Positions 1-60,337 of a stretch of 60,337 bases of DNA are shown here, one piece after another. The stretch is from positions 1 to 60,337 of the forward strand of contig CADCVF010000077.1 in NCBI GenBank assembly GCA_902806095.1. The letters run 5' to 3'. Within the stretch, counting starts at the first letter, position 1, and each line of letters starts with the position of its first letter. This DNA comes from an uncultured Rubrobacteraceae bacterium (GTDB lineage Bacteria > Actinomycetota > Rubrobacteria > Rubrobacterales > Rubrobacteraceae). A program made the translations under genes and the position numbers. The notes under the pieces are model-generated. The model saw nothing but the letters and a program-made list of their open reading frames with translations. It was not told where the DNA came from and did no database searches.

Positions 1-1655
1 GGCATAAGCGACTTGGAGCGCGGCGCTCGGAGGCGTCCCCACCCACACACGGTGCGCTCGCTCGCGGACGCATTGGAGATCTCCGAGGACGAGCGCGCTT
101 CTCTTTTGGCGGCCGTGCCGAAGCGCGGCGATGTCCCCACCGCTCCGGCGGTCGTCCCGGGGTCCGCCCTTCCGGCGCCGCCCTCGCCGCTCGTGGGCCG
201 GGAACGGGATTTGGAGGAGATGACGGGCTTCCTCCGTCGAAGAGAGATTCGGCTGATAACGCTCACGGGGACGGGTGGAGTTGGCAAGACGCGCCTCGCC
301 CTGGAAGTGGCACGGCATGCGGGGGAGTTCTTTCCGGATGGCGTTGCCTTCATTGCGCTGGCACCGCTGAACGACGCCGGGCTCGTCATTCCCACCGTTG
401 CCCGCTCGTTGGGATTGAGAGAAACGGCGGGCCAAACGCCGCGCGAGGCCCTCCGCTACCACCTGCGGGAGAAGCGACTGCTCCTCTTGCTGGACAACTT
501 CGAACACCTCCTGGAAGCGGCGCCCGAGGTGGCGGGGCTGATCGAGTCATGCCCGTATCTCAAGGTGCTCGCGTCCAGCCGCGCGCCACTTCGCGTTCGG
601 GGCGAGCAAGCATATCCTGTGTCGCCCCTCGAGCTGCCCTCCTCTACTCTCTCGCCAGGCCCGGAAGAGGTTGCCGGATCGCCGTCCGGCCGTCTCTTCG
701 TGGAGCGCGCCAGGGCGGCTTTCCCTGCTTTCGAACTCACCCAGGCAAACGCCCGAGCTGTAGCAGCGATCTGCTGGCGGCTCGCCGGACTTCCGCTTGC
801 TTTAGAGCTGGCGGCGGTTAAGGCAAGGTTCCTGGACCCGGCGGCGCTCCTCTCCCGGCTCGATCAAGCACTGTCGGCAGGTTGGGCACGAGATCTTCCC
901 GAGCGATAGCGGACCATGAGCGCGACCCTCGACTGGAGCTACGACCTGCTCTCCGAACCGGAGCAGGTCCTGTTTCAGCGTCTCTCGGTGTACTCCGGTG
1001 GCTTCTCGCTGGAGGCCACAGAGGCGGTAAGCGCGTACGAGGGAGATGTGCTCGACCATCTCGGGCGACTGGTGGAACAATCGCTGGTGATGGTGGAGCC
1101 GAACGAGGCCAAAACTCGTTACGGGATGCTCGAACCGGTGCGGCAGTACGCGCTCGAGCGGCTACAGGAGGGCGACGAGGAGGAGCAAACCCGAACGAGG
1201 CACGCCGCATTCTTCCTTGCCCTAGCCGAACGAGCAGAGCCGGAGCTGTGGAAACCCAATCAGCTAGAGTGGTTGGATCGGCTGGAGATAGACCACGACA
1301 ACCTGCGGGCGGCTCTCTCATGGACCGTCGAGCAAGGGCACGAGGAGGCAGGACTGCGACTCTCCGTGGCCCTTCGACGGTTCTGGTCCGTACGCGGCTA
1401 CCTCGAGGAGGGGCGGCGGTGGTTGGAGACGGCGCTATCTACCTGTTCTTCTCTGGAATCTTCCATACGAGCGCGTACGCTCCACGGGATAGGGAGTCTG
1501 GCACTCGAACAGGGTGATCGCAGGCTGGCAGATAGAGTTCTGCAAGAGAGCCTGGCGTTACGCCGAGCCTTGGGTGATAAGGGAGGCATGGCAGCATCGC
1601 TGCAAGGGTTGGCAGAGGTGGCCCTCTGGGAACGCGAGTATGTGCGTGCGGCTGA
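1..1655 (+). pseudogene. XRE-STAND-TPR regulator, broken and cut by the window edge
   Basis: The reading frame is open from base 1, so the true start and most of the XRE helix-turn-helix lie outside. The visible part has the end of the HTH, a STAND/NB-ARC ATPase (Walker A GTGGVGKT, Walker B LLLLLDNFEH, then SRAPL and GLPLALEL) and the start of the TPR region. A TAG stop at 907-909 interrupts the motif where the intact paralogue at 8.35 kb has Gln (PERQRTM); the frame continues from 910. Homology ends near 1655, inside the TPRs, where the antisense of an epimerase gene begins. It has therefore lost the protein C terminus and carries a nonsense codon. A suppressed stop or sequencing error could explain the TAG but not the lost C terminus. 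Confidence 0.85.
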
Positions 1656-2190
1656 GGGCCGCCCCGAACAGATTGTCACCGATCACCGACCAGACTCCCG
1701 GCCCGTAAAGCTCTCCGGCGCGTCCGATGGTGGCGCGCACCTTGCCCGCCTCGTGGGCGCGCAGAAGCATCTCCGCGAGCCAGGCGCGAAGGACGCCCTT
1801 GTTGCTGACCGGCCTGGAGGGTAGATCCTCGGTCATAGAGCCGGTCACCTTGCCGTACATCCACGTATCATCAGCGAACATCAGCTTCGCATCGCAGGAG
1901 GCGGTGCCTTCGATGATCGCCTCCATCGCCGGCGGGAACACCTCGCTCCATTTCGCAAACGCGGGGTTGACGCAGTTGTAGACTACCGTCGCGCTCCGGC
2001 AGGCTTCGCGCATCGTCTCCGGGTTCGTCGCGTCGCCCGCCATCGCTTCGACCCCTCCGAGAGGTTCGGCGCGACCGCTGCGGCTGATGGCGCGAATGCG
2101 CTTCCCTTTCGCGGCGAGTTGGCGCACGACGGCTCCGCCGGTCCCGCCACTGCCTCCTATGACGACGTGCAGTTCGCTTGCCTCAGTGAT
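1653..2190 (-). pseudogene. NAD-dependent epimerase/dehydratase, 3'-truncated relic
   Basis: The product shows a Rossmann nucleotide-binding start (VVIGGSGGTGG) and the extended-SDR pattern up to GELYGPGVWSVIGDN. It stops where the convergent STAND pseudogene begins, so roughly the C-terminal half is missing. There is no ATG, GTG or TTG near the start of homology. A strong AGGAGG (2197-2202) lies 6 bases before an ATC codon (2188-2190) that opens the expected peptide (x-TEASELHVV). The simplest reading is an ATG-to-ATC loss of the start codon, overlapping the stop of the upstream small gene. It is probably not functional. Confidence 0.7.
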
Positions 2191-2401
2191 TGGATGCCTC
2201 CTCGTCCTTCCGACCGCCCCACGGTCTGGTCCAGCCCCGCGTCTTACGCCGGTAGAGGAGGGGCGTCGCCACCCCCGCGAGCGGTAAGCCGAAGGCCCAC
2301 GCCCGGAACCACTCCGTGCCGTACAGGCGTCGCGTGATCCCAAGGAACACGGCCCATTTGGTGATCCTCAACGGGAGCGGTGAACGCTTCCTGGAGAACA
2401 T
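2183..2401 (-). CDS. Small membrane protein of unknown function
   Basis: I do not recognise this 72-residue product. It starts MFSRKRS, is basic at the N terminus, and has hydrophobic stretches (ITKWAVFLGI and WAFGLPLAGVATPLL) that could form one or two membrane segments, then a charged tail. The ATG at 2399-2401 is preferred over upstream starts because it precedes the hydrophobic block and has a GAGGGAG-like ribosome site. Its TGA overlaps the presumed original start of the epimerase relic, so the two were probably co-transcribed. Confidence 0.5.
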   Translation of the reverse strand: MFSRKRSPLPLRITKWAVFLGITRRLYGTEWFRAWAFGLPLAGVATPLLYRRKTRGWTRPWGGRKDEEASNH

Positions 2402-2526
2402 GACGCGCAACTCCCTCTCGAGTGGTTGTTCCTCACAACTTCGACCTACCCAGGAGTGACCGAAGCCGGTCAACCGTTTTTCTCGAACTGTCGGGTGGCT
2501 AGACGATATCTGAGACATTGCTCAGC

Positions 2527-3708
2527 TCAAAGCTTCACGGTATTGCCAGAGGCGAACCTATGCCTGAGCAGAAGTGAGGCGAGCGAGGACGTTGTCATCC
2601 GCATCGCGGCGTCCCGCACCGCCAGGATGGCGCGGTTGTCCGGGACGAACCACCGCGCCATCCTTCGCCCTTCCTGCTGCCTCTTCTCGACTGGGGGCTT
2701 GAGCTTGCCTTCGTACCTGGCCAACGCCCCCGCGATGTCCTCTTCTTCCCGCACCTCAGCTAGCTCCTCGGCCAGGGTGTAGGCACCAGATATGGCCATC
2801 GATGCGCCCTGACCCGCCAGGAGCGAGACGCACCCGCACGCGTCCCCGACGAGCACCACGCGTCCTCGCCTCCAGGAGGGCATCTCGACCTGCGCGAGCT
2901 CGTCGAAGTAGACTCCGCCTCCGTCAAGACACCGTTCGAGGAGCTCGGGGACGATCCAGCCCATCCCGCCGTATGCCCAATAAAGCTCCTCCCTTACCAT
3001 CTGCGGAGAGAAGTCGTAAAGTCGGTGCTCTGCTTTGTGGATGAAGAAGGTGGCGAGCCTATCGCCCCGAATGGGGTAGACAGCGACCTGCCGTCCGGGT
3101 ACCGTCAGCGTGTAGAAGGCATCGTCAACACCTTCGCGTATCTTCGGATCGTCCACGATGAAGGCCGCGGTGTAGTAGCCCAAAGGCCGCTCGAAAGAAT
3201 CGTCTGGACCGAAGGCCAGTTCGCGAATGCGGGAGTGTACGCCGTCTGCCCCGACCAGCACATCGAACGTGTCTGTGCTCCCGTCGGTGAGCTTCGCTCT
3301 CACCTGAGCCCCGTCCTGCTCGAAAGAGGCGACCTCCGTACCTAAACGCACCTCTACCCGATCCCGGATCTTCGAGTACAGAAGCCGCTCGAGGTCTCCG
3401 CGCATGAAGTTGAAGTGACGGTCGCCGAAGAGGTTCTTCCTGAGAGTGGCGTAGCCCAGGGAGAATCTCTCCTTGCCCGACGGACCGAGAAAGGCGAGGC
3501 GTGGGATCTGGTAGTGGATCCCTTCGATCTCGGAGAGGATGCTCATCTTCTCGCTCGCCTCGTAGCCGGGTCCGAAGAAATCGATCATGTACCCCTCGTC
3601 CCGCAGCCGCGAGGACTTTTCGACCACGAGCGGCTCGTGTCCGTGACTGTGCAGCCAGAATGCCAGCGTCAGACCGGCGATACCACCACCGGAGATGAGT
3701 AACTTCAT
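2527..3708 (-). CDS. FAD-dependent monooxygenase (PHBH/UbiH-type)
   Basis: This is a 393-residue flavoprotein predicted to hydroxylate or epoxidise a small organic substrate with NAD(P)H and O2. It has the N-terminal FAD dinucleotide motif (GGGIAGLTLA, about residues 6-15), the second conserved region (VLVGADGVHSRIR) and the GD motif binding the FAD ribityl chain (VLVGDACGCVSLLAGQGASMA). Length and motif order fit the group A aromatic-hydroxylase superfamily; the substrate cannot be read from sequence. The start at 3708 is chosen for its AGGAGG (3718-3723) just before MKLLISGGG. A longer open frame upstream has no such signal. An inverted repeat directly before the ribosome site suggests repressor control. 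Confidence 0.88.
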   Translation of the reverse strand: MKLLISGGGIAGLTLAFWLHSHGHEPLVVEKSSRLRDEGYMIDFFGPGYEASEKMSILSEIEGIHYQIPRLAFLGPSGKERFSLGYATLRKNLFGDRHFNFMRGDLERLLYSKIRDRVEVRLGTEVASFEQDGAQVRAKLTDGSTDTFDVLVGADGVHSRIRELAFGPDDSFERPLGYYTAAFIVDDPKIREGVDDAFYTLTVPGRQVAVYPIRGDRLATFFIHKAEHRLYDFSPQMVREELYWAYGGMGWIVPELLERCLDGGGVYFDELAQVEMPSWRRGRVVLVGDACGCVSLLAGQGASMAISGAYTLAEELAEVREEEDIAGALARYEGKLKPPVEKRQQEGRRMARWFVPDNRAILAVRDAAMRMTTSSLASLLLRHRFASGNTVKL

Positions 3709-3724
3709 CCTCGATAACCTCCTG

Positions 3725-3742
3725 TTACGGTTTGTACCGTTA
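3725..3742. promoter_or_regulatory. Imperfect inverted repeat, possible operator of the monooxygenase gene
   Basis: An 18-bp near-palindrome (core ACGGT-N4-ACCGT) lies immediately upstream of the ribosome site at 3718-3723. Size and position resemble operators of TetR- or MarR-type repressors. No such regulator is encoded beside it, so the binding protein is unknown. Confidence 0.45.
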
Positions 3743-3790
3743 TTCGTCGTTGTCAGCGGACTGGACTTGAGCGAGGTCGGACGAACGCGG

Positions 3791-3994
3791 TCATCCGGTG
3801 TGACCATGGGAGGGACTCGGCCGACGTGAAGGCTCCGCCCGTTCACCCTCTGCTCCGCCTCCGGTTCCCACTCCGGGACGACCCGCCGGAATGCCTGCGC
3901 CCCCACCGATTCTCGGCGGCCGGGCGTGGGACGGGCCTGCGCCCCCGACCAGAACGCCCGTGTCATTGCGAGGCGGGTTGCTCATACTCGTCAT
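3791..3994 (-). pseudogene. Possible N-terminal relic of a second flavin monooxygenase
   Basis: The frame starts with an ATG overlapping the TGA of the upstream membrane-protein gene and preceded by GGAGGAAAGG. It reads MTSMSNPPRNDTGVLVGGAGP. The DTGVLVGGAGP part resembles the DTDVLVVGAGP start of FAD monooxygenases, then becomes low-complexity Gly/Pro/Arg. This may be a gene start left after an internal deletion. A random small frame is the alternative. Confidence 0.35.
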
Positions 3995-4434
3995 CCTTTC
4001 CTCCGGGTTCGACCGGTAAGGACGAGGAGGGCCAAGGGGAGCAGGATCTGGAACCCCAACCCGCCCATCTGCACCAGGTCTTGTAAGGGCGAGTAGTGAT
4101 GCGTCTGAGTGAGGTGGAAGGCGAAGTGCGGCACGGCGAAGACAAGCAAGGTGATGAGGGCGACCCGCGACAAACGGCGTTCGAGGAAGATCGCTGCCGA
4201 CACCAGCAAGAAGCTCAGGGCGAGGTTCATAGCGCCGTAGTCCCTAACCAGGTGCTCGTCGTAGGGACCCAAAGCCGAGACCCAGCCCCAGCCGGAGAGC
4301 GGAAAATCGTCGTAGAAGGCGCGAGGGAGCAACAGAGCCCAGCAGCCCGTCCCAATCATTGTGGCCGCAAGGACGAGCAAACCCGCCCGGAGCCAGCTGC
4401 GGCGTGGCGCGTGTCGGTCTTGTTTGCTGTTCAC
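3991..4434 (-). CDS. Four-helix integral membrane protein, unknown function
   Basis: The 147-residue product has four hydrophobic segments (about residues 15-37, 70-87, 93-107 and 125-142) and a conserved-looking loop with LLPRAFYDDFP and GPYDEH. I recognise no enzyme motif. It starts with GTG behind a strong AAGGAAGGAG. It lies 22 bases after the NmrA-type reductase on the same strand, so the two probably form an operon. Similar small membrane proteins often accompany SDR or monooxygenase genes in actinobacteria; the role is unknown. Confidence 0.7.
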   Translation of the reverse strand: MNSKQDRHAPRRSWLRAGLLVLAATMIGTGCWALLLPRAFYDDFPLSGWGWVSALGPYDEHLVRDYGAMNLALSFLLVSAAIFLERRLSRVALITLLVFAVPHFAFHLTQTHHYSPLQDLVQMGGLGFQILLPLALLVLTGRTRRKG

Positions 4435-4456
4435 GAACGCTCCTTCCTTTATCCTT

Positions 4457-5239
4457 CTATCGGTGCTTCGGGTCGGTCGTCCGGCCCAGGAACTCCTCCC
4501 ACGTGGCCTCGCCCAGCACCGAACCGGGCGCCACCCGTGTTACCTGGGCGCCTTCGCGGGCGGCCCGCGCCGTCTTGCCGGGCAGCGGCACTTTCAGGAC
4601 CCCCTTCCTACGGCCCGTCGCCTTCAGGTAGGCACGCGCAAGACTCGCCGCGGTCCTGATCTCCGGCCCACCCATATCTCCCACACGTCCGACGGGCTCC
4701 GAGAGCGAGAGCTCGACCAGGCGGCTTGCGACCTCGCCCGCGTCTACGGGCTGGAAGAGGAACCCTTTAGGTACCGGAACGAGGAGGGGCACGCGGTTGA
4801 GGGCTTCGAGCATCCCGAAGACGAAGCCGTGGAACTGGGTGGCCCTCAAGATCGTCCACGGCACCGCCGAGCGTTTCACCGCGCTTTCGGCGTCGAGCTT
4901 CGCCCGGTAGTAGGCAAGTGGGTTCCGGTCTACGCCGACTATGGAGACGTAGACGAAGTGCGACACTTCCGATCTCTTCGCCGCCCGGAGGATGCGCCCC
5001 GTTCCTTCGACGTCCGTGCGGCGGGCGTCGCGCGGGTTCGAGGCGCAATGGACTATGGCGTTGATGCTGTCGAGGGCCTCGTCGAGTCCCTCACCGCTCG
5101 ACAAATCTCCCCGGACCGTGCCGGGCCGTCCGCTCCGGCTGAGCACCCGAACATCGTGTCCGGCGTCGCGCAGACCTCCCGCAACGAGACGTCCCAGCGA
5201 GCCCGTGCCTCCCGTTACCAGAAATGCCGACGCGTTCAC
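4457..5239 (-). CDS. NmrA-like SDR-fold NAD(P)-binding protein
   Basis: This 260-residue atypical short-chain dehydrogenase has a Gly-rich nucleotide motif at the start (FLVTGGTGSLGRLV), then VLSRSGRPGTVRGDL, the strand-4 region (AIVHCAS) and YVSIVGVDRNPLAYYRAKLDAE. The YxxxK pair (YYRAK) typical of active SDRs is present. It is likely a cytoplasmic NAD(P)H-dependent reductase or redox sensor, substrate unknown. The GTG start has GGGAGG six bases upstream. It heads a two-gene unit with the membrane protein at 3991-4434. Confidence 0.82.
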   Translation of the reverse strand: MNASAFLVTGGTGSLGRLVAGGLRDAGHDVRVLSRSGRPGTVRGDLSSGEGLDEALDSINAIVHCASNPRDARRTDVEGTGRILRAAKRSEVSHFVYVSIVGVDRNPLAYYRAKLDAESAVKRSAVPWTILRATQFHGFVFGMLEALNRVPLLVPVPKGFLFQPVDAGEVASRLVELSLSEPVGRVGDMGGPEIRTAASLARAYLKATGRRKGVLKVPLPGKTARAAREGAQVTRVAPGSVLGEATWEEFLGRTTDPKHR

Positions 5240-5341
5240 CGCCGAGCCTCCCTCGAGTTCAGTGGACCATTTCGCCAGGCTGATCGCCTCTTCGGACGGC
5301 CGGCACCGCGCCCGCCGATCCCCCTCCCACGACGGCTACCC

Positions 5342-5746
5342 TCACGAAAGGCCCACCAGCAGCAGGGTCAGTCCGAGCAGCAAACACAGGGGCGTGTACA
5401 GGGCCGCGTCGTAGCGGGCGAACTCCGTTCCTCTTACGCGCTTGAAGAGCCCGACGAACGCGAAATCACCGACCGCCCTGGCCGCGAACACGAAGGCCAG
5501 GCCGAGCAACGCCACTCGTAGCAACGGACCACCGACGACGAGAAACCCCGCCACGGCGAACCCCGCGGCCCCCAGCGCGACCGCGACCAGAAGTGTCATG
5601 CCCGGCGTGGGGCGCCGTACGGGGCCCTCCCCCGGCCTCTGGGGCAAGACCTGCGCCGGTATGCCCCCTCTCCTGATCGCCCAGTAGACGTGCAACGAGC
5701 TGAGGAGGAAGAGAACGGCGACGACCGGGACACCGAGCGCCACCAT
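5342..5746 (-). CDS. DUF3995-like membrane protein
   Basis: The product (about 134 residues from the ATG at 5746) has four hydrophobic segments and the family-like pattern LHVYWAIRRGG near the N terminus and DFAFVGLFKR(V)RGTEFARYDAALYTPLCLLLG near the end. This matches DUF3995, whose function is unknown. The ATG overlaps the stop of the preceding gene (TGATG), indicating translational coupling. A longer in-frame extension upstream is Arg/Pro-rich and antisense-like, so I exclude it. Confidence 0.72.
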   Translation of the reverse strand: MVALGVPVVAVLFLLSSLHVYWAIRRGGIPAQVLPQRPGEGPVRRPTPGMTLLVAVALGAAGFAVAGFLVVGGPLLRVALLGLAFVFAARAVGDFAFVGLFKRVRGTEFARYDAALYTPLCLLLGLTLLLVGLS

Positions 5747-5994
5747 CACCACGGGTTCCCGCTGAGAGAAGGCGTGCACAGCATCCGCACCTGAAGCTCG
5801 CCGAAACCGGCCTCCAGAAAGTGCCCCCGTACGAAGCCGACACGTCTGAGATCGACCGTCCGTACCCGTTCGGCGACGCGGGCGTCGTGTCGGCCCTGGG
5901 CCTCCGATGTAAGGTCGAAGAGGCACCTGAGCGCCAGGAGCCTCCGGTACGCGGCTTCGCCTTCGGGCGTCTTGTGGACCGTCGCCCCGGTCAT
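5746..5994 (-). CDS. Small soluble protein of unknown function, coupled to its neighbours
   Basis: This 82-residue charged product (start MTGATVHKTPEG) shows no family I can name. The ATG overlaps the TGA of the serine hydrolase gene (ATGA) and its own TGA overlaps the next ATG. That makes expression in a coupled four-gene unit likely. It could be a remnant of a longer protein, since the sequence looks like part of a fold (LRRVGFVRGHFLEAGFGELQ). Confidence 0.5.
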   Translation of the reverse strand: MTGATVHKTPEGEAAYRRLLALRCLFDLTSEAQGRHDARVAERVRTVDLRRVGFVRGHFLEAGFGELQVRMLCTPSLSGNPW

Positions 5995-7232
5995 TCTGCT
6001 CTTCCCGGTCGGTAGGACGCCAGCCGTCCCAAGGATCCGTACAGAGCGTCGCGCAGCGCTTTCTCCCTCGGATCGTCGGCGATGGAGAAGCCCAGTCTGT
6101 TGGGCGCGTACGCGAAGCCCACCTGCGTGTCGGGATCCGCGAACGCAAACGAACCTCCGGCGCCCTCCGCCCCGAATGCCCGGACGCTGCTCCCGAACCG
6201 GAACAGCCGCGACGGTTTGATGAAGCCCATCGAGAAACGCAGGTCAGCGTGCCAAACCAGATCCCTCTCGCTGTCGGCGGGGACTTCGGCGAGGGCGGTC
6301 ACCTCGTCTACGGTCCCGGCGGGCAAGCCGAGACGGTGGCCTCCGGTGGCGAGGTCGCCGAAGGCTCCGGCTATCCCGCGTACGTTGCCGTAGCCGTTCG
6401 CAGCGGGGAGCTCGAGCTTCCGGTACTCGGGCGAGTCCAGCATGCCGGGGCTGCTGATCTTGGGGTTGCCCAAAACCCTGTTGGTGAGCGAGCGCGGCCA
6501 GAAGAAGGCCAGGACCATCCCGGCGGGCATCGAGTTCATGTGCAGGAGCATTCGCGTGCCGTGGAAGGCTTTGATCTCAGCGATACGCTCTGGAGAGGTG
6601 TCTTCGGGGACCCCGAAGTAGAACTCGATGCCCAAGGGTTCGGCGACCTCTTCCCGGAAGAAGCGCGCGAAACCGCGGCGTTGCGGGTCCACGCGGCGGA
6701 TCAACTCCGCCGAGCACCACCCGATGGTGAGGTAATGGTAGCCGCGCTGCGTGCCCGGCTCCCACGCCGGCTGCTGCGCCACGATCGCATCCGCAAGCCA
6801 TTCCGGGTCGGCCATCTTCTCGACGGTGAGCGTCTCGTTGACCGTGGGGACGCCCGCTTGATGGGCGAGCAAATGTCGCACGGTCACGTCCTGCTTGCCG
6901 TTTTGGGCAAACTCAGGCCAGTACGTCGCCACCCTTTCGTCGAGGTCGATCAGCCCCTTGCCGTGTGCCGCCGCGATGGCCATCGCCGTGAGTCCCTTGC
7001 TGACCGAGTAGACGAGGATCAGGGTGTCTTGCTCCCACGGTTCTCGGCGTTCTGCGTCGCGGTAGCCGCCCCAGAGGTCCACCACCTTCTCGCCCTCGTG
7101 GTAGATGGCGCAAGCCGCGCCCAACTCGCCTCGCTCCGCGAAATTCTTCTCAAACTCCCTTCGGACCTCCTCGAAGCCCGGCGCGACGTCTCCATGAATC
7201 GGTGTTCTCGTGGCGTCGAGCTTGGGCATCAT
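5991..7232 (-). CDS. Serine hydrolase, class C beta-lactamase/EstB family
   Basis: This 413-residue hydrolase of the penicillin-binding-protein-like fold has the catalytic SxxK as SVSK (residues 76-79), the second motif as a Tyr-containing GYHYLTIGW (about 164-172), and the C-terminal motif region FGAEGAGGSFAFADP replacing the KTG/HxG loop. Such enzymes are usually esterases or peptidases rather than true beta-lactamases. No signal peptide is visible, so it is probably cytoplasmic. The ATG overlaps the stop of the upstream membrane-protein gene and the stop overlaps the next ATG. Substrate is unknown. Confidence 0.88.
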   Translation of the reverse strand: MMPKLDATRTPIHGDVAPGFEEVRREFEKNFAERGELGAACAIYHEGEKVVDLWGGYRDAERREPWEQDTLILVYSVSKGLTAMAIAAAHGKGLIDLDERVATYWPEFAQNGKQDVTVRHLLAHQAGVPTVNETLTVEKMADPEWLADAIVAQQPAWEPGTQRGYHYLTIGWCSAELIRRVDPQRRGFARFFREEVAEPLGIEFYFGVPEDTSPERIAEIKAFHGTRMLLHMNSMPAGMVLAFFWPRSLTNRVLGNPKISSPGMLDSPEYRKLELPAANGYGNVRGIAGAFGDLATGGHRLGLPAGTVDEVTALAEVPADSERDLVWHADLRFSMGFIKPSRLFRFGSSVRAFGAEGAGGSFAFADPDTQVGFAYAPNRLGFSIADDPREKALRDALYGSLGRLASYRPGRAE

Positions 7233-7747
7233 GTACCTCCCGGTTCCGACTTCGAGAACACTCTATGCGCGGCGTACAGCACCACCGCGTCGCAAATCAG
7301 GAGCCCCGCAAGGGCGGGAGGAAGCGACGTCCAGCCGGTACTGCCGCCGGCGATCACACCCCACGCCACCTTTCCTACGGCAATGGCGTTTATGACGACG
7401 AGGCCCCACACCAGCGAACGCCTCCAGAACGCCAGACACAGCACCCCGAGGATCAAGGGGACGAGTAGGGTCCAGGCGACTTTCGCCATCGTCCACTCGC
7501 CGGTGAGCCACTCACGCTCGAGGGCCAAGAATTCTCGGACTTCGGGGGACACTCGCTCTGGTGCGGGGAACCAGAACATGCTGGTCGCCAGGGCCACGAA
7601 CGTCAGCACGATGCCCGAGAGATTGCGCCGGTACGCGAAGTAAGCCAGCGGCAGGATGAAGAGCGGCCTTATATACCAACTAAGTACGTTGTGGTGACGT
7701 TCCCACGCCCATCCCAGGAAGTCGTTGATCCATCCTGCGAACTCCAT
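7229..7747 (-). CDS. Integral membrane protein, unknown function
   Basis: The 172-residue product has several hydrophobic segments (YIRPLFILPLAYFAY, LSGIVLTFVALATSMFWF, TLLVPLILGVLCLAFW, VWGLVVINAIAVGKVAW and ALAGLLICDAVVLYAA). Between them is a soluble stretch (APERVSPEVREFLALEREW). I recognise it only as a conserved-looking membrane protein. It begins after AGGAGAACGTC and leads the coupled unit that continues with the serine hydrolase. Confidence 0.7.
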   Translation of the reverse strand: MEFAGWINDFLGWAWERHHNVLSWYIRPLFILPLAYFAYRRNLSGIVLTFVALATSMFWFPAPERVSPEVREFLALEREWLTGEWTMAKVAWTLLVPLILGVLCLAFWRRSLVWGLVVINAIAVGKVAWGVIAGGSTGWTSLPPALAGLLICDAVVLYAAHRVFSKSEPGGT

Positions 7748-7774
7748 GACGTTCTCCTCCTAACTTGCCTTGTA

Positions 7775-7991
7775 TTAGAGACGGCCCCTGGTAAAGATGA
7801 CGACAACCGCGATCACCACGAGCGATGCTACGGGGATCAACAACGCCGCTGGACCGGAGGTCAACTCGGAGGTAAACCTCGCGCCCCCGAGCCGGTGCTG
7901 CTGTTGCGACAGCTGCGGTCATGATGCCTGCGAGCAGAACCGCAACAAGCAGGAAGACGAACGAAACGACCAGAACGAACAAAGTTATCAT
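7775..7991 (-). pseudogene. Two-helix small membrane protein with a frameshift in a G5 run
   Basis: The first half (MITLFVLVVSFVFLLVAVLLAGI...) starts after an AAAGGAG. The second half (ALLIPVASLVVIAVVVIF, ending TRGRL) is in another frame. They join smoothly if one base is removed from the run of five C on the + strand near 7888-7893. The reconstructed protein has about 70 residues and two membrane helices. The shift may be a real mutation, a slippery site or a sequencing error. Confidence 0.55.
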
Positions 7992-8352
7992 GTGTCTCCT
8001 TTCCGCGGGGCATCCGACCTCCGCTCTTGCCGCGGCCCTCGGTGGGCCGCCCGATTTCCGTTGCTTCACCCATCTTCTGCCTACCCGCCGTTCATACCAG
8101 ACGGAGGCTCGTCTCCTACCTGTTAGCGTCCTCGCTCCACCTCCTTCGCTTTACCGGCCTGGACCGGTCTTTCATTACGCCTCTGAGTCTGCGCCCTGGG
8201 CCGGCCCGCGACCATCCACAATACTCCTGCCTTACTCCCGCAATAGGACTGCAGGAGTAGCGGTGGAACGCACCGCCAACCCGCGCTGTCTGCTACCATG
8301 TTTCGCACCCGGGAAAGGTACGTGGGCTCATGACTAAAGACGGGCGTGCGAC
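7992..8352. other. Intergenic region before the XRE-STAND regulator
   Basis: No gene is supported here. It holds the divergent leaders of the small membrane protein and the regulator, and the inverted repeat listed separately. Confidence 0.5.
8222..8259. promoter_or_regulatory. Inverted repeat upstream of the XRE-STAND regulator
   Basis: Perfect 9-bp arms TACTCCTGC and GCAGGAGTA are separated by 20 bases, about 95 bp before the GTG start. The spacing suits an operator for a dimeric DNA-binding protein, possibly the downstream XRE regulator itself. It has no T-tract, so it is unlikely to be a terminator. Confidence 0.4.
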
Positions 8353-10710
8353 GTGAGCGGAGGCCAGGACGCCCCGTTCGGCGCGCGGTTGCGGCAACTT
8401 AGGGAGACGGCAGGTCTCACGCAGGAGGATCTGGCCGCACGCTCCGGCCTGAGCGCCAAGGGCATAAGCGACTTGGAGCGCGGCGCTCGGAGGCGTCCCC
8501 ACCCACACACGGTGCGCTCGCTCGCGGACGCATTGGAGATCTCCGAGGACGAGCGCGCTTCTCTCTTGGCGGCCGTGCCCAAACGCAGTGAGCCAGGCGG
8601 TGACATCCCGACGGCCCGTTTGGTGCCTCCCCTTCCGATGCCGACCACTCCGCTCGTCGGTCGGGAACGAAACTTGGAGGAGGTGACGGATTTCCTCCGT
8701 CGAAGGGAGGTACGGCTGCTCACGCTCACGGGCATGGGCGGGGTCGGCAAGACGCGCCTCGCCCTGGAAGCGGCGCGCGATGCGGGGAAGGCCTTCACAG
8801 ATGGTGTTGCCTTCATCGGCCTTGCGCCGCTGAACAACGCCGAGTTCGTCGTTCCCAGCATTGTTCGCACTTTCGGACTGAGGGAAACAGCGGGCCAAAG
8901 CCCACGCGAGGCCCTGCGCGCCTACCTGCGGGCCAAGCGGCTGCTACTGGCACTGGACAACTTCGAGCACCTGCTGGAGGCGGCGCCCGAAGTATCATGG
9001 TTGATCGAGACCTGCCCAAATCTAACGGTGCTCGTAACGAGTCGTGCACCGCTGCGCGTTGGGGGCGAGCAGGAGTACCCCGTGCCGCCCCTCGAGTTGC
9101 CCATCTCCACCCGGGATCCAAGAGTAGAAGAAGTCCTCGGTTCGCCATCCGGCAAGCTCTTCGTAGAGCGCGCCCGGGCGGCCTCACCCGGTTTCTCTCT
9201 CACCCGACAGAACGCCGCGGCGGTCGCGTCCATCTGCTGGCGGCTCGGCGGGCTGCCGCTCGCGCTGGAACTAGCCGCGGCGAGGGTAAGGTTCCTGAGC
9301 CCATCGTCACTCCTGGCGCGGCTGGATAGGGCGTTGTCGACGGGTTGGGCGCGGGATGTCCCGGAGCGGCAAAGGACGATGCGCGCGACCCTGGACTGGA
9401 GCCACGACCTGCTCTCCGAGCCCGAGAAAGCTTTGTTCAGGCGTTTGTCGGTGTTCGCGGGGGGTTTCACGCTGGAGGCGGTGGAAGCTGCGGGCGCGGC
9501 AGACGAATTGGGAGCTGAGGATGTGCTCGACCTCTTGGGAGAGCTGGTAGAGCAGTCACTGGTGCAGGCCGATACGGACGCGCCAGGCGGCGAGGTGCGT
9601 TACAGCATGCTAGAACCGGTCAGGCAGTACGCCCACGAGAAGCTGGAGGAAAGTGGCGAGGCCCGGACGGTCGGCCGTAGCCATGCCACGTTCTTCCTCG
9701 TGCTGGCCGAACACGCGTATCACGAGCTGATAGGAGCGCGTCAGGTCGAGTGGCTGGACCGGCTCGACCGGGAGAACGGCAACCTCGGGGCCACCATGTC
9801 GTGGGCTCTGGATGCGGGTGCTGTCGAGATCGGCGCACGCCTGGGTTGGGCGCTGTGGTTGTTTTGGATGATACGTGGCTATCAGCACGAGGGACGACGA
9901 TGGATGGAGGCTGTGCTGGAGCGCCGCGATCTTTCACCAGCTTTGCGGGCGAAGGCGCTCGTGGCTGCTGCCTCCTTGGCTTACGGTTACGGCGACTACG
10001 AGTGGTGCGAGAGGTACTCGGAAGAAAGCCTTGACCTGTCCCGGCGGGTGGGGGACAAGCTCGCGATGGCCTGGGCCCACTTCGGCTTGGGCGTGGTGGC
10101 GATGAGCAGGACAGATCATGAAGCGGCCACGCCCCACCTAGAGGAGTCCCTGCGATCCTTCCGGGAGATCAACGAAGACTCAGGCGTGGCCAGGGCTACT
10201 ACTTGCCTGGGGATGGTAGAGCTTATGCGTGGTGACGTGAGCCGGGCGACAGAGACGTTCGAGGAGGGACTGGCGGTGGCCCGCCGAACAGGAGACAGGT
10301 CCGCCGTCTGCATAACGCTCTACAACCTGGCGCAGGTGGCCCTCTGCGGCGGCGACCACGACCATGCCGCAGCGCTCTTCGAGGAAGGGATGACCCTCTC
10401 CGAGCGGATGGGGGATAGGGCGAACGTCGCCTACTGCCTGGAGGGGCTGGCGACGGTTGCGGGGACGCGCGGTCAGGTAGAGCGTTCCGCCCGGCTTCTC
10501 GGCGCGGCAGAGAGGTTACTGCAGGACGTCGGGGTTCCTGTCTACACCTACTACAAACCGGATCCTTCCCTGTACGAGCGCACCATTGCCAATACACGTT
10601 TGCGGCTGGGTACAGCACGCTTCGAAAGGGTGCGGACCGAGGGAAGGGCGATGACCTTCGAGCAGGCAGTGGAGTACGCCCTCGAGGACGACGAGGTTTC
10701 ATCCGAATAG
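8353..10710 (+). CDS. XRE-STAND-TPR transcriptional regulator
   Basis: The 785-residue protein has an N-terminal XRE helix-turn-helix (about residues 9-65). A STAND/NB-ARC ATPase follows, with Walker A GMGGVGKT (127-134), Walker B LLLALDNFEH (197-206), LVTSRAPLR and GLPLALEL near 300. TPR repeats run from about 440 to 720. The C terminus carries a family motif (TEGRAMTFEQAVEYAL). Such proteins act as ATP-driven switches in which a ligand bound by the TPR/C-terminal part releases the HTH. The start is GTG with a weak ribosome site, and an inverted repeat lies upstream. Nucleotides 8461-8578 are nearly identical to bases 1-118 of the window, while the rest of the paralogue is much more diverged. 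Confidence 0.9.
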   Translation: MSGGQDAPFGARLRQLRETAGLTQEDLAARSGLSAKGISDLERGARRRPHPHTVRSLADALEISEDERASLLAAVPKRSEPGGDIPTARLVPPLPMPTTPLVGRERNLEEVTDFLRRREVRLLTLTGMGGVGKTRLALEAARDAGKAFTDGVAFIGLAPLNNAEFVVPSIVRTFGLRETAGQSPREALRAYLRAKRLLLALDNFEHLLEAAPEVSWLIETCPNLTVLVTSRAPLRVGGEQEYPVPPLELPISTRDPRVEEVLGSPSGKLFVERARAASPGFSLTRQNAAAVASICWRLGGLPLALELAAARVRFLSPSSLLARLDRALSTGWARDVPERQRTMRATLDWSHDLLSEPEKALFRRLSVFAGGFTLEAVEAAGAADELGAEDVLDLLGELVEQSLVQADTDAPGGEVRYSMLEPVRQYAHEKLEESGEARTVGRSHATFFLVLAEHAYHELIGARQVEWLDRLDRENGNLGATMSWALDAGAVEIGARLGWALWLFWMIRGYQHEGRRWMEAVLERRDLSPALRAKALVAAASLAYGYGDYEWCERYSEESLDLSRRVGDKLAMAWAHFGLGVVAMSRTDHEAATPHLEESLRSFREINEDSGVARATTCLGMVELMRGDVSRATETFEEGLAVARRTGDRSAVCITLYNLAQVALCGGDHDHAAALFEEGMTLSERMGDRANVAYCLEGLATVAGTRGQVERSARLLGAAERLLQDVGVPVYTYYKPDPSLYERTIANTRLRLGTARFERVRTEGRAMTFEQAVEYALEDDEVSSE

Positions 10711-10883
10711 GCGGCTTCTTACGTAGAGCGGTCAACATTCATGGCTATTGTCACCATCCGACCGATTAACAGTGCACCCTAATGACGAGGAACCCGTCGA
10801 GGGACGCCAAGACGGCATCGGAACACTCAGTGGTCTCAGAAGCCCAGCAAGATATATCCGGGCGCTTCTCAGATTCCGAGTAG

Positions 10884-11777
10884 TCAGACAGACTCGGTAT
10901 CAGCCGGATCGGTGAGCATCCGCGCGCATGCAAGCGCCACGGCAAGGACGCATCCGTCCGCGTCGAAAGCCGGATCGTAGGAGGCGATGCCGGCCGCAGC
11001 GACGGCGAAGCGCTCTCGGACCACACCAAGGGCCGACTCTAGATCTTCGGCGCTCAGGCCGCCCTCGGGGGCGAACTGGTTTGCTTTGCCGGCCTTCTCG
11101 GGATCGAGGACATCCAGATCTAGATGCACGTAGACCCTGCCGACCCTGCTCTTTAGGCCGTCGAGCGCCGCCTCGAAGGTGCTTGACCCCTCCGGCCCGA
11201 TGCGATCCGCGCCGACGACCGAAATCTCCGAGGCGGCGAGACGTTCCTCCTCGGAAGTCTCAACCGCCCTGACGCCAGCCAGCACTACGTTCCGCTCGGC
11301 CACCGGGGCGAAGCCGGGCACGGCCCTGGCCATCTTACTCCAGCAATGTCCCACGGCTACGGCGAGTCCCATCCCATCCGTGAAGCCGGTTGAGGTCGTC
11401 TCCGGGGTGTTGAAGTCCGCGTGGGCGTCGAACCATACCACGCCGAGATCCCCTGTGCCGAGGCCTGAGATCGTCCCCACCGCGGTGTTGCAGTTTCCGG
11501 AGAGCACCAGTGGGAACTCACCCTCGGCTAAGGCCTCTCGCACCTGCACGGCGACCAGGCGGTCCAGCTCGAAGGCGGTCGCCACCTCGGCCGGCGGGTC
11601 GACCTCGGTGAGCACTTGCACGAAGGACAAGTAGGGCCGCGCTGCCGGGCCGAGCATCTCATGGAGCCCGTTGTTCATGAGGTGATCGGGACCAGCGCCC
11701 ATCCTGAGGCCGCGGTGCCCGGAGTCATAGGGCGCCAAGACGGTGCGGACAGAAGGTTCCTCTTCCACGTCTTGCAT
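10884..11777 (-). CDS. Arginase/agmatinase-family protein
   Basis: This 297-residue ureohydrolase-fold protein has metal-site motifs WFDAHADFN and HLDLDVLDP, both with the Asp/His ligands. The first motif, normally a Gly-Gly-Asp-His-type segment, reads SGNCNTAVG and lacks the usual His. That variant occurs in a branch of the superfamily whose substrates are not settled, so true arginase activity is doubtful. Cytoplasmic, probably Mn-dependent, possibly guanidino-compound hydrolysis. It is convergent with the regulator at 8353-10710. Confidence 0.82.
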   Translation of the reverse strand: MQDVEEEPSVRTVLAPYDSGHRGLRMGAGPDHLMNNGLHEMLGPAARPYLSFVQVLTEVDPPAEVATAFELDRLVAVQVREALAEGEFPLVLSGNCNTAVGTISGLGTGDLGVVWFDAHADFNTPETTSTGFTDGMGLAVAVGHCWSKMARAVPGFAPVAERNVVLAGVRAVETSEEERLAASEISVVGADRIGPEGSSTFEAALDGLKSRVGRVYVHLDLDVLDPEKAGKANQFAPEGGLSAEDLESALGVVRERFAVAAAGIASYDPAFDADGCVLAVALACARMLTDPADTESV

Positions 11778-11778
11778 T

Positions 11779-12145
11779 CTACGGCATGGCCCGATCGGCG
11801 GAAGCGTCCGAGTAGGTAGGACTCGAAGAGCGGTGGTAGCGCAGGATAGCTACGCCCACGGCGACCGGCAAACCCACGAGACTGGCCAATACAAGCACGG
11901 AGCCGACCCACCCCAACCAACGAACGTCCATGGTTTCGGAGGCGACCAGATGAGGATGGCACTGGTAGTCAACATCGCCAAGGCGTAGGCGAACCACTTG
12001 ACCTGCTGGTGCTCTACTCCCCTGGAGCGTCGCAGCCGGATCAACAGCGACGAAAGCGCTATGATCCCAAGGGCAAGCATGCTCGTCTCCACCGGATTGA
12101 AGGCGTCTGTCGCAGCCTCTAGGCCCAGAGGGCTGTTGGTGGGAG
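11779..12145 (-). pseudogene. Relic of a multi-pass sensor-like membrane protein
   Basis: Two frames together give ...NPVETSMLALGIIALSSLLIRLRRSRG, then QQVKWFAYALAM and, after a shift near 11910, GWVGSVLVLASLVGLPVAVGVAILRY. This matches the distal part of the intact protein at 15.5 kb (RQRIKWFAYAAAF ... AIAIAILKHH). The N-terminal half, the region after AILRY and the frame are lost, so it is a dead fragment. Its left end stops at the divergently oriented nitroreductase relic near 12145. Confidence 0.6.
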
Positions 12146-12149
12146 TGTA

Positions 12150-12443
12150 GTCGTCGACGATGGCGAGCGCTACCTGGTGTCCATGCTCGGGGAGGGGGTC
12201 AACTGGGTGCGAAACGTTAGGGCGGCGGGGGGCTGCGCCACACTGCGCCACGGACGCCGCGAGGTGGTCCGTCTAGAAGAGGTCGCCCCGGACAGGCGGG
12301 CGGGCGTGCTGAAAGACTACCTAGGAAGGGCGCCGAACGCTAGGACACACATGCCGGTGGATAAGGAGGCGCCGCTGAGCGATTTCGATCGGGTGGCGAG
12401 CCGGTTACCCGTGTTCCGGGTCGTGCCGAAGGACACGGCGTGA
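12150..12443 (+). pseudogene. F420-dependent nitroreductase (DUF385-type), C-terminal relic
   Basis: The frame reads VVVDDGERYLVSMLGEG, then WVRNVRAAGG, LRHGRREVVRLEEV and, near the end, PVDKEAPLSDFDRVASRLPVFRV. This is the second half of the deazaflavin (F420)-dependent nitroreductase family. The N-terminal part is missing because homology begins exactly at the sensor-like relic. The only start available is an internal GTG at 12177, so a functional product is unlikely. Confidence 0.65.
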
Positions 12444-12589
12444 GCGCGGCGAACCGGACGCCGGGTCGGCATGTGTTACGAAGTACGAACGCACGGCTTC
12501 TCCTCGGTCGAACGAACGGGCTAGCCACCTACTACTCGGGCCTTGGCCGGGCTCTTATGCGTGGACGATCTCCTCGGCAACGCTCCTCT

Positions 12590-13318
12590 TCAGTATGCCC
12601 ACTCTTCGTGCGCAAGGGACGCCTGGTTCAGCTCGTCCCTGTACAGCCGCCACTGCGGGAGAAACTGGTCCATTAGCGCTTTGAAGCGCTCGGAATGATT
12701 GCGTTCGAGGAGGTGCACCATTTCGTGGACCAGGACGTATTCGATGCAGTGGAGGGATTTCTTGGCGAGCTCGAGGTTGAGCCAGACGCGGTGGTCTTTT
12801 GTGTTGCAGCTGCCCCACCTGGTCTTCATCTTCTTGACACCCCACTCGGCGACCTGCACCCCGATTATGGGCTGCCACTTGGAGATCAAATCCGGCAGCA
12901 GCTCTTTCATGTGCCGGCGGTACCAGGCGTTTAGCAGTTGCTCGCGCTTGTCGCGGTCTGTGCCTGGTCGGAGCTGCATTGTTAGCTCCGAGGTGCCGTT
13001 TAGGGTGATGCGGTTCGGGCCGCCTTGCTCTGTCACACTCAGGCTGTAGCAGCGTCCGAGGAAGTAGTGGCTCTCGCCGCTAACCATCTCGCGTTGGGCT
13101 TGGCGGGGCTGGTCGGCGAAGGTCTTCTGGTGGCGCCGGATCCAGGACAGCTTCGAAACGACGACGAGCCGCACGGCCTCGTCATCTATGTGTGTCGGCG
13201 CTGATACCCGGACACGTCCGTTCGGGGGATGAACGCTTAGATGCAGGTTCTTGATGGGCTTGCGCACCACCTCCACCTGGATACCACTCACCTCGATGGA
13301 TTGTCTGCTAATACTCAC
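12590..13318 (-). CDS. YgjP/SprT-like zinc metallopeptidase domain protein
   Basis: This 242-residue protein has the zinc signature HEMVHLLERNHSERF (HExxH with a third His nearby), preceded by KMKTRWGSCN, typical of the YgjP-like (DUF45) family. Family members are often encoded next to type I restriction subunits. Here the gene overlaps the end of an HsdR fragment by 11 bases, which matches that context. The start is GTG. Target protein or peptide is unknown. The zinc residues are intact, so activity is plausible even though the adjacent restriction gene is gone. Confidence 0.85.
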   Translation of the reverse strand: MSISRQSIEVSGIQVEVVRKPIKNLHLSVHPPNGRVRVSAPTHIDDEAVRLVVVSKLSWIRRHQKTFADQPRQAQREMVSGESHYFLGRCYSLSVTEQGGPNRITLNGTSELTMQLRPGTDRDKREQLLNAWYRRHMKELLPDLISKWQPIIGVQVAEWGVKKMKTRWGSCNTKDHRVWLNLELAKKSLHCIEYVLVHEMVHLLERNHSERFKALMDQFLPQWRLYRDELNQASLAHEEWAY

Positions 13319-13526
13319 GCTGGTTCTTCACGATCTCGAAGATATCGTCCGCGCGGGTCTCATGCGTTCCACGCGCCCGCAGCCACGTTCGCAGGACTTC
13401 TTGCTCGATGTTGGAGTTGCCGGGACGGTACTGCCGGTTGCCGAGGTAGCGGTAACCGAGCCTTTCGGCGAACTGCAGGACCACCCGATCCTGGACGGGG
13501 CGTTCCCTCTGGCCGACGTCGCTCAT
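13308..13526 (-). pseudogene. Type I restriction subunit R (HsdR), internally deleted relic
   Basis: The 72-residue frame begins MSDVGQRERPVQDRVV, then LGYRYLG...RPGNSNIEQEVLRTWL, the typical extreme N terminus of HsdR. It then jumps to THETRADDIFEIVKNQREY and a stop. The last part could be the original HsdR C terminus, since it runs directly into the metallopeptidase start. About 900 residues, including nuclease and helicase motifs, would then be deleted in frame. No hsdM or hsdS is present nearby. Confidence 0.65.
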
Positions 13527-13611
13527 GCCCCCACTCTTCCCGGCCGCTCGCGCAAAGTCTTTGCAGTGCGTAGAGAATCGCAGGCGGTGTGAGAAGACTT
13601 CAAGCGCGGCC

Positions 13612-14079
13612 TCACTCGATCTGGCCGATCCAGGCCACCATGTTGGCGGGGTCAAGCCGCTCGATGCCTTCTGCGGCCAACTCGTCGAAATCGGCGTCGG
13701 CGGTTACGATCCTGGCGGGAGAACCTTCTGCGCGTAGTATCACCGCCGCGTGCAGGAGGTCGCGCGCGGCCAGTCTGGCTCCCGACCCCATCGCGTACCG
13801 GTCGGCCAGATCGCAGGCGCGGACCGCATCCTCCGCCGTGACCTGCTCGACAGAACCGGCCATCAGGGCCGCGAAGTCGAGCACGACGCGTTTGCCTTCT
13901 GGCCAACGCCTTAGGGACAGGTAGCGGTGGAGCATCTCCTGAAGCACCTCTGCATCGGTAGAAAAAGTACGCGGATGACGCGCGGCGAGGCGCAACACCT
14001 CCATGCAAGGCTCCCTCAACGGGTGATCCCGTCCCGCCGCGTAGGTCGGCACGTTGGCATCGAGGAAGAGACGGCCCAT
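13612..14079 (-). CDS. vapC: PIN-domain ribonuclease toxin (VapC-like)
   Basis: The 155-residue product starts MGRLFLDANVPTYAAG and has the PIN acidic residues: Asp7 in LFLDAN, Glu in the TDAEVLQEML helix, and Asp in RDLLHAAV and TADADFDEL. PIN toxins cut tRNA or rRNA and are held off by the cognate antitoxin. The ATG at 14079 is used because upstream extension runs into the antitoxin gene in a non-conserved frame. It follows the antitoxin by 7 bases, the usual vapBC order. Confidence 0.85.
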   Translation of the reverse strand: MGRLFLDANVPTYAAGRDHPLREPCMEVLRLAARHPRTFSTDAEVLQEMLHRYLSLRRWPEGKRVVLDFAALMAGSVEQVTAEDAVRACDLADRYAMGSGARLAARDLLHAAVILRAEGSPARIVTADADFDELAAEGIERLDPANMVAWIGQIE

Positions 14080-14086
14080 AAGAAGC

Positions 14087-14344
14087 CTAGGACATCGGGC
14101 CCGGCCCGTGCGCCTCGGAGAGCTGGCGCTTGAGCTCGTCCGGCGCCGGAACATCCTCGACCTCCATACCGCCGATCCTCTCCACCGCCGCCAGCCGCGC
14201 CGCGCCCGCGACCTCCTGCTCGTGGGAGCGCTCGATCAGGTCGCGCACGAGCTCCGACACCGAAGTTCCCCTCGCCGCCGCCACCTCTTCGAGCTTCGAA
14301 CGGGTCTCGGGGTCCAACCTGACCTCTACCCTCTCAGTCAGCAC
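14087..14344 (-). CDS. vapB: Ribbon-helix-helix antitoxin (VapB-like)
   Basis: This 85-residue protein has an N-terminal RHH pattern (RVEVRLDPETRSKLEEVAAARGTSVSELVRDLIE) and an acidic, Pro-containing C-terminal tail suited to wrapping the toxin. The start is GTG, six bases after AGGAGG. Palindromes just upstream probably serve as its autorepression operator. It pairs with the PIN toxin directly downstream. Confidence 0.85.
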   Translation of the reverse strand: MLTERVEVRLDPETRSKLEEVAAARGTSVSELVRDLIERSHEQEVAGAARLAAVERIGGMEVEDVPAPDELKRQLSEAHGPGPMS

Positions 14345-14361
14345 CTTGTCCTCCTGCGTCT

Positions 14362-14396
14362 CGTACGTACATGTGTGTACGGTAGTAGCATACTAC
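14362..14396. promoter_or_regulatory. Two palindromes in the vapBC promoter
   Basis: CGTAC-N-GTACG (within 14362-14381) and GTAGTA-GCA-TACTAC (14382-14396) sit end to end about 20-50 bp before the antitoxin start. A TATGCT-like -10 falls inside the second one on the minus strand. This fits autoregulation by an RHH antitoxin. Confidence 0.5.
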
Positions 14397-14477
14397 GCTG
14401 AATCTCGAAAAGTGCTGACGCTGGATTCGGGAAGTCAGAAACCTTGCTGTCAAACCGTGGATCCTTTCCCCGAGGAT

Positions 14478-14691
14478 TCACTCTATGGAGTTCGACGCAG
14501 CTAGTGACGCAATGACTCGCGCGATCTGCTCATGCTCGAATGACGGGCTCACGATTTCCAGTACCCCCGGTCGTAAAAGAAGCGCAGCCCCGACCGGTCG
14601 GGGTCCTCCTCCACGAGCATTCTGTAGGTTTTCCAACCCACGTTGCGCAGCGTCACCCTCCGCTCCGGGGGCTTTTCAGCGCCTCTGCCAT
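14478..14691 (-). pseudogene. Uma2-family nuclease, N-terminal relic with two frameshifts
   Basis: Three frames join into MAEALKSP / ERRVTLRNVGWKTYRMLVE / EDPDRSGLRFFYDRG / VLEIVSPSFEHEQIARVI. This is the start of the Uma2 (DUF820) putative restriction-endonuclease-like family, whose LEIVSPSxEHE motif is diagnostic. The family is usually about 180-200 residues; only about 70 remain, ending in a TGA at 14478. Confidence 0.65.
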
Positions 14692-14938
14692 ACGAACTCC
14701 CTCTTCAGCTCTCTACGCTTGACTACGTGAGTTTACCCTCGTGAGATCTTGCCGACATCGCTTGTACGCCGCTCTTCGGCCCAACGACACCCTTCTCGCA
14801 GACCACCCGAAGAACGTATAATTCGCTCATGTAACGAACCGAAACCAGGATAGACCGGGTCCTCGTCGAGCGGGAACGCGAGCGCGCTCGCAGGGAAGGC
14901 CGCGAGGAGTCCGAGTTGATAGAAGGCGCGCTCAGACG

Positions 14939-15316
14939 CTACTCGAAGCTGACCTGTGCGGCATACTCCAGTGTCCAAAAGGTGCCGTCTTTGCCGAACT
15001 TCCTCGGATCCTGGTGGAGCATCTGCTGCAAGGCGCGGGCACTGTGCTCGTCGAAGGTGGCGTGGACCTCTGTGGGACGCGAAGAGCCCTGCTTTAGGGC
15101 ATCGAGGCCCCTCTCGTTGAACTCGTGGATAGCTTTGCTCACAGTTTGTTGGCCGCAGCTTAGATTTTCGGCTATCTGAAGAGAACGCTCGCCGCGAGAG
15201 CTGGCTAAAAGGATCTGGCAGCGACGGAGGACGAAGGCATCGGAGGAGCGCAACCCGCTCTCCAGAGGCTTGCGCTCCTCCTACGAAAGCGTACGTACGA
15301 AGATTGGAGGTTTCAT
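14939..15316 (-). pseudogene. IS630-family transposase, N-terminal relic
   Basis: Reading from the ATG at 15314-15316 gives MKPPIFVRTLS, a TAG stop, then EERKPLESGLRSSDAFVLRRCQI. It continues through QIAENLSCGQQTVSKAIHEFNERG and FGKDGTFWTLEYAAQVSF. This is the HTH/winged-helix N-terminal third of IS630 transposases. Homology ends near 14936, before the DDE catalytic domain. Bases 14692-14938 downstream show no recognisable gene. The element is dead and its ends are not clear. Confidence 0.7.
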
Positions 15317-15506
15317 GAGCATTACTGTAACTCATCACTCACAACCTGTTCTGAAGATGTACTAGGGGGAGTCCTGGAAGTCCGGCCCCTGTCGGCCCAT
15401 AAACTAGCCTCGTAGCGTATTTCGTAACGTTTGGGAGACGGCATTGCTGTAGAGTGGTGTTGTGACAGAAGGGGCAAAGGAACGGCGGAGTAGAGGAGTC
15501 GGTGGG

Positions 15507-16625
15507 ATGAGACGTCGCACTGCCGCCTGGATTGCGTGGTCGGTGTGCACCGTGAGCCTGTTGATCATGGCACTTGGGCTGCTCGTAGTCTTTTTCGGCT
15601 GGTCCGCGCCGCTGCCCACTGGCTGGTACCCACTGACCTATCTGGCCAACGACGTCCTTCCGGCCTTCGGTGCACCGATACTAGGGGGGCTCATAGCCTC
15701 GCGGCGGCCCGAGAACCCATACGGGTGGTTGTGGCTAGGCCTGGGCATAGGCTTCGCTCTTGCGACTTTCGCTCCGGTATATGCTGCCTATGCTCTGGTG
15801 GTGGAGCCGGGATCGCTGCCTGCTCCTCGTACCCTAGCTTCGTTGGGAGTGTCGGAGGGGTACGTGATAATTATCATCCTTGCGCCGTTCCTTTTCTTGG
15901 TGTTCCCCAATGGCCGACTGCCGTCGCGGCGCTGGAGGTTGCTGGCCTGGAGCACCGTTGCGGTAGGGACAGTGCTAGCCATTCTTGCTCCGTTCCTCGC
16001 CGAGCCGGCCGGGCAGTTCATGAACCCCATCGGCATAGAAGCCGGGCAGTTCAAGAACCCTATCGGCATGGAAGGCTCCCTTGGAGAGATGATCGGGATT
16101 CTGTTCTTCGGTGGGGAGTTAGTATTAATCGGTGCCAGTATTCTCTCGGCACTCTCGCTCGTGTTCCGCTATCGTGGCGCTGGCTTTGAGGAGCGACAGC
16201 GGATAAAGTGGTTTGCCTACGCCGCGGCCTTCGTCAGCATATACATACTGCTGACCTTCTTCCTATCCGCCTCGTTGGTCAGCCTGCTCGGCAGTGTAGC
16301 TTTATTCGGCCTCTACGCGGCCATCGCCATCGCCATCCTCAAGCACCATCTCTTCGACATAGACCTTGTCATAAACCGCACCCTCGTCTACGGCGTGCTG
16401 ACGGTAGTGATCGCGGGGATATTCGTGATCATCGACGAGGTGGTGCAAGAACTCTTCTTTATCGTCACCCGACAGGAGGAGTCCTGGCTGAGTGTAATCG
16501 TCTCTGCGCTGGCGATCTCAGCGCTGTTCGAGCCATTAAGGGATCGCATACAGCGCTTCGTGGATCGTCGCATCTTCCGCGATGAAGATGGGACAAAGAA
16601 GAAGGGAGCAGGCATCTCGGAGTAG
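15507..16625 (+). CDS. Multi-pass sensor-like membrane protein lacking a kinase domain
   Basis: About 372 residues with eight or more hydrophobic segments, then a short cytoplasmic tail (DRIQRFVDRRIFR). The tail RFVDRRIFR resembles the linker that precedes histidine-kinase domains in actinobacterial membrane sensors, but the protein ends there. It may be a kinase-less sensor or a truncated one. ATG at 15507 is preferred over a GTG at 15462 because AGGAG lies eight bases upstream. A perfect-length 33-bp tandem duplication (16008-16040 and 16041-16073) adds a second AGQF(M/K)NPIG(I/M)E unit in an outside or inside loop. A relic of a paralogue is at 11.8-12.1 kb. Confidence 0.72.
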   Translation: MRRRTAAWIAWSVCTVSLLIMALGLLVVFFGWSAPLPTGWYPLTYLANDVLPAFGAPILGGLIASRRPENPYGWLWLGLGIGFALATFAPVYAAYALVVEPGSLPAPRTLASLGVSEGYVIIIILAPFLFLVFPNGRLPSRRWRLLAWSTVAVGTVLAILAPFLAEPAGQFMNPIGIEAGQFKNPIGMEGSLGEMIGILFFGGELVLIGASILSALSLVFRYRGAGFEERQRIKWFAYAAAFVSIYILLTFFLSASLVSLLGSVALFGLYAAIAIAILKHHLFDIDLVINRTLVYGVLTVVIAGIFVIIDEVVQELFFIVTRQEESWLSVIVSALAISALFEPLRDRIQRFVDRRIFRDEDGTKKKGAGISE

Positions 16626-16817
16626 CTCCACGATCAGCGGAAAGCTTCCAGGACACATGCTCGGAGGAGGAGCAGGCAGACCAGCAGCGCAATATTCACC
16701 GAGGGGCCGAGAAGACGAACTACAGTATCAGTTGGGCTTCTTGGTCGCCGGATCCGGCAGATCTTTTTGAAGTATTCTGAAGCCCATACAGGAAAACCTC
16801 GAAGGAGGAGAGATTGC

Positions 16818-17822
16818 GTGCCAACCCCCGCCAACAGCGAACACGTAGACGAGCGTCTGCAGGAGTTGTACAGGAGGCACTTGCTCGTAGGTGAAGACAG
16901 CGTTGCGAGCTACTACGAGTCAGGGCGCGGATACTACAAGCCAGAGCTTGCCGCCGCAGAACGCGACCGATTCAGCATCTGCATCGTCCGCACCGACGGT
17001 GAAGTCTTACAGGTTGGCGATCACGACCGACCGTTCGCCCTGCAATCTACCTCAAAGGTTTTCGTCTACGGCCTTGCTCTGGCGGACCACGGACGAGACC
17101 ATGTCCTAAAACACGTTGGGGTGGAGCCCAGCGGGGACGCGTTCAACTCCATCGACTTCGACGAGCGGAACAACCGACCGTATAACCCCATGGTCAACGC
17201 CGGCGCGCTCGTGACAACCGACCTGGTGCGGGGCAAGGACTCTGCAGGGAAGTTCGAACGCATATTGGACACGCTCCGAAGCTATGCCGGCAACGAGAGG
17301 CTCGAGGTGGACGGGCATACCTTCGAAGCCGAGATGCGCATGGCGGATCGAAATCGGGCGACGGCCTACCTCATGCGAAGCAACGGCATGATCTCGGGGG
17401 ACGTTGAGGGGATCCTCGCCCTCTACCTGCGGCAGTGCTCGGTGCAGGTCACCTGCCGGGACCTCGCGGTAATGGCAGCGACGCTGGCGAACGGCGGCGT
17501 GAACCCCCTAACCGGAGAGCGGGCCCTCCCCCTCCGCCACGTCAGAGAAGTGTTGAGCGTGATGCACACCTGCGGCATGTACGACGCCGCTGGTCAGTGG
17601 GCGTTCGACATAGGCGTCCCTGCCAAGAGCGGCGTGAGCGGCGGACTACTGGTGGTCGTACCCGGCAAAGGGGGCATCGGTGTCTTCTCGCCGGGGCTCG
17701 ACTCTTACGGCAACAGCGTCCGCGGAATCAGAGTGTGCCGGGAGCTCTCCGAGCGACTGGGTCTGCACGTTTTTGCCACCGAAGCCGAAGACGCCCTGCT
17801 CGGTCCTAGGGAGTCTCGTTAA
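16818..17822 (+). CDS. glsA: Glutaminase A
   Basis: This 334-residue enzyme of the serine-dependent beta-lactamase fold converts glutamine to glutamate and ammonia. It has the catalytic pair S77xxK80 (QSTSKVF), the Asn-rich motif YNPMVNAGA (122-130), the segment ANGGVNPLTGE, and the C-terminal KSGVSGG loop. These match bacterial glutaminases of about 305-330 residues. The GTG at 16818 is chosen for AAGGAGG nine bases before it; an in-frame ATG at 16767 has no ribosome site. No signal peptide, so cytoplasmic. Confidence 0.93.
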   Translation: MPTPANSEHVDERLQELYRRHLLVGEDSVASYYESGRGYYKPELAAAERDRFSICIVRTDGEVLQVGDHDRPFALQSTSKVFVYGLALADHGRDHVLKHVGVEPSGDAFNSIDFDERNNRPYNPMVNAGALVTTDLVRGKDSAGKFERILDTLRSYAGNERLEVDGHTFEAEMRMADRNRATAYLMRSNGMISGDVEGILALYLRQCSVQVTCRDLAVMAATLANGGVNPLTGERALPLRHVREVLSVMHTCGMYDAAGQWAFDIGVPAKSGVSGGLLVVVPGKGGIGVFSPGLDSYGNSVRGIRVCRELSERLGLHVFATEAEDALLGPRESR

Positions 17823-17887
17823 GATAGCAGGCAGCGAGAAGCCGCCCCGAGGGGAAGAGACGGCCCAGACATCTTCCCCGGCAGCAG

Positions 17888-18178
17888 TCAAGCGGTGGAT
17901 GCGTTCGTGCTCCCTGTAATAGAGCAGGGACCCTCTGGTCGTGGCTGCTTGCACGTTAGACTCTCTTCAAAGATGACGATCAAGACGCTAATCCCGATGC
18001 CCAACGGTGTCGGGGCGTACAGGAACGCGAATGTCACCCCGAGCAACGTGAGCAACCAGACCACGATGTAGAGCAGCACAAGACCGCCCGTTGGATCGCG
18101 CCCCCGGACAGCCTCGAGAGGGAGCAGCGAGATTCTAATCCGCCATGGCAGAGCAGCCACACATGGATTCAAGTACAA
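17888..18178 (-). CDS. Possible small membrane protein
   Basis: The frame encodes two hydrophobic stretches (VLLYIVVWLLTLLGVTFAFL and IGISVLIVIF) with no recognised family. No good ribosome site precedes the ATG at 18178; an internal GTG before VLLYIV is possible. It ends against the attachment-site repeat at 18181. It may be a fragment. Confidence 0.35.
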   Translation of the reverse strand: MYLNPCVAALPWRIRISLLPLEAVRGRDPTGGLVLLYIVVWLLTLLGVTFAFLYAPTPLGIGISVLIVIFEESLTCKQPRPEGPCSITGSTNASTA

Positions 18179-18180
18179 GA

Positions 18181-18352
18181 GAGCCGACGAGCGGACTCGA
18201 ACCGCTGACCTGCTCCAGCTACGAGAAGGATTCGGCGGGTTTCGGGGAATTGGCGGTTGTTTCAGAACCCTTTAGGTAAGCCGAATACGCGCACCAGTAA
18301 CATCCTGGAACAACCGGAAATTGGGCCGGGTTGGTGTACGGTTGGTGTACAG
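18181..18352 (-). repeat. tRNA-Thr 3'-half attachment-site copy 1 with class A arm repeats
   Basis: 18181-18225 is, on the minus strand, the T-arm and 3' acceptor side of a tRNA-Thr (loop TTCGAGT, stem AGCGG/CCGCT, acceptor CGTCGGC, anticodon-loop end CTCGTA). No 5' half is present. About 105 bp further right lies a perfect 11-bp direct repeat (TTGGTGTACGG then TTGGTGTACAG, 18331-18352). The whole 170 bp is about 95% like copy 2 at 31 kb. I read this as an att site with integrase arm sites. Confidence 0.7.
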
Positions 18353-18373
18353 AGTTCGGGTTTGCCTTGAGCG

Positions 18374-18921
18374 TCAGGACCAGGTGCGCCAGCTCTGGTG
18401 GGCGGCCTGGGGGTCAGAGAGGACGTTCTCCCAGTCGCTGCGCAGCGGCTCTACCCCGAGTTCGGTGATTACGAACCGGATGATGTCCACGAGGGTGATA
18501 CGGCCGGTGGGGATGTGCGTCCGGTGTAGATCTTCGCGTCCGAGGCGGGCGCCTTGATCGAGGTTCAGGTGAGGGTGGCGTACTTTGAATATCTCGGCGG
18601 GATGCCAGTGGAAGGCTAGGACTACCCGATTGTCGGTATCGCGCAGGTTGTAGTTATATTCGGCGGTGCTGACCTTCCAGGGGTCCTGTCGGGATCCTCT
18701 ACCCGGATCACGTAGTAGAACTGCTTGAGGACCAGGGAGAGGTCTGTTTCGCCGGGTAGCTTCTGCGGTAGTCCGTCTCCGAGTACCAATGCGTGCGGCT
18801 CGTCGGTGGTGGGATAGTAGCCACCTTTGACGTTGAGCTGCGCCCTGGTAACGCAAGAGATGACTCGTTGTAGTGGACCGAGGAAATTGTTTACGGCTTC
18901 GGCTGGGGTTCTGCCCGGCAC
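18374..18921 (-). pseudogene. Hypothetical protein, possible toxin partner, one frameshift
   Basis: The first frame (from GTG 18921) reads MPGRTPAEAVNNFLGPLQRV, up to FYYVIRVEDP. The second continues DPWKVSTAEYNYNLRD, AFHWHPAE and DLHRTHIPTGRITLVDIIRFVI. They join with a single-base shift near 18690, giving about 180 residues. I do not recognise the family with certainty. It follows the small gene at 18941-19144 by 20 bases on the same strand, a toxin/antitoxin-like layout. Frameshift or sequencing error are both possible. Confidence 0.5.
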
Positions 18922-18940
18922 CTAGGAGAAAGAGATCTCG

Positions 18941-19144
18941 CTAGCGCGCGAACGGCAGGAGCATCGCCACGTCCACGACATCGGGGTGGTCAGGATCCTC
19001 ATCGTAATGGCCGCTGTCCCATCGTTCGACGAATTCTTCGCCGCTAATGCCGAGGTAGAAGCGAGCGGCGTTATCGAAGAGCGCGCGTCCCTCCTCGTCG
19101 GTGAGATCCCGTACGATTCGGTTTTTCCCGACCGCTTTCTCCAT
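18941..19144 (-). CDS. Small conserved protein, antitoxin-like
   Basis: The 67-residue product has the pattern FYLGISGEEFVERWDSGHYDED. This recurs in small proteins of unknown function encoded in front of toxin-like genes in actinobacteria. The ATG has AGGAG seven bases upstream. Pairing with the frameshifted gene downstream is inferred from distance only. Confidence 0.55.
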   Translation of the reverse strand: MEKAVGKNRIVRDLTDEEGRALFDNAARFYLGISGEEFVERWDSGHYDEDPDHPDVVDVAMLLPFAR

Positions 19145-19287
19145 GACAACTCCTGTTTCGCCGGTCTCGAGAATTATACCTCGTTCCCCGGCACCGGGCT
19201 CTCGCCCAAAGAATATGCTCTACCCGGAGGCGGGAGTGGTCGAGGGCGAAGCGGGTCTTGGAGGACCCGTGCGCCGTCTGGGAAGTT

Positions 19288-19533
19288 CTACGCTTCGGGG
19301 CCCTCGTCGTGGCGCCACCGGCGCAGCGTGGCGACGAACTCGTCTATGTCCTCGTCCTCGGGTCAGAAGTCGCCGAGCAGGGCATCGAAGTCGTCGGCTG
19401 GTTCGACCCCTTGCTCGTTCGCGAGGGCTGCAAGGTCTGGGTGAGCATCGAAGGGACGTGGCGTGCGCTCTGGATCTTCGGCGCCGTTTGCGGCTTCAGC
19501 GTCTCCGGATTCGGATGTTGACTCGAGGGTCAT
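19288..19533 (-). pseudogene. Small acidic antitoxin-like protein with an internal stop
   Basis: From ATG 19531-19533 the frame reads MTLESTSESGD and later EPADDFDALLGDF. A TGA at 19363-19365 interrupts it, then PEDEDIDEFVATLRRWRHDEG follows to a TAG. The motif F(W)PEDExxDEFxxxxRxWR is typical of small antitoxin-like proteins, and the TGA falls exactly where Trp (TGG) is expected. A single G-to-A change would explain it. Its start overlaps the stop of the DUF924 fragment. Confidence 0.55.
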
Positions 19534-19850
19534 CTTCGCATCCTCTTCTCATCCTGTGAGTAGGAGAGAGGTGAGTCCCGGTAGATATTGCGGGAGAACT
19601 GGTCCAAGACGATGATCAGCGCCAAGCGCCCTCGCGGCCTCTCTGCCCAATGGTCTAGCTCTCCCCGCCGGGCTTGCTCCAGCACCTCTCCGAAGCGCTC
19701 GGTAATCTCCCTGTCCACCTCGGGGCCGCCTTGCATCCATCGCTTCCCTTCGCGACGGAGAATCTCCAGATCGGCATCGTTTATGCCTTTGGGGAACCAA
19801 TACGAGAGGACCCCCTCAGGATCGCTGCTGACTCTGTTCTCTTCAGACAT
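19530..19850 (-). pseudogene. DUF924-family protein, 3'-truncated
   Basis: The frame from the ATG at 19850 encodes 106 residues with the DUF924 pattern: VLSYWFP, DREITERFGEVLEQARRGELDHW and LALIIVLDQFSRNIYR. The family normally has about 180-200 residues, so nearly half is missing. The break comes just after the conserved DQFxRNxYR segment, where the antitoxin-like gene begins. Function of the family is unknown. Confidence 0.7.
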
Positions 19851-19981
19851 GCTTGCTCTCCCTTCGACCTGTGAGCGACGCTCCCGTCCGTTATGATGCC
19901 ACCCGTGGAGCTGGAGCGAGGGCCTACCAAGAGAATCGCTCCAGCTGTAGTCTACTCTCATACGTCAGTTTGTTTGCGAAA

Positions 19982-20687
19982 TCATTCTCGAAATCGAAGA
20001 AACTCTCGTGTTGCCGGCGGAAGGGACTTCACGAACGCCTCTTCTTGCTTCAGAACCTCCTCAAAAGTACCGCGGACGAGCAGCATCTTCTCGCAGTCAT
20101 TTGCGACCACATCTTTGCTGTCGATCACAGCTCGGTCGAAACCACCACCGCACGACACTTTGTCCTTTACCGCGGGCACGTGGTCGCCGAAGAGGATGTC
20201 GTCGCCGTCTCCGCCCGAGAGGATATCGTTTTTCGAAGCCTCATCTAAGTGACCGTCGGTGAGCCAGTCGCCGCCTTCTCCGCCCAGCATGCGGTCGGAG
20301 CCAGTCCAACCGTCGATGAGGTCCCTGCCTTCCTCGCCCACCACCGCGCTGTCTGAGCCATCATCACCGAAGACGAAGTCGTTGCTCCTTGCCGCCCAGA
20401 ATCCCGTCGTTGCCAGGACCTCTTGCCAGGTTCTTGTGGCCTCCTTGGGTGCGCCGTTCGTTGCCGCCGAGGACCCAATCCTTGCCCTCCCTGCCTAGCA
20501 AGTTGTCGCGGCCAGGCAACCCCAAGATGTCGTCTTGGCCACCCTTGCCTAAGAGGTTGTCGGCATTATTGGTTCCCCTCAAAGTATTGGGTCCATCGGT
20601 GCCTATCTTGGTTACAGCCCAAGCTAGCCCACTTGCGAGCAGCAGGGTTAAGGCCATAGCCGTCAACAGAAGGATAAGTCGTCGCAT
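19982..20687 (-). pseudogene. Secreted calcium-binding repeat (RTX-like) protein, frameshifted
   Basis: The N terminus is a signal peptide (MRRLILLLTAMALTLLLASGLAWA). RTX-like nonapeptide repeats follow (GGxGxDxLxG types: NLLGKGGQDDILGLPGRDNLLG, and in the other frame GGDGDDILFGD and RMLGGEGGDWL). The two parts are in different frames and join near 20390 with a one-base shift. The end has a Cys pair (CGGGFDRAV ... NDCEKM). The reconstructed protein is about 230 residues. ATG at 20687 has AGGGAAGGGG upstream. Confidence 0.75.
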
Positions 20688-20766
20688 CCTGTGCCCCTTC
20701 CCTAGAGGTACTCTTCTCTGCCCATGTTTACGACGAAGATTGTGCCTTTGCCGTCGCCGCGAGTGA

Positions 20767-21165
20767 TCACTTCCTTCTCACCTGCACCCGCCATCTGCGC
20801 CGCGCCAATCCCACCAAGAGAGCCCGAGACTCTTCAGAGAGCCAGAGCAGGCGATCCAGGTGTCCGCACTCGGGGCATCGGAGCACCCACTCTCCGTCGT
20901 CGCGTATGGCCTCCTGGTACTGTAAATCCTCACCACCACAGTCACAGCTCTCCCGTAGCGAGGTCTCCTCCCGCTCGACCGGTCTCGCTTCGACCGGCTG
21001 CTCCACCAGTCCTGTTATGCGTAGCATGGAAAGTAAGGCCGCACGGACGAGACCCCGCTGCGGCGTGCTCAGCGCACCGGATGGTCGGTCCCGATCCGTA
21101 AGATGTCGCGCCACTGCTTCCTGATCCGAGGCCCTCCAGAACCAGATGTCACAGTAATAGTTCAT
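20767..21165 (-). CDS. Zinc-ribbon protein of unknown function
   Basis: The 132-residue product contains a Cys4 zinc-ribbon arrangement (CDCGGEDLQYQ ... WVLRCPECGHLDRLLWL) between residues 74 and 107. An Arg-rich C terminus follows. I recognise no further domain. It is divergent from the STAND regulator at 21338, with 172 bp between the starts. Confidence 0.6.
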   Translation of the reverse strand: MNYYCDIWFWRASDQEAVARHLTDRDRPSGALSTPQRGLVRAALLSMLRITGLVEQPVEARPVEREETSLRESCDCGGEDLQYQEAIRDDGEWVLRCPECGHLDRLLWLSEESRALLVGLARRRWRVQVRRK

Positions 21166-21337
21166 GCTCTTTCCTTCCCTGCGCTACTTCGGGTGTTCCG
21201 TGCTATCTGGATCATGTCCCCAGCGCTTCGCCGCTCCCAGCGACAATCCAAACAACCCCACAAACAATTTTCCGAACAAGGGCGTGTTACGATGTCGTGA
21301 GGCAGTACGAACGGTCCAGGATCGGGAAGCAACGAGG

Positions 21338-23737
21338 GTGAACGCCAGTAAGGGAAGCAGGTTCGGGGAGCTACTCCGAAGCTACCGCGACTCGGCCAAC
21401 CTTACCCAGGAGGAGCTGGCAGGAAGGACGGGGCTCACACCCCAGGCCATCGGCCTGCTCGAACGCGGGGAGCGGCGCCGGCCCCACAGGTACACCGTGC
21501 AGAAGCTGGCGGAAGCCTTGGAACTGAGAGGAGAGGATCATGCCGATTTTGAAGCGGCGGCACGTCGCTCCTCCGCCTACCGCGCGGCGGTGGAGCCCCA
21601 CCGCAACCTCTCGGCACCGCTTACGTCGCTAATCGGACGCGAACGCGAGGTGGCGACCGTCGCCTCTCTTCTGCGTCTCGAGAACACGCGCCTGTTGACC
21701 CTGACCGGCCCTGGCGGCGTCGGCAAGACTCGCTTGGCCCTTGAAGTGGCTGAGTGCTCGCATGAGGCATTCGCAGGCGGGATCGTCTTCGTGCCCCTGG
21801 CTCCACTACGAGATGCCGCCCTGCTTCCGTCGGTTCTCGCCGAGACGCTCGGGATCAAGGAGGTGTCGGGGGAGCCGCTGCAGGAAACCGTTGAGAAGCA
21901 TTTGCAAGATAAGCAGGTGCTCCTGGTACTCGACAACTTCGAGCATCTCCTAACAGCTGCCCCCGTGCTCAGCGAACTCGTTGGGAGGTGCCGGCAGCTG
22001 ACGGTGCTGGCTACGAGCCGGGCGCCGCTGCGCCTCGGCGGTGAGCATCAGTTCCCTGTGCCTCCATTACCCCTTCCCGAGGCGGATATCCTGGCATCGG
22101 GAAACATCCCGGAGCACCCCCCTGCGGCTGTGGAGCTCTTTTTGCAGCGCGCTCAGGCCGTCATGCCCACCTTCGAGCTTACCGCCACGAACTCGGCCGC
22201 CGTGGCACAAATCTGTCGGAGGTTGGACGGGCTTCCGCTGGCGATCGAGTTGGCGGCGGCAAGGGTCAAGCTGTTTCCCCCGCAGGCGCTCCTCAACCGG
22301 CTGGATCACAGGTTGCAGTTACTTACGGGAGGAGCCCGCGACCTGCCGGAGCGACAGCACACACTGCGCGACACGGTAGCTTGGAGCTACGATCTCCTCG
22401 ATCCAGCAGAACAGGTCCTGTTCAGACGATTCGCGATCTTCGCGGGCGGCTGCACCCTGGAAGCCGTTGAGACCGTCTGCGGTTCGGAGGAAGACGAGCA
22501 GGCGGTGAGCAGCGTTCTGGAGACACTAGCATCGCTGGTAGACAACAGTTTGCTGGTGGCGCAATCCGAATCCTTTGGGTACCAACAACACGAAGAACTA
22601 CGCTTCACGATACTCGAAACGATCCGGGAGTACGCCCTGGAACGCCTCACATCGAGTGGCGAGCTGGAGGAGGTGCAACGGAAGCACGCACGATACTACG
22701 TAGAACTGGGGGAGGTCGCGCAGCCCGTAGCCTCTAAGCGGTGGGAGGAGGCAGAGTGGTGGTCGAAGTTCACCCGGATAGAGAGAGAGCACGACAACCT
22801 GCGAGCAGCGCTAGGCTGGGCCGTACAGAATCGGGAGGTGGAGACGGGGGCGCGGTTGGCGCTGGCGCTGTGGTGGTTCTGGATCGAGCGCGGCTACCTG
22901 AGCGATGGACGCCGGTGGACGGAGACGCTCCTAGCTCTGGACGAGGCGGGAGACCCAACCGGGGAAACTCAGCTCAAATTGCCCGCTCGTACGAAGGCAC
23001 GCCTGATACACGTAAGTGGCATCCTGTCCATGGTGCAAGGGGACTACGATCGCGCGGTGGAGTTGCACGAAGTAGCCCTGGCCATGTATCGGGAGATGGG
23101 CCACAAGAAAGGAGAGAGTGCCTCGCTCCGCGAGCTCGGGTTCGTATCTTACGAGCGGGGAGACTACGAACGTGCGGCACGCCTGCACAAGCGGTCCCTC
23201 GACCTGGCCCGCGAGTTTGCTACGACTTTCAGCATCGCCTGGAGCCTTCGCGCCTTGGGGGACGCGGTGCGCGAGCAGGGAGATCTCAGACGCGCGAGAA
23301 CTCTGCTGGAAGAGAGCCTGGCATTGTCTCGCGGCGAGGAGCACGCCTGGGGCGTCGTGCGCACGCTCGCCAGTCTCGGAAGCGTTGAGTGCGAAGCAGG
23401 TGAATACTCACGGGCGTCGGGGTTGTACGAAGAGAGCCTGAACCTGGGACGGCGATTGGGGATGAACCTTACCATCCTGCGCTGCCTGGAGGGGCTGGCT
23501 CGAGTGGCGGTCGCGCGAGGGAGGATGGAACGGGCAGCGTGGCTCTGTGGGGCCGTCGCTGCGCTGCGCGAGGATAAGGGCTGGCAGCTCCCACCGGGCA
23601 AGCGCGCCGAGCGCGAGCGTACAGTGGCCGCGGCCCGCGGGGCGCTCGGGGAAGGAGCGTTCGAGGCGGCTTGGGCAAAGGGCCACGCGATGCCGCTGGA
23701 GGAGGCCATCACGAATACCCTAAAAAAGGTCGAGTAA
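21338..23737 (+). CDS. XRE-STAND-TPR transcriptional regulator
   Basis: About 799 residues: XRE helix-turn-helix (residues 8-55), then a STAND ATPase with Walker A GPGGVGKT (124-131), Walker [20 protein letters not shown] and GLPLAIEL. A winged-helix-like segment and TPR units follow (GDYDRAVELHE, GDYERAARLHK, GEYSRASGLYE). The C terminus has the family motif in the form AKGHAMPLEEAI. The GTG at 21338 is chosen because it places the HTH as in the paralogues; an upstream ATG at 21164 would add 58 unrelated residues overlapping the divergent gene. Likely a ligand- and ATP-controlled activator or repressor. Confidence 0.9.
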   Translation: MNASKGSRFGELLRSYRDSANLTQEELAGRTGLTPQAIGLLERGERRRPHRYTVQKLAEALELRGEDHADFEAAARRSSAYRAAVEPHRNLSAPLTSLIGREREVATVASLLRLENTRLLTLTGPGGVGKTRLALEVAECSHEAFAGGIVFVPLAPLRDAALLPSVLAETLGIKEVSGEPLQETVEKHLQDKQVLLVLDNFEHLLTAAPVLSELVGRCRQLTVLATSRAPLRLGGEHQFPVPPLPLPEADILASGNIPEHPPAAVELFLQRAQAVMPTFELTATNSAAVAQICRRLDGLPLAIELAAARVKLFPPQALLNRLDHRLQLLTGGARDLPERQHTLRDTVAWSYDLLDPAEQVLFRRFAIFAGGCTLEAVETVCGSEEDEQAVSSVLETLASLVDNSLLVAQSESFGYQQHEELRFTILETIREYALERLTSSGELEEVQRKHARYYVELGEVAQPVASKRWEEAEWWSKFTRIEREHDNLRAALGWAVQNREVETGARLALALWWFWIERGYLSDGRRWTETLLALDEAGDPTGETQLKLPARTKARLIHVSGILSMVQGDYDRAVELHEVALAMYREMGHKKGESASLRELGFVSYERGDYERAARLHKRSLDLAREFATTFSIAWSLRALGDAVREQGDLRRARTLLEESLALSRGEEHAWGVVRTLASLGSVECEAGEYSRASGLYEESLNLGRRLGMNLTILRCLEGLARVAVARGRMERAAWLCGAVAALREDKGWQLPPGKRAERERTVAAARGALGEGAFEAAWAKGHAMPLEEAITNTLKKVE

Positions 23738-24498
23738 CGAGCAGTGCGCACCGGTGTTATAGCTGTCGCTGCGAGGACGGCTACAAACCTCTCCCGCGCG
23801 ATCTCCAACCCGCCGGTCGAGGCCAGCCCGGGAGACTCCCCTACCATCTGTACAGTTCCACAGAGGAGCAGGGATTTCGAGATCCGGCATCCGCCTACTG
23901 ACTTACTTTGGCCCATGCTCGAACTCTCGAGGGTGACCGCGGGTAACTTCGTGGTGCGGGCCAAGCATTCGTTGAAGAGATACCCGTGATCTCCGTTGCT
24001 CTCGGCGTCCGGATAGACGTAGGCACAGAGCCTGACAGGGCATTCGTCCATCGTTCATTCTATGGACACCTGCTCTCATCTCCTCGACGGAGTCGGAGGG
24101 AAGGACGTGGACGGGCTCGATGAGACCCTTGGCTACCGGGTTGCGGTACGGTTGCAGTACATTCGTAAGCCTTGTTACCGCGGGAGGCAGGATGGTCTCG
24201 AGGAGCAGGTCGTGATCGAGGACCTCTAAGATATTGTCAGCGACAAGATAGTCGGGGTGAACCTGCTCATGGCCCAGGAGGTTGTAATCTCCCCGGTGGT
24301 CAGCCACTTCACACAGCCTCTGCACCTTTGCTTGGCCGGATTACGCCCTCGGCCAGCAGGACGCGGAAGCGTAGCGTCCAAGTCTGCGTGCTTCTGAACT
24401 CACGCGTCCCTTGGAGCACCGCCGGCCACGGCTGTGCCAAAGAACTGCGGCATCGCTGCGGTGTAGCCGAAGAATGACGCGGGAATAGATGAGAGTCC
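23738..24498. other. Gene-poor stretch with one paired arm repeat
   Basis: I see no supported gene. A minus-strand open frame (23903-24325) has no recognisable domain. The class C paired repeat at 24141-24160 is the only clear signal. Confidence 0.4.
24141..24160. repeat. Paired 11-bp arm-type repeat (class C) without a tRNA core
   Basis: TTGCGGTACGG followed by TTGCAGTAC matches the arm repeats beside the attachment sites at 31.0, 48.5 and 52.3 kb. No tRNA 3' half is found nearby. It may be an orphan left by a deletion. Confidence 0.45.
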
Positions 24499-24832
24499 AT
24501 GTCGAGTAAGGAAACGCAGATGGAGGCACGTCTGCAGGCGCGTCCACTGCTTGAAACCGTGTTCGTGCCGGTAGGCCTGCAACCGCTGATGTTCGGCACC
24601 GCGCGCGACAGCTACCTGTACGTGCCGACGACCTACCGTGCGGATCGCCCCGCCCCGTTGGTGCTCTTGCTGCACGACGCGGGAGGGCACGCGCGACGGG
24701 GTGCTGTCGATAGACCGCTTCAGCCGCAGGATCGTTCCCGAGCTGGAGCGGGGCGGCTACGACGTGTACTACAGGGAATTCGACGGTGGGCACACGATCT
24801 TGCCAGAGATCGCCTCGGAGGCAGTTGGCTAG
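24499..24832 (+). pseudogene. Alpha/beta-hydrolase esterase (PHB depolymerase-like), middle deleted
   Basis: The first part (GLQPLMFGTARDSYLYVP and RPAPLVLLLHDAGGHAR) is the N terminus of a PHB-depolymerase/phospholipase-like esterase. In another frame, RDGVLSIDRFSRRIVPELERGGYDV and EFDGGHTILPEIA are its C-terminal part, including the active-site His region. The join lies near 24690. The central part with the nucleophile serine (GxSxG) is missing, so the gene cannot make an active enzyme. Confidence 0.7.
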
Positions 24833-24928
24833 TTTACGCAAGATAAGTTCCCCTAAAGGACCGGTCAGCGCCCTTCCGGAGCCGGACCTCCTCGCGCTCC
24901 GCCCGCAGCACCGGGTAGCATTGATGAA

Positions 24929-26062
24929 ATGATCTCGATCTTCTTCGAACAAGGCCGCTTCGCACTAGTGCTGCGGGTCGCGCGGTCTCTGCTCGGTGGT
25001 GCCACAGGGTTAGAACAGCCGCGAGAGCCTTACGTGCAGGGCGTCACGGCGTCCTCGGCAGTCATCTGCTGGGTGAGCCAGCACCCGGGATCAGGCGTGG
25101 TCGAGTACGGCAAGACTCCCGAACTGGGACGCAACGAAGCCGAGGCCCGGATCGGCAGGCGCCACGCGGTCGCGCTCACGGGTCTCGACCCCGGCTCGAC
25201 GTACCATTACCGCGTGGAAGGCGTTGGCGGGTCATCGGCGACGGGGTGCTTCCGCACCGCTCCCGCGGGCGACAACTCACGCTTCAGCTTCGCGGTGGTC
25301 GGCGACAGCGGCAGCGGGGGGAAGGGACAGCTGGCAGTAGCTGCGCTGCTGGAACGCTTGAGGCCGGACCTAGTCCTGCACACAGGTGACGTGGTCTACC
25401 CGGCAGGCCAGGAACGCCACTACGACCGCCGCTTCTTCGCTCCGTACCGAAACCTCATCAAGACTGTGCCCCTATTCCCTGTCCTCGGCAACCACGACGT
25501 GAGGAAGGGGAACGGCGCAGCCTTCCTCGAAAACTTCCATCCACCCCTCGGCAGTCCGGGTAGCACCAAGCGCTACTACTCCTTCGATTGGGGCAACACG
25601 CACTTCGTCGCGCTCGACAGCGAACTGTATCACGGTGATAGGGGTCCTAACCTGGAGGAGCAGAGGGACTTCCTGAAGCGAGACCTGGCTACCACGCGCA
25701 AGCGCTGGAGGATCGTGTTCTTGCACAGGTCTCCCTATGGCTCCTCGAGGCACGGCGGTGATGAGAAAGCGAGGGAAAACCTGGAGCCGCTCTTCGTGAA
25801 GCATGGGGTGGACCTTGTCTTCTCTGGCCACGACCACGTCTACGAGCGCACCGTGCCCATAAGGGGCGTGACTTACGTGGTGAGCGGGGGAGGCGGCAGG
25901 AGGCTGTATCCAGCGGGTAATGGAGAGTTGACAGCCTCCTCCGTGTCAGCCCACCACGCGGTGCTCGTGCGCGTCAGCGGCAGACGCCTGTCGCTGGAGG
26001 CAGTAGAAGTGGGCGGCAAGGTTGTTGACCGCTTGGAACTCTACCAGCCCCACGCGAAGTGA
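24929..26062 (+). CDS. Purple-acid-phosphatase-like metallophosphoesterase
   Basis: The 377-residue protein has an N-terminal fibronectin-III-like domain (about 33-112; EPYVQGVTASSAVICWV ... YHYRVEG). A calcineurin-like phosphoesterase domain follows with all five metal motifs: GDSG (125-128), GD in HTGDVVYP, GNHD (187-190), the His in VFLHRSPYGSS, and GHDHVYER. This is the layout of purple acid phosphatases and related extracellular phosphodiesterases. The N terminus (FALVLRVARSLLGGA) could act as a weak signal or anchor. It stands alone, with degraded genes on both sides. Confidence 0.88.
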   Translation: MISIFFEQGRFALVLRVARSLLGGATGLEQPREPYVQGVTASSAVICWVSQHPGSGVVEYGKTPELGRNEAEARIGRRHAVALTGLDPGSTYHYRVEGVGGSSATGCFRTAPAGDNSRFSFAVVGDSGSGGKGQLAVAALLERLRPDLVLHTGDVVYPAGQERHYDRRFFAPYRNLIKTVPLFPVLGNHDVRKGNGAAFLENFHPPLGSPGSTKRYYSFDWGNTHFVALDSELYHGDRGPNLEEQRDFLKRDLATTRKRWRIVFLHRSPYGSSRHGGDEKARENLEPLFVKHGVDLVFSGHDHVYERTVPIRGVTYVVSGGGGRRLYPAGNGELTASSVSAHHAVLVRVSGRRLSLEAVEVGGKVVDRLELYQPHAK

Positions 26063-26616
26063 CCATCTCGCGAAGAGTCGGCTCGCAACCGCTTTAAGCA
26101 TACGTCCCAGTAACCCTAAGAGGCGTGTGGTCTTTAGGCATGCTCTGTCCCTCCTCGTCTGTCGATCTCTCGTCTGCTGCCAAATATCCGTCCGAGGGGC
26201 TTAGGAGAGATCCTAGTCCGTATCACAGCTTAAGCGAAAGCCCTGACAGTCGAAGATCTCCTCATACCCGTCGCCGAGCTGGAAGCGAACGTCGGCGACC
26301 TTGTCCCTATTACAGTCTTCTGCAAGACTGTGGCTACCGCCCGAGCGTTCTTGATTCCAGAGCGCTACCAGCGATCTTGACGTGGGAGTATCCCTTGTGG
26401 GCGTTGGGGCCTCGATAGGCTCCGGCGACGAACGTGGGTCCTGCAGGTACTGCGTATGTGGCGTTCTGCCGGAGGCGAAAAACTTGCACGCAAACGACGG
26501 TCATCGCTCCAAGGAGTTAGTTTCGCCGGTCGGAGGGTATACCGACGTATGTACCAGAGCGGCGAACCCGTCGTCCAAGGGAGCGCGGGTTCATTATCGG
26601 GAAGGAGGGTCAGCCG
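26063..26616. other. Gene-poor stretch
   Basis: Nothing recognisable was found on either strand between the phosphoesterase and the oxidoreductase relic. Open frames here have no conserved motif or ribosome site. Confidence 0.4.
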
Positions 26617-27215
26617 ATGGCCGAAATGGGATACGTGCTCTCCACAGAGGGATATGACACCCAAGGAAATGGTCCGGAACGCCCGCCGGGCGGAGGAAGC
26701 GGGCTTCACCACCGCCTGGATCTCGGACCACTACCACCCCTGGATCGACGCGCAGGGCCAGAGCCCTTTCGTATGGAGCGTGATCGGGGGTATCGCCAGC
26801 GTCACAGAAGGTATACGTCTGGGCACTGGCGTCACCTGTCCCACCATACGCATCCACCCAGCGATAATCGCCCAGGCCACGGCGACTTCGGCGGCGATGC
26901 TGGAGGGTCGATTCTGGTTCGGCATCGGCAGCGGCGAGAACCTCAACGAGCACATACTCGGGGACCACTGACCCCCGTCCGACGTGAGGTTGGGGATGAT
27001 GGAAGAGGCGGTGCACGTGATACGGCTGCTGTGGGAGGGCGCCAACAAGCGGCACTACGGCAAGTACTACACCGTGGAGAACGCCCGCCTCTACACGCTG
27101 CCGGACGAGCCGCCCCCAATCTACGTGTCAGCCTTCGGCCCCAAGGCGATCGAGGTCGCAGCCCAGATCGGGGACGGCTACGTAGGCACCGCCCCGGAGC
27201 CGGATCTCATCAGGT
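26617..27215 (+). pseudogene. LLM-class F420-dependent oxidoreductase, degraded
   Basis: Pieces read MAEMGYVLSTE, then after an early frameshift near 26650 EEAGFTTAWISDHYHPW, GIRLGTGVTCPTIRIHPAIIAQATAT and GSGENLNEHILGDH. A TGA at 26969-26971 sits where Trp is expected (GDHWPP), then DVRLGMMEEAVHVIRLLWEG and RLYTLPDEPPPIYVSAFGP follow. These are the hallmark segments of bacterial luciferase-like, F420-dependent enzymes. It ends abruptly at the hydrolase relic near 27215. Confidence 0.75.
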
Positions 27216-27219
27216 TATC

Positions 27220-27655
27220 CGGACCCCGGTCGACGGTCTGAGGGTGCACGCGCCTCGGGGATCACCCCCACCCGAGGGGTGTCCCCCGGTGGTACTGGTG
27301 CACGGGCTGGTCGTCTCCAGCCACTATATGGTCCCCACCCTCAAGAGGCTGGCTGCCTACCATCTGGTCTATGCGCCTGACCTGCCCGGCTTCGGCGAGA
27401 GCTAGAAGCCCCGTCGCGTCCTGGACGTGACCAGGCTCTCCGACTCCTCACCGCCTTGATGAGGGAAATCGGGCTGGAGCGCGGTACTCGTCGGCAACTA
27501 CTTCGGGTACCAGATCATAGCCGACCTGGCGGTGCGCCATCCCGAACGGGTCGAGCGGCCATGCTGCAGGGTCCCACAATGGATCGCGGGCGAGGACCGT
27601 TCTAGGAAAGGTGCGGCGATTCGTGCCCGGTTTCTACGCTGTTGGGTGAGTAAGT
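27220..27655 (+). pseudogene. Alpha/beta hydrolase, degraded
   Basis: The start reads VDGLRVHAPRG, VVLVHGLVVSSHYMVPT and YAPDLPGFGES. A TAG (27403-27405) then interrupts, and KPRRVLDV and, in other frames, LVGNYFGYQIIADLAVRHPERVER follow. The usual nucleophile motif is GNSxG; here the serine is replaced by Tyr. Stop codons, frameshifts and loss of the nucleophile all mark it as dead. Confidence 0.65.
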
Positions 27656-27693
27656 AGGGACCGGACCTGCAGCACGTCGGACCTTCGTTGACC

Positions 27694-27852
27694 CTAGTCC
27701 TCCTCTAGAAGGCTCTGGCCCAGGTTGAGGATGGTCGGTGCCCATAGTCCAACAAAGATCGCCGACTCGCGCCTGCCCGTAGCATATAGCGCAAGCGAGA
27801 TCAGTATAGAGACGAGCGTCCCTCCAACGTAGATTCCCTTGCCACCGTTCAC
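27694..27852 (-). CDS. 52-residue small membrane protein
   Basis: From the GTG at 27852 the product reads MNGGKGIYVGGTLVSILISL, with a second hydrophobic stretch (IFVGLWAPTILNLGQSLL) and an acidic end. AGGAGG lies six bases before the GTG. Two short membrane helices are likely. The strong ribosome site, intact frame and hydrophobic pattern support a real gene; function unknown. Confidence 0.55.
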   Translation of the reverse strand: MNGGKGIYVGGTLVSILISLALYATGRRESAIFVGLWAPTILNLGQSLLEED

Positions 27853-28103
27853 GATCTACCTCCTCACATTGTGGATTCGTTAGGAGTCTACCCGGTGGCT
27901 GAACATGTTAATCGGGAGGGTGTTGCTGCCAAGCCTACGCGAAGAACGAAGTTTGCAGAAAGTCCCTTCTACGCGCTCGGGTGAATGGAGCAACAGGTGC
28001 GCAGAGCTCCTTCATTAGCCTGGCTAGCTGACTCTTGGCTCTATGCCGCCCAGCCCAGAAAGCTGCTTGCTGTAACAGTTTAAAAGCTTTAGAGTGTTGC
28101 GTC

Positions 28104-29297
28104 GTGAGTGCCGGGCAGATCTCAGAGCAACGGGCGCGCCGTGCGAGGATCGGGGCGGCTGCGTGCTTCCTGCTCACAGGAGTCATTTCCGCGAGCTGGG
28201 CCTCACGCGTACCTGCCATCAAGGACGGTCTTGGCCTGAGCGATGGACAGTTCGCGATCGCCCTCCTCGGCTTGGAGGCTGGTGCCGTTGTCGGCCTCCA
28301 GCTCGGCGGTCTAGTGGTGCCTCGCACGGGGAGTCGAAGAGCTTTGATCGGCTCGCTGCTTGCGTTCTCGGCCGCGCTGTTGGGTCCGGCCTTCGCTCCG
28401 AGCCTGCTCGTGTTGGCCGCTAGCCTTTTCGCATTCGCCGCCCTAAACAGCGTCGTTGATGTTGCGATGAACGCCCAGGGCGTGGCCGTACAACGGTTCA
28501 TGGGCCGCCCGGTACTCTCCGGCATGCACGCGATGCACAGCCTCGGGGGTGTCCTCGGTGCAGGAGCAGGCGCCCTTGCTGCGCGCCTCGGCGCCATGCC
28601 GCCGCCACACTTTCTAGCCTGTGCCATGGTTGCCGTGGTGGTGGGCCTCGCCGCCTGGTCTCTGTTGCTGCCCTCACGGATCGATGCAAAGGAGGTACAG
28701 TCGGACGACGGAGCAGCGAATGCGAGTGGCTTGAGGCGGTGGTTTAGCGGCTGGTCGGTTTCTATAGCCTTGCTGGGGGCATTGGCGTTCTGCTTCACGC
28801 TGGCCGAGGGCGCTGGCCTGAACTGGTCTGCCGTGTACGTCGCGGATGCCCTTGGGGGGACCGAGACCCTAGGCGCAATCGGGCTGGGCGTCTTTTTGGG
28901 GGCGGTGACAATCGGGCGCTTGGTGGGCGACAGACTCGTCTCCCACCTCGGACCCGTGGGTGTGTTCCGGGCGGGGGCCGTCATGGCCGGGGTGGGCTTC
29001 GGCGGCGCACTGCTGATCGACGCCCCGGTGGCTGGGCTGGTTGGACTGGCGCTTCTCGGGGCGGGGATCGCCAACGCACTGCCGCTCGCCATCGCCGCGG
29101 GTGGCAACACCCCCGGCGAGACACCGGCCACGGCTGCCGCGCGTGTCTCGACGCTCGGTTACCTGGGATCCTTTGTCGGTCCCGTACTCGTCGGCGGCCT
29201 GGCGAGCCTTTCCAGCCTATCCGTAGCGTTGGGGCTGCCTGCCCTCTTCGTCCTAGCAGCGGCCTTCGGAGCAAGAGCGGTCCGGCGAGCAAGATAA
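28104..29297 (+). CDS. Major facilitator superfamily transporter
   Basis: The 397-residue protein has about twelve hydrophobic segments and the MFS loop pattern between helices 2 and 3 (GGLVVPRTGSRRALI), with a second copy in the other half (GDRLVSHLGPVGVFR). It resembles the FucP/YbjJ-like subgroup, but the substrate cannot be called. The GTG at 28104 fits the start of the hydrophobic region; upstream extension is Cys-rich and unlikely. It lies 10 bases before the CGNR-regulator gene, so the two are probably an operon and the regulator may control the pump. Confidence 0.85.
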   Translation: MSAGQISEQRARRARIGAAACFLLTGVISASWASRVPAIKDGLGLSDGQFAIALLGLEAGAVVGLQLGGLVVPRTGSRRALIGSLLAFSAALLGPAFAPSLLVLAASLFAFAALNSVVDVAMNAQGVAVQRFMGRPVLSGMHAMHSLGGVLGAGAGALAARLGAMPPPHFLACAMVAVVVGLAAWSLLLPSRIDAKEVQSDDGAANASGLRRWFSGWSVSIALLGALAFCFTLAEGAGLNWSAVYVADALGGTETLGAIGLGVFLGAVTIGRLVGDRLVSHLGPVGVFRAGAVMAGVGFGGALLIDAPVAGLVGLALLGAGIANALPLAIAAGGNTPGETPATAAARVSTLGYLGSFVGPVLVGGLASLSSLSVALGLPALFVLAAAFGARAVRRAR

Positions 29298-29306
29298 AAT
29301 GTACCC

Positions 29307-29873
29307 GTGGCAACCGATAGAGACGACAGACGCTTGGCGGCTCCGGGAGATCTGGAACTCGTCCGCGACTTCATAAACACTCTAGACGTCCTGCCGGGTA
29401 CCGACGAGATCGGCGATCCTGCCAGCCTCGCCTCCTGGGTGGCCGAGCACCGCCTTGTGCCTACCCAGCCTACGCTTACCGAGGAAGATCTTGGGCGCGC
29501 CTGGAGCCTACGCGAGGCGCTGCGCGCGCTCCTTTTGGCCAACGCAGGTTTCCCGCTCGTCCCGGAGTCTGCCGAGGCGTTCGACGACGCTGTCAGCTCC
29601 GCCCGCTTTCGCGTCCGGACCGACGAGGCTGGTCGGCTAGAGCTGCTCCCGACTGAGACGGGTGGGCTGGAGCACGCCATCGGCAGGTTGGTCTCGATCG
29701 TGCTCGCTGCTCAGCAGGGCGGGACCTGGCACCGCCTCAAAGCTTGCGCGGAGTGCCACTGGGCACTCTACGACCGCACCAAGAACCGCTCAGCCGCCTG
29801 GTGTGGCTCCCAGTGCGGCGCCCGAGTCCGCGCTCGGCGCCACCGCAGACGACGTCGCGAAGAGTACGCGTAG
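29307..29873 (+). CDS. CGNR zinc-finger (ABATE-domain) transcriptional regulator
   Basis: The 188-residue protein has an N-terminal ABATE-type helical region (LELVRDFINTLDVLPGTDEI ... SLASWVAEHRL). The C-terminal zinc finger (CAECHWALYD ... WCGSQCGARVRARRHR) is the CGNR family signature in the form QCGARVRAR. These proteins are thought to be stress- or ligand-responsive DNA-binding regulators. The GTG start follows the MFS stop by 10 bases. Confidence 0.82.
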   Translation: MATDRDDRRLAAPGDLELVRDFINTLDVLPGTDEIGDPASLASWVAEHRLVPTQPTLTEEDLGRAWSLREALRALLLANAGFPLVPESAEAFDDAVSSARFRVRTDEAGRLELLPTETGGLEHAIGRLVSIVLAAQQGGTWHRLKACAECHWALYDRTKNRSAAWCGSQCGARVRARRHRRRRREEYA

Positions 29874-29920
29874 CCTCTGACCTGCTACCAGGACCAACTT
29901 CTGAGAAATCTATCTCCTAC

Positions 29921-30891
29921 GAGGCTGTATGAAAAGTGGTTCTCGGAGGGTATTTCGCTACTCTAGCACACATGAGAAAACCTTACCCCACGGATCTTTC
30001 CGACGCCGAATGGAACTACATAAAGCCTCACCTGCCCGCACCCGAAGGATTCGGACGGCCCAGGACCCACGACCTTCGCGAGATCCTGAACGCTGTCCTC
30101 TACGTCCTAAGAAGCGGCTGCCAGTAGTGGCGCCTGCTGCCTCACGACTTCCCCAGAGGTGGCCCACCGTTTAGTGGTACTTCAGGAAATGGCGCATCGA
30201 TGGCACCTTCGAGAGGATCAATCGAGCGCTCCGCCAACGCCTTAGGGTCCGCTTAAAGCGGGACCCTAAGCCCAATGCTGGCATAGTGGATTCCCAGGGG
30301 AGGTCAAGACGACCGGCGTGGGTGGAGAGGAGCGCGGTTATTGAGTAGGAGCCAAGAAGGTCAAAGGCACTCTAAGCCTCACCTGCTGGTGGACACCCAA
30401 GGGTTGGTGCTCAAAGCCAGGGTACATAGCGCGCAAGGCTGATGGACCTTAAGACGGCATCAAGATCCTGCTTGCGGCAGCGTGGGACGGTTTCCCACGA
30501 CTCTCTCACGTGTGGCTTGAGAGGCGGCTTACAACGCTCAAGAGAAGGGCGCGGATTGGGTGGAGAAGGTACTAGGCTGGAGTGCCGAGAAGTAGTGCGC
30601 CATCCACGGAAGCTCGCCCCCGAAGAGGTAATGAGGATAGGGGCAAGGGAGTGGGCCAAAGAGGGCGTGATGGTCGAGTGGAAGAAGCTTTTGCCCCATG
30701 AGGGTCCAAGGCCCTTGTTGCCCAAGAGGTGGATAGTGGAGCGATCCCTTGCGTGGATCTGCCACAACCGTCGGATGAGCAAGGACTATGAGAGGTTGTG
30801 TGCGAGCGGCGAAGCTTTCTCGTATATGCTGCTATGGCTCGCCTTATGGTGGGCCGATTGGCTCGCACTTGAGGACTTTTCATACAGTCTC
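29921..30891 (+). mobile_element. IS5-type insertion sequence with degenerate transposase
   Basis: Terminal inverted repeats GAGGCTGTATGAAAAGT (29921-29937) and its near-exact complement (30875-30891, 16 of 17 matching) enclose 971 bp. The transposase inside is inactive. No convincing target duplication is visible. Confidence 0.75.
29972..30870 (+). pseudogene. IS5-family transposase, multiple stops and frameshifts
   Basis: Segments in several frames read MRKPYPTDLSDAEWNYIKPH, RTHDLREILNAVLYVLRSGCQ (then TAG at 30125-30127) and, after further shifts, VDTQGLVLKARVHSA. The ending is KRWIVERSLAWICHNRRMSKDYE. This is the DDE transposase of the IS5/IS1182-like group, with the Glu motif (IVERxxAW) still visible. 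At least three lesions make it non-functional. Confidence 0.75.
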
Positions 30892-30996
30892 AAGGGGAAG
30901 TCCAAGTCGAGAAGCACGGACTTCCGAAGATTCATCTACTTAAAGAGTAAGCAATGTATTCTTGTGGCCTTGAAAAAGTGCTTAGCCAAGCTCGGG

Positions 30997-31247
30997 TTGC
31001 AGTACGGTTGCTGTAACTTAGGCTGGAAGGAGTTCTGCCGAACTTACATTTTTCCTGCAAATCGCAACAAAAAACAGAGCCGACGAGCGGACTCGAACCG
31101 CTGACCTGCTCCAGCTACGAGAAAGAATCGGCGGATTTCGGGGTGTTGGCGGTTGTTTCAAAACCCTTTAGGTAAGCCGAATACGCGCACCAGTAACATC
31201 CTGGAACAACCGGAAATTGGGCCGGTTGGTGTACGGTTGGTGTACAG
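30997..31247 (-). repeat. tRNA-Thr 3'-half attachment-site copy 2, flanked by arm repeats on both sides
   Basis: Left: class C repeat (TTGCAGTACGG/TTGCTGTAAC, 30997-31016) and an A-rich spacer (CCTGCAAATCGCAAC). Core: 31077-31121, the 45-bp tRNA-Thr 3' half. Right: class A repeat (31226-31247) in about 170 bp nearly identical to copy 1. Arms on both sides are the layout of an attP or of two elements meeting at one core. Confidence 0.7.
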
Positions 31248-31317
31248 AGTTCGGGCTTCGTCGCGGCCATCCTCGGGGAGGCTTGCGATTGGAACGAAGG
31301 GGCTTGAGTGACTTCGT

Positions 31318-31563
31318 TTAGTCGAAAGGGGTGTAGGTCATCACGTGCCAGGCGCCCTCTACGTCGACCTCGAGCTGCGCGAAGCCTATCGTGGTGCCAT
31401 GGGGGCGGCTGACCTCAACGTAGAGCCCCTGGCCGGCTTCGCCCCCGACGGGGTAGGTGTGATCGACGGTCCCCAGATACCCTGCCTCGATGCCGAGCTC
31501 CGGGATGTCCTCCGGGATGGGGACCATGTCGAGCTCCTGATAAGTGGTGCGCGTCTTTGCCAT
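31318..31563 (-). CDS. DUF4926-like small protein
   Basis: The 81-residue product (MAKTRTTYQELDMVPIPEDI ... GYLGTVDHTYPVG ... FAQLEVDVEG) fits the DUF4926 pattern of a small beta-barrel-like protein with a Gly-Thr-Val core. Members are often encoded next to DUF6883 genes, as here. I infer an antitoxin or immunity-like partner role; this is not shown by the sequence. Confidence 0.65.
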   Translation of the reverse strand: MAKTRTTYQELDMVPIPEDIPELGIEAGYLGTVDHTYPVGGEAGQGLYVEVSRPHGTTIGFAQLEVDVEGAWHVMTYTPFD

Positions 31564-31590
31564 GATAAGTCTATTTTACCGGCTCACCGT

Positions 31591-31983
31591 TCAACCGACC
31601 ACCGGGTAGGCGGTGGCGAGGTGAGGATGATCGTTCGGGGGAGCGAGCGCCCACCCGGTTTTGACCGGCCCCTCGTTGCCGTTCGGACCCTTGAAGCGCG
31701 GGATAAGGAGCTCCCATTGCCGCACGGTGCGGTCCGGCTCGTTCACCTTCTGGGGCGGACGTTCCACGGGTGTGGCCTGGAAGAGTTGCTCGCGGATCAG
31801 GCGCTCCAGCAGCTCCGCGTCACCCTCCCCCACGCCGAAGACGCTACGCCACAGCCTGAGCTTGTTCCTGCCTTCGGGATGGGTCGAGGAGAGCAGGTAA
31901 CCGCTTACCTTTCTCTCGCGATCGATGATGCCTCTGGCGAACCACTCGACGGGTGGTTGAGGCTGCCCGGATGATTCGCTCAA
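31591..31983 (-). CDS. DUF6883-like protein
   Basis: About 130 residues. The body has DRERKVSGYLLSSTHPEGRNKLRLWRSVFG and RQWELLIPRFKGPNGNEGPVKTGW, typical of DUF6883, a family frequently found at the end of toxin proteins or beside DUF4926. The start is taken as the TTG at 31983, which overlaps the TGA of the upstream gene (TTGA). No closer ATG or GTG precedes the conserved region. Probable toxin-like partner; inference from context. Confidence 0.62.
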   Translation of the reverse strand: MSESSGQPQPPVEWFARGIIDRERKVSGYLLSSTHPEGRNKLRLWRSVFGVGEGDAELLERLIREQLFQATPVERPPQKVNEPDRTVRQWELLIPRFKGPNGNEGPVKTGWALAPPNDHPHLATAYPVVG

Positions 31984-32411
31984 GGGGCGCGGGGGGAGCC
32001 GGCTTCCGGTCTGTTGTCGATGGTCTGGATGTTCAGGCCGGGGTGATGCTCTCGCCAGTATTGCAGCGGGCGCGCGTTCTCCCGTATCCGCTGATCCACC
32101 TCGTCCTGGTGAGCCCGATGGTAGGCCCGGGCGATGTCGAGGTGGTCTTCGGAGATGCCGGACTCTTCGAGGGACCTTTGCCGGCCCATCGCCTGGTAGC
32201 CGGCAACGATCTCCCACACGTCGAGCGCTGTGCCGGGCACCCACGCGCGACGGCCACTCCCAGTCCCGCGGAACGCTACGCCGGGATACCGCTCCGCCCT
32301 TGCAACCTCTTCGGCGGATCGTCTGAGGCGCTCGTACTCGGCGACGTCCAACACGACGCCTATGCGGTCTCCGCTCTCGTTGGTAAGGTAGCGCACTCCC
32401 ATTTCTTCCAT
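31980..32411 (-). CDS. Antitoxin-like protein (Phd-like start, DUF433-like middle)
   Basis: The 143-residue product begins MEEMGVRYLTNESGDRIGVV and LDVAEYERLRRSAEEV, like Phd/YefM-type antitoxins. It continues with RRAWVPGTALDVWEIVAGYQ and GISEDHLDIARAYHRAHQDEVDQ, resembling the DUF433 domain. Such fusions usually sit before a PIN-like toxin; here the next gene is DUF6883. The ATG at 32411 has only a weak GAGAAG ribosome site. An IS3 relic is inserted upstream. Confidence 0.65.
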   Translation of the reverse strand: MEEMGVRYLTNESGDRIGVVLDVAEYERLRRSAEEVARAERYPGVAFRGTGSGRRAWVPGTALDVWEIVAGYQAMGRQRSLEESGISEDHLDIARAYHRAHQDEVDQRIRENARPLQYWREHHPGLNIQTIDNRPEAGSPRAP

Positions 32412-32537
32412 TGTAACTTCTCGACGGTCAGCGCAGACTCCGACATCCGGCCCAAGGCATAGTAGATGCCCTCTTGAAAGTCTCTGGTGAACCTCTCCGG
32501 GTCTGATGGAGGCTCCGACCTTTGAGAGGATGGAGCT

Positions 32538-32858
32538 ATGACAAGAACACGCAAGTACCCACAGCAGATCCGGAGGGAGGCCCTCCGGCTGGTGCGGGCA
32601 CACCGAGACGAGTACGACTCGGTGTGGGCAGCGATCACCTCGGTTGCCAGCAAGTTCGGGACGGTTCCGCAGACGCTCCACGGTTGGCTCCATCGTGCCG
32701 ATGTTGATGAGGGTGTCGTGGGCGGCCTCTCCAGTAATGAACGCCAACGGATCAAGGATCTCCAACGCCAGAACCGTGAGCTGCGACGGGCCAACGAGAT
32801 CCTCAAAGCCGCCTCGGTTTTCTTCGCGGCGGAGCTCGACCCGCGAGCGAACTCATGA
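32538..32858 (+). CDS. IS3-family transposase OrfA
   Basis: The 106-residue protein has an N-terminal HTH (YPQQIRREALRLVRAHRDEY ... VASKFGTVPQTLHGWL) and a C-terminal leucine-zipper-like helix (LQRQNRELRRANEILKAASVFF). It is the usual OrfA that frameshifts into OrfB. It is intact, but the partner OrfB is broken, so transposition is unlikely. Confidence 0.85.
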   Translation: MTRTRKYPQQIRREALRLVRAHRDEYDSVWAAITSVASKFGTVPQTLHGWLHRADVDEGVVGGLSSNERQRIKDLQRQNRELRRANEILKAASVFFAAELDPRANS

Positions 32859-33572
32859 GCGCCTTCATCGACCAGCACCGTAACCGCACAACGGCTGAGG
32901 GGCTGAAGTGGGGAGTCGAGCCGATCTGTGTGCCGTGTTACCGATCGCCCCAGCCACCTACTACGCTGCCAGAAGACCCGCACACCTTCACACCGCAATG
33001 TCCGCGACGCCTGGTTGAGCGGTGAGATCCACCGGGTTCAGGCGGCCAACTATGGTGTCTATGGCGCACCGAAGGTGTGGCGCCAGCTCAACCGAGAGGG
33101 CATCACAGCGTGGCCCGCTGCAGCGTGGAACGGCTCATGCGCCGGGAAGGACCCCGTGGGGTCGTGCGTGGCGGCTACAAGAGCGTCACCACGCCCGCCA
33201 AGGATCCCGACGACCGGCCGGATCTGGTAGATAGGAACTTCAGCGCAACCCGCCCAAAGCAGTTGTGGGTAGCCGACCTTACCCCTACGTGCGAACCATC
33301 TCAGGGTTCGTGTATGTGGCGCTTCTCATAGATGTGTTCAGCCGCATGAGATCGTGGGCTGGCAGGTGTGGCGCAGCCTGCACACCGACCTTGCCCTAGT
33401 AGATGCCTTCGAGCAGGCCATCTGGCGAGGCGAGGAGCGGCTTGAGGGCCTGGTGCCTCACTCTGATCGTGGCAGCCACTACACCGCGATCCGCTACGCT
33501 GAGCGGCTCGGTGAAGTCGGTGCCCTAGCCTCGGTCTCCACTACGGGTGATTCCTACGCTGGATGCCACTGA
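32855..33572 (+). pseudogene. IS3-family transposase OrfB, frameshifted and truncated
   Basis: The pieces read SAFIDQHRNRTTAEGLKWGV, YGVYGAPKVWRQLNREG, ERLMRREG...RGVVRGGYKS, NFSATRPKQLWVADLT, then FVYVALLIDVFSRM and LVPHSDRGSHYT. This is the IS3 integrase core with two of the DDE acidic residues. Several frame changes occur. The sequence stops near 33572, before the final Glu region and the right inverted repeat. Confidence 0.8.
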
Positions 33573-33643
33573 AGCATTGATGTCTTCATAGCTTAAACGT
33601 CCAAACGTTCGCTGGCATACCTTGCGAACCCGATGTGCGGGTT

Positions 33644-33973
33644 TTAGTCGGCGAGGAGCTCCGAGAAGCGCAGCGGAGCAAGCCCGCTCTTTTGGCAGAG
33701 CATAATCGCTATGGTGTGGCTTAGGATCTTGCGCATAAAGCGGCTGCGCAGGTGCCAGGTGTCCCTGGCCACACCTTCTTGGCGTTGTAGCGTCCCACCA
33801 ACTGCCCAATTACGGTCTCTATGATGCGGCGCTTCTGGACCAGCCACAGCAGCCAGCGCCTGGGCTCGGTCTCGGAGACCTTGTGGGGGGTAAGGAGCCT
33901 CAAACCCCTCTCTAGCATCCCTTCGGCGAGCTCCGGGCGGTCTATCACGCGGCATCCGAAGAGGGATTTGTGG
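33644..33973 (-). pseudogene. IS982-family transposase, C-terminal relic
   Basis: Two frames give LFGCRVIDRPELAEGMLERG ... KRRIIETVIGQLVGRYNAKKV and then ARDTWHLRSRFMRKILSHTI. This is the last ~105 residues of an IS982 transposase, including the IETV Glu motif. A frameshift lies near 33775. The N-terminal two thirds are absent. Confidence 0.65.
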
Positions 33974-34164
33974 ATGGCTCGCTACACGGTGGAGACGCCT
34001 ACAGGGACGAAGCGCAGGACGGTCTACGGCAAGATGCGTGCTGAGGTGCGCGACAAGCTGGCGAAGGGCCTGGCGGAGCGGGCGGGCTCGTCTTCGACGA
34101 TGAGAACATGACCGTGGGCGAGTACGTGACGCGCTGGCGGAAAGGGTGCTCTACCGCAAAATAG
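33968..34164 (+). pseudogene. Tyrosine-recombinase integrase, N-terminal relic
   Basis: The frame reads WMARYTVETPTGTKRRTVYG and KMRAEVRDKLAKGLAERAG. After a one-base shift it gives GLVFDDENMTVGEYVTRWRKG and ends in TAG. This is the AP2-like arm-binding domain followed by the beginning of the SAM-like core-binding domain of phage/ICE integrases. The catalytic domain (R...HxxR...Y) is missing. It is the only integrase trace in the window and fits the attachment-site repeats. Confidence 0.7.
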
Positions 34165-34690
34165 CGGCCTTCCGCAAGGAGGGCATGGTGAGCCTCTTCT
34201 CCCCGCCGAAGGCCAAGCGTAGGGTGCTGCCCCTTGCCATCCGCAGGAAGATCGTGGACCTCAAGGCCGGGCACCCTCGCTGAACCTGGAGGAGATCGCC
34301 AACATCTGCGGCACCCTCTTCGGGCGCAGGCCCGACGCCTCCGGCTACGCCCGCGTGAAGCACTGGAGGGTGTACGCTGAGGAAGGGCTCGCCTCCTGCG
34401 AGGTGGCCGTCTGGCTCGGCGACGGGAGATGGCCCTGGAGTACGGGGGGCGAACCCTCTCGCGCTACGACTTCTTGCTCTCGCTGGGCGCCAAGCTGGAG
34501 TCGGTGACCAACCAGCGCCTGTTCGCCAGCCCCTACGAGACGGGACAGCACAAGCTCTTCGCGCTCTCCGCCCTCGGCGAGGGCGGCTGGATCAAGGTGA
34601 TGAGGCTGAAGGGCTACGCCCCCAGGTCGCCCGGGCGCCCGAAAGCCCTCCAGCAGGCCCTGTTCCGCTACGCGGAGGCGCTTAAGCGCG
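34150..34690 (+). pseudogene. HTH transposase-like protein, degraded
   Basis: The frame directly after the integrase relic reads VLYRKIAAFRKEGMVSLF, PPKAKRRVLPLAIRRKIVDL and, after a shift, LNLEEIANICGTLFGRRPD. A further frame (34429 on) has VTNQRLFASPYETGQHKLFA and ALGEGGWIKVMRLKGYAPR. I recognise the first part as the HTH region of an actinobacterial transposase-like family; the second could be its C-terminal part. The boundaries are approximate. Confidence 0.5.
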
Positions 34691-34734
34691 AGTCCGCTGC
34701 CGACCGGGTCGGGCGAGGGGGGCGCTCCCGTCGC

Positions 34735-34930
34735 TCAATCCTCGGGGGTGGCGACCCTGATCCTGCTGCCGTCGGGGTCCCTGATCTCGATCTCCCGCGC
34801 TCACGGGGCCTCTTCCACCTCCGCGCCGAACTCGCCCGCCGCGACTACGACGACCAAGGCACTCCGACTCACGACCACGCCAGCACACTACGAGACCAGG
34901 ACGCACCAGCGTTGGGGGAACAGCTCAGAG
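34735..34930 (-). pseudogene. VOC (glyoxalase-like) protein, C-terminal relic
   Basis: The frame reads ALVVVAAGEFGAEVEEAP, a TGA, then AREIEIRDPDGSRIRVATPED and a stop. The IEIRDPDGxRIRVATP end is characteristic of vicinal-oxygen-chelate proteins. The TGA falls where Trp is common, and the N-terminal module is absent. Confidence 0.5.
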
Positions 34931-35485
34931 AACTCCACTGACTCGCTGGTAGCGCTCGTAGATCACGCGTGAGTTGAACGACCTGGTCTCGATCAGGTCT
35001 AGTCGAATGTCTTCGGTGACCGGCGGCAGGTACGGCGTACCGCCGCCGACGACGATCGGATTTCGGAACATGCGCAGCTCGTCGACGAGGCCGAGTTCGA
35101 TCGCCGCCGCGGCCAGGCCGGCGCCGCCGATCTCGACGTCCTTGTCGGTTGCGTCGAGCGCCGCAGCGACTTCCTCGGCCACCGACGCCTTGGCGAGCCG
35201 GGCGTTGCCTTGAACGCTGTCAAGCGTGCGGCTGAAGACGGTCTTCGGGATCGCGCACCAGACGTCGGCGAACGCGGCGCCGAGCTCGTTGTCGCGCAGC
35301 GATGGATCTGTCTCCCACACCAGCATGGTCTCGTAGAGCCTGCGGCCGCACAGGTAGCCGCCGAGCTTACGTACCTCCGCAAGGTGGAACTGAAATAGCT
35401 CCTCGCTCGGGACCGTCCACTCGATGCCGCCCTCGCGGTCGGCGATGAAGCCGTCTACCGAGACGCTCATCGAGTAGATCAGCAT
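34925..35485 (-). CDS. Dihydrofolate-reductase-like (RibD C-terminal domain) protein
   Basis: The 186-residue product starts MLIYSMSVSVDGFIADREGG and has YLCGRRLYETM, the NADPH-site-like DVEIGGAGLAAAAIELGLVDEL, and NPIVVGGGTPYLP. This is the DHFR/RibD_C fold of about 180-200 residues, common as stand-alone reductases of unknown substrate. Start at 35485 fits the family N terminus exactly. It is a complete gene among fragments. Confidence 0.85.
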   Translation of the reverse strand: MLIYSMSVSVDGFIADREGGIEWTVPSEELFQFHLAEVRKLGGYLCGRRLYETMLVWETDPSLRDNELGAAFADVWCAIPKTVFSRTLDSVQGNARLAKASVAEEVAAALDATDKDVEIGGAGLAAAAIELGLVDELRMFRNPIVVGGGTPYLPPVTEDIRLDLIETRSFNSRVIYERYQRVSGVL

Positions 35486-35512
35486 GGCTTCACGGTAACG
35501 GGACAGCGCGCG

Positions 35513-35620
35513 GACATGGTGGGCGATCTGTTCCACGCCGGCCACGTGGCGCTGTTGCGGGAGGCTCGACGCCACGGCGACTGGCTGATCGTCGGCGTGC
35601 TCTCCGATGAGACGGCGGCG
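35513..35620 (+). pseudogene. Cytidylyltransferase-like relic
   Basis: The frame DMVGDLFHAGHVALLREARR followed by GDWLIVGVLSDETAA matches the nucleotidyltransferase start with the HxGH motif (HAGH) of glycerol-3-phosphate/ethanolamine-phosphate cytidylyltransferases. Homology starts at the Asp and stops after about 35 residues, so only a slice of the gene remains between the reductase and unrelated sequence. Confidence 0.6.
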
Positions 35621-35958
35621 TCGCCGACCCTGAGTATGGGGATCGCCTTTTCGTGCATGACCGCTCCTCCCTGTTCCGGTTGCCCTCCAAGGGGATTGTA
35701 CGGGTGACGAATCCCGCTCCCACCCTCGATCCGTCTTTCGCCGTGGGGCGTGAGGATCGCGGAGAGGTTTCTCGCTTCTGCCGTGCTTCGCTCCGGGCGG
35801 GCGTTGCGAGGTTATCGGCGAGGTCTGCGACGAGGCCGCCCACGAAGATGCGCTGGAGGACGAGAGTGACGCTCTCTAGGAGTGCCGGGGCGCAGGCCCC
35901 ACCAGCCTCACCGCAAGGTCTACGCAGTGTGCGAAAATGGGGGTTAGGAGGCGTAGAG
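35621..35958. other. Gene-poor stretch
   Basis: No gene is supported here. Open frames on both strands lack recognisable motifs or ribosome sites until the AGGAGG of the next antitoxin gene. Confidence 0.4.
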
Positions 35959-36240
35959 ATGGCGGAGAAGCAACGAACCGAGATCGACGCCGGGCTCCTG
36001 GAGGAGCTGCGCGCTAAAGCCCACCAGCAAAGCCGCACGGAGAGTGAGCTGCTGGAGGAGATCATCCGCAGCTACCTCGTCCTGGCGCCTAGACGGTCGA
36101 ATAGCCTGGGCGTCTTTTTTGAGAACCTCGAGCGTCGTCGTCGGGAGGAAGGCGTCGAGCCGCTCTCCGAGGAAGAGGCGATAGACCTTGCCAACGAAGA
36201 GCTGCACGCCATGAGGCGGGAGCGCAGGGCGGCGCCGTAG
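35959..36240 (+). CDS. Antitoxin of a PIN toxin module
   Basis: The 93-residue product has an RHH-like N terminus (QRTEIDAGLLEELRAKAHQQ ... TESELLEEIIRSYLVL) and an acidic tail (EEGVEPLSEEEAIDLANEEL) typical of antitoxins. AGGAGG precedes the ATG at the usual distance. Its TAG overlaps the presumed start of the PIN toxin, an arrangement that couples the two. Confidence 0.8.
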   Translation: MAEKQRTEIDAGLLEELRAKAHQQSRTESELLEEIIRSYLVLAPRRSNSLGVFFENLERRRREEGVEPLSEEEAIDLANEELHAMRRERRAAP

Positions 36241-36707
36241 CTCGCGCGGTACTCGACCCTGGTGTCCTGATCAGCGCGGCCATCTCTGAGAAGGGCGCGC
36301 CATGGGAGGTTTCAAGGCGCTGGATGGCGGGCGAGTTCGCCCTTGTCGTTTCACCACGCCTGCTCCACGAACTGCAATCGGTCCTTGCGCGGGAGAGGTT
36401 TCGCCGGTACTTTACCTACGAGGAGGCGACCGAGTACGTGAGTTGGCTGCACCATGGAGCCGAGGTCGTAAGGGATCCCGCCGAAGGTGTGGTCCGCGGC
36501 GCAGTGGAAGCCGACCCGGACGATGAGTACTTGGTCGGGCTCGCGGGGACCCTGGGAGGTGACGACTCCTACCTTTTGTCAGTCGACCGTCACCTGCTCG
36601 ACCTCCCGGATCAGGCCGTGAAAGACGGCGAGGGTCGTACCTTGGCCCGTATCCTGACCCCAAGGGAGTTTGTTCGCGAGATCGAGCAGGAAGCGAGCCC
36701 CGGGTAG
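36237..36707 (+). CDS. PIN-family toxin without a canonical start codon
   Basis: In the frame of the large downstream open frame the sequence reads ARAVLDPGVLISAAISEKGA, then PWEVSRRWMAGEFALVVSPRL and PDDEYLVGLAGTLGGDDSYL. This is a PIN-domain toxin (COG1569-type): the essential first Asp is in VLDPG, with later acidic residues in HELQSV and DDEYL. No ATG, GTG or TTG lies before that Asp; the expected GTG start is GTA (36237-36239), overlapping the antitoxin TAG. Starting at the ATG at 36324 would remove the catalytic Asp. Either the start is unusual or the toxin is silenced. Confidence 0.72.
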   Translation, partial: VARAVLDPGVLISAAISEKGAPWEVSRRWMAGEFALVVSPRLLHELQSVLARERFRRYFTYEEATEYVSWLHHGAEVVRDPAEGVVRGAVEADPDDEYLVGLAGTLGGDDSYLLSVDRHLLDLPDQAVKDGEGRTLARILTPREFVREIEQEASPG

Positions 36708-36944
36708 CCTCGCCTGTAAACGGATGCATCCATCTCGAACGCCGACGAATCAGAGGCGGGATCGACGGTGCGCCCTAGCGCAAGAACAACGGCGCTTCGT
36801 CGGAGACCAGCGAACGGCGCACCGACAAGAGGGCTACGGTCGGGAGGTCCTGACCTCTCTAGCCGTCCCCCACCCTCATGGCCCCGTACGCGCGACGTTT
36901 TTGTGTCCGTGTTACGTCGTACACAACGAGTTTACACGAGAAAC

Positions 36945-37030
36945 GGGGCTCGAACCTCTGGTCGCATCTCCAGCTACGAGGAATTATCGGCCGGTCTCGG
37001 GGTGTCGATGGTCGTTGCCCAGGTTGTGTG
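36945..37030 (-). repeat. Degenerate attachment-site-like sequence
   Basis: GGCTCGAACCTCTGG, then TCTCCAGCTACGAGGAATTATCGGC and GGGGTGTCGATGGTCGTTG align with the core and right flank of copies 1 and 2, at clearly lower identity. The T-loop part (TTCGAGCC on the minus strand) is recognisable. It is probably an old copy. Confidence 0.4.
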
Positions 37031-37089
37031 CCCGAGTCCTAGCACCTATGGTATGGGATGAGAGCCTCGGGGAAAAGGAGTGGTTTGCG

Positions 37090-37476
37090 GTGGTCGAGTG
37101 GTTTGGAAGACCCGAGATCGAAACGGACGAGGTCAGGGAGCGCCGGATCACCATGGAGGCCGTCGTCGATGCCTACGACGAACAGGAACGGGCTATAGGC
37201 TGGTACTACTATCTCGAACGGAGGCTCGATTCCCCCTTCCTCGCCCGGTGTGCCACCAGGAGATCCACCTCTCCACTAAAGGTGGGAGACGAGATCGAGG
37301 TGATCGGCATGGCTCCCGTAGAGGATTGCGAGCACGATATGTTCGTCGAGATGAACTGGGATGATGAGGGTCTGGCGATACCTCTCTCCCAGCTCGAAGT
37401 GGTCGACGCCGACGACGAAACCCGGGAGGCGGTAGAAGACTGGCTCTACTGGACCAAGAAGGGCTACAAGTTCTGA
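37090..37476 (+). CDS. CcbP-like calcium-binding protein
   Basis: The 128-residue product has the pattern RITMEAVVDAYDEQERAIGWYYYLE, SPLKVGDEIEVIGMAP, CEHDMFVEMNWDDEGLAIPLSQLE and DWLYWTKKGYKF. This is the Calci_bind_CcbP family first described as a cyanobacterial calcium-binding protein; acidic surface residues bind Ca2+. The GTG at 37090 is used because AAAGGAG lies nine bases upstream and the family starts close by. Cytoplasmic. An ATG further upstream (37056) is possible. Confidence 0.78.
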   Translation: MVEWFGRPEIETDEVRERRITMEAVVDAYDEQERAIGWYYYLERRLDSPFLARCATRRSTSPLKVGDEIEVIGMAPVEDCEHDMFVEMNWDDEGLAIPLSQLEVVDADDETREAVEDWLYWTKKGYKF

Positions 37477-37477
37477 G

Positions 37478-37675
37478 TCAGAGGGCCGCCGAGCGCGCCC
37501 GACAGGGTTCCTTGGTGCTCTTCGATCTCCCGGCGCAGGTAGGCTTTCGGATGGCGCCGATCTCCACGAGGTCCACCCTGCGCGCCAATAGATTCTCAAG
37601 ATCCTCGAGAGGCCCGAAGTACGCCCCAGCGTCCTCCTCTGCCGCAAGATATGCAAGGACCTTGGTGTGACCCCG
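37478..37675 (-). pseudogene. MNT-type nucleotidyltransferase, C-terminal relic
   Basis: The frame reads AAEEDAGAYFGPLEDLENLL and ARRVDLVEIGAIRK, and after a one-base shift YLRREIEEHQGTLSG. This is the second half of a minimal nucleotidyltransferase, the antitoxin of HEPN/MNT modules. The GSxxR...DxD catalytic part is lost, and no HEPN partner is found. Confidence 0.55.
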
Positions 37676-37748
37676 CCATGAAAGTCGGGACAACGCCGGC
37701 CGATGTCCGAGGACCAAGAAGCAGGACGACGGCCGGCGCCTGTTGCGG

Positions 37749-37883
37749 TTGGTGTACGGGTTGGTGTACAAGGGTCTCGGCGCGTCCGCCGGGCATCCGC
37801 GTCCGCTACAATTGTCCTGCAAATCGCAACAAAAAACAGAGCCGACGAGCGGACTCGAACCGCTGACCTGCTCCAGCTACGAG
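37749..37883 (-). repeat. tRNA-Thr 3'-half attachment-site copy 4 with class A arms on its left
   Basis: Left arm: TTGGTGTACGGG/TTGGTGTACA (37749-37770, spacing 12). The same A-rich spacer as at copy 2 (CCTGCAAATCGCAAC) leads to the tRNA 3' half at 37839-37883. The right flank (GTTGCTGGGGTGTGCAGG) resembles class B flanks but has lost the paired arm repeat. Confidence 0.65.
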
Positions 37884-38095
37884 TGTGCGGTCAGTGGTTG
37901 CTGGGGTGTGCAGGAGGTTGCAGATCCCGCATAGGCAACGGGTTTCCTGTTCCCTGCCTTGCCCACTGTTGCAGGGCATTGCGTCCGGATTAGGGTCAAG
38001 TGAACTACCTTCAGTGCGCGTCATCCGGGTTCCCGAGGCACCCTTCCAGTAGATGTGGCCCTCGAGTTACTTACCGAACGGTGTCTCCGGACGCA

Positions 38096-39226
38096 TCAGT
38101 AGATAGAGACGCTTGCGCGTTTCTTAGCTACGCGTAGGAGCGCCACTTGCCAATCCCACCTGGCGCGCTCGGGGTTGGCCTCGATCAGGCTCCTCATGCG
38201 CTCGAAGTACTCGTTGGCAAGCCTCTCGCGGTCCGCGGGTGTTCGGTCCGCGTCTAATCCTGCGAACAGGGGCGCCTCGGTGAACGCCCGCATGAACTCG
38301 GTATACGAGCCGGCGAAAGTGCTAGCGTCCCGTCTCTGCTCGTACTCGGGCCACAACTGGTCCGAAAACTTCGCCTTGGTAGCCTCCTTCAGGGTCAGGT
38401 CTTCGGTGAGAGTCCCGGAACGCAGGGGTTCGGTGAACTCCTCCATGGTGCGGTGGTAGGCGGGCATGTTCATTCGCCCGTATTCCTCGGGACGGATGAA
38501 CCCTGCGTCGACCATCGCTAACAAGGGTTCGTTCGTTAGGTCCATCAGGGACTCGCCGCCGGTACTGCCGGTGTCGTCCGTTGTGACCGCCACCACGATC
38601 AGCTCGCCGCCCGGTCGCAGCTCGCGTGCCCGGTGACCGAGGAAGCGCCGCCAATCCTCGCTCGCTTGCTCGGCGTAGGCCTTCCGCACCCTTTGTCCGG
38701 CCCGCTGGGCGTAGACGTGATCGGGTATGCTGCATGGGACCTTGCTCAACCAGTGCACCGAGATGGCGGTCCAACCCAGCGAGAGGAAGCCATCCGGAAA
38801 GATGCGTTCGTAGAACGATTTTCCGGCCGCCAGTGCGAAGGCGTTCTCTACGCCACGCAGGTAACTCTCCGGCGAGCGCTCGACCAAGGCGAAGAGCGAG
38901 CCGAAGTCGTTCTGGGGCAGGTCGGTGTGGACAACCACTATCGGGGTGGAGACCGCCGTCCGCCGTCGCATCTTCTCTAGGGCGAGGCGCATGGGTTCCA
39001 AGGAGTTGCGCCCCTGCGCGGCCCCTAAGTCTGCTACCGTTGCGGGCTCCGCCCCCTGGGGCACGGTCATCTCCCCCACGGCCCGCTCCAAGAGAGGCAA
39101 CCCTAGACTGTCGGCCTTCTGCTGAGGACGGGAGTGCTCATTGTAGAAACCGTGCCCTTTCATCACCGCATCGGCGGACGCTGCGGTTCGCTGTGACGAC
39201 CCCGGCGCCAGATTAGACCCGCTCAT
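38096..39226 (-). CDS. SABATH-like carboxyl methyltransferase
   Basis: The 376-residue SAM-dependent methyltransferase resembles plant salicylate/jasmonate methyltransferases (PF03492). It has the start VMKGHGFYNEHSRPQQ, SAM-binding motif I VADLGAAQGRNSL, HTDLPQNDF (SAM-adenosine side), and SLGWTAISVHWLSKVP, which corresponds to the SSYSLHWLSxxP substrate-pocket motif. Such enzymes methylate carboxyl groups of small acids. ATG at 39226 has GGAGGAG five bases upstream. It is divergent from the CoA-transferase at 39467, so the two could share an acid substrate pathway; that is inference. Confidence 0.82.
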   Translation of the reverse strand: MSGSNLAPGSSQRTAASADAVMKGHGFYNEHSRPQQKADSLGLPLLERAVGEMTVPQGAEPATVADLGAAQGRNSLEPMRLALEKMRRRTAVSTPIVVVHTDLPQNDFGSLFALVERSPESYLRGVENAFALAAGKSFYERIFPDGFLSLGWTAISVHWLSKVPCSIPDHVYAQRAGQRVRKAYAEQASEDWRRFLGHRARELRPGGELIVVAVTTDDTGSTGGESLMDLTNEPLLAMVDAGFIRPEEYGRMNMPAYHRTMEEFTEPLRSGTLTEDLTLKEATKAKFSDQLWPEYEQRRDASTFAGSYTEFMRAFTEAPLFAGLDADRTPADRERLANEYFERMRSLIEANPERARWDWQVALLRVAKKRASVSIY

Positions 39227-39466
39227 CTAACTCCTCCCCGAACCGTAGCCACCTTTTGAGATCTTAGCGGAATTTCCATGTGAGTGAGAGGGAAACTGTA
39301 ACCGTCAAGTGAGCACCTGCCAGCGAACCGACACCCCTTGACAAGCGTGATTACTATCGGCCTAGGCTAGCGGCGGCGATCGAAGCTCAGTAAGATAGCT
39401 GCGGCGCCTGCAAGCTGCCCCGTTCGGCTTACCAGTAAGTTACTGCCCACGTTAGGAGTCAGCTAG

Positions 39467-40786
39467 ATGGCAATCAGCAATCAAGCAAAGACGTACCCGC
39501 CGGCGATCCGTGCGGCGCTGACCGAGAAACAATGTCAGCCAGCAGCAGTACTGGAACACATCGACGCAGGAGACGATCTCATCGTCGGCATGTTCAACTC
39601 TGAGCCACTGACCGTACTCGATGCCTTAGAAGCCAACGCTGACCGGTTATCGGGCGTCCGGATCCATCAGATGTTCCCCTATCGCGAACGGCGTTATATG
39701 CACGGCGTCTTCCCCGGGCTCCGCCACGTCTCTTGGTTCCTCTCCCCGGCCAACCGCGAGGCCTTCCACAATGATACCTGCGATCTGGTACCGAACAGCT
39801 TCAGCGAGGTGCCTGCTCTGATGCGGCACACTACGAAGTGCTCGCTGGTGCTGGCGGCCGTCTCGCCTCCGGACCGCCACGGCTACTTCTCGCTCGGCAC
39901 CCACGCGGATTACGCCGCGGCCCTCATCGGGGAGGTCCCCTTCTTCGTGGAGGTGAACCGCAGGATGTCTCGCACTTATGGGGAGAACCAGGTACACGTG
40001 AGCCAGATCGTCGGATGGTGCGAGGCCGATTACCCGCTTAGCGAGCTACCAGCGCGACCCCCACGAGAGGCCGACCGCGAGATCGCCGGGTACGTCGCCG
40101 AGCGTATACCTGACGGCGCCACGCTGCAGGCGGGCATAGGCTCCATTCCCAACGAGGTGCTCGGGCTGCTCCGAGACCACAAGGACCTTGGGGTCAACAC
40201 GGAACTCCTCTCCGAGGGGTTCGTCGAGCTCATCGAGAGCGGCGTCATCACCGGCACCCGTAAGCGAAACCACCGCAACAAGGTTGTAGCGACTAACGCC
40301 TTAGGGAGCCAGAAGCTCTACGAGTTCGTGGAGGAGAATGCGGGCGTCGAGTTCTGGCCCGTTGATCACACCAACGACGAGCGCAATATCGGCGAAGAAG
40401 ACAGCTTCGTGGCGATCAACGCCACCCTCGAGGTCGACTTCCTGGGCCAGTGCGCATCCGAGTCCCTCGGCAGCGAGTACTGGTCCTCCTCGGGAGGCCA
40501 GCCTGACTTCGCGCGCGGGGCGCTCTTCTCCGAGCGCGGCCAGTCCTTCATCGTGCTGCACTCGACCACCGCGGACGAAGCAACCTCTCGCATCGTGGCG
40601 CAGCTTCATCCGGGTGCCGCCGTCACGACGTTCAAGAACACAGTGGACCGGGTCGTGACCGAGTACGGTGTGGCGGAGCTGCGCGGGAGCAGCATCAGGG
40701 AGAGGACGCGCAAGCTCATAGGCATCGCCCATCCGAAGTTCCGTGACGAACTGGAGCGTAAGGCAAGAGAGCTAAACTATCTCTAA
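39467..40786 (+). CDS. Acetyl-CoA hydrolase/4-hydroxybutyrate CoA-transferase family enzyme
   Basis: This 439-residue class I CoA-transferase has the oxyanion/CoA segment GATLQAGIGSIPNEVL, the active-site Glu region GVNTELLSEGFVELIESGVITG, and the C-terminal VTEYGVAELRG and RTRKLIGIAHPKFRDEL motifs. It moves CoA between short-chain acyl-CoA and carboxylic acids, or hydrolyses acetyl-CoA. ATG has AGGAG upstream. It is cytoplasmic, complete and of family length (about 430-440). Exact substrate unknown. Confidence 0.9.
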   Translation: MAISNQAKTYPPAIRAALTEKQCQPAAVLEHIDAGDDLIVGMFNSEPLTVLDALEANADRLSGVRIHQMFPYRERRYMHGVFPGLRHVSWFLSPANREAFHNDTCDLVPNSFSEVPALMRHTTKCSLVLAAVSPPDRHGYFSLGTHADYAAALIGEVPFFVEVNRRMSRTYGENQVHVSQIVGWCEADYPLSELPARPPREADREIAGYVAERIPDGATLQAGIGSIPNEVLGLLRDHKDLGVNTELLSEGFVELIESGVITGTRKRNHRNKVVATNALGSQKLYEFVEENAGVEFWPVDHTNDERNIGEEDSFVAINATLEVDFLGQCASESLGSEYWSSSGGQPDFARGALFSERGQSFIVLHSTTADEATSRIVAQLHPGAAVTTFKNTVDRVVTEYGVAELRGSSIRERTRKLIGIAHPKFRDELERKARELNYL

Positions 40787-41139
40787 CTTCTGGCGCGGAC
40801 TAGGAATTGGTGAGGAAGCATACCCCGTGCCAGATCAAGATGGAACACCTGACCTGGAAGGGGCCGTCGCCCCGACGCTGGCGACTATCGATGCCAAGCT
40901 CTTGCCTGCCCCGACGTCGTCGAGCATGCCTTCGATCCAGCCGAGGCAGGGCAGCATGACATCGAGCAAAGCAGTCGAGGGGTCGCGTCGCCGCGTTGGC
41001 ATTCCGAGTTTTCCAGAAGCCTAACTGCGGCTCCCTACACCTGTTACAGGTTAGATTCTACTGCTGACGGACTGCTGACAAAGTCCCCGAGACCTAGATC
41101 GGGAGCTCTTCATTTTGTAAGATTTGCAGGAAAAACGAA
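40787..41139. other. Gene-poor stretch before attachment-site copy 5
   Basis: No gene is supported. A short plus-strand frame at 40827 has no conserved features. Confidence 0.4.
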
Positions 41140-41309
41140 GAGCCGACAAGCAGACTCGAACCGCTTTCCTGGTCATTACGAGTGATCCATCAGGCGTTGC
41201 AGGGGTTTGCAGAGAATTGCAATTCCCGTGTATCTAAACCGGTTTCTATTCTCCGGGTTGCTGTGAGTTGCACCGTATTGCGCTCCCGGTGGTATCAGAG
41301 TGGTATCAA
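41140..41309 (-). repeat. tRNA-Thr 3'-half attachment-site copy 5 with class B arms
   Basis: Core 41140-41182 has drifted (GACAAGCAG for GACGAGCGG). The right flank holds class B features: a Cys-like GCGTTGCAGGGG series and the paired repeat TGGTATCAGAG/TGGTATCAAC at 41290-41309. A partly inverted form of the A-rich spacer (TTTGCAGGAAAAA) lies on the left. Confidence 0.6.
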
Positions 41310-41465
41310 CATCGTCCTAGTACTACTGGGTTTGCGGAACAGCCACATCCCCCGCAGGCGAAGGGCTCAACGCGCTCGGAGAACCGACCACACTCGCACA
41401 CATCCAGCCCGACGGGCCAAGCGACCCACCGAAGACGCGGGAGATCCGACACCCATGCGGGTGGG

Positions 41466-42731
41466 TCAAGACGGTGCCTTGTCGGCAATGGAGCGGAGCA
41501 GCTCGGGCCAGCGATTGTAACCGAAGCTCTCACCCATACGGACGATCACGAGGTCCTTGTCTGGGACCACGTAGATGTACTGGCCCAGGTTGCCGCGGGC
41601 CATGAAGCGGCCGCGCTCGGGTTCGACGAGGTCTACCCACCAGAAGTACTGGTAGAAGTCCGCAGGGTCGGAAGTGGTGTCCGCTCGGGTCGATTGCTCG
41701 ACCCAGCCCGCCGGCACCACCTGCTCGCCGTTCCACTCCCCCCGGTTCATATAGAGGAGCCCGAACTTGGCGAAATCTATCGCCTTGCCGTTGATGCCGC
41801 TCTCCATTTTCTCGAACCCGCTCGCCTCGCTGTCCAGGCTCCACGACCCGTCCGCCTCCATCCCTATCGGTCGCCATAGCTTCTGCGAAAGGTAGACGGC
41901 GACCGGTCGGTCGGTGGCCCGCTCCAGGATCATGCCCAGCAGCAACGGATGGTAGTTGTTGTATTCCCAGCGCCTCCCCGGCTCGACTTCGGGCTTTACC
42001 GTCAGCGCCAGTTCCCTGAGGTTCGGATCGTAGTACGTTTTCGCGTCGTCGCCCAAAGGACCACCGCCGCCGCCTTCGCCCGAGTACTCGAGCCCGGAGG
42101 ACATCGTCAACAGGTGCCGTATGGTTACCTTTTCCATCCCCCGGCCTTCCAACTCCGGGAGATACTCGGTGATCGGGTCGTCTACGCTCCCGATGTGGCC
42201 CTCCTCGATGGCGAGGCCTACGAGGGCGGACACGAACGATTTGGCCGTCGAGAAGGACGTCTGGGTGGACTTGCGATCGTAGCCATTGAAGTACCTCTCG
42301 TACAGGAGGGCGTCGTCATGGATGACCACGAAGGCTGTGGTGCCGGTGTCCGCGAGGAATCCGTCAAGCGGCTCGGTGACCTCTTTACCTCCTAGGGAGT
42401 CGAGGGTTGTGGCCATGCTCTCACGGGGGGTCGTAGGCTCCGGCGCGTCGCGGCGGTAGGTGACCGTTCTGAGGTACTCGGGCGGGTTCTTGGGCGCGGG
42501 TTCGAAGGAGAACGCCTCCGCACCGGCGGGCACCGGTCGAGAGGGGAACCTCTCGAAGTCCCTGAAGTCGGCATTCCGCCAAGCGACGATCCTCGACGCG
42601 TAGAAGCGATCGGCCGTCGCAGCGGCCGCAATTATCCCCAAGAGCAGGATCGCTATCAGCGAGAGAACGACCGCCAGCCACCGCAGGTATCGCTTGCCGA
42701 ACACGTCCCGATTCCTCTCCCAATTGGTCAC
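41466..42731 (-). CDS. Membrane-anchored serine hydrolase (beta-lactamase fold)
   Basis: The 421-residue protein has one N-terminal membrane helix (WLAVVLSLIAILLLGIIAAAA) and an outside hydrolase domain. Its motifs are SxxK as STAK (161-164), YxN as YNN (WEYNNYHPLLLG), and the third motif region as ARGNLGQYIYV. It resembles 6-aminohexanoate-dimer hydrolase-like and EstB-type enzymes. Likely an esterase or peptidase acting at the outer face of the membrane; the substrate is unknown. It is complete and unrelated in detail to the hydrolase at 5991-7232. Confidence 0.88.
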   Translation of the reverse strand: MTNWERNRDVFGKRYLRWLAVVLSLIAILLLGIIAAAATADRFYASRIVAWRNADFRDFERFPSRPVPAGAEAFSFEPAPKNPPEYLRTVTYRRDAPEPTTPRESMATTLDSLGGKEVTEPLDGFLADTGTTAFVVIHDDALLYERYFNGYDRKSTQTSFSTAKSFVSALVGLAIEEGHIGSVDDPITEYLPELEGRGMEKVTIRHLLTMSSGLEYSGEGGGGGPLGDDAKTYYDPNLRELALTVKPEVEPGRRWEYNNYHPLLLGMILERATDRPVAVYLSQKLWRPIGMEADGSWSLDSEASGFEKMESGINGKAIDFAKFGLLYMNRGEWNGEQVVPAGWVEQSTRADTTSDPADFYQYFWWVDLVEPERGRFMARGNLGQYIYVVPDKDLVIVRMGESFGYNRWPELLRSIADKAPS

Positions 42732-42779
42732 CTAATGCACGGCCAAATGGATACTCGACGGTGAGAAGTTCATCAGAAG

Positions 42780-43132
42780 AGCACCATTAGCATCACGGAG
42801 ACGTTCCCCAGCACGTGCGCGCCCATGTTCACGTAGATGTTCCTCTTCCACCACGCTGCATACACCATTGGAAACAGCCCTTAGATCCTACCCACGTTTT
42901 GCCAGGGCGTAAAGAAGTGGTAGATGGAGAAGAGCACCGTGTTGATGAGCGGCGCCCAAGCCCCAAAGCGCGAGAGTCTCGGCAGCAGGTACCCCCGGAA
43001 GTACATCTCCTCCACAATGGGGCCGGCCACAGCGTTTACGGCGAACCCCACGACCCACGTGGTAACCAACGCCGCCGTGGAGTACCGGGAGAAGTCCTCG
43101 AGCAAGAGGAACGAGTCGGCTAGCCAGGAGAA
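42780..43132 (-). pseudogene. CPBP-family intramembrane protease, relic
   Basis: The frame WLADSFLLLEDFSRYSTAAL leads to AVAGPIVEEMYFRGYLLPRL and FSIYHFFTPWQNVGRI. A TAA then intervenes, and GLFPMVYAAWWKRNIYVNMG and HVLGNVSVML follow in the same frame. The EExxxR and FxxxH motifs of CPBP proteases are intact. The N-terminal helices are missing because homology begins at the SDR fragment near 43132, and the TAA cuts the last segment. Confidence 0.68.
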
Positions 43133-43689
43133 GACGTTCCTTCCAACCCGATGCCGGAGGAGGCACCCGTGATCAGCACGGTACCGCCGTCTAAGGGCGG
43201 AAGTGAGGACGCCACCTCATCCCCCGACTCGGTGTCCGACAGTGTCCCCAGGATGGCGAAGATGAGACCCGCCGCATTCAGCACGTTGCGCGCGGCGTGG
43301 AACCCGTCCCAGCGTTGCCTCAGTGCAAGCAGCTCATGCCTCGACACAGACCTGGGATCCAACTCGAGTGTGCGCCGGTTCGCGGGCATGTTGCCCGCGA
43401 AGGTCACGGCGAGCATCGCGAGGTAGCAGATCATGCCCGCCCAGGTGAAGCGTAGGGAGCGACGATCCCGTGTCAGCGATAGTACGGGGACGAAGGAGAC
43501 GATAGTGGCCATCATGAAGGGGGGCATGATCTTGCCGAAGCGGGCCGTTATGGCCTGCTCGGCGCTGGCGTGAGCGTCGGTGGGCAGCCGGTACAGGGCC
43601 GGATGGAACCCGACAAGGCCGCCGAACTCGTTGCCCGTGAGTACCCCCGTTAAGAACAGGTTGGCAAAACGCGTCGCCGTAAAGATCAT
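43133..43689 (-). CDS. DUF1772-type membrane protein read through into an SDR start
   Basis: From the ATG at 43689 (AAAGGAG eight bases upstream) the first ~155 residues are a four-helix DUF1772/anthrone-oxygenase-like membrane protein (FTATRFANLFLTGVLTGNEFG ... AGNMPANRRTLELD ... LRQRWDGFHAARNVLNAAG). The frame continues without a stop into VASSLPPLDGGTVLITGASSG, the N terminus of a short-chain dehydrogenase, and ends at the CPBP relic about 43120-43135. A deletion has thus removed almost the whole SDR. The membrane part may still work. Confidence 0.65.
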
Positions 43690-43781
43690 CTTGTTGTCTC
43701 CTTTCTGCGGGTTCATTTCCTGGGGGCGTCCGGAGCGCCGGTGAACGGTACTTTGTCTTTTCTTCCTTCCGGCTCACCGTT

Positions 43782-44675
43782 TCAGTGGGGTAGGCTGTGC
43801 TGCTCAAACCTAGGAGCTCGTTGTTTCTCGCACCACTGGCGCAGCATAGTCTTCGGAGCTCCCAGTACCTCGTTCGCTTCGGAAGGGTCGCCTCGCTCGT
43901 CCACCCTCTGCATCACCCTCATCAGCTGGAGCGTGCTTCGGAGTTGTCCGTGCATGAAGAGCGTGTCGACGACCGACATGAACCCCAGCGGCATCGACAC
44001 GACCCGCTTGCCGGGCTCCACCAGCGAGCAATACATACGTAAGGCGTCCGGAATGGTGATCGCCTCCGGCCCGTGCACGAAGAAACGCCGATTCGCGGCC
44101 TCGGGCGTTCGGAACGAGCGGGACACCATCCGCGCGAAGTCGCTAGCGGCGACCATGTGCAAGGGGTGGGGTTGCCTACCCAAAACGATGGCCAGCTTGC
44201 CCTGAACGTGTCTCGGCAGCGTCTCCATGAAGTAAGTAGGCCTGAAGATAGTGTGCGGCACGCCGCTTTGTTGGATCGCTCGCTCCGCCCGGAACTTGGC
44301 TCGATCCCCAGGTATCTCTGCGTCCTCGGCTACCAGCATCCCCGAGAGGTAGGTCAAGCGGGATATTCCTTGCCGTGCGGCTAGTTCAGCCACGCGCGCC
44401 GTTCCCCGATGCTCGACGTGATCGAGCTCATCGGGATCCGAACCGCCGCGGAGGCTCACGTGAACCCCCGTAGAGCCCTCCAGCGCAGGCTCGATCGCGT
44501 CGGGGTTGTCGACGTCTCCGGCGAAGTATTTGACATCTGGACCGAGCAGCGTGCGGGCCCGCTCGACGTCGCGCGCCAGCAACCGCACCTCGAACCCGTC
44601 GGCCAGCAGTTGCCGGGCGACCGGTCGGCCGAGTTCTCCGGTGCCACCTACGACGAGGATCGTTTGCGTGTTCAC
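43782..44675 (-). CDS. NmrA-like NAD(P)-binding oxidoreductase
   Basis: The 297-residue atypical SDR begins TILVVGGTGELGRPVARQLL. It has the adenine-side segment VRLLARDVERA, FAGDVDNPDAIEPAL, and SRLTYLSGMLVAEDAEIPGD with RAKFRAERAIQQSGVPHTIFRP typical of NmrA/SDR_a5 proteins. These act as NADPH-dependent reductases or redox-sensing regulators. It lies 10 bases after the membrane protein at 44686-45156 on the same strand, so they are co-transcribed. Confidence 0.85.
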   Translation of the reverse strand: MNTQTILVVGGTGELGRPVARQLLADGFEVRLLARDVERARTLLGPDVKYFAGDVDNPDAIEPALEGSTGVHVSLRGGSDPDELDHVEHRGTARVAELAARQGISRLTYLSGMLVAEDAEIPGDRAKFRAERAIQQSGVPHTIFRPTYFMETLPRHVQGKLAIVLGRQPHPLHMVAASDFARMVSRSFRTPEAANRRFFVHGPEAITIPDALRMYCSLVEPGKRVVSMPLGFMSVVDTLFMHGQLRSTLQLMRVMQRVDERGDPSEANEVLGAPKTMLRQWCEKQRAPRFEQHSLPH

Positions 44676-44685
44676 GGCAGCCCCC

Positions 44686-45156
44686 TCACTTACCCAAGAC
44701 CTGCGAGTTCGCCGCCGAGCGGAGTACCCGGATAACCACGATCACAAGCGTCACTAAGCTGGCCACCAGTCCCGTCAAAACGACGAGCGCGAACAGACCC
44801 GCCACCGGACTACCGTAGACGGCGTAGATGTCCGCTATCGGCGCCTCGTAATCCCCTGTTGGCACGAAGTGGACCCAGACGACCAGCGCCAGTCCCACGA
44901 CCGCTGTGAACAGCCAGTACCCTGCCATTAGGCGTCCCTTCGTCGTCAGGTAGAGGCCCGGCAACAACAGGGCGTAGATCAGTAAGCTGAAGGTGAACGG
45001 CGTGAGTGCCTCCTCAAACGGCCAGCCCGAGTGGTTGCCTCGGACCACGTGGTCGGTATGGTGCATGATCGCGAATGCGGTCGTGCCGGTCGCCGCGATC
45101 AGCAGCCAACGTCGCAGCTTGGTCTGTGCCGCCTGCGGTCTTGTACTCGCGTTCAT
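44686..45156 (-). CDS. Four-helix membrane protein
   Basis: The 156-residue protein has four hydrophobic segments and a conserved-looking HHTDHVVRGNHSGWPF segment between the first two, where the His residues could bind metal or heme. I cannot name a family. It is paired with the NmrA-like gene downstream. The arrangement repeats that at 3991-5239, where an NmrA-like gene also sits next to a small membrane protein. Confidence 0.7.
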   Translation of the reverse strand: MNASTRPQAAQTKLRRWLLIAATGTTAFAIMHHTDHVVRGNHSGWPFEEALTPFTFSLLIYALLLPGLYLTTKGRLMAGYWLFTAVVGLALVVWVHFVPTGDYEAPIADIYAVYGSPVAGLFALVVLTGLVASLVTLVIVVIRVLRSAANSQVLGK

Positions 45157-45271
45157 AATTGCGCTCCCCTTTCTGTGAAGCTCCTTCGGCTGTCGCTACG
45201 TTCAACGGACCGCTCAAGGAGGATAAAGGGCATCCCTCCGTGTCCTAACGCTCCTTGCGAGGAGTTTCGTC

Positions 45272-45496
45272 TCACAGGCGTCCTTTCGCTTCCAGCCTCT
45301 CCCAAACCGCGTTCCAGGTCTCTTTCCTGTCCGTGGCGACCGCCTACGCGAAGAGACGGCGCGCTATCCGGGCTCGCAGGGAGGGTACGCGGGACGCAGA
45401 CAGCGCCTGCCTCGTGCTCTCGGCCATCCACTCGTCAAGCTCTTGCTCCCGGATCTCGCGATACTGCAGCGCGTGGAGGTTGTAGTCTGCGTACAT
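45272..45496 (-). pseudogene. Small hypothetical protein with an internal TAG
   Basis: From ATG 45496 (AGGGAG upstream) the frame reads MYADYNLHALQYREIREQEL, continues to RIARRLFA, has a TAG at 45344-45346, and resumes AVATDRKETWNAVWERLEAKG to a TGA. The conserved look on both sides of the stop suggests one 75-residue protein with a nonsense codon. The family is unknown; it is divergent from the STAND regulator. Confidence 0.5.
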
Positions 45497-45607
45497 CTTT
45501 CGGGTCTCCCTTCTCGTTTATCGTCGCGCTTGAAGCGCCTCTTTGCTGGCTCCCAGAGTGCACCGCCAGGAGTCCCAACACCACAGACACCACTCAGACA
45601 TTGGCCT

Positions 45608-45623
45608 AGACACTCAAGTGTCT
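45608..45623. promoter_or_regulatory. Perfect palindrome between divergent genes
   Basis: AGACACT-CA-AGTGTCT lies about 110 bp before the STAND regulator and a similar distance from the divergent small gene. Perfect 7-bp arms suggest an operator, perhaps of the XRE regulator itself. Confidence 0.5.
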
Positions 45624-45716
45624 GACCCACCGCCAGAGAGCGTGCTACCATGCCCCTGTATCCGACGATCGCACCGCTAATCGTCGCGGGTGGGTGAGGA
45701 AGAGCAAGCCAAGAGC

Positions 45717-48086
45717 ATGGCGGTCGCACGACAGGGATCATTCGGCGCACAGCTAAGGCGCCTTAGGGAGGCTGCCGGCCTTACGCAGGAGGAGCTTGCT
45801 CTACGGGCAGGGCTCAGTTCAGACGCCGTGAGCAGGCTGGAGCGCGGCCAGCGCAGACGCCCCTACCCGCACACGGTGAGGGCTTTAGCTGGCGCCTTAG
45901 AACTCTCCGAGGACGAGCGCGACGCCTTGATCGCCTCCGCCCCCAAGCGCGCCGGCACGATCTTTACCCCGCCTGCCGGGCGCGGGGACTGGATCCCTGC
46001 GCTGCCGATGCTGCCGACGCCGCTCATCGGGCGGGAGAAGGACGCCGCCGTGGTGCGTTCGCTGCTCCAAAGGGGCGACGCGCGGCTAGTAACGCTCACA
46101 GGCCCGGCCGGGGTGGGTAAGACGCGCCTCGCCCTCGAGGTGACTCGGGACGCTGCAGAAGACTTCCCCAACGGCGTCGTCTTCGTCGACCTGGCGCCCT
46201 TGGGCGACGCCGTGCTCGTTATGTCCGCCGTTTCGCAAGCCCTAGGGTTGAGGACGACCGGCGACCGGCCCTTGCTCGAAGCCCTAGTAGCGTACCTGCG
46301 CGAGAAGCAGCTGCTCTTGGTGCTAGACAACTTCGAGCACCTGATCGAAGCGGTGCTAGAGGTGGTCGGGTTGGTAAGCTCGTGCCCTAACCTCACCGTG
46401 CTCGTAACCAGCCGAGCGCCCTTGCGCGTTAGGGGTGAGAGAAGATATCCCGTCCCGCCCCTAAGACTGCCCGCTCCCACCCATGCGCCGGACGTGAAGG
46501 AGGTTGCCGGGTCCTCGGCCGTAGAGCTGTTCGTGGAGCGTGCCCGAGAGTGTTCCCCCTCCTTCGAGCTCACGCAAGAGAACGCATTGGAAGTAGCCAC
46601 GATTTGCAGGCGCCTGGACGGGATGCCGCTGGCGCTGGAGCTCGCGGCGGCGAAGGTGGAGCTCCTGGGGCTCGTAGCGCTGCTCTCGCGGCTGAACCAG
46701 GCGCTGGAGACCGGAGGATCGCGGGACCTCCCAGAGCGCCAAAAGACGATGCGGACAACGCTTCGGTGGAGCTACGACTTGCTCTCGGAGAAGGAGAAGG
46801 TCTTGTTCCGGCGTCTCTGCGTGTTCGCTGGCGGCTTCTCTCTGGAGGCAGCTGAGACGGTGGGCGCGTCCGAAGAGGCGACTAGCGACGAGGTGCTCGG
46901 ACTCCTCGGGCGGCTGGTGGATCAGTCGCTAGTGGCGACCGATACGAGCGCGAACGGCGACGACGAGCCGCGCTACAGGATGCTCGAGCCGATCAGGCAG
47001 TTTGCGCAGGAGCTGTTGGAGGAGAGCGGAGAGGCCCAGGAGACGCGGCAGCGGCACGCCTCGTTCTTCCTCCTCCTCGCCGAAAGCGCTCAGCAGGAGC
47101 TGCTCGGACCCGATCAGGTGGAGTGGCTAGAGCGGCTGGAGAAGGAGAACGGCAACCTTAGGGCTGCAATGGATTGGGCTCTCTCAGAGGGCGACGCCGA
47201 GGTCGCCGCACGCATGAGTTGGGCGATATACCAGTTCTGGTGGCAACGCGGTCCTCACGTCGAGGGGCGCCGATGGGTGGAGGCGGTGCTGCTCAGGAGC
47301 GACCTGTCATCGGCCGGGCGAGCGAAGGCGCTTGTGGTCGCCGGGGCCTTCGGTTTGTCCCACGGCGACTACGAACAATCCCAAGGGTATTTCGAAGAAG
47401 GCCTGGGGCTGGCCCAGCGGGTAGGGGATGAGCCCCTGGCGGGTTGGGCGCGGGTCGGCTTGGGCCTGGTGGCGATGGGCAAGGCCGATCATGAGTTGGC
47501 CACGTCCCACCTCCAAGAGGCCTTGCGCTCCTTCCGCGAGGTCGACCAGGATTATTACGGCGTTGCCCACGTGACCACGTATTTGGGGATCGCAGCGCTG
47601 AGGCGCGGTGATCTGGGCCGGGCGACACAGATGTTTGAGGAGGGACTGGCGATAGCCAGAAGACTTGGCGAGAGGTTGAGCACATACATGACGCTCTACA
47701 ACCTGGCGCAGGTGGCCCTCTCCCGCAGCGACTACGACCGTGCCGCAAGCTTGTTCGAAGAAGGAGTCACCCTGTCCGAGGAAGTGGGAGACTGGGCGAA
47801 CCTCGCGTACTGCCTAGAGGGGCTTGCCGTGGTGGCCAAGGCACGGGGGGAGGCGATGCACTCTGCGCGCCTCATCGGCGCAGCCGAGGGGCTGCACGAA
47901 GCTGTTGGGGTACCCGTCTACGTCCATTACGAACCCTACCGCTCCGTCTACGAGCACACGGTGGCAGCCGTACGTTCCCGACTGGACGAGAAGGCCTTCG
48001 AGGAGGCGCGATCTGAGGGACAGGCGATGACCCTCGAGCAGGCGGTGGCGTACGCCCTCGAAGACGACGAAGGTCCGCCCGCATGA
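45717..48086 (+). CDS. XRE-STAND-TPR transcriptional regulator
   Basis: About 789 residues with the same plan as the gene at 8353: XRE HTH ([20 protein letters not shown]), STAND ATPase with Walker A GPAGVGKT, Walker [20 protein letters not shown] and [11 protein letters not shown] units follow ([54 protein letters not shown]) and the C-terminal motif [16 protein letters not shown]. The ATG at 45717 is preferred because it aligns with the paralogue start; a GTG at 45690 is also open. It is intact, and the palindrome upstream may be its operator. Confidence 0.9.
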
Positions 48087-48363
48087 ACAGCGAGCATAGC
48101 GTGCGATCGTAGGATCCGACTGGAGAAGTCAAGGATCTTTGGGAACTTGCGAGGCCTCGACACACCCCTGACTAAGAAGATCGCCTATTCGGCTACCGGC
48201 CCTAAGCCACCACGATGCTTTACCGTCAAATCGATGCGCTCTGCCTCACGCCTCCATTCGACCAAGAGTGCCTCTTTGGCGAGTTGCAGTAAGTTAGCAC
48301 CGGCCTTCGTGCCGAAGCTTCTTTGGGCTCCGAAGGTTTCCCTGCAAATCCCCACAAAATAGG

Positions 48364-48547
48364 GAGCCGACGAGCGGACTCGAACCGCTGACCTGCTCCA
48401 GCTACGAGTTTGCTTGAGCGCACTCTAGCCCGTACTAGTGTGTCCGGGAATAGCGCTTATCTATGGGGTTTTCGGCACGTCTGGCAAGGCTGCGTGTCCA
48501 CTGCGTACAAGCCTGTACTAGCCCGGTTGCAGTACGGGTTGCAGTAA
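48364..48547 (-). repeat. tRNA-Thr 3'-half attachment-site copy 6 with class C arms
   Basis: Core 48364-48408 is preceded by CCTGCAAATCCCCAC, the shared left spacer. The paired repeat TTGCAGTACGGG/TTGCAGTAAAC lies at 48527-48547. A further core (copy 7) begins only 24 bp later, so two sites stand in tandem. Confidence 0.65.
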
Positions 48548-48570
48548 ACCCATCGGAGAAATCGCTGATC

Positions 48571-48690
48571 GCTGACCTGCTCATCACGAGTGATCGGTCA
48601 GGCGTTGCGGGGTGTGCAGGGGATTGCAAATGCCGCATATTTAGAGGGGTTTCCTTTCCCTGCCTTGCTGAGTGTTGCACCGTATTGCGC
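48571..48690 (-). repeat. Partial attachment-site copy 7 with class B flank
   Basis: Only GCTGACCTGCTCATCACGAG (48571-48590) of the core remains; the T-loop and acceptor part are gone. The right flank is class B (GCGTTGCGGGGTGTGCAGG ... TTGCACCGTATTGCGCTCCC), ending in a single TGGTATCA instead of a pair. Confidence 0.55.
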
Positions 48691-49000
48691 TCCCGGTGGT
48701 ATCAAGAGGAGCGACAGCTACAGCCTGACGGCAGGTCCAATGGCACGGACCCGCGGACCTTCGGAGCCACAATCCGCAGACACGTGTTTCTTGGCGTTGC
48801 CGGAGGTCGCAGAAACGGCTTAGATAGGCAGATTTCTTTGCTTCCGGGTGCTCTTCGTTTCTTCGTGTTGCGTCCTGAATGATGTCGGAAGTGGTGTCAA
48901 GTGGCATCACTGTGGGCAGGTGACACGGGCTCAACATCGTTGTCATTCCTCATGTACAGGAGCATGCTTTCGTCGAATTTCGTAAGCGTGGGCGGAGAGA
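48691..49000. other. Gene-poor stretch
   Basis: No gene is supported between the tandem attachment sites and the end of the cyclase-STAND gene. Confidence 0.4.
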
Positions 49001-51889
49001 TCAGCCGCCTGCCTCCTCCAACGCGTAGGAGATGGCCTCCTCCAGCGTCATTGCTCGTCCCTCGGTCCAAGCCTCCTGCCACTCTGCCTCATCCAGTTGA
49101 GAGCGGGCGGCTGCGAGGTAGGGCTGTGTCAGCGCGTCTTCTCCGGCGTCCTGGGGGATGCCCATCACCTCGTTCAGCTTCTCCACCACTCCATATAGCC
49201 TGGCTGTACGCTCGGCTTCTCCCTGAGCTGCGGCAGCGCTGGCCAGCGCCTCCAAAGTGTTGGGAGCCATTAGCTTGTCGCCCAGCTCCCGCCGTAACCC
49301 GAGGCCCTGCGCAAACAGGGCCTTGGCCTGCTCTGAACTGCCTTGGAGCAACGCCGCCCACCCCAGGTTCTCGAGGACCTCGGCAAGGTAGTAGTTTCTG
49401 TTCGTCCGCTCCCGCAGCATCGAGGCGGCTTCTTCGCTGACTGCTGTCGCTCGCTCGATGTCGTCTTGAAGCAACAATGTGTGTCCCAGGTGAGTCAAGA
49501 TACCGGCAATGATCGCTGGATCGCCCGACGCTCGCCCCAGCGTCAGTGCCTCTTCCAAGAGCTCCCTAGCCCGATCGAGCTCGTCCCCCAACATGCACGT
49601 GGCCCCCAGCGTCCAGAGGGAATGCGCGGCCCCTCTGATGCTCCCGGCTTCCCGGCTGAGCGCCAGACTTTCCTCTAACAGCTCCATCGCCCGGTCGAGC
49701 TCGCCCCGGTTGCCCACCGCCATCGCCAACGCTCTTCGGAGGTTGGACGCGGTGCTGTCCCCGCTTCCTGTCCGGAAACGCTCCACACCTTCCAGCTCAA
49801 GGCCCTCCTCACCAGCCCCTATCGCCCGGTCGAGGTCGCCCTGCATCATTGCCAGCCAGGAAACCCTATACAGCGCCTTTGCACGCGCTGCCCTAGTTGC
49901 TGGACTGGACTTTGCCAGCGCCTCCTCTAGCCACCTGAGCCCCTCGGCGAAGTGTCCCTGCCAGTACCAGAACTCTCCCAGTGCCGCTCCCATCCGCAGC
50001 CCCATCTCGGCATCTTGGCCCTGCCCAAGTGACCAGGAGAGGGCTGCCCTGATGTTGTCGTGCTCTTCCTCAAGCCGATCCAGCCACGCCGCCTGTTGCG
50101 GTCCCTCCACTTGCGGTTCGGCCTCCTCGGCCAGGGAGAGGAAGTATTGAGCATGAAGCCTCCTCAGCTCCTCGCTCTCCTGCAGCTTCTCTCTGGCGTA
50201 CTCGTGGATAGTCTCGAGCATCACGAATCTAGGCTCTCCCCCTACCCCCTCCTCCTGCTTGAGAAGGCTCTTGTCCACCAGGGAGGCCAGCCCGTCGAGC
50301 ACGTCAACGGGCAAGTCGCCCTCGGCGTCGCAGATGGCTTCTATGGCCTCCAGGGTGCGTCCCCCCGCGAATACAGAAAGCCTGGCGAAGAGCACCTTCT
50401 CGCCCTCCTCGAGTAACCCAAAGCTCCATTCTATGGTTCCCCTGAGCGTTTGCTGCCTTTCAGGGAGATCTCGTGCTCCTCCGGTAAGGAGCTTCAGGCG
50501 GTTGCCAAGGCGTCCTAGCATCTTCTGGGGGGAGAGGACTTTGATGCGCGCCGCAGCAAGCTCTATGGCCAGGGGCAATCCGTCGAGCCTGTAGCAGATC
50601 TCCGCTACGGCAGGGGCGTTATCGTTGGTCACGGAGAAGTCGGCTTTGGCGGCCTGGGCCCGCTCCACGAAGAGTCTTACCGCCTCATACTGGGTAAGAC
50701 GCTCCACCGACAGTAGCCGCTCCGGGTCAGGCAGGCCAAGCGGAGGTACCGCATACTCGTGCTCTCCGTAGAGCCTCAAGGGTATGCGGCTTGTGGCGAG
50801 CACTTTCAGGTTGGAGGCGGCCGCAAGCAGCCCGGTAACCACAGGCGCCGCCTCCAGGACCTGCTCGAAGTTGTCCGCCACCAGGAGGATATGCTTCTCG
50901 CCGAGATAGTACTCGAGGCTCTCTAGCAGCGGTTGCCCGCCCGCTTCCTTCACTCCGAGCGTCCCCGCCACAGCGGGCAACACGAGCTCCGGATCGCTTA
51001 TGGCTGCCAGCGAGACGAAGAATACCCCATCCGCGAACCTCTCCGTAAGCTCCGCCGCAGCCTGCAAGCCAAGGCGCGTCTTTCCCGTCCCTCCCGCTCC
51101 CGTTAGGGTCAAGAGCCTAACCTCGGGACGCGAAAGCCGTTCGCAGACCTCAGCGACTGCCTTCTCGCGCCCTATGAGGGGAGTTGGCTGGAAGGGGAGA
51201 TTGTTGCGATAAGCGTCGAGGGTTCCAAGCGGAGGGAACTCCACAGGTATTCCAGGAGCGAGGAGCTGGAAGACCCTCTCTGGCCTGAAGAGGTCCTTGA
51301 GGCGATGTTCGCCGAGGTCCCTGAGATTCGCCTCCGCAGGAAGCTGATCTCGGACCAACTCCTGAGTAGGTAGCGAGAGCAGCACCTGCCCTCCGTGGGC
51401 AGCAGAGAGCAGCCTGGCAACCCTGTTTACAGGAGGACCGAAGTAGTCCCCGTCTCTCTCCTGTGCTGCTCCTGTGTGCAAAGCCATCCTCACCCTAAGG
51501 GTTCCGATGTGCTCCCACTCGGAAGAGAGGAGCCTGCGCTGTGTCTCCAGGGCGGCTTGCAGGGCATCAGGGGCAGTTAGGAAGGCACAACAGAAGGCGT
51601 CACCAACCGTCTTGAAGACGTAACCACCACACCCCTCTACGACCGACCTGAGTAGTTCGTCGTGGCGGATCAAAGCCACTTGCATGGCCGGGGCATTATC
51701 CTGCCAGAGCCTGGTGGAGCCCTCTATGTCGGTGAAAAGAAAGGTGAGAGTGCCTGTTGGGGGCTGGCCACTAACTTTACATCCTCCTTGCTTACCTTGA
51801 GAGGACACTATAGCAGCGCAGCCTTCCCTGGACCCTCTGTTCGCCCATCCTCCACATCCGGCTGCTGACCAACCGTGGCAGAGAATCAA
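49001..51889 (-). CDS. Class III adenylate/guanylate cyclase-STAND-TPR protein
   Basis: About 930-960 residues. The N-terminal class III cyclase domain has both metal Asp residues (D54 in FLFTDIEGST, D97 in FKTVGDAF), Lys93, and N155/R159 in PPVNRVARLL. Next comes a STAND ATPase (Walker A GAGGTGKT 264-271, Walker B ILLVADNFEQ, LATSRIPLR, GLPLAIEL), then long TPRs and the C-terminal motif TEGRAMTLEEAISYAL, shared with the XRE paralogues. It probably makes a cyclic nucleotide in response to a signal bound by the TPR part. The start is uncertain: ATG 51889, GTG 51808, or a GTT behind AAGGAGG. Confidence 0.88.
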   Translation of the reverse strand: MILCHGWSAAGCGGWANRGSREGCAAIVSSQGKQGGCKVSGQPPTGTLTFLFTDIEGSTRLWQDNAPAMQVALIRHDELLRSVVEGCGGYVFKTVGDAFCCAFLTAPDALQAALETQRRLLSSEWEHIGTLRVRMALHTGAAQERDGDYFGPPVNRVARLLSAAHGGQVLLSLPTQELVRDQLPAEANLRDLGEHRLKDLFRPERVFQLLAPGIPVEFPPLGTLDAYRNNLPFQPTPLIGREKAVAEVCERLSRPEVRLLTLTGAGGTGKTRLGLQAAAELTERFADGVFFVSLAAISDPELVLPAVAGTLGVKEAGGQPLLESLEYYLGEKHILLVADNFEQVLEAAPVVTGLLAAASNLKVLATSRIPLRLYGEHEYAVPPLGLPDPERLLSVERLTQYEAVRLFVERAQAAKADFSVTNDNAPAVAEICYRLDGLPLAIELAAARIKVLSPQKMLGRLGNRLKLLTGGARDLPERQQTLRGTIEWSFGLLEEGEKVLFARLSVFAGGRTLEAIEAICDAEGDLPVDVLDGLASLVDKSLLKQEEGVGGEPRFVMLETIHEYAREKLQESEELRRLHAQYFLSLAEEAEPQVEGPQQAAWLDRLEEEHDNIRAALSWSLGQGQDAEMGLRMGAALGEFWYWQGHFAEGLRWLEEALAKSSPATRAARAKALYRVSWLAMMQGDLDRAIGAGEEGLELEGVERFRTGSGDSTASNLRRALAMAVGNRGELDRAMELLEESLALSREAGSIRGAAHSLWTLGATCMLGDELDRARELLEEALTLGRASGDPAIIAGILTHLGHTLLLQDDIERATAVSEEAASMLRERTNRNYYLAEVLENLGWAALLQGSSEQAKALFAQGLGLRRELGDKLMAPNTLEALASAAAAQGEAERTARLYGVVEKLNEVMGIPQDAGEDALTQPYLAAARSQLDEAEWQEAWTEGRAMTLEEAISYALEEAGG

Positions 51890-52269
51890 ACCTTTGGGCC
51901 GTTGCTCAGGGAGGCGGGGCTAGCGTGGGAGCGGCCGCGCCGCAGCCGGGCGCGTTATGTTGTGTGGCCCTGTTCCGGGGCCTCACCCACGTGCGGCACT
52001 AAAGGCGAAGAGCCATTACGAAGCAGAACGAGGTAAGCGCCAGCCACGAGGGGGCGGAGGGATTCGTCTCGAAGCCAAGGAGCTTCCAAGACTCACTATT
52101 TGTTGCTGATCAGGTGATCCTCGAGGCGCCCAGACCAGGGAGGCCAGGGACTACAGGCACATGTACGCTCAGGAGGATGAGCCGCAGGCCTGGGAGGACC
52201 TCATCGGCTGTATAGAGAGTGAGGGCGAGGAAGACGCCCAAGGATTCGACGGAGCCTTGGGCCAACGGG
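51890..52269. other. Gene-poor stretch before attachment-site copy 8
   Basis: No gene is supported. A short frame at 52161 is acidic and unlike any family I know. Confidence 0.4.
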
Positions 52270-52394
52270 TTGCAGTACGGTTGCGGTATAGCGAGGCTCG
52301 GCTGCTCCGATGTGCCTCATGTTTTGCCTGCAAATCGCGATAAAATAGAAAGCCGGCGAGCGGACTCGAACCGCTGACCTAGTCTCTTTACGAG
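52270..52394 (-). repeat. tRNA-Thr 3'-half attachment-site copy 8 with class C arms on its left
   Basis: Paired repeat TTGCAGTACGG/TTGCGGTATA (52270-52289), left spacer GCCTGCAAATCGCGA, then core 52350-52394. The stem region differs (CTAGTCTCTTTACGAG), but the T-arm and CTCGTA end are conserved. An IS256 fragment begins about 20 bp to the right. Confidence 0.62.
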
Positions 52395-52416
52395 TCGGCC
52401 GCGGCGGTTTCCGCCC

Positions 52417-52940
52417 CATGTCGCCGGGTGCATTTCATGAGAAACGCCCTTTCCCTGGTGCCCAAGGCGGCCCAGGAGATAGTCGGCGCAACCATTCGCA
52501 CCGTCTTCGCCCAGCCCGATGCCCAGAGCGCCCGCGAGCAGTGGCGCAGGGTCTCAGAGGGTTTCCGACATCGGTTTGGGAGGCTCTCGGAGTTGATGGA
52601 GGAGGCCGAGGAAGACGTCTTGGCCTATGCCACCTTCCCTCAAGAGCATTGGCAGAAGATATGGTCAAACAACCCGCTTGAGCGGCTAAACAAGGAGGTC
52701 AAGAGGAGTACCAACGTGGTGGGGATCTTCCCGAATGAGGCGGCGGTGATAAGGCTCGTAGGCTCTGTGCTCTCGGAGCAACACGACGAGTGGCAGGTCT
52801 GCAAACGTTACTTCAGCGCCGGGTCCTTGGCGAAGCTGGATCGAAGGGAGGAACAGATGGCGGAACAGCCGCAACTGGTGGCGAGCTGAGGAGCGGTGAG
52901 GAGTGGAGCTGCACGAGGCTTTTACACACTTGACAGGACG
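52417..52940 (+). pseudogene. IS256-family transposase, C-terminal relic with right IS end
   Basis: The frame CRRVHFMRN leads to ALSLVPKAAQEIVGATIRTV, TFPQEHWQKIWSNNPLERLN and KEVKRSTNVVGIFPNEAAVI. This is the C-terminal ~150 residues of IS256 transposases, with the WSNNPLERLNKEVKRR signature. It is intact to the stop at 52889. The right IS end (CTTTTACACACTTGACAGGACG) follows. The left two thirds are lost at the attachment site, so the breakpoint coincides with it. Confidence 0.8.
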
Positions 52941-53367
52941 CATACCATTGAGATGGGGTACAGAAGCCTCGTGCCGCAGGCGCCCGCATCCCGACCTTCG
53001 GAGCACCCTAACAGGCGAATTTCGATAGAGCTACCTACCTTTATGTGAGTCGTTGAGGTACATATCCTGGATGGCTCCCATCAGGGCTGAGGATGAGTTT
53101 CTAAGTTGAACCTTTCTTTGCATACTTGAACCCTTCTTTGCATACAGTGCAGCAGATTCAGATATCCGAGGTCACGGCACGGGCTTCATGGTCCCTGCAG
53201 CGGGGCCTAGTGTGCACTAACCATGAGCGACTCCTTTACATGACCGTTACAAATCTTGTCAGAATTACATCAAAGTGGGGACAGCCTTGCAAATGCGATT
53301 ATCCCGGAGTCCAGGTCACCTTATACTAGCTAGATCGACTCATAGATGACGCTGTAAGGAGAACCCG
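52941..53367. other. Intergenic region before the F420-type oxidoreductase
   Basis: No gene is supported. A 20-bp tandem repeat (listed separately) and the leader of the oxidoreductase gene lie here. The base composition is less GC-rich than the surroundings. Confidence 0.45.
53106..53145. repeat. 20-bp tandem direct repeat
   Basis: TTGAACCTTTCTTTGCATAC is followed at once by a copy with one T-to-C change. It lies 220 bp before the oxidoreductase start. It could be a pair of regulator binding sites or simple slippage. Confidence 0.5.
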
Positions 53368-54267
53368 ATGGTTGAGAAGCCATACCTCTTTGCCAACGAC
53401 CATCCAAGACGGAGAGCGGACGTAATTGCGCTGGCCCAAGAGGCAGAGGCCCGAGATTTTCCGGGTCTCTTCTCGGAGAGCCCCGGTGACAACCTGGCGC
53501 TCTCGCTCGCCCTGCTGGATCGTACCAAGCGAATCGCCGTCGGCACCGGTATCGCAGGCATCTACCTGCGCCATCCCCACACCATGGCGACTGGGGCCTC
53601 CTTGATCGAGGAGCTGCACCCGAAACGTTTCCTGCTGGGCCTGGGCACTTCACACGTGCCGTTTCACGAGGAGATGGAAGTCCGCTACGGTAAGCCTCTG
53701 GACGACATGCGGCGCTACGTGCAGAATATACGCTCTGTAACCGAAGGAGCGCCGTGTCCTCCCATTATTGTGGCGGCTTTGCGCAAGCGGATGAGCACTC
53801 TGGCCGGGGAGATTGGGGACGGGGTGATGTGGGCGAATGCTGCGCTTTCACACCTGCCGTTTTCGCTCGCCCAGATTCCGCCTGAACGACGATCTACTAT
53901 GATCTTGAGCAACTCGGCCCCGGCGTGCGTTTCGGAAGACCGTGGGGCTGCGCTCATGGCGATCCGGCGCTACTTGCTGTTCTACCTGAAACTCCCAAAC
54001 TACCAGAACTACTTTGTCGAGGCCGGCTACGAAGAGGAGGTGATGGCCGCCCGATCCGCGATAGGCGACGGTGACGACGAAAGCCTGATGGCCAAGATCC
54101 CAGAGAGGATGGCTTCCGATGTCGCAATCTTCGGCACGAAGTCTGAAGTACTCGAGAAAGCTGAAGCCTGGGCTGCGGCAGGCATCACCCACCTCGTGCT
54201 CGACTGCACCTCCACGACCGGCGATAATCTCAAAGCCGCCTACGAGGTTATCGACGCCTTCGCATAG
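53368..54267 (+). CDS. LLM-class (luciferase-like) F420-dependent oxidoreductase
   Basis: The 299-residue protein has the TIM-barrel pattern of the family: AVGTGIAGIYLRHPHTMATG, then ELHPKRFLLGLGTSH, PPIIVAAL and AGEIGDGVMWANA. Near the end comes GTKSEVLEKAEAWAAAGITHLVL. These enzymes use reduced F420 or FMN to reduce or oxidise varied substrates. The ATG has AAGGAG upstream. It is complete, in contrast to the degraded relative at 26.6 kb, from which it differs in sequence. Confidence 0.87.
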   Translation: MVEKPYLFANDHPRRRADVIALAQEAEARDFPGLFSESPGDNLALSLALLDRTKRIAVGTGIAGIYLRHPHTMATGASLIEELHPKRFLLGLGTSHVPFHEEMEVRYGKPLDDMRRYVQNIRSVTEGAPCPPIIVAALRKRMSTLAGEIGDGVMWANAALSHLPFSLAQIPPERRSTMILSNSAPACVSEDRGAALMAIRRYLLFYLKLPNYQNYFVEAGYEEEVMAARSAIGDGDDESLMAKIPERMASDVAIFGTKSEVLEKAEAWAAAGITHLVLDCTSTTGDNLKAAYEVIDAFA

Positions 54268-54482
54268 AGGAGTTTGCAGAATAATTGCAAGCTTGCGAGG
54301 CCGTGGATAATGAGCGCCTGCTTAAGGTAATTCAGGCTGAGGGTGCTCGGCGCCTTAGACTTTCCGCCATGGGCGACTTCTCACGGTCTACGGTGAGGCT
54401 ACACTCCCAACGGTAGCGAGTCCATCCTTCTCGGATGAGCCGCCCCACGACGATGACCACCTCGGAGAAAGCGTACTCAAGA

Positions 54483-54655
54483 GAGCCGACGAGCGGACTC
54501 GAACCGCTGACCTGCTCATTGCGAGTGATCACTCAGGCGTTGCAGGGGGTTGCACAGGATTGCAAACACCGCACATCTGAGCCTTGTTCCTTGCTGTGCT
54601 TTGCCCCGTGTGGCATCGCATTGCGCTCCCGGTGGTGTCAGAGTGGTGTCAACCA
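54483..54655 (-). repeat. tRNA-Thr 3'-half attachment-site copy 9 with class B arms
   Basis: Core 54483-54525 reads, on the minus strand, CTCGCAATGAGCAGGTCAGC and on to the acceptor end. The right flank is class B (GCGTTGCAGGGGGTTGCACAGG) with the paired repeat TGGTGTCAGAG/TGGTGTCAACC at about 54633-54654. Confidence 0.65.
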
Positions 54656-54978
54656 TGTCACGGATTCGATCGCTGACGCTGCCACGCTCAGGCGTGTGAA
54701 TCTCATCACCACCATCCTAAGCAGGTGACCCTCAAGCTGGCGAACATGCTCACGACGGACTCCTTGGGCCGGAACATAGATATGTGCCCTGACGGCAATG
54801 CATCTCGCTCGGACCCTTCTACGCGAGACGCCGGGCGGCCTCCTTCTCGGAGAGCCCCGCTCGGCAGGCCCCGAGGTGCCCGAGAAGGAGACCCGGCCTC
54901 TCTCCGGGGTCAAGGACCGCATCCTTAGGGGTTTTGGGACCTCCGTCCAAACTCCTGTGCTCTTCGGAGGTGAGGACC
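54656..54978. other. Gene-poor stretch
   Basis: Nothing recognisable was found between attachment-site copy 9 and the acetyltransferase gene. Confidence 0.4.
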
Positions 54979-55602
54979 TCAGTCCGTATGACAGCTGTCA
55001 GCGGCCCCCAGATCAGACGTGTCTTGCGGGGGTGAGAGGTCAATCTCGATGTAGTCGGTGCCATCCTCGTAGCGCGACCTCTCAGGCAGTCCGAGGTCCC
55101 TGAGCAAGTGAAGCATCCCGCGGTTCTGGGGGAGGACGAACGCCGTGAAGGTTCTGACGTCTCTCTTCAGGGCAGCCTCTACCAGGCGCCGGGTCAGAGC
55201 CAGCCCGAGCCCCCTCCCCTGCCACCTGTCCTCCACCTCCGCCGCGTATTCTGCCCGCTCGGTCGTCCCCTCGCGGTCGAAGCTCCCCACACCGATGATC
55301 TCTTCGGGGCGCTCAGGATCGACAGCGACCAGAGCAAAGCGGTTTATCTTATCGAGATTCGTGAAGTAACCTGCTTCCCTGTCGCTTAGCTCCGGCTTGG
55401 CGGCGAAGAAGCGCAGGTAGATCGAACGCTCGCTCAGGCGGTGGTGGAAGCGCTGGAGGGCCGAGGCGTTGTCTGGCGCTATGGCATGGTACGCGACGCT
55501 CGTACCATCGAGCAGCTCGACGCTATCCGAGGCCTCCTCAGCGGTCGGAGCGCTAGTCCCATCGACCATGAGCCCTTCTGTGGCCGGCTGCTTCATTCCC
55601 AA
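54979..55602 (-). CDS. GNAT-family N-acetyltransferase
   Basis: The 207-residue protein has the acetyl-CoA pyrophosphate loop VEDRWQGRGLGLALTRRLVEAA (RxxGxG/A type), preceded by the central strand EIIGVGSFDREG. The N-terminal segment HHRLSERSIYLRFFAAKPELSDREA is typical of the GNAT domain found at the end of acyl-CoA synthetase-like protein acetyltransferases. It probably acetylates a protein or small amine; the substrate is unknown. It ends in a stop at 54979, and no partner gene is adjacent. Confidence 0.85.
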   Translation of the reverse strand: MGMKQPATEGLMVDGTSAPTAEEASDSVELLDGTSVAYHAIAPDNASALQRFHHRLSERSIYLRFFAAKPELSDREAGYFTNLDKINRFALVAVDPERPEEIIGVGSFDREGTTERAEYAAEVEDRWQGRGLGLALTRRLVEAALKRDVRTFTAFVLPQNRGMLHLLRDLGLPERSRYEDGTDYIEIDLSPPQDTSDLGAADSCHTD

Positions 55603-55712
55603 ACCCCCAAACTCGCGAAGTCCTCTGCAATACAGAATTTGCCACCCTTTACCCTGAATCAGCGAATTGTCTCATAATTCTGTTGCGCCTGGAACAATAG
55701 TAGTTCCGCGCC

Positions 55713-56034
55713 TCAGCGGCGCGAGTTGGCACCCTGGGCGTGATGCAGTTGATGGCCTGCAATCAGGGCGAGCATCTTGATGAGGCCCGCCTTCCTCAGG
55801 CTCCAAGTGTCCTCTTCTATCACGCGCGAACCCACCGCAACCCTGAAGCCACCGAGCAGCCAGCCGGTCAGCACCTCCTGCGGCAGAAAGGTCGCCGCAA
55901 GAAACGCGAAGGGGGAAACAGCCGGATTGGATGCCGGTCACCGCGAAGACGACCGCAATGTTACCCTCGAACCTGCGCACAAGTCCCTCGGTCCGGACGG
56001 CGGATCCGTCCGCTTTACTGCGCAGGGCGCTCAT
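55713..56034 (-). pseudogene. Small membrane-associated protein, frameshifted in a C5 run
   Basis: The N-terminal frame (MSALRSKADGSAVRTEGLVRR ... AVVFAVTGIQSG) joins FAFLAATFLPQEVLTGWLLGG and GSRVIEEDTWSLRKAGLIKM in another frame if one base is removed from a run of five near 55909-55914. The reconstructed ~106-residue protein has at least one hydrophobic segment and no known family. The frameshift may be an error. Confidence 0.5.
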
Positions 56035-56142
56035 AGCTCTGCCACCTCTCTCCGCACCTCTATGGCTGAGATCCCGCCGCGACGAGACCGACCCCCTTTC
56101 TTCGCTTCGGGTCCCTGCCGCATTGGTGTAACTGGACTTTCC

Positions 56143-57155
56143 TTATGCCGCCGTTCCACCCGGCAGTTCCCCGGACGAGATGGACTCGGCACTCGCCTCG
56201 GCGAGCCGCTCATCGACGATGAGGACGAGCTTGCCGCGCACGCGACGGCTCTCGCTGTAGCGGTGCGCCGCAGCAGCGTCGGAGAGCGGGTAGCTCCAGT
56301 CGATAACTGGCCTCACCTTTCCAGCGGAGATCCATGACCCTACGGCCTCGAGGTCGGCGCCGCTCGGCTGCACGAGAACTCCTTCCAGACTTATGCGACC
56401 GATGGCGCGTGCCAGCCGTGTGACCACGGCGTTTTCGAACAGGGGGTTGACCGTGACGATCTTGCCCCCGGACGCAAGGCTCGACGCCAGCGCAACAACG
56501 GAAGGGTGTTGAGCGCGCTGATCACGACGTCGTAGCATGACCCTTCCGCGGTTATGTCGCCGCGGGTGCAGTCGATGACCTCGTCGGCCCCGAGGCCGCG
56601 CACAAGTTCGACGTTGCGCCCGCTGCACGTCGCAGTGACCCGCGCTCCCATGGCCTTGAAGATCTGGACCGCGAATGATCCCACGCCGCCCGAGGCGCCG
56701 TTGATCAGCACGTGATCTCCCGCCATAAGCTCCGCCTTGTCCCGCAGCGCCTGCAAGGCTGTCAGCGCAGCTAAGCGCACGGCCGCGACCTTCCCGAGCG
56801 AGAGCCCCGACGGCACCCTGGCGGCACTGTCTGCGGCCACAGTGATGTACTCGGCGTATGCGCCGCCGGTGGTGGTGGGCGTCATCACGTAGACCGCCTC
56901 CCCGGACACGAAATTCGTCACCCCCTCACCAGTCTCCTCCACGACGCCGGCCACGTCGGAGCCGGACACGAAAGGCAGCTCGAGCCGCACGAAGGGGCGC
57001 AACCTGCCGCCTCGCAAAGCAGCCCAGTCGGCCGGGTTCACCCCGGCGGCGGAGACCCTTATGAGGAGTTCCCCCGGCCCGGCTCGGGCAGAGGGACCTC
57101 GAGTGCCTCGAGCACCTCCGGTGGCCCGTAGCGGCGAAAGCCAAATGCCCGCATG
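56143..57155 (-). pseudogene. Quinone oxidoreductase/zinc-independent MDR protein, two frameshifts
   Basis: The N-terminal MRAFGFRRYGPPEVLEALEV is in one frame, and GELLIRVSAAGVNPADW up to HVLINGASGGVGSFAVQIFK (the NADPH-binding GxxGxxG) is in a second. VVALASSLASGGKIVTVNPL to the end is in a third. This is a full-length MDR/quinone oxidoreductase of about 335 residues with shifts near 57078 (G run) and 56500. Two simple indels are enough to restore it, so sequencing error is possible; if real, the gene is dead. Confidence 0.75.
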
Positions 57156-57256
57156 GTCTGCCTCTCGTGTTGCTCCTGGCACATCTATCGTCATGGATCA
57201 AACCTCCTCTTTCGGGTGGACACGTTGGGGTTCGTCACTACACATGCCGCACGCCT

Positions 57257-58075
57257 TCAGGCCGTCCCGGGTCGCGCAGATCGGCGCGCGTCTCCACCTG
57301 CGCGTCCGCCACGCAGCGCGCCGAACAAGACAATCGCTACCAAGGCGGCAGCGAGCAGCGCCGCGCCGGTCGTAACGAGCGAGTAGGCGTACTGGTTGAC
57401 GAGGATCCCTGTGAGCGCCCACAGCACGGTAGCACCGTAGGTCAGGTAACCTTGCACGGGTCCCGTCCTGCCAAGCAGGATCACGGCGCAGGTCAAGAGC
57501 GCCCCGACGAGCAGAAGAACGGTGCCAAGAGCCGCCTCGCCGACGCCTCCGGGTGCCACCAGTTCCCGACGTACGGCCTCGGCGGTGAGGCTTACGGCGT
57601 TGGCCGCCGTTATCCACCCGAGGAACGGCCCGATCGGCAGCGCGACCAGCCAACGCTCGCCTATGCCAAGGTCATGCTCGCGCGCGTACCAGGAGAGGCG
57701 GAGGTAGGCGAGTAAGAGGAAGATGAAGATGGAGATGAGCATCAGCTGAGCGAGGCCGAACTGCCTCAAGGGAACGAAGACCGACCACAGGCCCGTGCAG
57801 AAGAACGCTGCCGCGGTGAAGGGCCCTACGCGCCTCAGAAGCGGATTGTCGCGGTTGGAGGGTAGGGCCTGGTAGACGGCGTAGGCCAGCGACAAAGTGA
57901 AGATAAGAACCCAGATCGTGAACGCGTATAGCGCAGGTTCGACCAGCGAACGCGGCCCTTCATCGACTACGCCCTGGATCGTGGCGCTCGCGGCCGCCGT
58001 CATCCCAAACTGGAACAGCGCCCCTACGAGGTTCGCCGCCTGTCGCGCCACGTCCCACCTGAATTCGCTACCCAT
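57257..58075 (-). CDS. TspO/MBR-like membrane protein, paralogue 2
   Basis: The 272-residue protein has about nine hydrophobic segments and shares FTIWVLIFTLSLAYAVYQAL and PSNRDNPLLRRVGPFTAAAF with its neighbour. The GPVQGYLTYGATVLWALTGIL segment is near the end. I place it with the tryptophan-rich sensory protein-like (TspO/MBR) group, although it is longer than the ~160-residue TspO proteins. It lies 86 bp after the paralogue on the same strand and probably in one transcript. Function unknown: TspO proteins bind porphyrins or other lipophilic ligands. Confidence 0.6.
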   Translation of the reverse strand: MGSEFRWDVARQAANLVGALFQFGMTAAASATIQGVVDEGPRSLVEPALYAFTIWVLIFTLSLAYAVYQALPSNRDNPLLRRVGPFTAAAFFCTGLWSVFVPLRQFGLAQLMLISIFIFLLLAYLRLSWYAREHDLGIGERWLVALPIGPFLGWITAANAVSLTAEAVRRELVAPGGVGEAALGTVLLLVGALLTCAVILLGRTGPVQGYLTYGATVLWALTGILVNQYAYSLVTTGAALLAAALVAIVLFGALRGGRAGGDARRSARPGTA

Positions 58076-58161
58076 GATCTACCTCCTCGATATTCTCGCT
58101 CTTACCACACGCTCGCCATTCCACCCGGAAGGGGTTTTCGTGCACGGATGCGTCGAACACC

Positions 58162-58968
58162 TCAGGCCACCCTCGGGCTCGAGGGCTGACCGGCACCCCC
58201 GCGCACGCCCGACCGGCGCAGCGCGATGAAGAGGATAGCCACGACCAGCAGAGCACAGACGATGGAGGTGAAGGAGGGGATCAAGGAGTTCTGGTACTGA
58301 TTGGCGACCACCCCGCCGAGCGCCCACAGCACCGCACCCCCGTACGCCAGGTAGCCCTGCACGGGGCCGTTCCTCCCAGCCAGTATCACGGCGCAGGCGA
58401 CCGCGCCGCCGACGATCAGCATGAGCGCCCCGAAGATGGCCTCCCCGATGCCGCCGCTCAACACACCCGTGGCCACGAGGACCGTGACCAAGCCGATGAA
58501 GAACGCGGCCGTGACCCAGCCGGCTAGTAGCCCGAAGGCCGGCGCGACGAGCCACCGGTCGAAGCGGCTGCCCGAGCCGGCCCCACGCTGTAGCAGGACG
58601 AAAGCGACGACGGCGCCAGTAGAGATCCCCACGAATACTATCTGGGAGAGCACGAACTCACGCGCGGGGAACACTATCTCCCAGATCCCGTTCGAGAAGT
58701 AAGCCAGAGCGGAGAACCACCCGATTTTCCGCAGGAGCTGGCTCTCCCGGTTGGACGGTAACGCTTGATACACCGCGTAGATCAGGGCCAAAAGGAAGAT
58801 GGGGGTCCAGATGACGAACGCGTAGTCAGTCGGTACGACGAGTGTCGGGTTCTCCCCGGACACCCGTCCCACCGCCGGCCCCGTGAAGATCGGGACCGCG
58901 ATCTGGAAGATTGCCCCTAATATGACAGCGACCTGCCTTGCAATGTCTACCCGCGCACCCTTGTTCAT
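58162..58968 (-). CDS. TspO/MBR-like membrane protein, paralogue 1
   Basis: The 268-residue protein resembles the next gene throughout (FVIWTPIFLLALIYAVYQAL, PSNRESQLLRKIGWFSALAY, GPVQGYLAYGGAVLWALGGV), so the two arose by tandem duplication. It has about nine membrane segments and is Trp-containing at helix ends. The start at 58968 has GAGGAGG-like sequence upstream. A near-perfect copy of the TetR operator lies 89 bp before the start, making control by the neighbouring TetR likely. Confidence 0.62.
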   Translation of the reverse strand: MNKGARVDIARQVAVILGAIFQIAVPIFTGPAVGRVSGENPTLVVPTDYAFVIWTPIFLLALIYAVYQALPSNRESQLLRKIGWFSALAYFSNGIWEIVFPAREFVLSQIVFVGISTGAVVAFVLLQRGAGSGSRFDRWLVAPAFGLLAGWVTAAFFIGLVTVLVATGVLSGGIGEAIFGALMLIVGGAVACAVILAGRNGPVQGYLAYGGAVLWALGGVVANQYQNSLIPSFTSIVCALLVVAILFIALRRSGVRGGAGQPSSPRVA

Positions 58969-59056
58969 GCTCGACCTCCTCCTAACTCCTTCGTTGTCTT
59001 CGCAGCATCTCAGCCTAGCTCACCAAACTTCACTATACCCTTCAGTTATTTGACAT

Positions 59057-59074
59057 ACCTACCGATAAGTAAGT
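59057..59074. promoter_or_regulatory. TetR operator copy upstream of the TspO-like genes
   Basis: ACCTACCGATAAGTAAGT matches the 18-bp site at 59761 in 16 of 18 bases. Its position about 90 bp before the first TspO-like gene fits promoter overlap. Confidence 0.7.
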
Positions 59075-59101
59075 AGCAGCCTAAAAAAAGAGAACCTCTT
59101 C

Positions 59102-59743
59102 TCACGGCAGCACTCCGTTGAGGAACAGGTCTACGGTACGGTCCGCCATTCCCTCGGCTGTTCTGGTGGCCTCCGGTAGGCTTGGTCCGGCTGGTATGTT
59201 GTTGACTTGGAGCATACCGGAGAGGAGGCTAAGGAAGGCCCAGGTCAAGAGCTCGGGGCTGTTCTCGGAGAACTCGCCTGACTCGACCGCCGACGAGATG
59301 GCTCGGTGTATCGGCCCGTAGAGCGAACCGAAGAACCCTTCCGCGAGCTTGACCTGGTGCTGCTCGCTGACGAACCTGGTGAGATCGCGAAGCTCATCCA
59401 TGGGGTGATCGTGGTTGCTCTCGCTCATAAGCCAGCGAGCTACCGCACGCAGCTTGGCCGCCCCAGAGTCGTGGTCGGCGATTGCACGCTCGAGGCCCTC
59501 GCGGTGGTGCTCAAGTGCGCGGTGGGCAATCGCGAGGAAAAGCTGCTCTTTGCCCTGAGGGAAGTGATAATACAGAGCGGGCTTGCTGACGCCGACCTCC
59601 TTGGCGACTTCCTCCAGCGAAACTCCCAGGTACCCGCCTCCACCCAGGTGCGTCTCAGCTACGTCCATGATCCGCTCCCGAGTCTCAAAGCCCGCTGATC
59701 GCTTGCGTCCATTCGAAGCTGCGCTCTTGCGTTTACTACTCAC
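59102..59743 (-). CDS. TetR-family transcriptional regulator
   Basis: The 213-residue protein has the TetR HTH at residues 20-70 (TRERIMDVAETHLG ... SLEEVAKEVGVSKPALYYHFPQGKEQLFL) and a ligand-binding C-terminal domain. The start at 59743 is favoured because the operator lies just upstream (59761-59778). Matching palindromes in front of it and of the divergently placed TspO-like operon show it most likely represses both. The ligand is unknown; a lipophilic compound is plausible from the neighbouring membrane proteins. Confidence 0.88.
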   Translation of the reverse strand: MSSKRKSAASNGRKRSAGFETRERIMDVAETHLGGGGYLGVSLEEVAKEVGVSKPALYYHFPQGKEQLFLAIAHRALEHHREGLERAIADHDSGAAKLRAVARWLMSESNHDHPMDELRDLTRFVSEQHQVKLAEGFFGSLYGPIHRAISSAVESGEFSENSPELLTWAFLSLLSGMLQVNNIPAGPSLPEATRTAEGMADRTVDLFLNGVLP

Positions 59744-59760
59744 GACCGCTATATCATATT

Positions 59761-59778
59761 ACTTACCGATAGGTAAGT
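59761..59778. promoter_or_regulatory. TetR operator in front of the tetR-like gene
   Basis: The palindrome ACTTACC-GATA-GGTAAGT has perfect 7-bp arms and lies 17 bp upstream of the regulator start. This is the classical autorepression layout. Confidence 0.75.
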
Positions 59779-59857
59779 CAAATTCCAGTGGGTGCTGCCC
59801 TTCCTTTCGGCTCATCGGGCATCGTGGAAATGATGAGCGGAAGGCTACGAAAACAAA

Positions 59858-60020
59858 GAACCGACGAGCGGACTAGAATCGCTTACCCCTGCTCATTACG
59901 AGTGATCGGTCGGGCGTTGCAGCGGTGTGCAGGGGGTTGCAGAATCCGCATATCTAGGCGGGTTTCTGTGCTCCGTATTGCACCATATTGCATTCTCGGT
60001 GGTATCAGATTGGTATCAGG
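59858..60020 (-). repeat. tRNA-Thr 3'-half attachment-site copy 10 with class B arms
   Basis: Core 59858-59902 has point changes (ACTAGAATC for ACTCGAACC) but keeps the CTCGTAATGAGCAG end, which folds as a tRNA anticodon loop and stem. The class B flank ends with TGGTATCAGAT/TGGTATCAGG at 60000-60020. Confidence 0.62.
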
Positions 60021-60100
60021 AGGTGATGGATTATCACCCTTCCAACACACCTGAGTAGTCGAATCTAGCAGAGACACCAGGACAGACGCCAACGTCAAGA

Positions 60101-60151
60101 TATCCTCCCGGTTCGGAAAAGGCTTCGGGTAGCCTTCTGAGCGGGAGGATA
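60101..60151. repeat. Long inverted repeat, possible hairpin
   Basis: Outer 10-bp arms TATCCTCCCG/CGGGAGGATA enclose a second stem AAGGCT/AGCCTT (60119-60124 and 60131-60136) with a TCGGGT loop. It could be an RNA hairpin or terminator-like element between the attachment site and the partial gene at the right edge. There is no T-tract, so a simple Rho-independent terminator is not supported. Confidence 0.45.
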
Positions 60152-60210
60152 CTGTTTACCGGTATATAGGGACAACCTAGATTGGCCAACATACCGACAC
60201 GGATACCTTA

Positions 60211-60337
60211 TTACTGCAAGGCAAACAACAGGACAGCACCTACTAGCGCAATAAGGAGCAACGCTATCAACAGTCCCACCGCAGCGGGAATCAGAACCAC
60301 CAGCGCAGCCTTGCCGGTCGTCGTCTCGTGAACTTCC
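60211..60337 (-). CDS. Small membrane protein, cut by the window edge
   Basis: The end of a frame that runs off the right side reads EVHETTTGKAALVVLIPAAV and GLLIALLLIALVGAVLLFAL, then Gln and TAA. It has one or two membrane helices. The family is unknown and the start lies outside the window. Confidence 0.5.
   Translation of the reverse strand, partial: EVHETTTGKAALVVLIPAAVGLLIALLLIALVGAVLLFALQ

Follow-up and report, generated by a model that had tools for sequence, protein, structure and literature searches.

Copies of a tRNA-Thr(CGU) 3' half in a Rubrobacteraceae genome very probably mark a decayed accretion array of tRNA-targeted islands

Organisation of the array

The window, by which we mean the whole 60,337-nt stretch of DNA analysed (contig C77 of an uncultured Rubrobacteraceae bacterium), contains eight clear copies of the 3' half of a tRNA-Thr gene together with one truncated and one degenerate copy, all on the minus strand. 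Matches to the 17-nt T-arm with no more than three mismatches lie at 18190, 31086, 37848, 41149, 48373, 52359, 54492 and 59867, and these eight compare with a mean of 0.33 over 100 shuffles. If the truncated core (near 48571) and the degenerate copy (at 36945) are counted, the original prediction of at least nine scattered copies held in number but not in its sequence details, as it had described one class of copies as a perfect tRNA-Thr(CGU) 3' half and the window has no perfect copy. The sole window copy within three mismatches of the 41-nt 3' half is 54485-54525, which has the anticodon CGC, and the remaining copies carry substitutions or an additional 2 or 4 nt between CTCGTA and the T-arm. 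That the copies come without a 5' half was borne out, since ARAGORN predicted no tRNAs in the window and none of four matches to the 5'-half pattern (up to three mismatches) adjoins a core.

The units between the cores are cargo blocks of 2-13 kb in which no match to the integrase profile PF00589 was found, only two weak integrase scraps; three of the units were found again in relatives, each beside a core. At the low end of the array a core with a T-arm matching at 27/27 and the spacer GCTGGAGCAGGTC (18180..18225, minus strand) is followed by a left arm with a tandem pair of GTACACCAACC (18226..18360, minus strand) and a 12.9-kb unit (18226..31075) encoding an HTH-AAA-TPR regulator, a metallophosphoesterase, an MFS transporter and an ABATE/CGNR regulator, inside which lies a weak integrase C-terminal scrap (24026-24133). 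The next core (31076..31121, minus strand) has the spacer GCTGGAGCAGGTC followed by a TTTGCAGG motif and precedes a 6.8-kb segment (31122..37837) with DUF6883, RibD_C, PIN-like (below the cut-off) and CcbP matches and an integrase N-terminal scrap (33941-34149). Three stretches of this segment are 86-89% identical to contig C389 of the relative G008, downstream of its core, and because this homology begins just below the degenerate core at 36945..36985 (minus strand) the latter is probably an old unit boundary. The core at 37838..37883 (minus strand, spacer GCTGGAGCAGGTC) has a right arm of two GTACACCAACC repeats that matches the left arm at 31076, and is followed by a 3.3-kb unit (37884..41138) encoding a carboxyl methyltransferase and an acetyl-CoA hydrolase.

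A core with two T-arm mismatches and the spacer ATGACCAGGAA (41139..41182, minus strand) and a conserved left arm with a tandem pair of the TGATACCAC type (41183..41310, minus strand) begin a 7.2-kb unit (41183..48362) encoding a beta-lactamase-family protein, an NmrA-like protein, an anthrone oxygenase-like protein and an AfsR-like regulator; homologous stretches (82% and 74%) occur in G034 C168, flanked there by two cores. Beyond the core at 48363..48408 (minus strand, spacer GCTGGAGCAGGTC) lies the truncated core (48571..48704, minus strand), in which the left arm is complete and followed by CTCGTGATGAGCAGGTCAGCG before the T-arm is lost. An NB-ARC/TPR regulator with a weak cyclase domain (49001..51685, minus strand) is the cargo of a 3.99-kb unit, and the core at 52349..52394 (minus strand, spacer AAGAGACTAGGTC) is followed by a 2.1-kb unit (52395..54481) with a Mutator-family transposase fragment and a luciferase-like monooxygenase. 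Positions 53219-54652 are 89% identical to G026 C203 and span that contig's core. The window core most similar to the tRNA, CTCGCAATGAGCAGGTC, occupies 54482..54525 (minus strand) and adjoins a 5.4-kb unit (54526..59856) encoding a GNAT protein, an alcohol dehydrogenase-like protein, a TetR regulator and two proteins without a Pfam match. The last core (59857..59902, minus strand, spacer ATGAGCAGGGGTA) has a left arm with a tandem TGATACCA pair (59903..60021, minus strand), and the unit above it continues past the contig end.

Source tRNA and distribution of the copies

The source of the copies is tRNA-Thr(CGU), which is intact in Rubrobacteraceae relatives: ARAGORN found the intact gene in 9/21 of the relatives' loci examined, with a 3' half equal to the consensus, so that the copies are indeed 3' halves of this tRNA as had been proposed. 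The check for an intact gene in the bacterium's own genome failed, as the threonine tRNAs recovered from the draft assembly by an Rfam tRNA search, by ARAGORN on the loci and by the 5'-half pattern were Thr(GGT) and Thr(UGU) alone; probing with G006 DNA for the region upstream of the tRNA gave nothing clear. The comparison with relatives bore out the expectation of an intact tRNA-Thr with a 3' half downstream. In G009, G016, G027 and G030 the intact tRNA and a 3' fragment of it lie at opposite ends, separated by 44-233 kb (the analysis covered the ends), and the high end of C19 in the own genome is 95% identical to G008 C591 DNA starting 195 bp past the core of an intact tRNA.

The 14 copies in the own genome are confined to contigs C77, C19 and C21 and are co-oriented within a contig (8/8 on C77 and 5/5 on C19), which is not the even genome-wide spread that would speak for an interspersed repeat. 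At least three matches were found in 9/39 family genomes. Gln CTG, the single other tRNA compared, has one extra partial copy and no array. A search of viral contigs turned up neither the exact 27-nt core nor an arm motif, and the arm-plus-core stretch 41139-41310 was absent from the plasmids and phages searched. Two genes were considered as chromosomal flanks. YjeF, near the low end of C19, has close copies only in G008 (88% and 62%) and is 39-43% identical in the other relatives (11 compared), and glutaminase, below 18 kb in the window, is present in only 4/11 relatives, so neither marks an array end.

The T-arm is itself an inverted repeat and T-rich DNA follows some copies, as would befit copies unlinked to integration, whether an ordinary dispersed repeat or an RNA or terminator element derived from a tRNA. 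We consider such an origin extremely improbable given the restriction of the co-oriented copies to three contigs, the unit homology that adjoins them, and the integrases and arm sites that relatives show at the same boundaries.

Integrases and attachment-site arms

Tyrosine integrases lie near the intact tRNA-Thr at 7/14 tRNA loci of relatives, with the integrase frame separated from the tRNA by about 85-115 bp in G002 C149, G004, G027 and G030, about 400 bp away in G013 and 2.1 kb away in G016 and G009. At the remaining 7/14 loci no integrase was found in the DNA examined, some stretches of which are short. Six of the tRNA-Thr-adjacent integrases (G009 was left out as a near-copy of G016) fall on one tree branch at 95/96. 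The two integrases at inner array sites (G005 C279 and G002 C205) lie outside this branch, and shuffled labels were equally clustered in 65/500 cases. None of the own genome's 10 integrases placed in the tree is on the branch; these come from 15 hits in total, five of which, mostly fragments, were left out. PF00589 gave no match on C77, C19 and C21, where a gap is possible because the assembly breaks beside the array. Integrase scraps are present at the two C77 positions given above and at C21 3070-3204; for two of the three the match depends mainly on a query that is itself a remnant (G008 C538), and their similarity to intact integrases is weak.

An identical arm-type repeat is present at both ends of 4/5 testable tRNA-adjacent integrase-bearing elements (G009 and G016 being near-copies). 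End to end the arms of G016, G009, G027 and G030 match at 12/12 nt, and with 22-nt windows at 22, 22, 21 and 16 of 22, whereas the unit beside the tRNA in G002 C149, which also bears an integrase, has mismatched arms (7/12 nt). Within arrays matching is no commoner than chance, with 5/24 units having matching arms, the G002 C149 unit included, against 665/5563 other pairs (Mann-Whitney p 0.22, 12-nt comparison), and with 22-nt windows array units are no better matched than random (p 0.11).

Accretion and present activity

Repeated integration followed by decay, as originally suggested, is the best account of these observations because relatives have an integrase near the tRNA and a 3' half downstream. 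We conclude that the window is very probably an accretion array, now decayed, of islands targeted to the tRNA-Thr(CGU) gene of this Rubrobacteraceae genome. Elements with a tyrosine integrase would insert at tRNA-Thr(CGU), restoring the tRNA gene and leaving a copy of its 3' portion at their far end, so that repeated insertion would line units up with co-oriented 3' halves between them. The units of the own genome would then be without their integrases and without most of the right-hand arm sites, having retained cargo genes and left arm sites, and the att modules (left arm plus core, about 130-150 bp) may now serve as dispersed repeats that let units be reshuffled. Accretion is further supported by the unit homology that adjoins cores between genomes and by three junctions sharing one neighbour each (G005 C279, G005 C38 and G003 C42), whereas the order of insertion, the loss of mobility and reshuffling at att modules are inferred. 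This is a familiar type of process, but the row is long and its junctions appear reshuffled. Against accretion stand the intact tRNA missing from the draft assembly, the half of the relatives' tRNA loci at which no integrase was seen, the mismatched arms of G002 C149 and of most array units, the weakness of two of the three scraps and the position of the inner-site integrases off the tRNA-Thr branch, and spacer variation is not predicted by simple integration into the anticodon loop.

A related reading differs from accretion, with which it overlaps, on present activity: the array could be an integron-like working cassette platform whose integrase-less units other elements' integrases still mobilise in trans and actively shuffle. 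In its favour, a left-arm tandem repeat pair is present at 52/68 sites compared with 295/2000 random 175-mers and a perfect T-arm at 43/66; units occur in relatives with different neighbours, and left and right flank identities at junctions are uncorrelated (r 0.05). The tRNA-Thr branch is nevertheless empty of own integrases (0/10), right-arm tandem pairs occur at only 22/66 sites and unit arms are mostly mismatched, and we regard ongoing activity as rather unlikely.

Spacer variation and the point of strand exchange

From 91 cores 84 entered the site table, the other seven having a T-arm with more than four mismatches or no CTCGTA-like box, and 66 sites were analysed once the 14 tRNA sites, a site whose spacer is 17 nt and three sites with short flanks had been set aside. 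Conservation of the CTCGTA box is partly selected because the criterion tolerates one mismatch. Across the 66 sites the central stretch inside the core is 11, 13 or 15 nt only, and it varies independently of the right-hand unit. The shared block starts at the anticodon loop, as the proposed integration into an anticodon-loop core would have it; the spacer spoke against that proposal, being kept to one base in only 4/13 pairs of non-tRNA sites with right sides homologous in register (offset <100) as against 7/7 in-register pairs with homologous left sides. It is doubtful that exchange is confined to the anticodon loop, because arms match in few array units and the core centre varies independently. 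The spacer contrast suggests either exchange further right, within the T-arm, or later reshuffling.

As a variant of accretion, strand exchange may have occurred in the T-arm (AGCGG-TTCGAGT-CCGCT), with CTCGTA and the spacer belonging to the element's left end and the tRNA supplying the T-arm onward. Besides the left-right difference in the pairs, the spacer is normal in 14/14 full tRNAs and not normal in 45/66 other sites. The seven left-homologous pairs are not independent, however, three being one family and all tRNA-like, and two out-of-register left pairs differ in spacer. A shared block beginning exactly at the anticodon loop is what exchange there expects, two sites whose left arms agree at every position across 80 bp differ in spacer, and flank similarity on neither side predicts the spacer. 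We consider the odds on T-arm exchange to be even. A live gene-shuffling platform on a tRNA remnant, at which integrases differing in arm specificity use a common core, is improbable; here the core centre would be swapped separately from the flanks, as if the two strand exchanges fell at CTCGTA and inside the T-arm and mismatches in the intervening DNA were tolerated.

Comparison with known systems

The locus marks a gene-gain hot spot in a bacterial family that has received little study, tied to one tRNA, single-branch integrases and a readable att anatomy. As its junctions are numerous, the site could be used to test at which position integrases that target tRNAs exchange strands and whether units without an integrase continue to move.

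In integrons cargo is separated by repeated sites in the same orientation. The array resembles an integron in outline, with one-orientation repeated sites between cargo, but has no integrase match beside it (where the assembly breaks) and its sites are tRNA-derived with arm repeats. Integrons are mentioned in the excerpted text of PMC4119200. Among the titles listed for Rubrobacter on genomic islands and tRNA or on integrase and attachment sites, none concerns such arrays. Tycheposons, described in PMC10872708 as islands that are linked to tRNAs and carry cargo along with a tyrosine recombinase, differ in that we see many short units in a row and, in the own genome, none with an integrase match.

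The ssrA islands of Dehalococcoides, as PMC3146451 describes them, lie many in tandem in the 100 kb downstream of a single RNA gene and are bounded by direct repeats of the ssrA 3' end; 16 have an integration module and 15 do not, the latter being proposed cis-mobilizable elements. As in our array, several units stand in a row between repeats of a single RNA gene, and some of them lack an integrase. The ssrA islands use a CcrB-like serine recombinase and a 20-bp ssrA repeat, whereas here there are tyrosine integrases in relatives, a core derived from tRNA-Thr(CGU) that is about 44 nt long, arm-type repeats, and no own-genome unit with a PF00589 match. Our repeats match tRNA-Thr and the tRNA-adjacent integrases of relatives are of the tyrosine type, which sets the array apart from ssrA islands as defined. 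In additive flexible genomic islands, too, cassettes added to a tRNA are marked by partial tRNA repeats, as excerpts report for Methylophilaceae tRNA-Lys repeats (PMC10872708) and likewise for Ca. Actinomarinales (PMC7771536) and Alteromonas (PMC4119200). Those islands belong to other taxa, and att arms and variable spacers, which do not figure in the excerpted descriptions, are resolvable here.

Copies of the tRNA-Thr 3' half and their cargo

The original prediction of tRNA-Thr(CGU) 3' halves scattered through 42 kb of the window was borne out in part. The T-arm motif (AGCGG-TTCGAGT-CCGCT) that follows the CTCGTA box and spacer of each core occurs eight times against a shuffle mean of 0.33, always on the minus strand. 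Two further cores, one degenerate (36945) and one, the ninth, truncated (near 48571), are minus as well. The claim that some copies read as a perfect 3' half did not hold, the window having a single copy within three mismatches of the 41-nt half, with CGC in place of CGT. ARAGORN detects no tRNA gene in the window. A dyad of the type TCGGCTTAGATAAGCCGAA stands in the right flank of many cores (e.g. C19 12532, on a second contig of the genome), and similar dyads also occur within left arms.

Further copies were found beyond the window, as had been expected. Allowing up to three mismatches, with tRNA-Thr(GGT)-identical hits set aside and the intact gene, if assembled, included in the count, there are 14 matches in the window's own genome, 20 in relative G002, 9 in G008, 8 in G014, 6 in G005, 5 in G034, 4 each in G003 and G026 and 3 in G033 (two if the intact gene is left out). 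The search took in 39 genomes of the family, own genome included, and 9 of them have at least three matches; some matches with two or three mismatches may be due to chance. Orientation is shared within each contig (C77, the window, 8/8; C19, 5/5).

Segments between cores on C77 measure 2.1-12.9 kb. Besides regulators of the AfsR/NB-ARC-TPR type, their cargo includes a methyltransferase, a luciferase-like monooxygenase, an acetyl-CoA hydrolase and a protein of the beta-lactamase family. C19 encodes a sulfatase, a member of the erythromycin esterase family and molybdenum hydroxylase subunits. Regulator genes related to one another, AfsR-like or NB-ARC/TPR, lie at 1-1824, 8353-10710, 21338-23737, 45690-48086 and 49001-51685 of the window (the Pfam scan covered the last three), and 1-131 is 96% identical to 8461-8591. 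PF00589 has no match on C77, C19 or C21, the copy-bearing contigs, and 15 elsewhere in the same genome. Integrase scraps remain at C77 33941-34149 and, mainly using a remnant on G008 C538 as query, at C77 24026-24133 and C21 3070-3204.

The source gene

An intact source gene, gccgacgtagctcagctggtagagcagctcactcgtaatgagcaggtcagcggttcgagtccgctcgtcggctc with a slightly varying 5' half, is present in relatives, where ARAGORN calls it at 9 of the 21 loci fetched; it was not found in the window's own assembly, so that the expectation of an intact tRNA-Thr stood for the relatives only. An adjoining 5' half is present at 14 of the 84 tabulated sites. From 195 bp past the intact tRNA-Thr core, G008 C591 is 95% identical to the high end of C19, and on this alignment our own assembly was probably interrupted at the tRNA by the repetition of the core. 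A left-arm motif copy on C63, 58 bases from the contig end, may mark a further piece of the array.

Integrases and element ends

In G002 C149, G004, G027 and G030 a tyrosine integrase frame ends within ~85-115 bp of the intact tRNA. In G013 C120 one ends ~400 bp from the core, and in G009 and G016 one lies 2.1 kb from the tRNA; none was seen in the available DNA around the other 7 of 14 tRNA loci. Six of these seven tRNA-Thr-linked integrases form one branch (95/96), the seventh, that of G009, being a near-copy of G016. The tree took in 10 of the 15 own-genome integrase hits. This branch is separate from own-genome integrases near tRNA-Gln and tRNA-Leu, a second branch comprises two integrases from inner array sites, and ten rows fall outside any group; shuffled labels were as clustered as the real ones in 65 of 500 trials. 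An extra partial tRNA-Gln(CTG) copy at C33 2954-2977 (locus L184) is probably the end of another island; the integrase next to it clusters with that found beside the tRNA-Gln gene. Near-identical tRNA-Glu(CTC) genes lie at C31 10867-10938 and C35 30-102, one beside an integrase fragment.

In G009, G016, G027 and G030, of which only the element ends were fetched, the tRNA is followed 44-233 kb further downstream by a second core of like orientation. Tandem 11-bp repeats such as CTTACCGCAACCGTACCGCAAC stand at fixed distances from the cores; arm-type integrase sites of lambda-like systems have the form of such tandem pairs. Both ends of these four elements have a common arm repeat (12/12 nt each) and agree over 22, 22, 21 and 16 of 22 nt; in the fifth testable element, at the tRNA-Thr of G002 C149, the arms are mismatched. 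Between G016 (L093/L094) and G009 (L097/L098) the tRNA-side end of the element at tRNA-Thr is 98% identical over 6.2 kb aligned, an identity across two genera that suggests recent transfer.

Arm repeats, recurring units and departures from simple integration

Tandem pairs occur in the left arm at 52/68 sites, in the right arm at 22/66 and in 295/2000 random 175-mers. Arms match in 5/24 array units versus 665/5563 other pairs (p 0.22), and this low matching does not fit simple integration.

Units recur in relatives. Stretches of the window's 41-48 kb unit are found again between two cores of G034 C168 (82% and 74%), G026 C203 matches 53.2-54.7 kb at 89%, spanning its core, and 86-89% stretches of the 31-37 kb segment lie downstream of the G008 C389 core, the homology beginning just below the window's degenerate core. 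Weaker relatives of genes at 49-52 kb and 25-26 kb are also on core-bearing contigs. At G005 C38 the left neighbour is that of G005 C279 and the right neighbour that of G003 C42; the changeover lies within the core. Left arms that are identical over 80 bp (G002 C98 and C205) and similar to ~130 bp stand beside unrelated cargo, a second departure from simple integration.

A third is the variable spacer beside a conserved T-arm. Across 66 sites in the window and relatives' arrays the distance from CTCGTA to the T-arm is only 11 (34 sites), 13 (26) or 15 nt (6), i.e. steps of two, with recurring pieces ATGAGC, GCTGGAGC, ATGAGATG and AAGAGACT combined with AGGTC, AGGGGTA and AGGAA. The normal tRNA spacer is present at 21/66 sites and in 14/14 full tRNAs; the T-arm is perfect at 43/66 sites and at 26/45 with a variant spacer. 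Flank similarity does not predict the spacer on either side, permuted values equalling or exceeding the observed one in a fraction of 0.34 on the left and 0.19 on the right. Among in-register pairs (non-tRNA sites, homologous flank, offset under 100) the spacer is kept to one base in 7/7 left-homologous pairs, which are few, all tRNA-like and include three of one family, and in 4/13 right-homologous pairs; two out-of-register left-homologous pairs differ in spacer. This may point to strand exchange within the T-arm, rightward of the spacer, or else to the repeated att modules having served for reshuffling at a later stage.

Comparison with known island arrays

According to PMC3146451, the Dehalococcoides ssrA islands are arranged like the Rubrobacteraceae array and 15 are without an integration module, but they use serine recombinases. 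Additive flexible islands at tRNAs are likewise described for Methylophilaceae (PMC10872708), Ca. Actinomarinales (PMC7771536) and Alteromonas (PMC4119200). A search of the literature on Rubrobacter genomic islands and integrases found no title on such an array. The Rubrobacteraceae array belongs to a known kind, that of additive tRNA/ssrA islands, to which it adds a new member in this family.

Follow-up and report, generated by a model that had tools for sequence, protein, structure and literature searches.

The attachment core at position 31,077 of the window (the whole stretch of DNA analysed, which is the complete 60,337-b contig C77 of G000, a 98.6%-complete, 3.83-Mb genome in 85 contigs) is very probably a chimeric internal att site (attI) within a tandem array of integrated elements. 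Its two halves are the right end of one accreted element and the left end of the next, their joining being best explained by tandem accretion of the ordinary, integrase-mediated kind at the 3′ end of a tRNA. The 45-bp core, GAGCCGACGAGCGGACTCGAACCGCTGACCTGCTCCAGCTACGAG (31,077–31,121, minus strand), is the 3′ half of tRNA-Thr(CGT). An imperfect class C arm pair, CGGGTTGCAGTACGGTTGCTGTA (30,993–31,015, plus strand; repeat matching at 10 of 11 bases), lies 84 bp leftward of it and a perfect class A pair, CGGTTGGTGTACGGTTGGTGTAC (31,223–31,245, plus strand), 146 bp rightward; the former is the P′ arm at the right end of the left-hand unit, and the latter is the P arm at the left end of the right-hand unit. 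The observation of an earlier note, that the core has arms of differing class on its two sides, was thereby borne out. The core-proximal flank TTTTTCCTGCAAATCGCAACAAAAAACA (31,049–31,076, plus strand) recurs in G022, G023, and G027 at the end of class C elements nearest the tRNA (89–94%). The C/A left/right pair was found in no other genome of Rubrobacteraceae compared, and a class A left end was seen in this genome alone among the family genomes compared.

Five related genomes have a single element at tRNA-Thr(CGT) that is bounded at both ends, and in all five these ends have a like arm class: GTTGGCATCA in G020, GGTTGCAGTA in G022, GGTTGCGGTA in G023 and G027, and ACTGCTGAC in G028. The matched ends indicate that an attP of this element family has its core between arms of one class, and since the site at 31,077 has class C on the left and class A on the right, its halves come from different elements. 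The expectation, also raised earlier, that a lone element end has arms on one side only holds in these genomes for five of five tRNA-proximal ends and for four of five distal ends, the fifth distal end being a mixed junction itself. An odd-looking att site becomes a readable record of element stacking at one tRNA gene.

Cores and arms of the array

The core corresponds to the tRNA-Thr(CGT) 3′ half in reverse complement, and its copies are found on the plus strand of the window. Eight co-oriented cores start at positions 18,181, 31,077, 37,839, 41,140 (4 mismatches), 48,364, 52,350 (2 mismatches), 54,483, and 59,858 (4 mismatches), along with one partial core at 48,570; a further six are located on contigs C19 and C21, giving 14 in the genome. 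Rfam and ARAGORN gave no match on the window, as the cores are only 3′ halves, and the whole tRNA-Thr(CGT) gene was detected by ARAGORN in the relatives G001, G006, G007, and G008. The number of core copies per genome varies from 0 to 18 (at most 2 mismatches; nine genomes of the genus). Such a pile-up is special to tRNA-Thr(CGT), because the 14 other tRNA 3′ ends tested in the genome are each present at only one to three places. The G000 assembly, in which the anticodon was read for part of the tRNA genes, did not yield an intact tRNA-Thr(CGT) gene, which was probably lost in an assembly gap at the array end. The search of G000 for the gene flanking tRNA-Thr(CGT) in G008 returned distant paralogues only, and the comparison of proteins of the array contigs with those of the tRNA-Thr flanks of closed genomes revealed no common chromosomal neighbours fixing the array ends. 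An integrase able to act at the tRNA-Thr(CGT) core was not found in the assembly either; with neither this nor the intact tRNA gene, the assembly does not show the active end of the array.

The arms are tandem repeats which, in relatives, lie just 3′ of the stop codon of tyrosine integrases (Pfam Phage_integrase and a SAM-like N-terminal domain) ending tail-to-tail with the tRNA gene. The tRNA begins 77–140 bp past the stop for 52 of 98 distinct integrases, and a tandem 11–12 bp arm pair, searched for from −6 to +32 bp of the stop, accompanies 47 of these 52 vs. 6 of the 46 others. The class C pair is placed 5–18 bp past the integrase stop in many relatives, behind integrases adjoining tRNA-Leu, -Ser, -Ala, -Val, and -Thr; the arm classes were assigned by sequence, not by binding. 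In the window, 10 tandem pairs were observed vs. 0.9 expected from Markov-1 shuffles (period 10–12, at least 9 consecutive matches, a threshold below which the imperfect class C pair at 30,993 falls), and 8 of the 10 are found at fixed core distances, 80–92 bp to the left or about 142–161 bp to the right.

Units along the window

The unit to the left of 31,077 begins with the core at 18,181–18,225 (minus strand) and a class A arm pair at 18,329–18,350 (plus strand). Within it, at 24,023–24,159 (plus strand), an integrase C-terminal relic (hmm 347–381) is directly followed by a class C arm pair whose core is lost. Because this pair comes after the relic with no core behind it, the 18.2–31.1 kb interval is composite, with at least two elements fused. 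A degenerate DDE transposase-like region with a weak PF13586 match (29,929–30,900, plus strand, approximate extent) would occupy the place by the right end where an integrase is expected.

The unit to the right, 31,077–37,839, has matched ends (A/A), its right end being marked by a class A pair of period 12 at 37,747–37,769 (plus strand). It contains an integrase N-terminal (arm-binding) relic at 33,791–34,161 (plus strand), for which the closest N-domains with readable arms, L271, L332, and L322, all have GGTGTA arms (class A-like), and a degenerate stretch, both core-like and class A left-end-like, at 36,946–37,016 (plus strand; 75% over the aligned part). Comparison of this unit with phage and plasmid records revealed just transposase and scattered single-gene similarity, the phage records matching transposase sequence only. 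The core at 37,839–37,883 (minus strand) separates it from the unit 37,839–41,140, which ends with a class D pair at 41,060–41,079 (plus strand). The next core, at 41,140–41,184 (minus strand), is again chimeric, with D arms on the left and B arms on the right, and the class B pair at 41,289–41,308 (plus strand) is the left end of the unit 41,140–48,364. The unit 48,364–48,592 has shrunk to about 200 bp and consists of the core at 48,364–48,408 (minus strand), class C left-end arms at 48,525–48,546, and the partial next core. An imperfect class C pair at 52,266–52,288 (plus strand) forms the right end of the unit 48,570–52,350, and the remaining cores, all on the minus strand, are located at 52,350–52,394, at 54,483–54,527 (class B left-end arms at 54,632–54,651), and at 59,858–59,902 (class B left-end arms at 60,000–60,019). 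In most units of the window the arms are unmatched or lost, so that intact elements with two ends are exceptional.

The cargo includes five large STAND-like regulators (TPR with AAA/NB-ARC) at 1–1,824, 8,353–10,710, 21,164–23,737, 45,690–48,086, and 49,001–51,889; most start with an HTH, the last contains a guanylate cyclase domain, and the family of the pair at 1–1,824 was assigned from DNA similarity alone. They can be considered a recurrent cargo, since homologues are present within core-bounded units of G017 and G035. Conjugation or relaxase families were not found among the 39 ORF segments, a subset of those in the window, that were scanned with Pfam.

Proposed accretion and decay

It is proposed that each arriving element contributes one core, copied from the tRNA 3′ half, and two arm pairs. 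One pair would lie about 150 bp inside the end distal to the tRNA, and the other, at the integrase end, about 90 bp from the core. A newcomer would integrate either into the 3′ end of the tRNA or into an internal core already present, after which its left end and the right end of the resident would share one core, with resident arms on one side and those of the newcomer on the other. At 31,077, the composite unit 18.2–31.1 kb would thus contribute its class C end, and the unit 31.1–37.8 kb, starting and ending with class A, its left end. Subsequent decay would convert integrases to relics, and insertion sequences and deletions would remove cores or arms, the truncation at 48.36–48.57 kb being a putative example of such a deletion; cargo modules lined up between att sites would be left. 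Directly repeated att cores from the tRNA 3′ end do bound the units, and on C77 the att ends are kept with no functional integrase (searches with PF00589 and with our own integrase HMM found no intact integrase on the contig, only the two relics). The cores, arms, tRNA identity, and relics, the matched ends in relatives, and a change of neighbour at a core between genera are observed. That the elements were joined by their own integrases, the order in which they would have arrived, and any activity of the array at present are what we infer.

A different reading of the same row is an integron-like cassette array, in which an integrase supplied in trans would capture and shuffle integrase-less modules lying between tRNA-derived cores. 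It would account for at least eight co-oriented cores in 60 kb, for contigs C77 and C19 both lacking a complete integrase, for a core-bounded module without an integrase that is common to G000 and G035, and it could draw on the integrases with related arms that are present at other tRNAs of G000. We consider it very unlikely, as integrase relics lie at the expected place beside several cores, the ends show several arm classes instead of one common site, and the genome offers no identified integrase for the tRNA-Thr(CGT) core. Moreover, no gene with a Phage_integrase domain was found on the contig, the cores are tRNA 3′ ends and not attC, and accretion followed by decay accounts for the same facts.

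Still less probable is the joining of the two sides by homologous recombination or duplication between short repeats. The cores have exact repeats of 45–69 bp in common, and the region 18,177–18,329 is about 95% identical to 31,073–31,225, which would favour such an exchange. However, the breakpoints fall at cores with integrase arms at fixed distances, all cores share a single orientation, and in relatives it is tyrosine integrases that put intact elements at tRNA-Thr(CGT).

Mixed cores in relatives

The earlier note offered two alternatives for 31,077, an intact attP of an element or two elements joined at one core, of which the second is supported. A single element with two different arm classes would give a core with arms on both sides, which is attP-like, and classes A and C do have the common frame GGTTGnnGTAC. 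Nevertheless, this reading is extremely unlikely: ends were matched in class in all five single-element genomes, the arms at 31,077 are unlike, the site is not entered from either side by a complete element, and the A/A unit on the right offers a partner for the A side. Nor did Pfam scans of proteins from the adjoining units reveal phage structural families, which a prophage end would lead one to expect.

Mixed-arm cores are also present in the closed chromosome of G022 (L243), in Rubrobacter taiwanensis (L124), and in several MAGs. An assembly chimera formed at the repeated core, suggested by the 69-bp exact repeat common to the sites at 31,077 and 37,839 and by the 85 contigs of the genome, is hardly credible given these mixed cores in a closed chromosome and other assemblies, and swapping the repeat-sharing sites would merely circularise the A/A unit, which is the excision product of the accretion model.

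Whether neighbouring elements avoid a shared arm class was also considered. By hand count, mixed arms are present at about 12 of the 13 cores whose arms can be read on either side, vs. roughly 86% predicted from class frequencies alone, and the excess is therefore no evidence of avoidance. In Rubrobacter marinus (G028), the interval from tRNA-Thr to the distal core measures 233 kb (C1:1362701 and 1595546) with matched class D ends; it is either one very large element or several.

Arm class and tRNA target of the integrases

The ability of unrelated elements to share one core was approached through 37 integrases in which the N-domain, the arms, and the tRNA could all be read. Similarity of arms was correlated with N-domain identity when the catalytic part was allowed for (partial r 0.58), and a common tRNA with catalytic identity when the N-domain was allowed for (partial r 0.39); both correlations are at the permutation floor (p = 2e-4), and as the permutation ignores phylogeny, their strength is to be read with care. 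For the same arm and different tRNA, the N-domain value was 0.65 and the catalytic value 0.55, and for the same tRNA and different arm, the values were 0.42 and 0.63, respectively. Judged from these comparisons, the N-terminal domain goes with the arm class and the catalytic domain with the tRNA target, the two parts of the enzyme having separate histories and each its own DNA site. Since arms track one domain and the tRNA target the other, elements with different arms can share a core. This arm/N-domain and tRNA/catalytic pairing provides a testable account of how unrelated elements come to use one integration site, and also a means of tracing an orphan att end back to its integrase.

A broader proposal, possible but somewhat doubtful at present, is that the arm-binding N-domain and the arm repeats travel together as one interchangeable part, independent of the catalytic part that fixes the tRNA, and that this yields compatibility groups. 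If true, elements with different arms would stack on one core without mutual excision, and arrays of a dozen or more modules could result. No earlier report of such N-domain/arm exchange was found in a limited literature search. In G007 (L206, 7,276–8,154), the integrase by tRNA-Thr(CGT) has lost the N-terminal arm-binding domain, and the ends of its unit differ in arm class.

The class C pair GGTTGCAGTACGGTTGCAGTA is located beside related integrases in three predicted viral contigs (L375, L376, and L377), two of which have a tRNA-3′-end-like sequence about 90 bp further on and AT-rich DNA unlike that of Rubrobacter; a search of viral contigs found neither an exact class A pair nor an exact core. 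Given the presence of class C there, the arm code, if real, may reach well beyond this integrase family.

Exchange at cores between genomes

Up to the core at 54,483 and across it, the left flank is about 94% identical to G015, a member of a different genus. Beyond the core, identity drops to about 40%, and G015 has class E arms where the window has class B. The rpoB genes of G000 and G015 are 82% identical, and the left module has therefore been transferred horizontally, with a switch of right neighbour at the core. The module concerned (53,351–54,510 of the window; L239) is a luciferase-like monooxygenase module ending at the core.

The unit 41,140–48,364 has in G035 a homologue of similar size which is also core-bounded, with 82% and 74% identity over two stretches; no recent transfer is claimed here, because rpoB is 82% identical between G000 and G035. 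Parts of the unit 31,077–37,839 are 86–89% identical to a contig of G001, where the left end is replaced by other sequence.

Comparison with known arrays

The array is a known arrangement, that of CIME/ICE accretion, unusually long here. In Streptococcus, decayed elements keep their att ends and are arranged in tandem at a tRNA 3′ end with a chimerical attI, and the tyrosine integrases of neighbours in such tandems are distantly related and differ in their att sites (PMC5704250). The window similarly contains decayed tandem units at a tRNA 3′ end that have a chimeric attI in common; however, the reviewed tandems (PMC5704250) consist of few elements, whereas here at least eight cores are present on one contig and 14 in the genome, the host is a member of Rubrobacteraceae, and the arm classes are directly readable. 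No earlier report of such arrays in Rubrobacteraceae was found in the literature search.

Long arrays are represented by the ssrA islands of Dehalococcoides, where many tandem islands are bounded by a repeat of the RNA-gene 3′ end, about half have no integration module, and a status as cis-mobilizable elements was discussed as possible (PMC3146451). Those islands use ssrA as the target and a large serine integrase (PMC3146451), in contrast to the tRNA-Thr(CGT) and tyrosine integrases with arm sites considered here. Tandem ICEs of actinomycetes (Frankia, Streptomyces) have tyrosine integrases at tRNA 3′ ends, pairs of them excise singly or together, and in some pairs the integrases come from different subfamilies (PMC3218068). 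The same survey recorded no such conjugative elements in Rubrobacteridae (PMC3218068), and, unlike these ICEs, the window contains no recognised complete conjugative element. The likeness to chromosomal integron arrays consists in a row of co-oriented accessory modules with short recombination sites between them; it ends with the tRNA-derived cores in place of attC, the integrase arm sites at the module ends, and IntI, which was not found.

Repeated tRNA-Thr 3′ ends were also observed in the MAG contigs L157, L160, L143, L144, and L159, labelled Deltaproteobacteria and Myxococcota, some of which have two to three such ends within 10–45 kb. This suggests that similar arrays may be present in other phyla.
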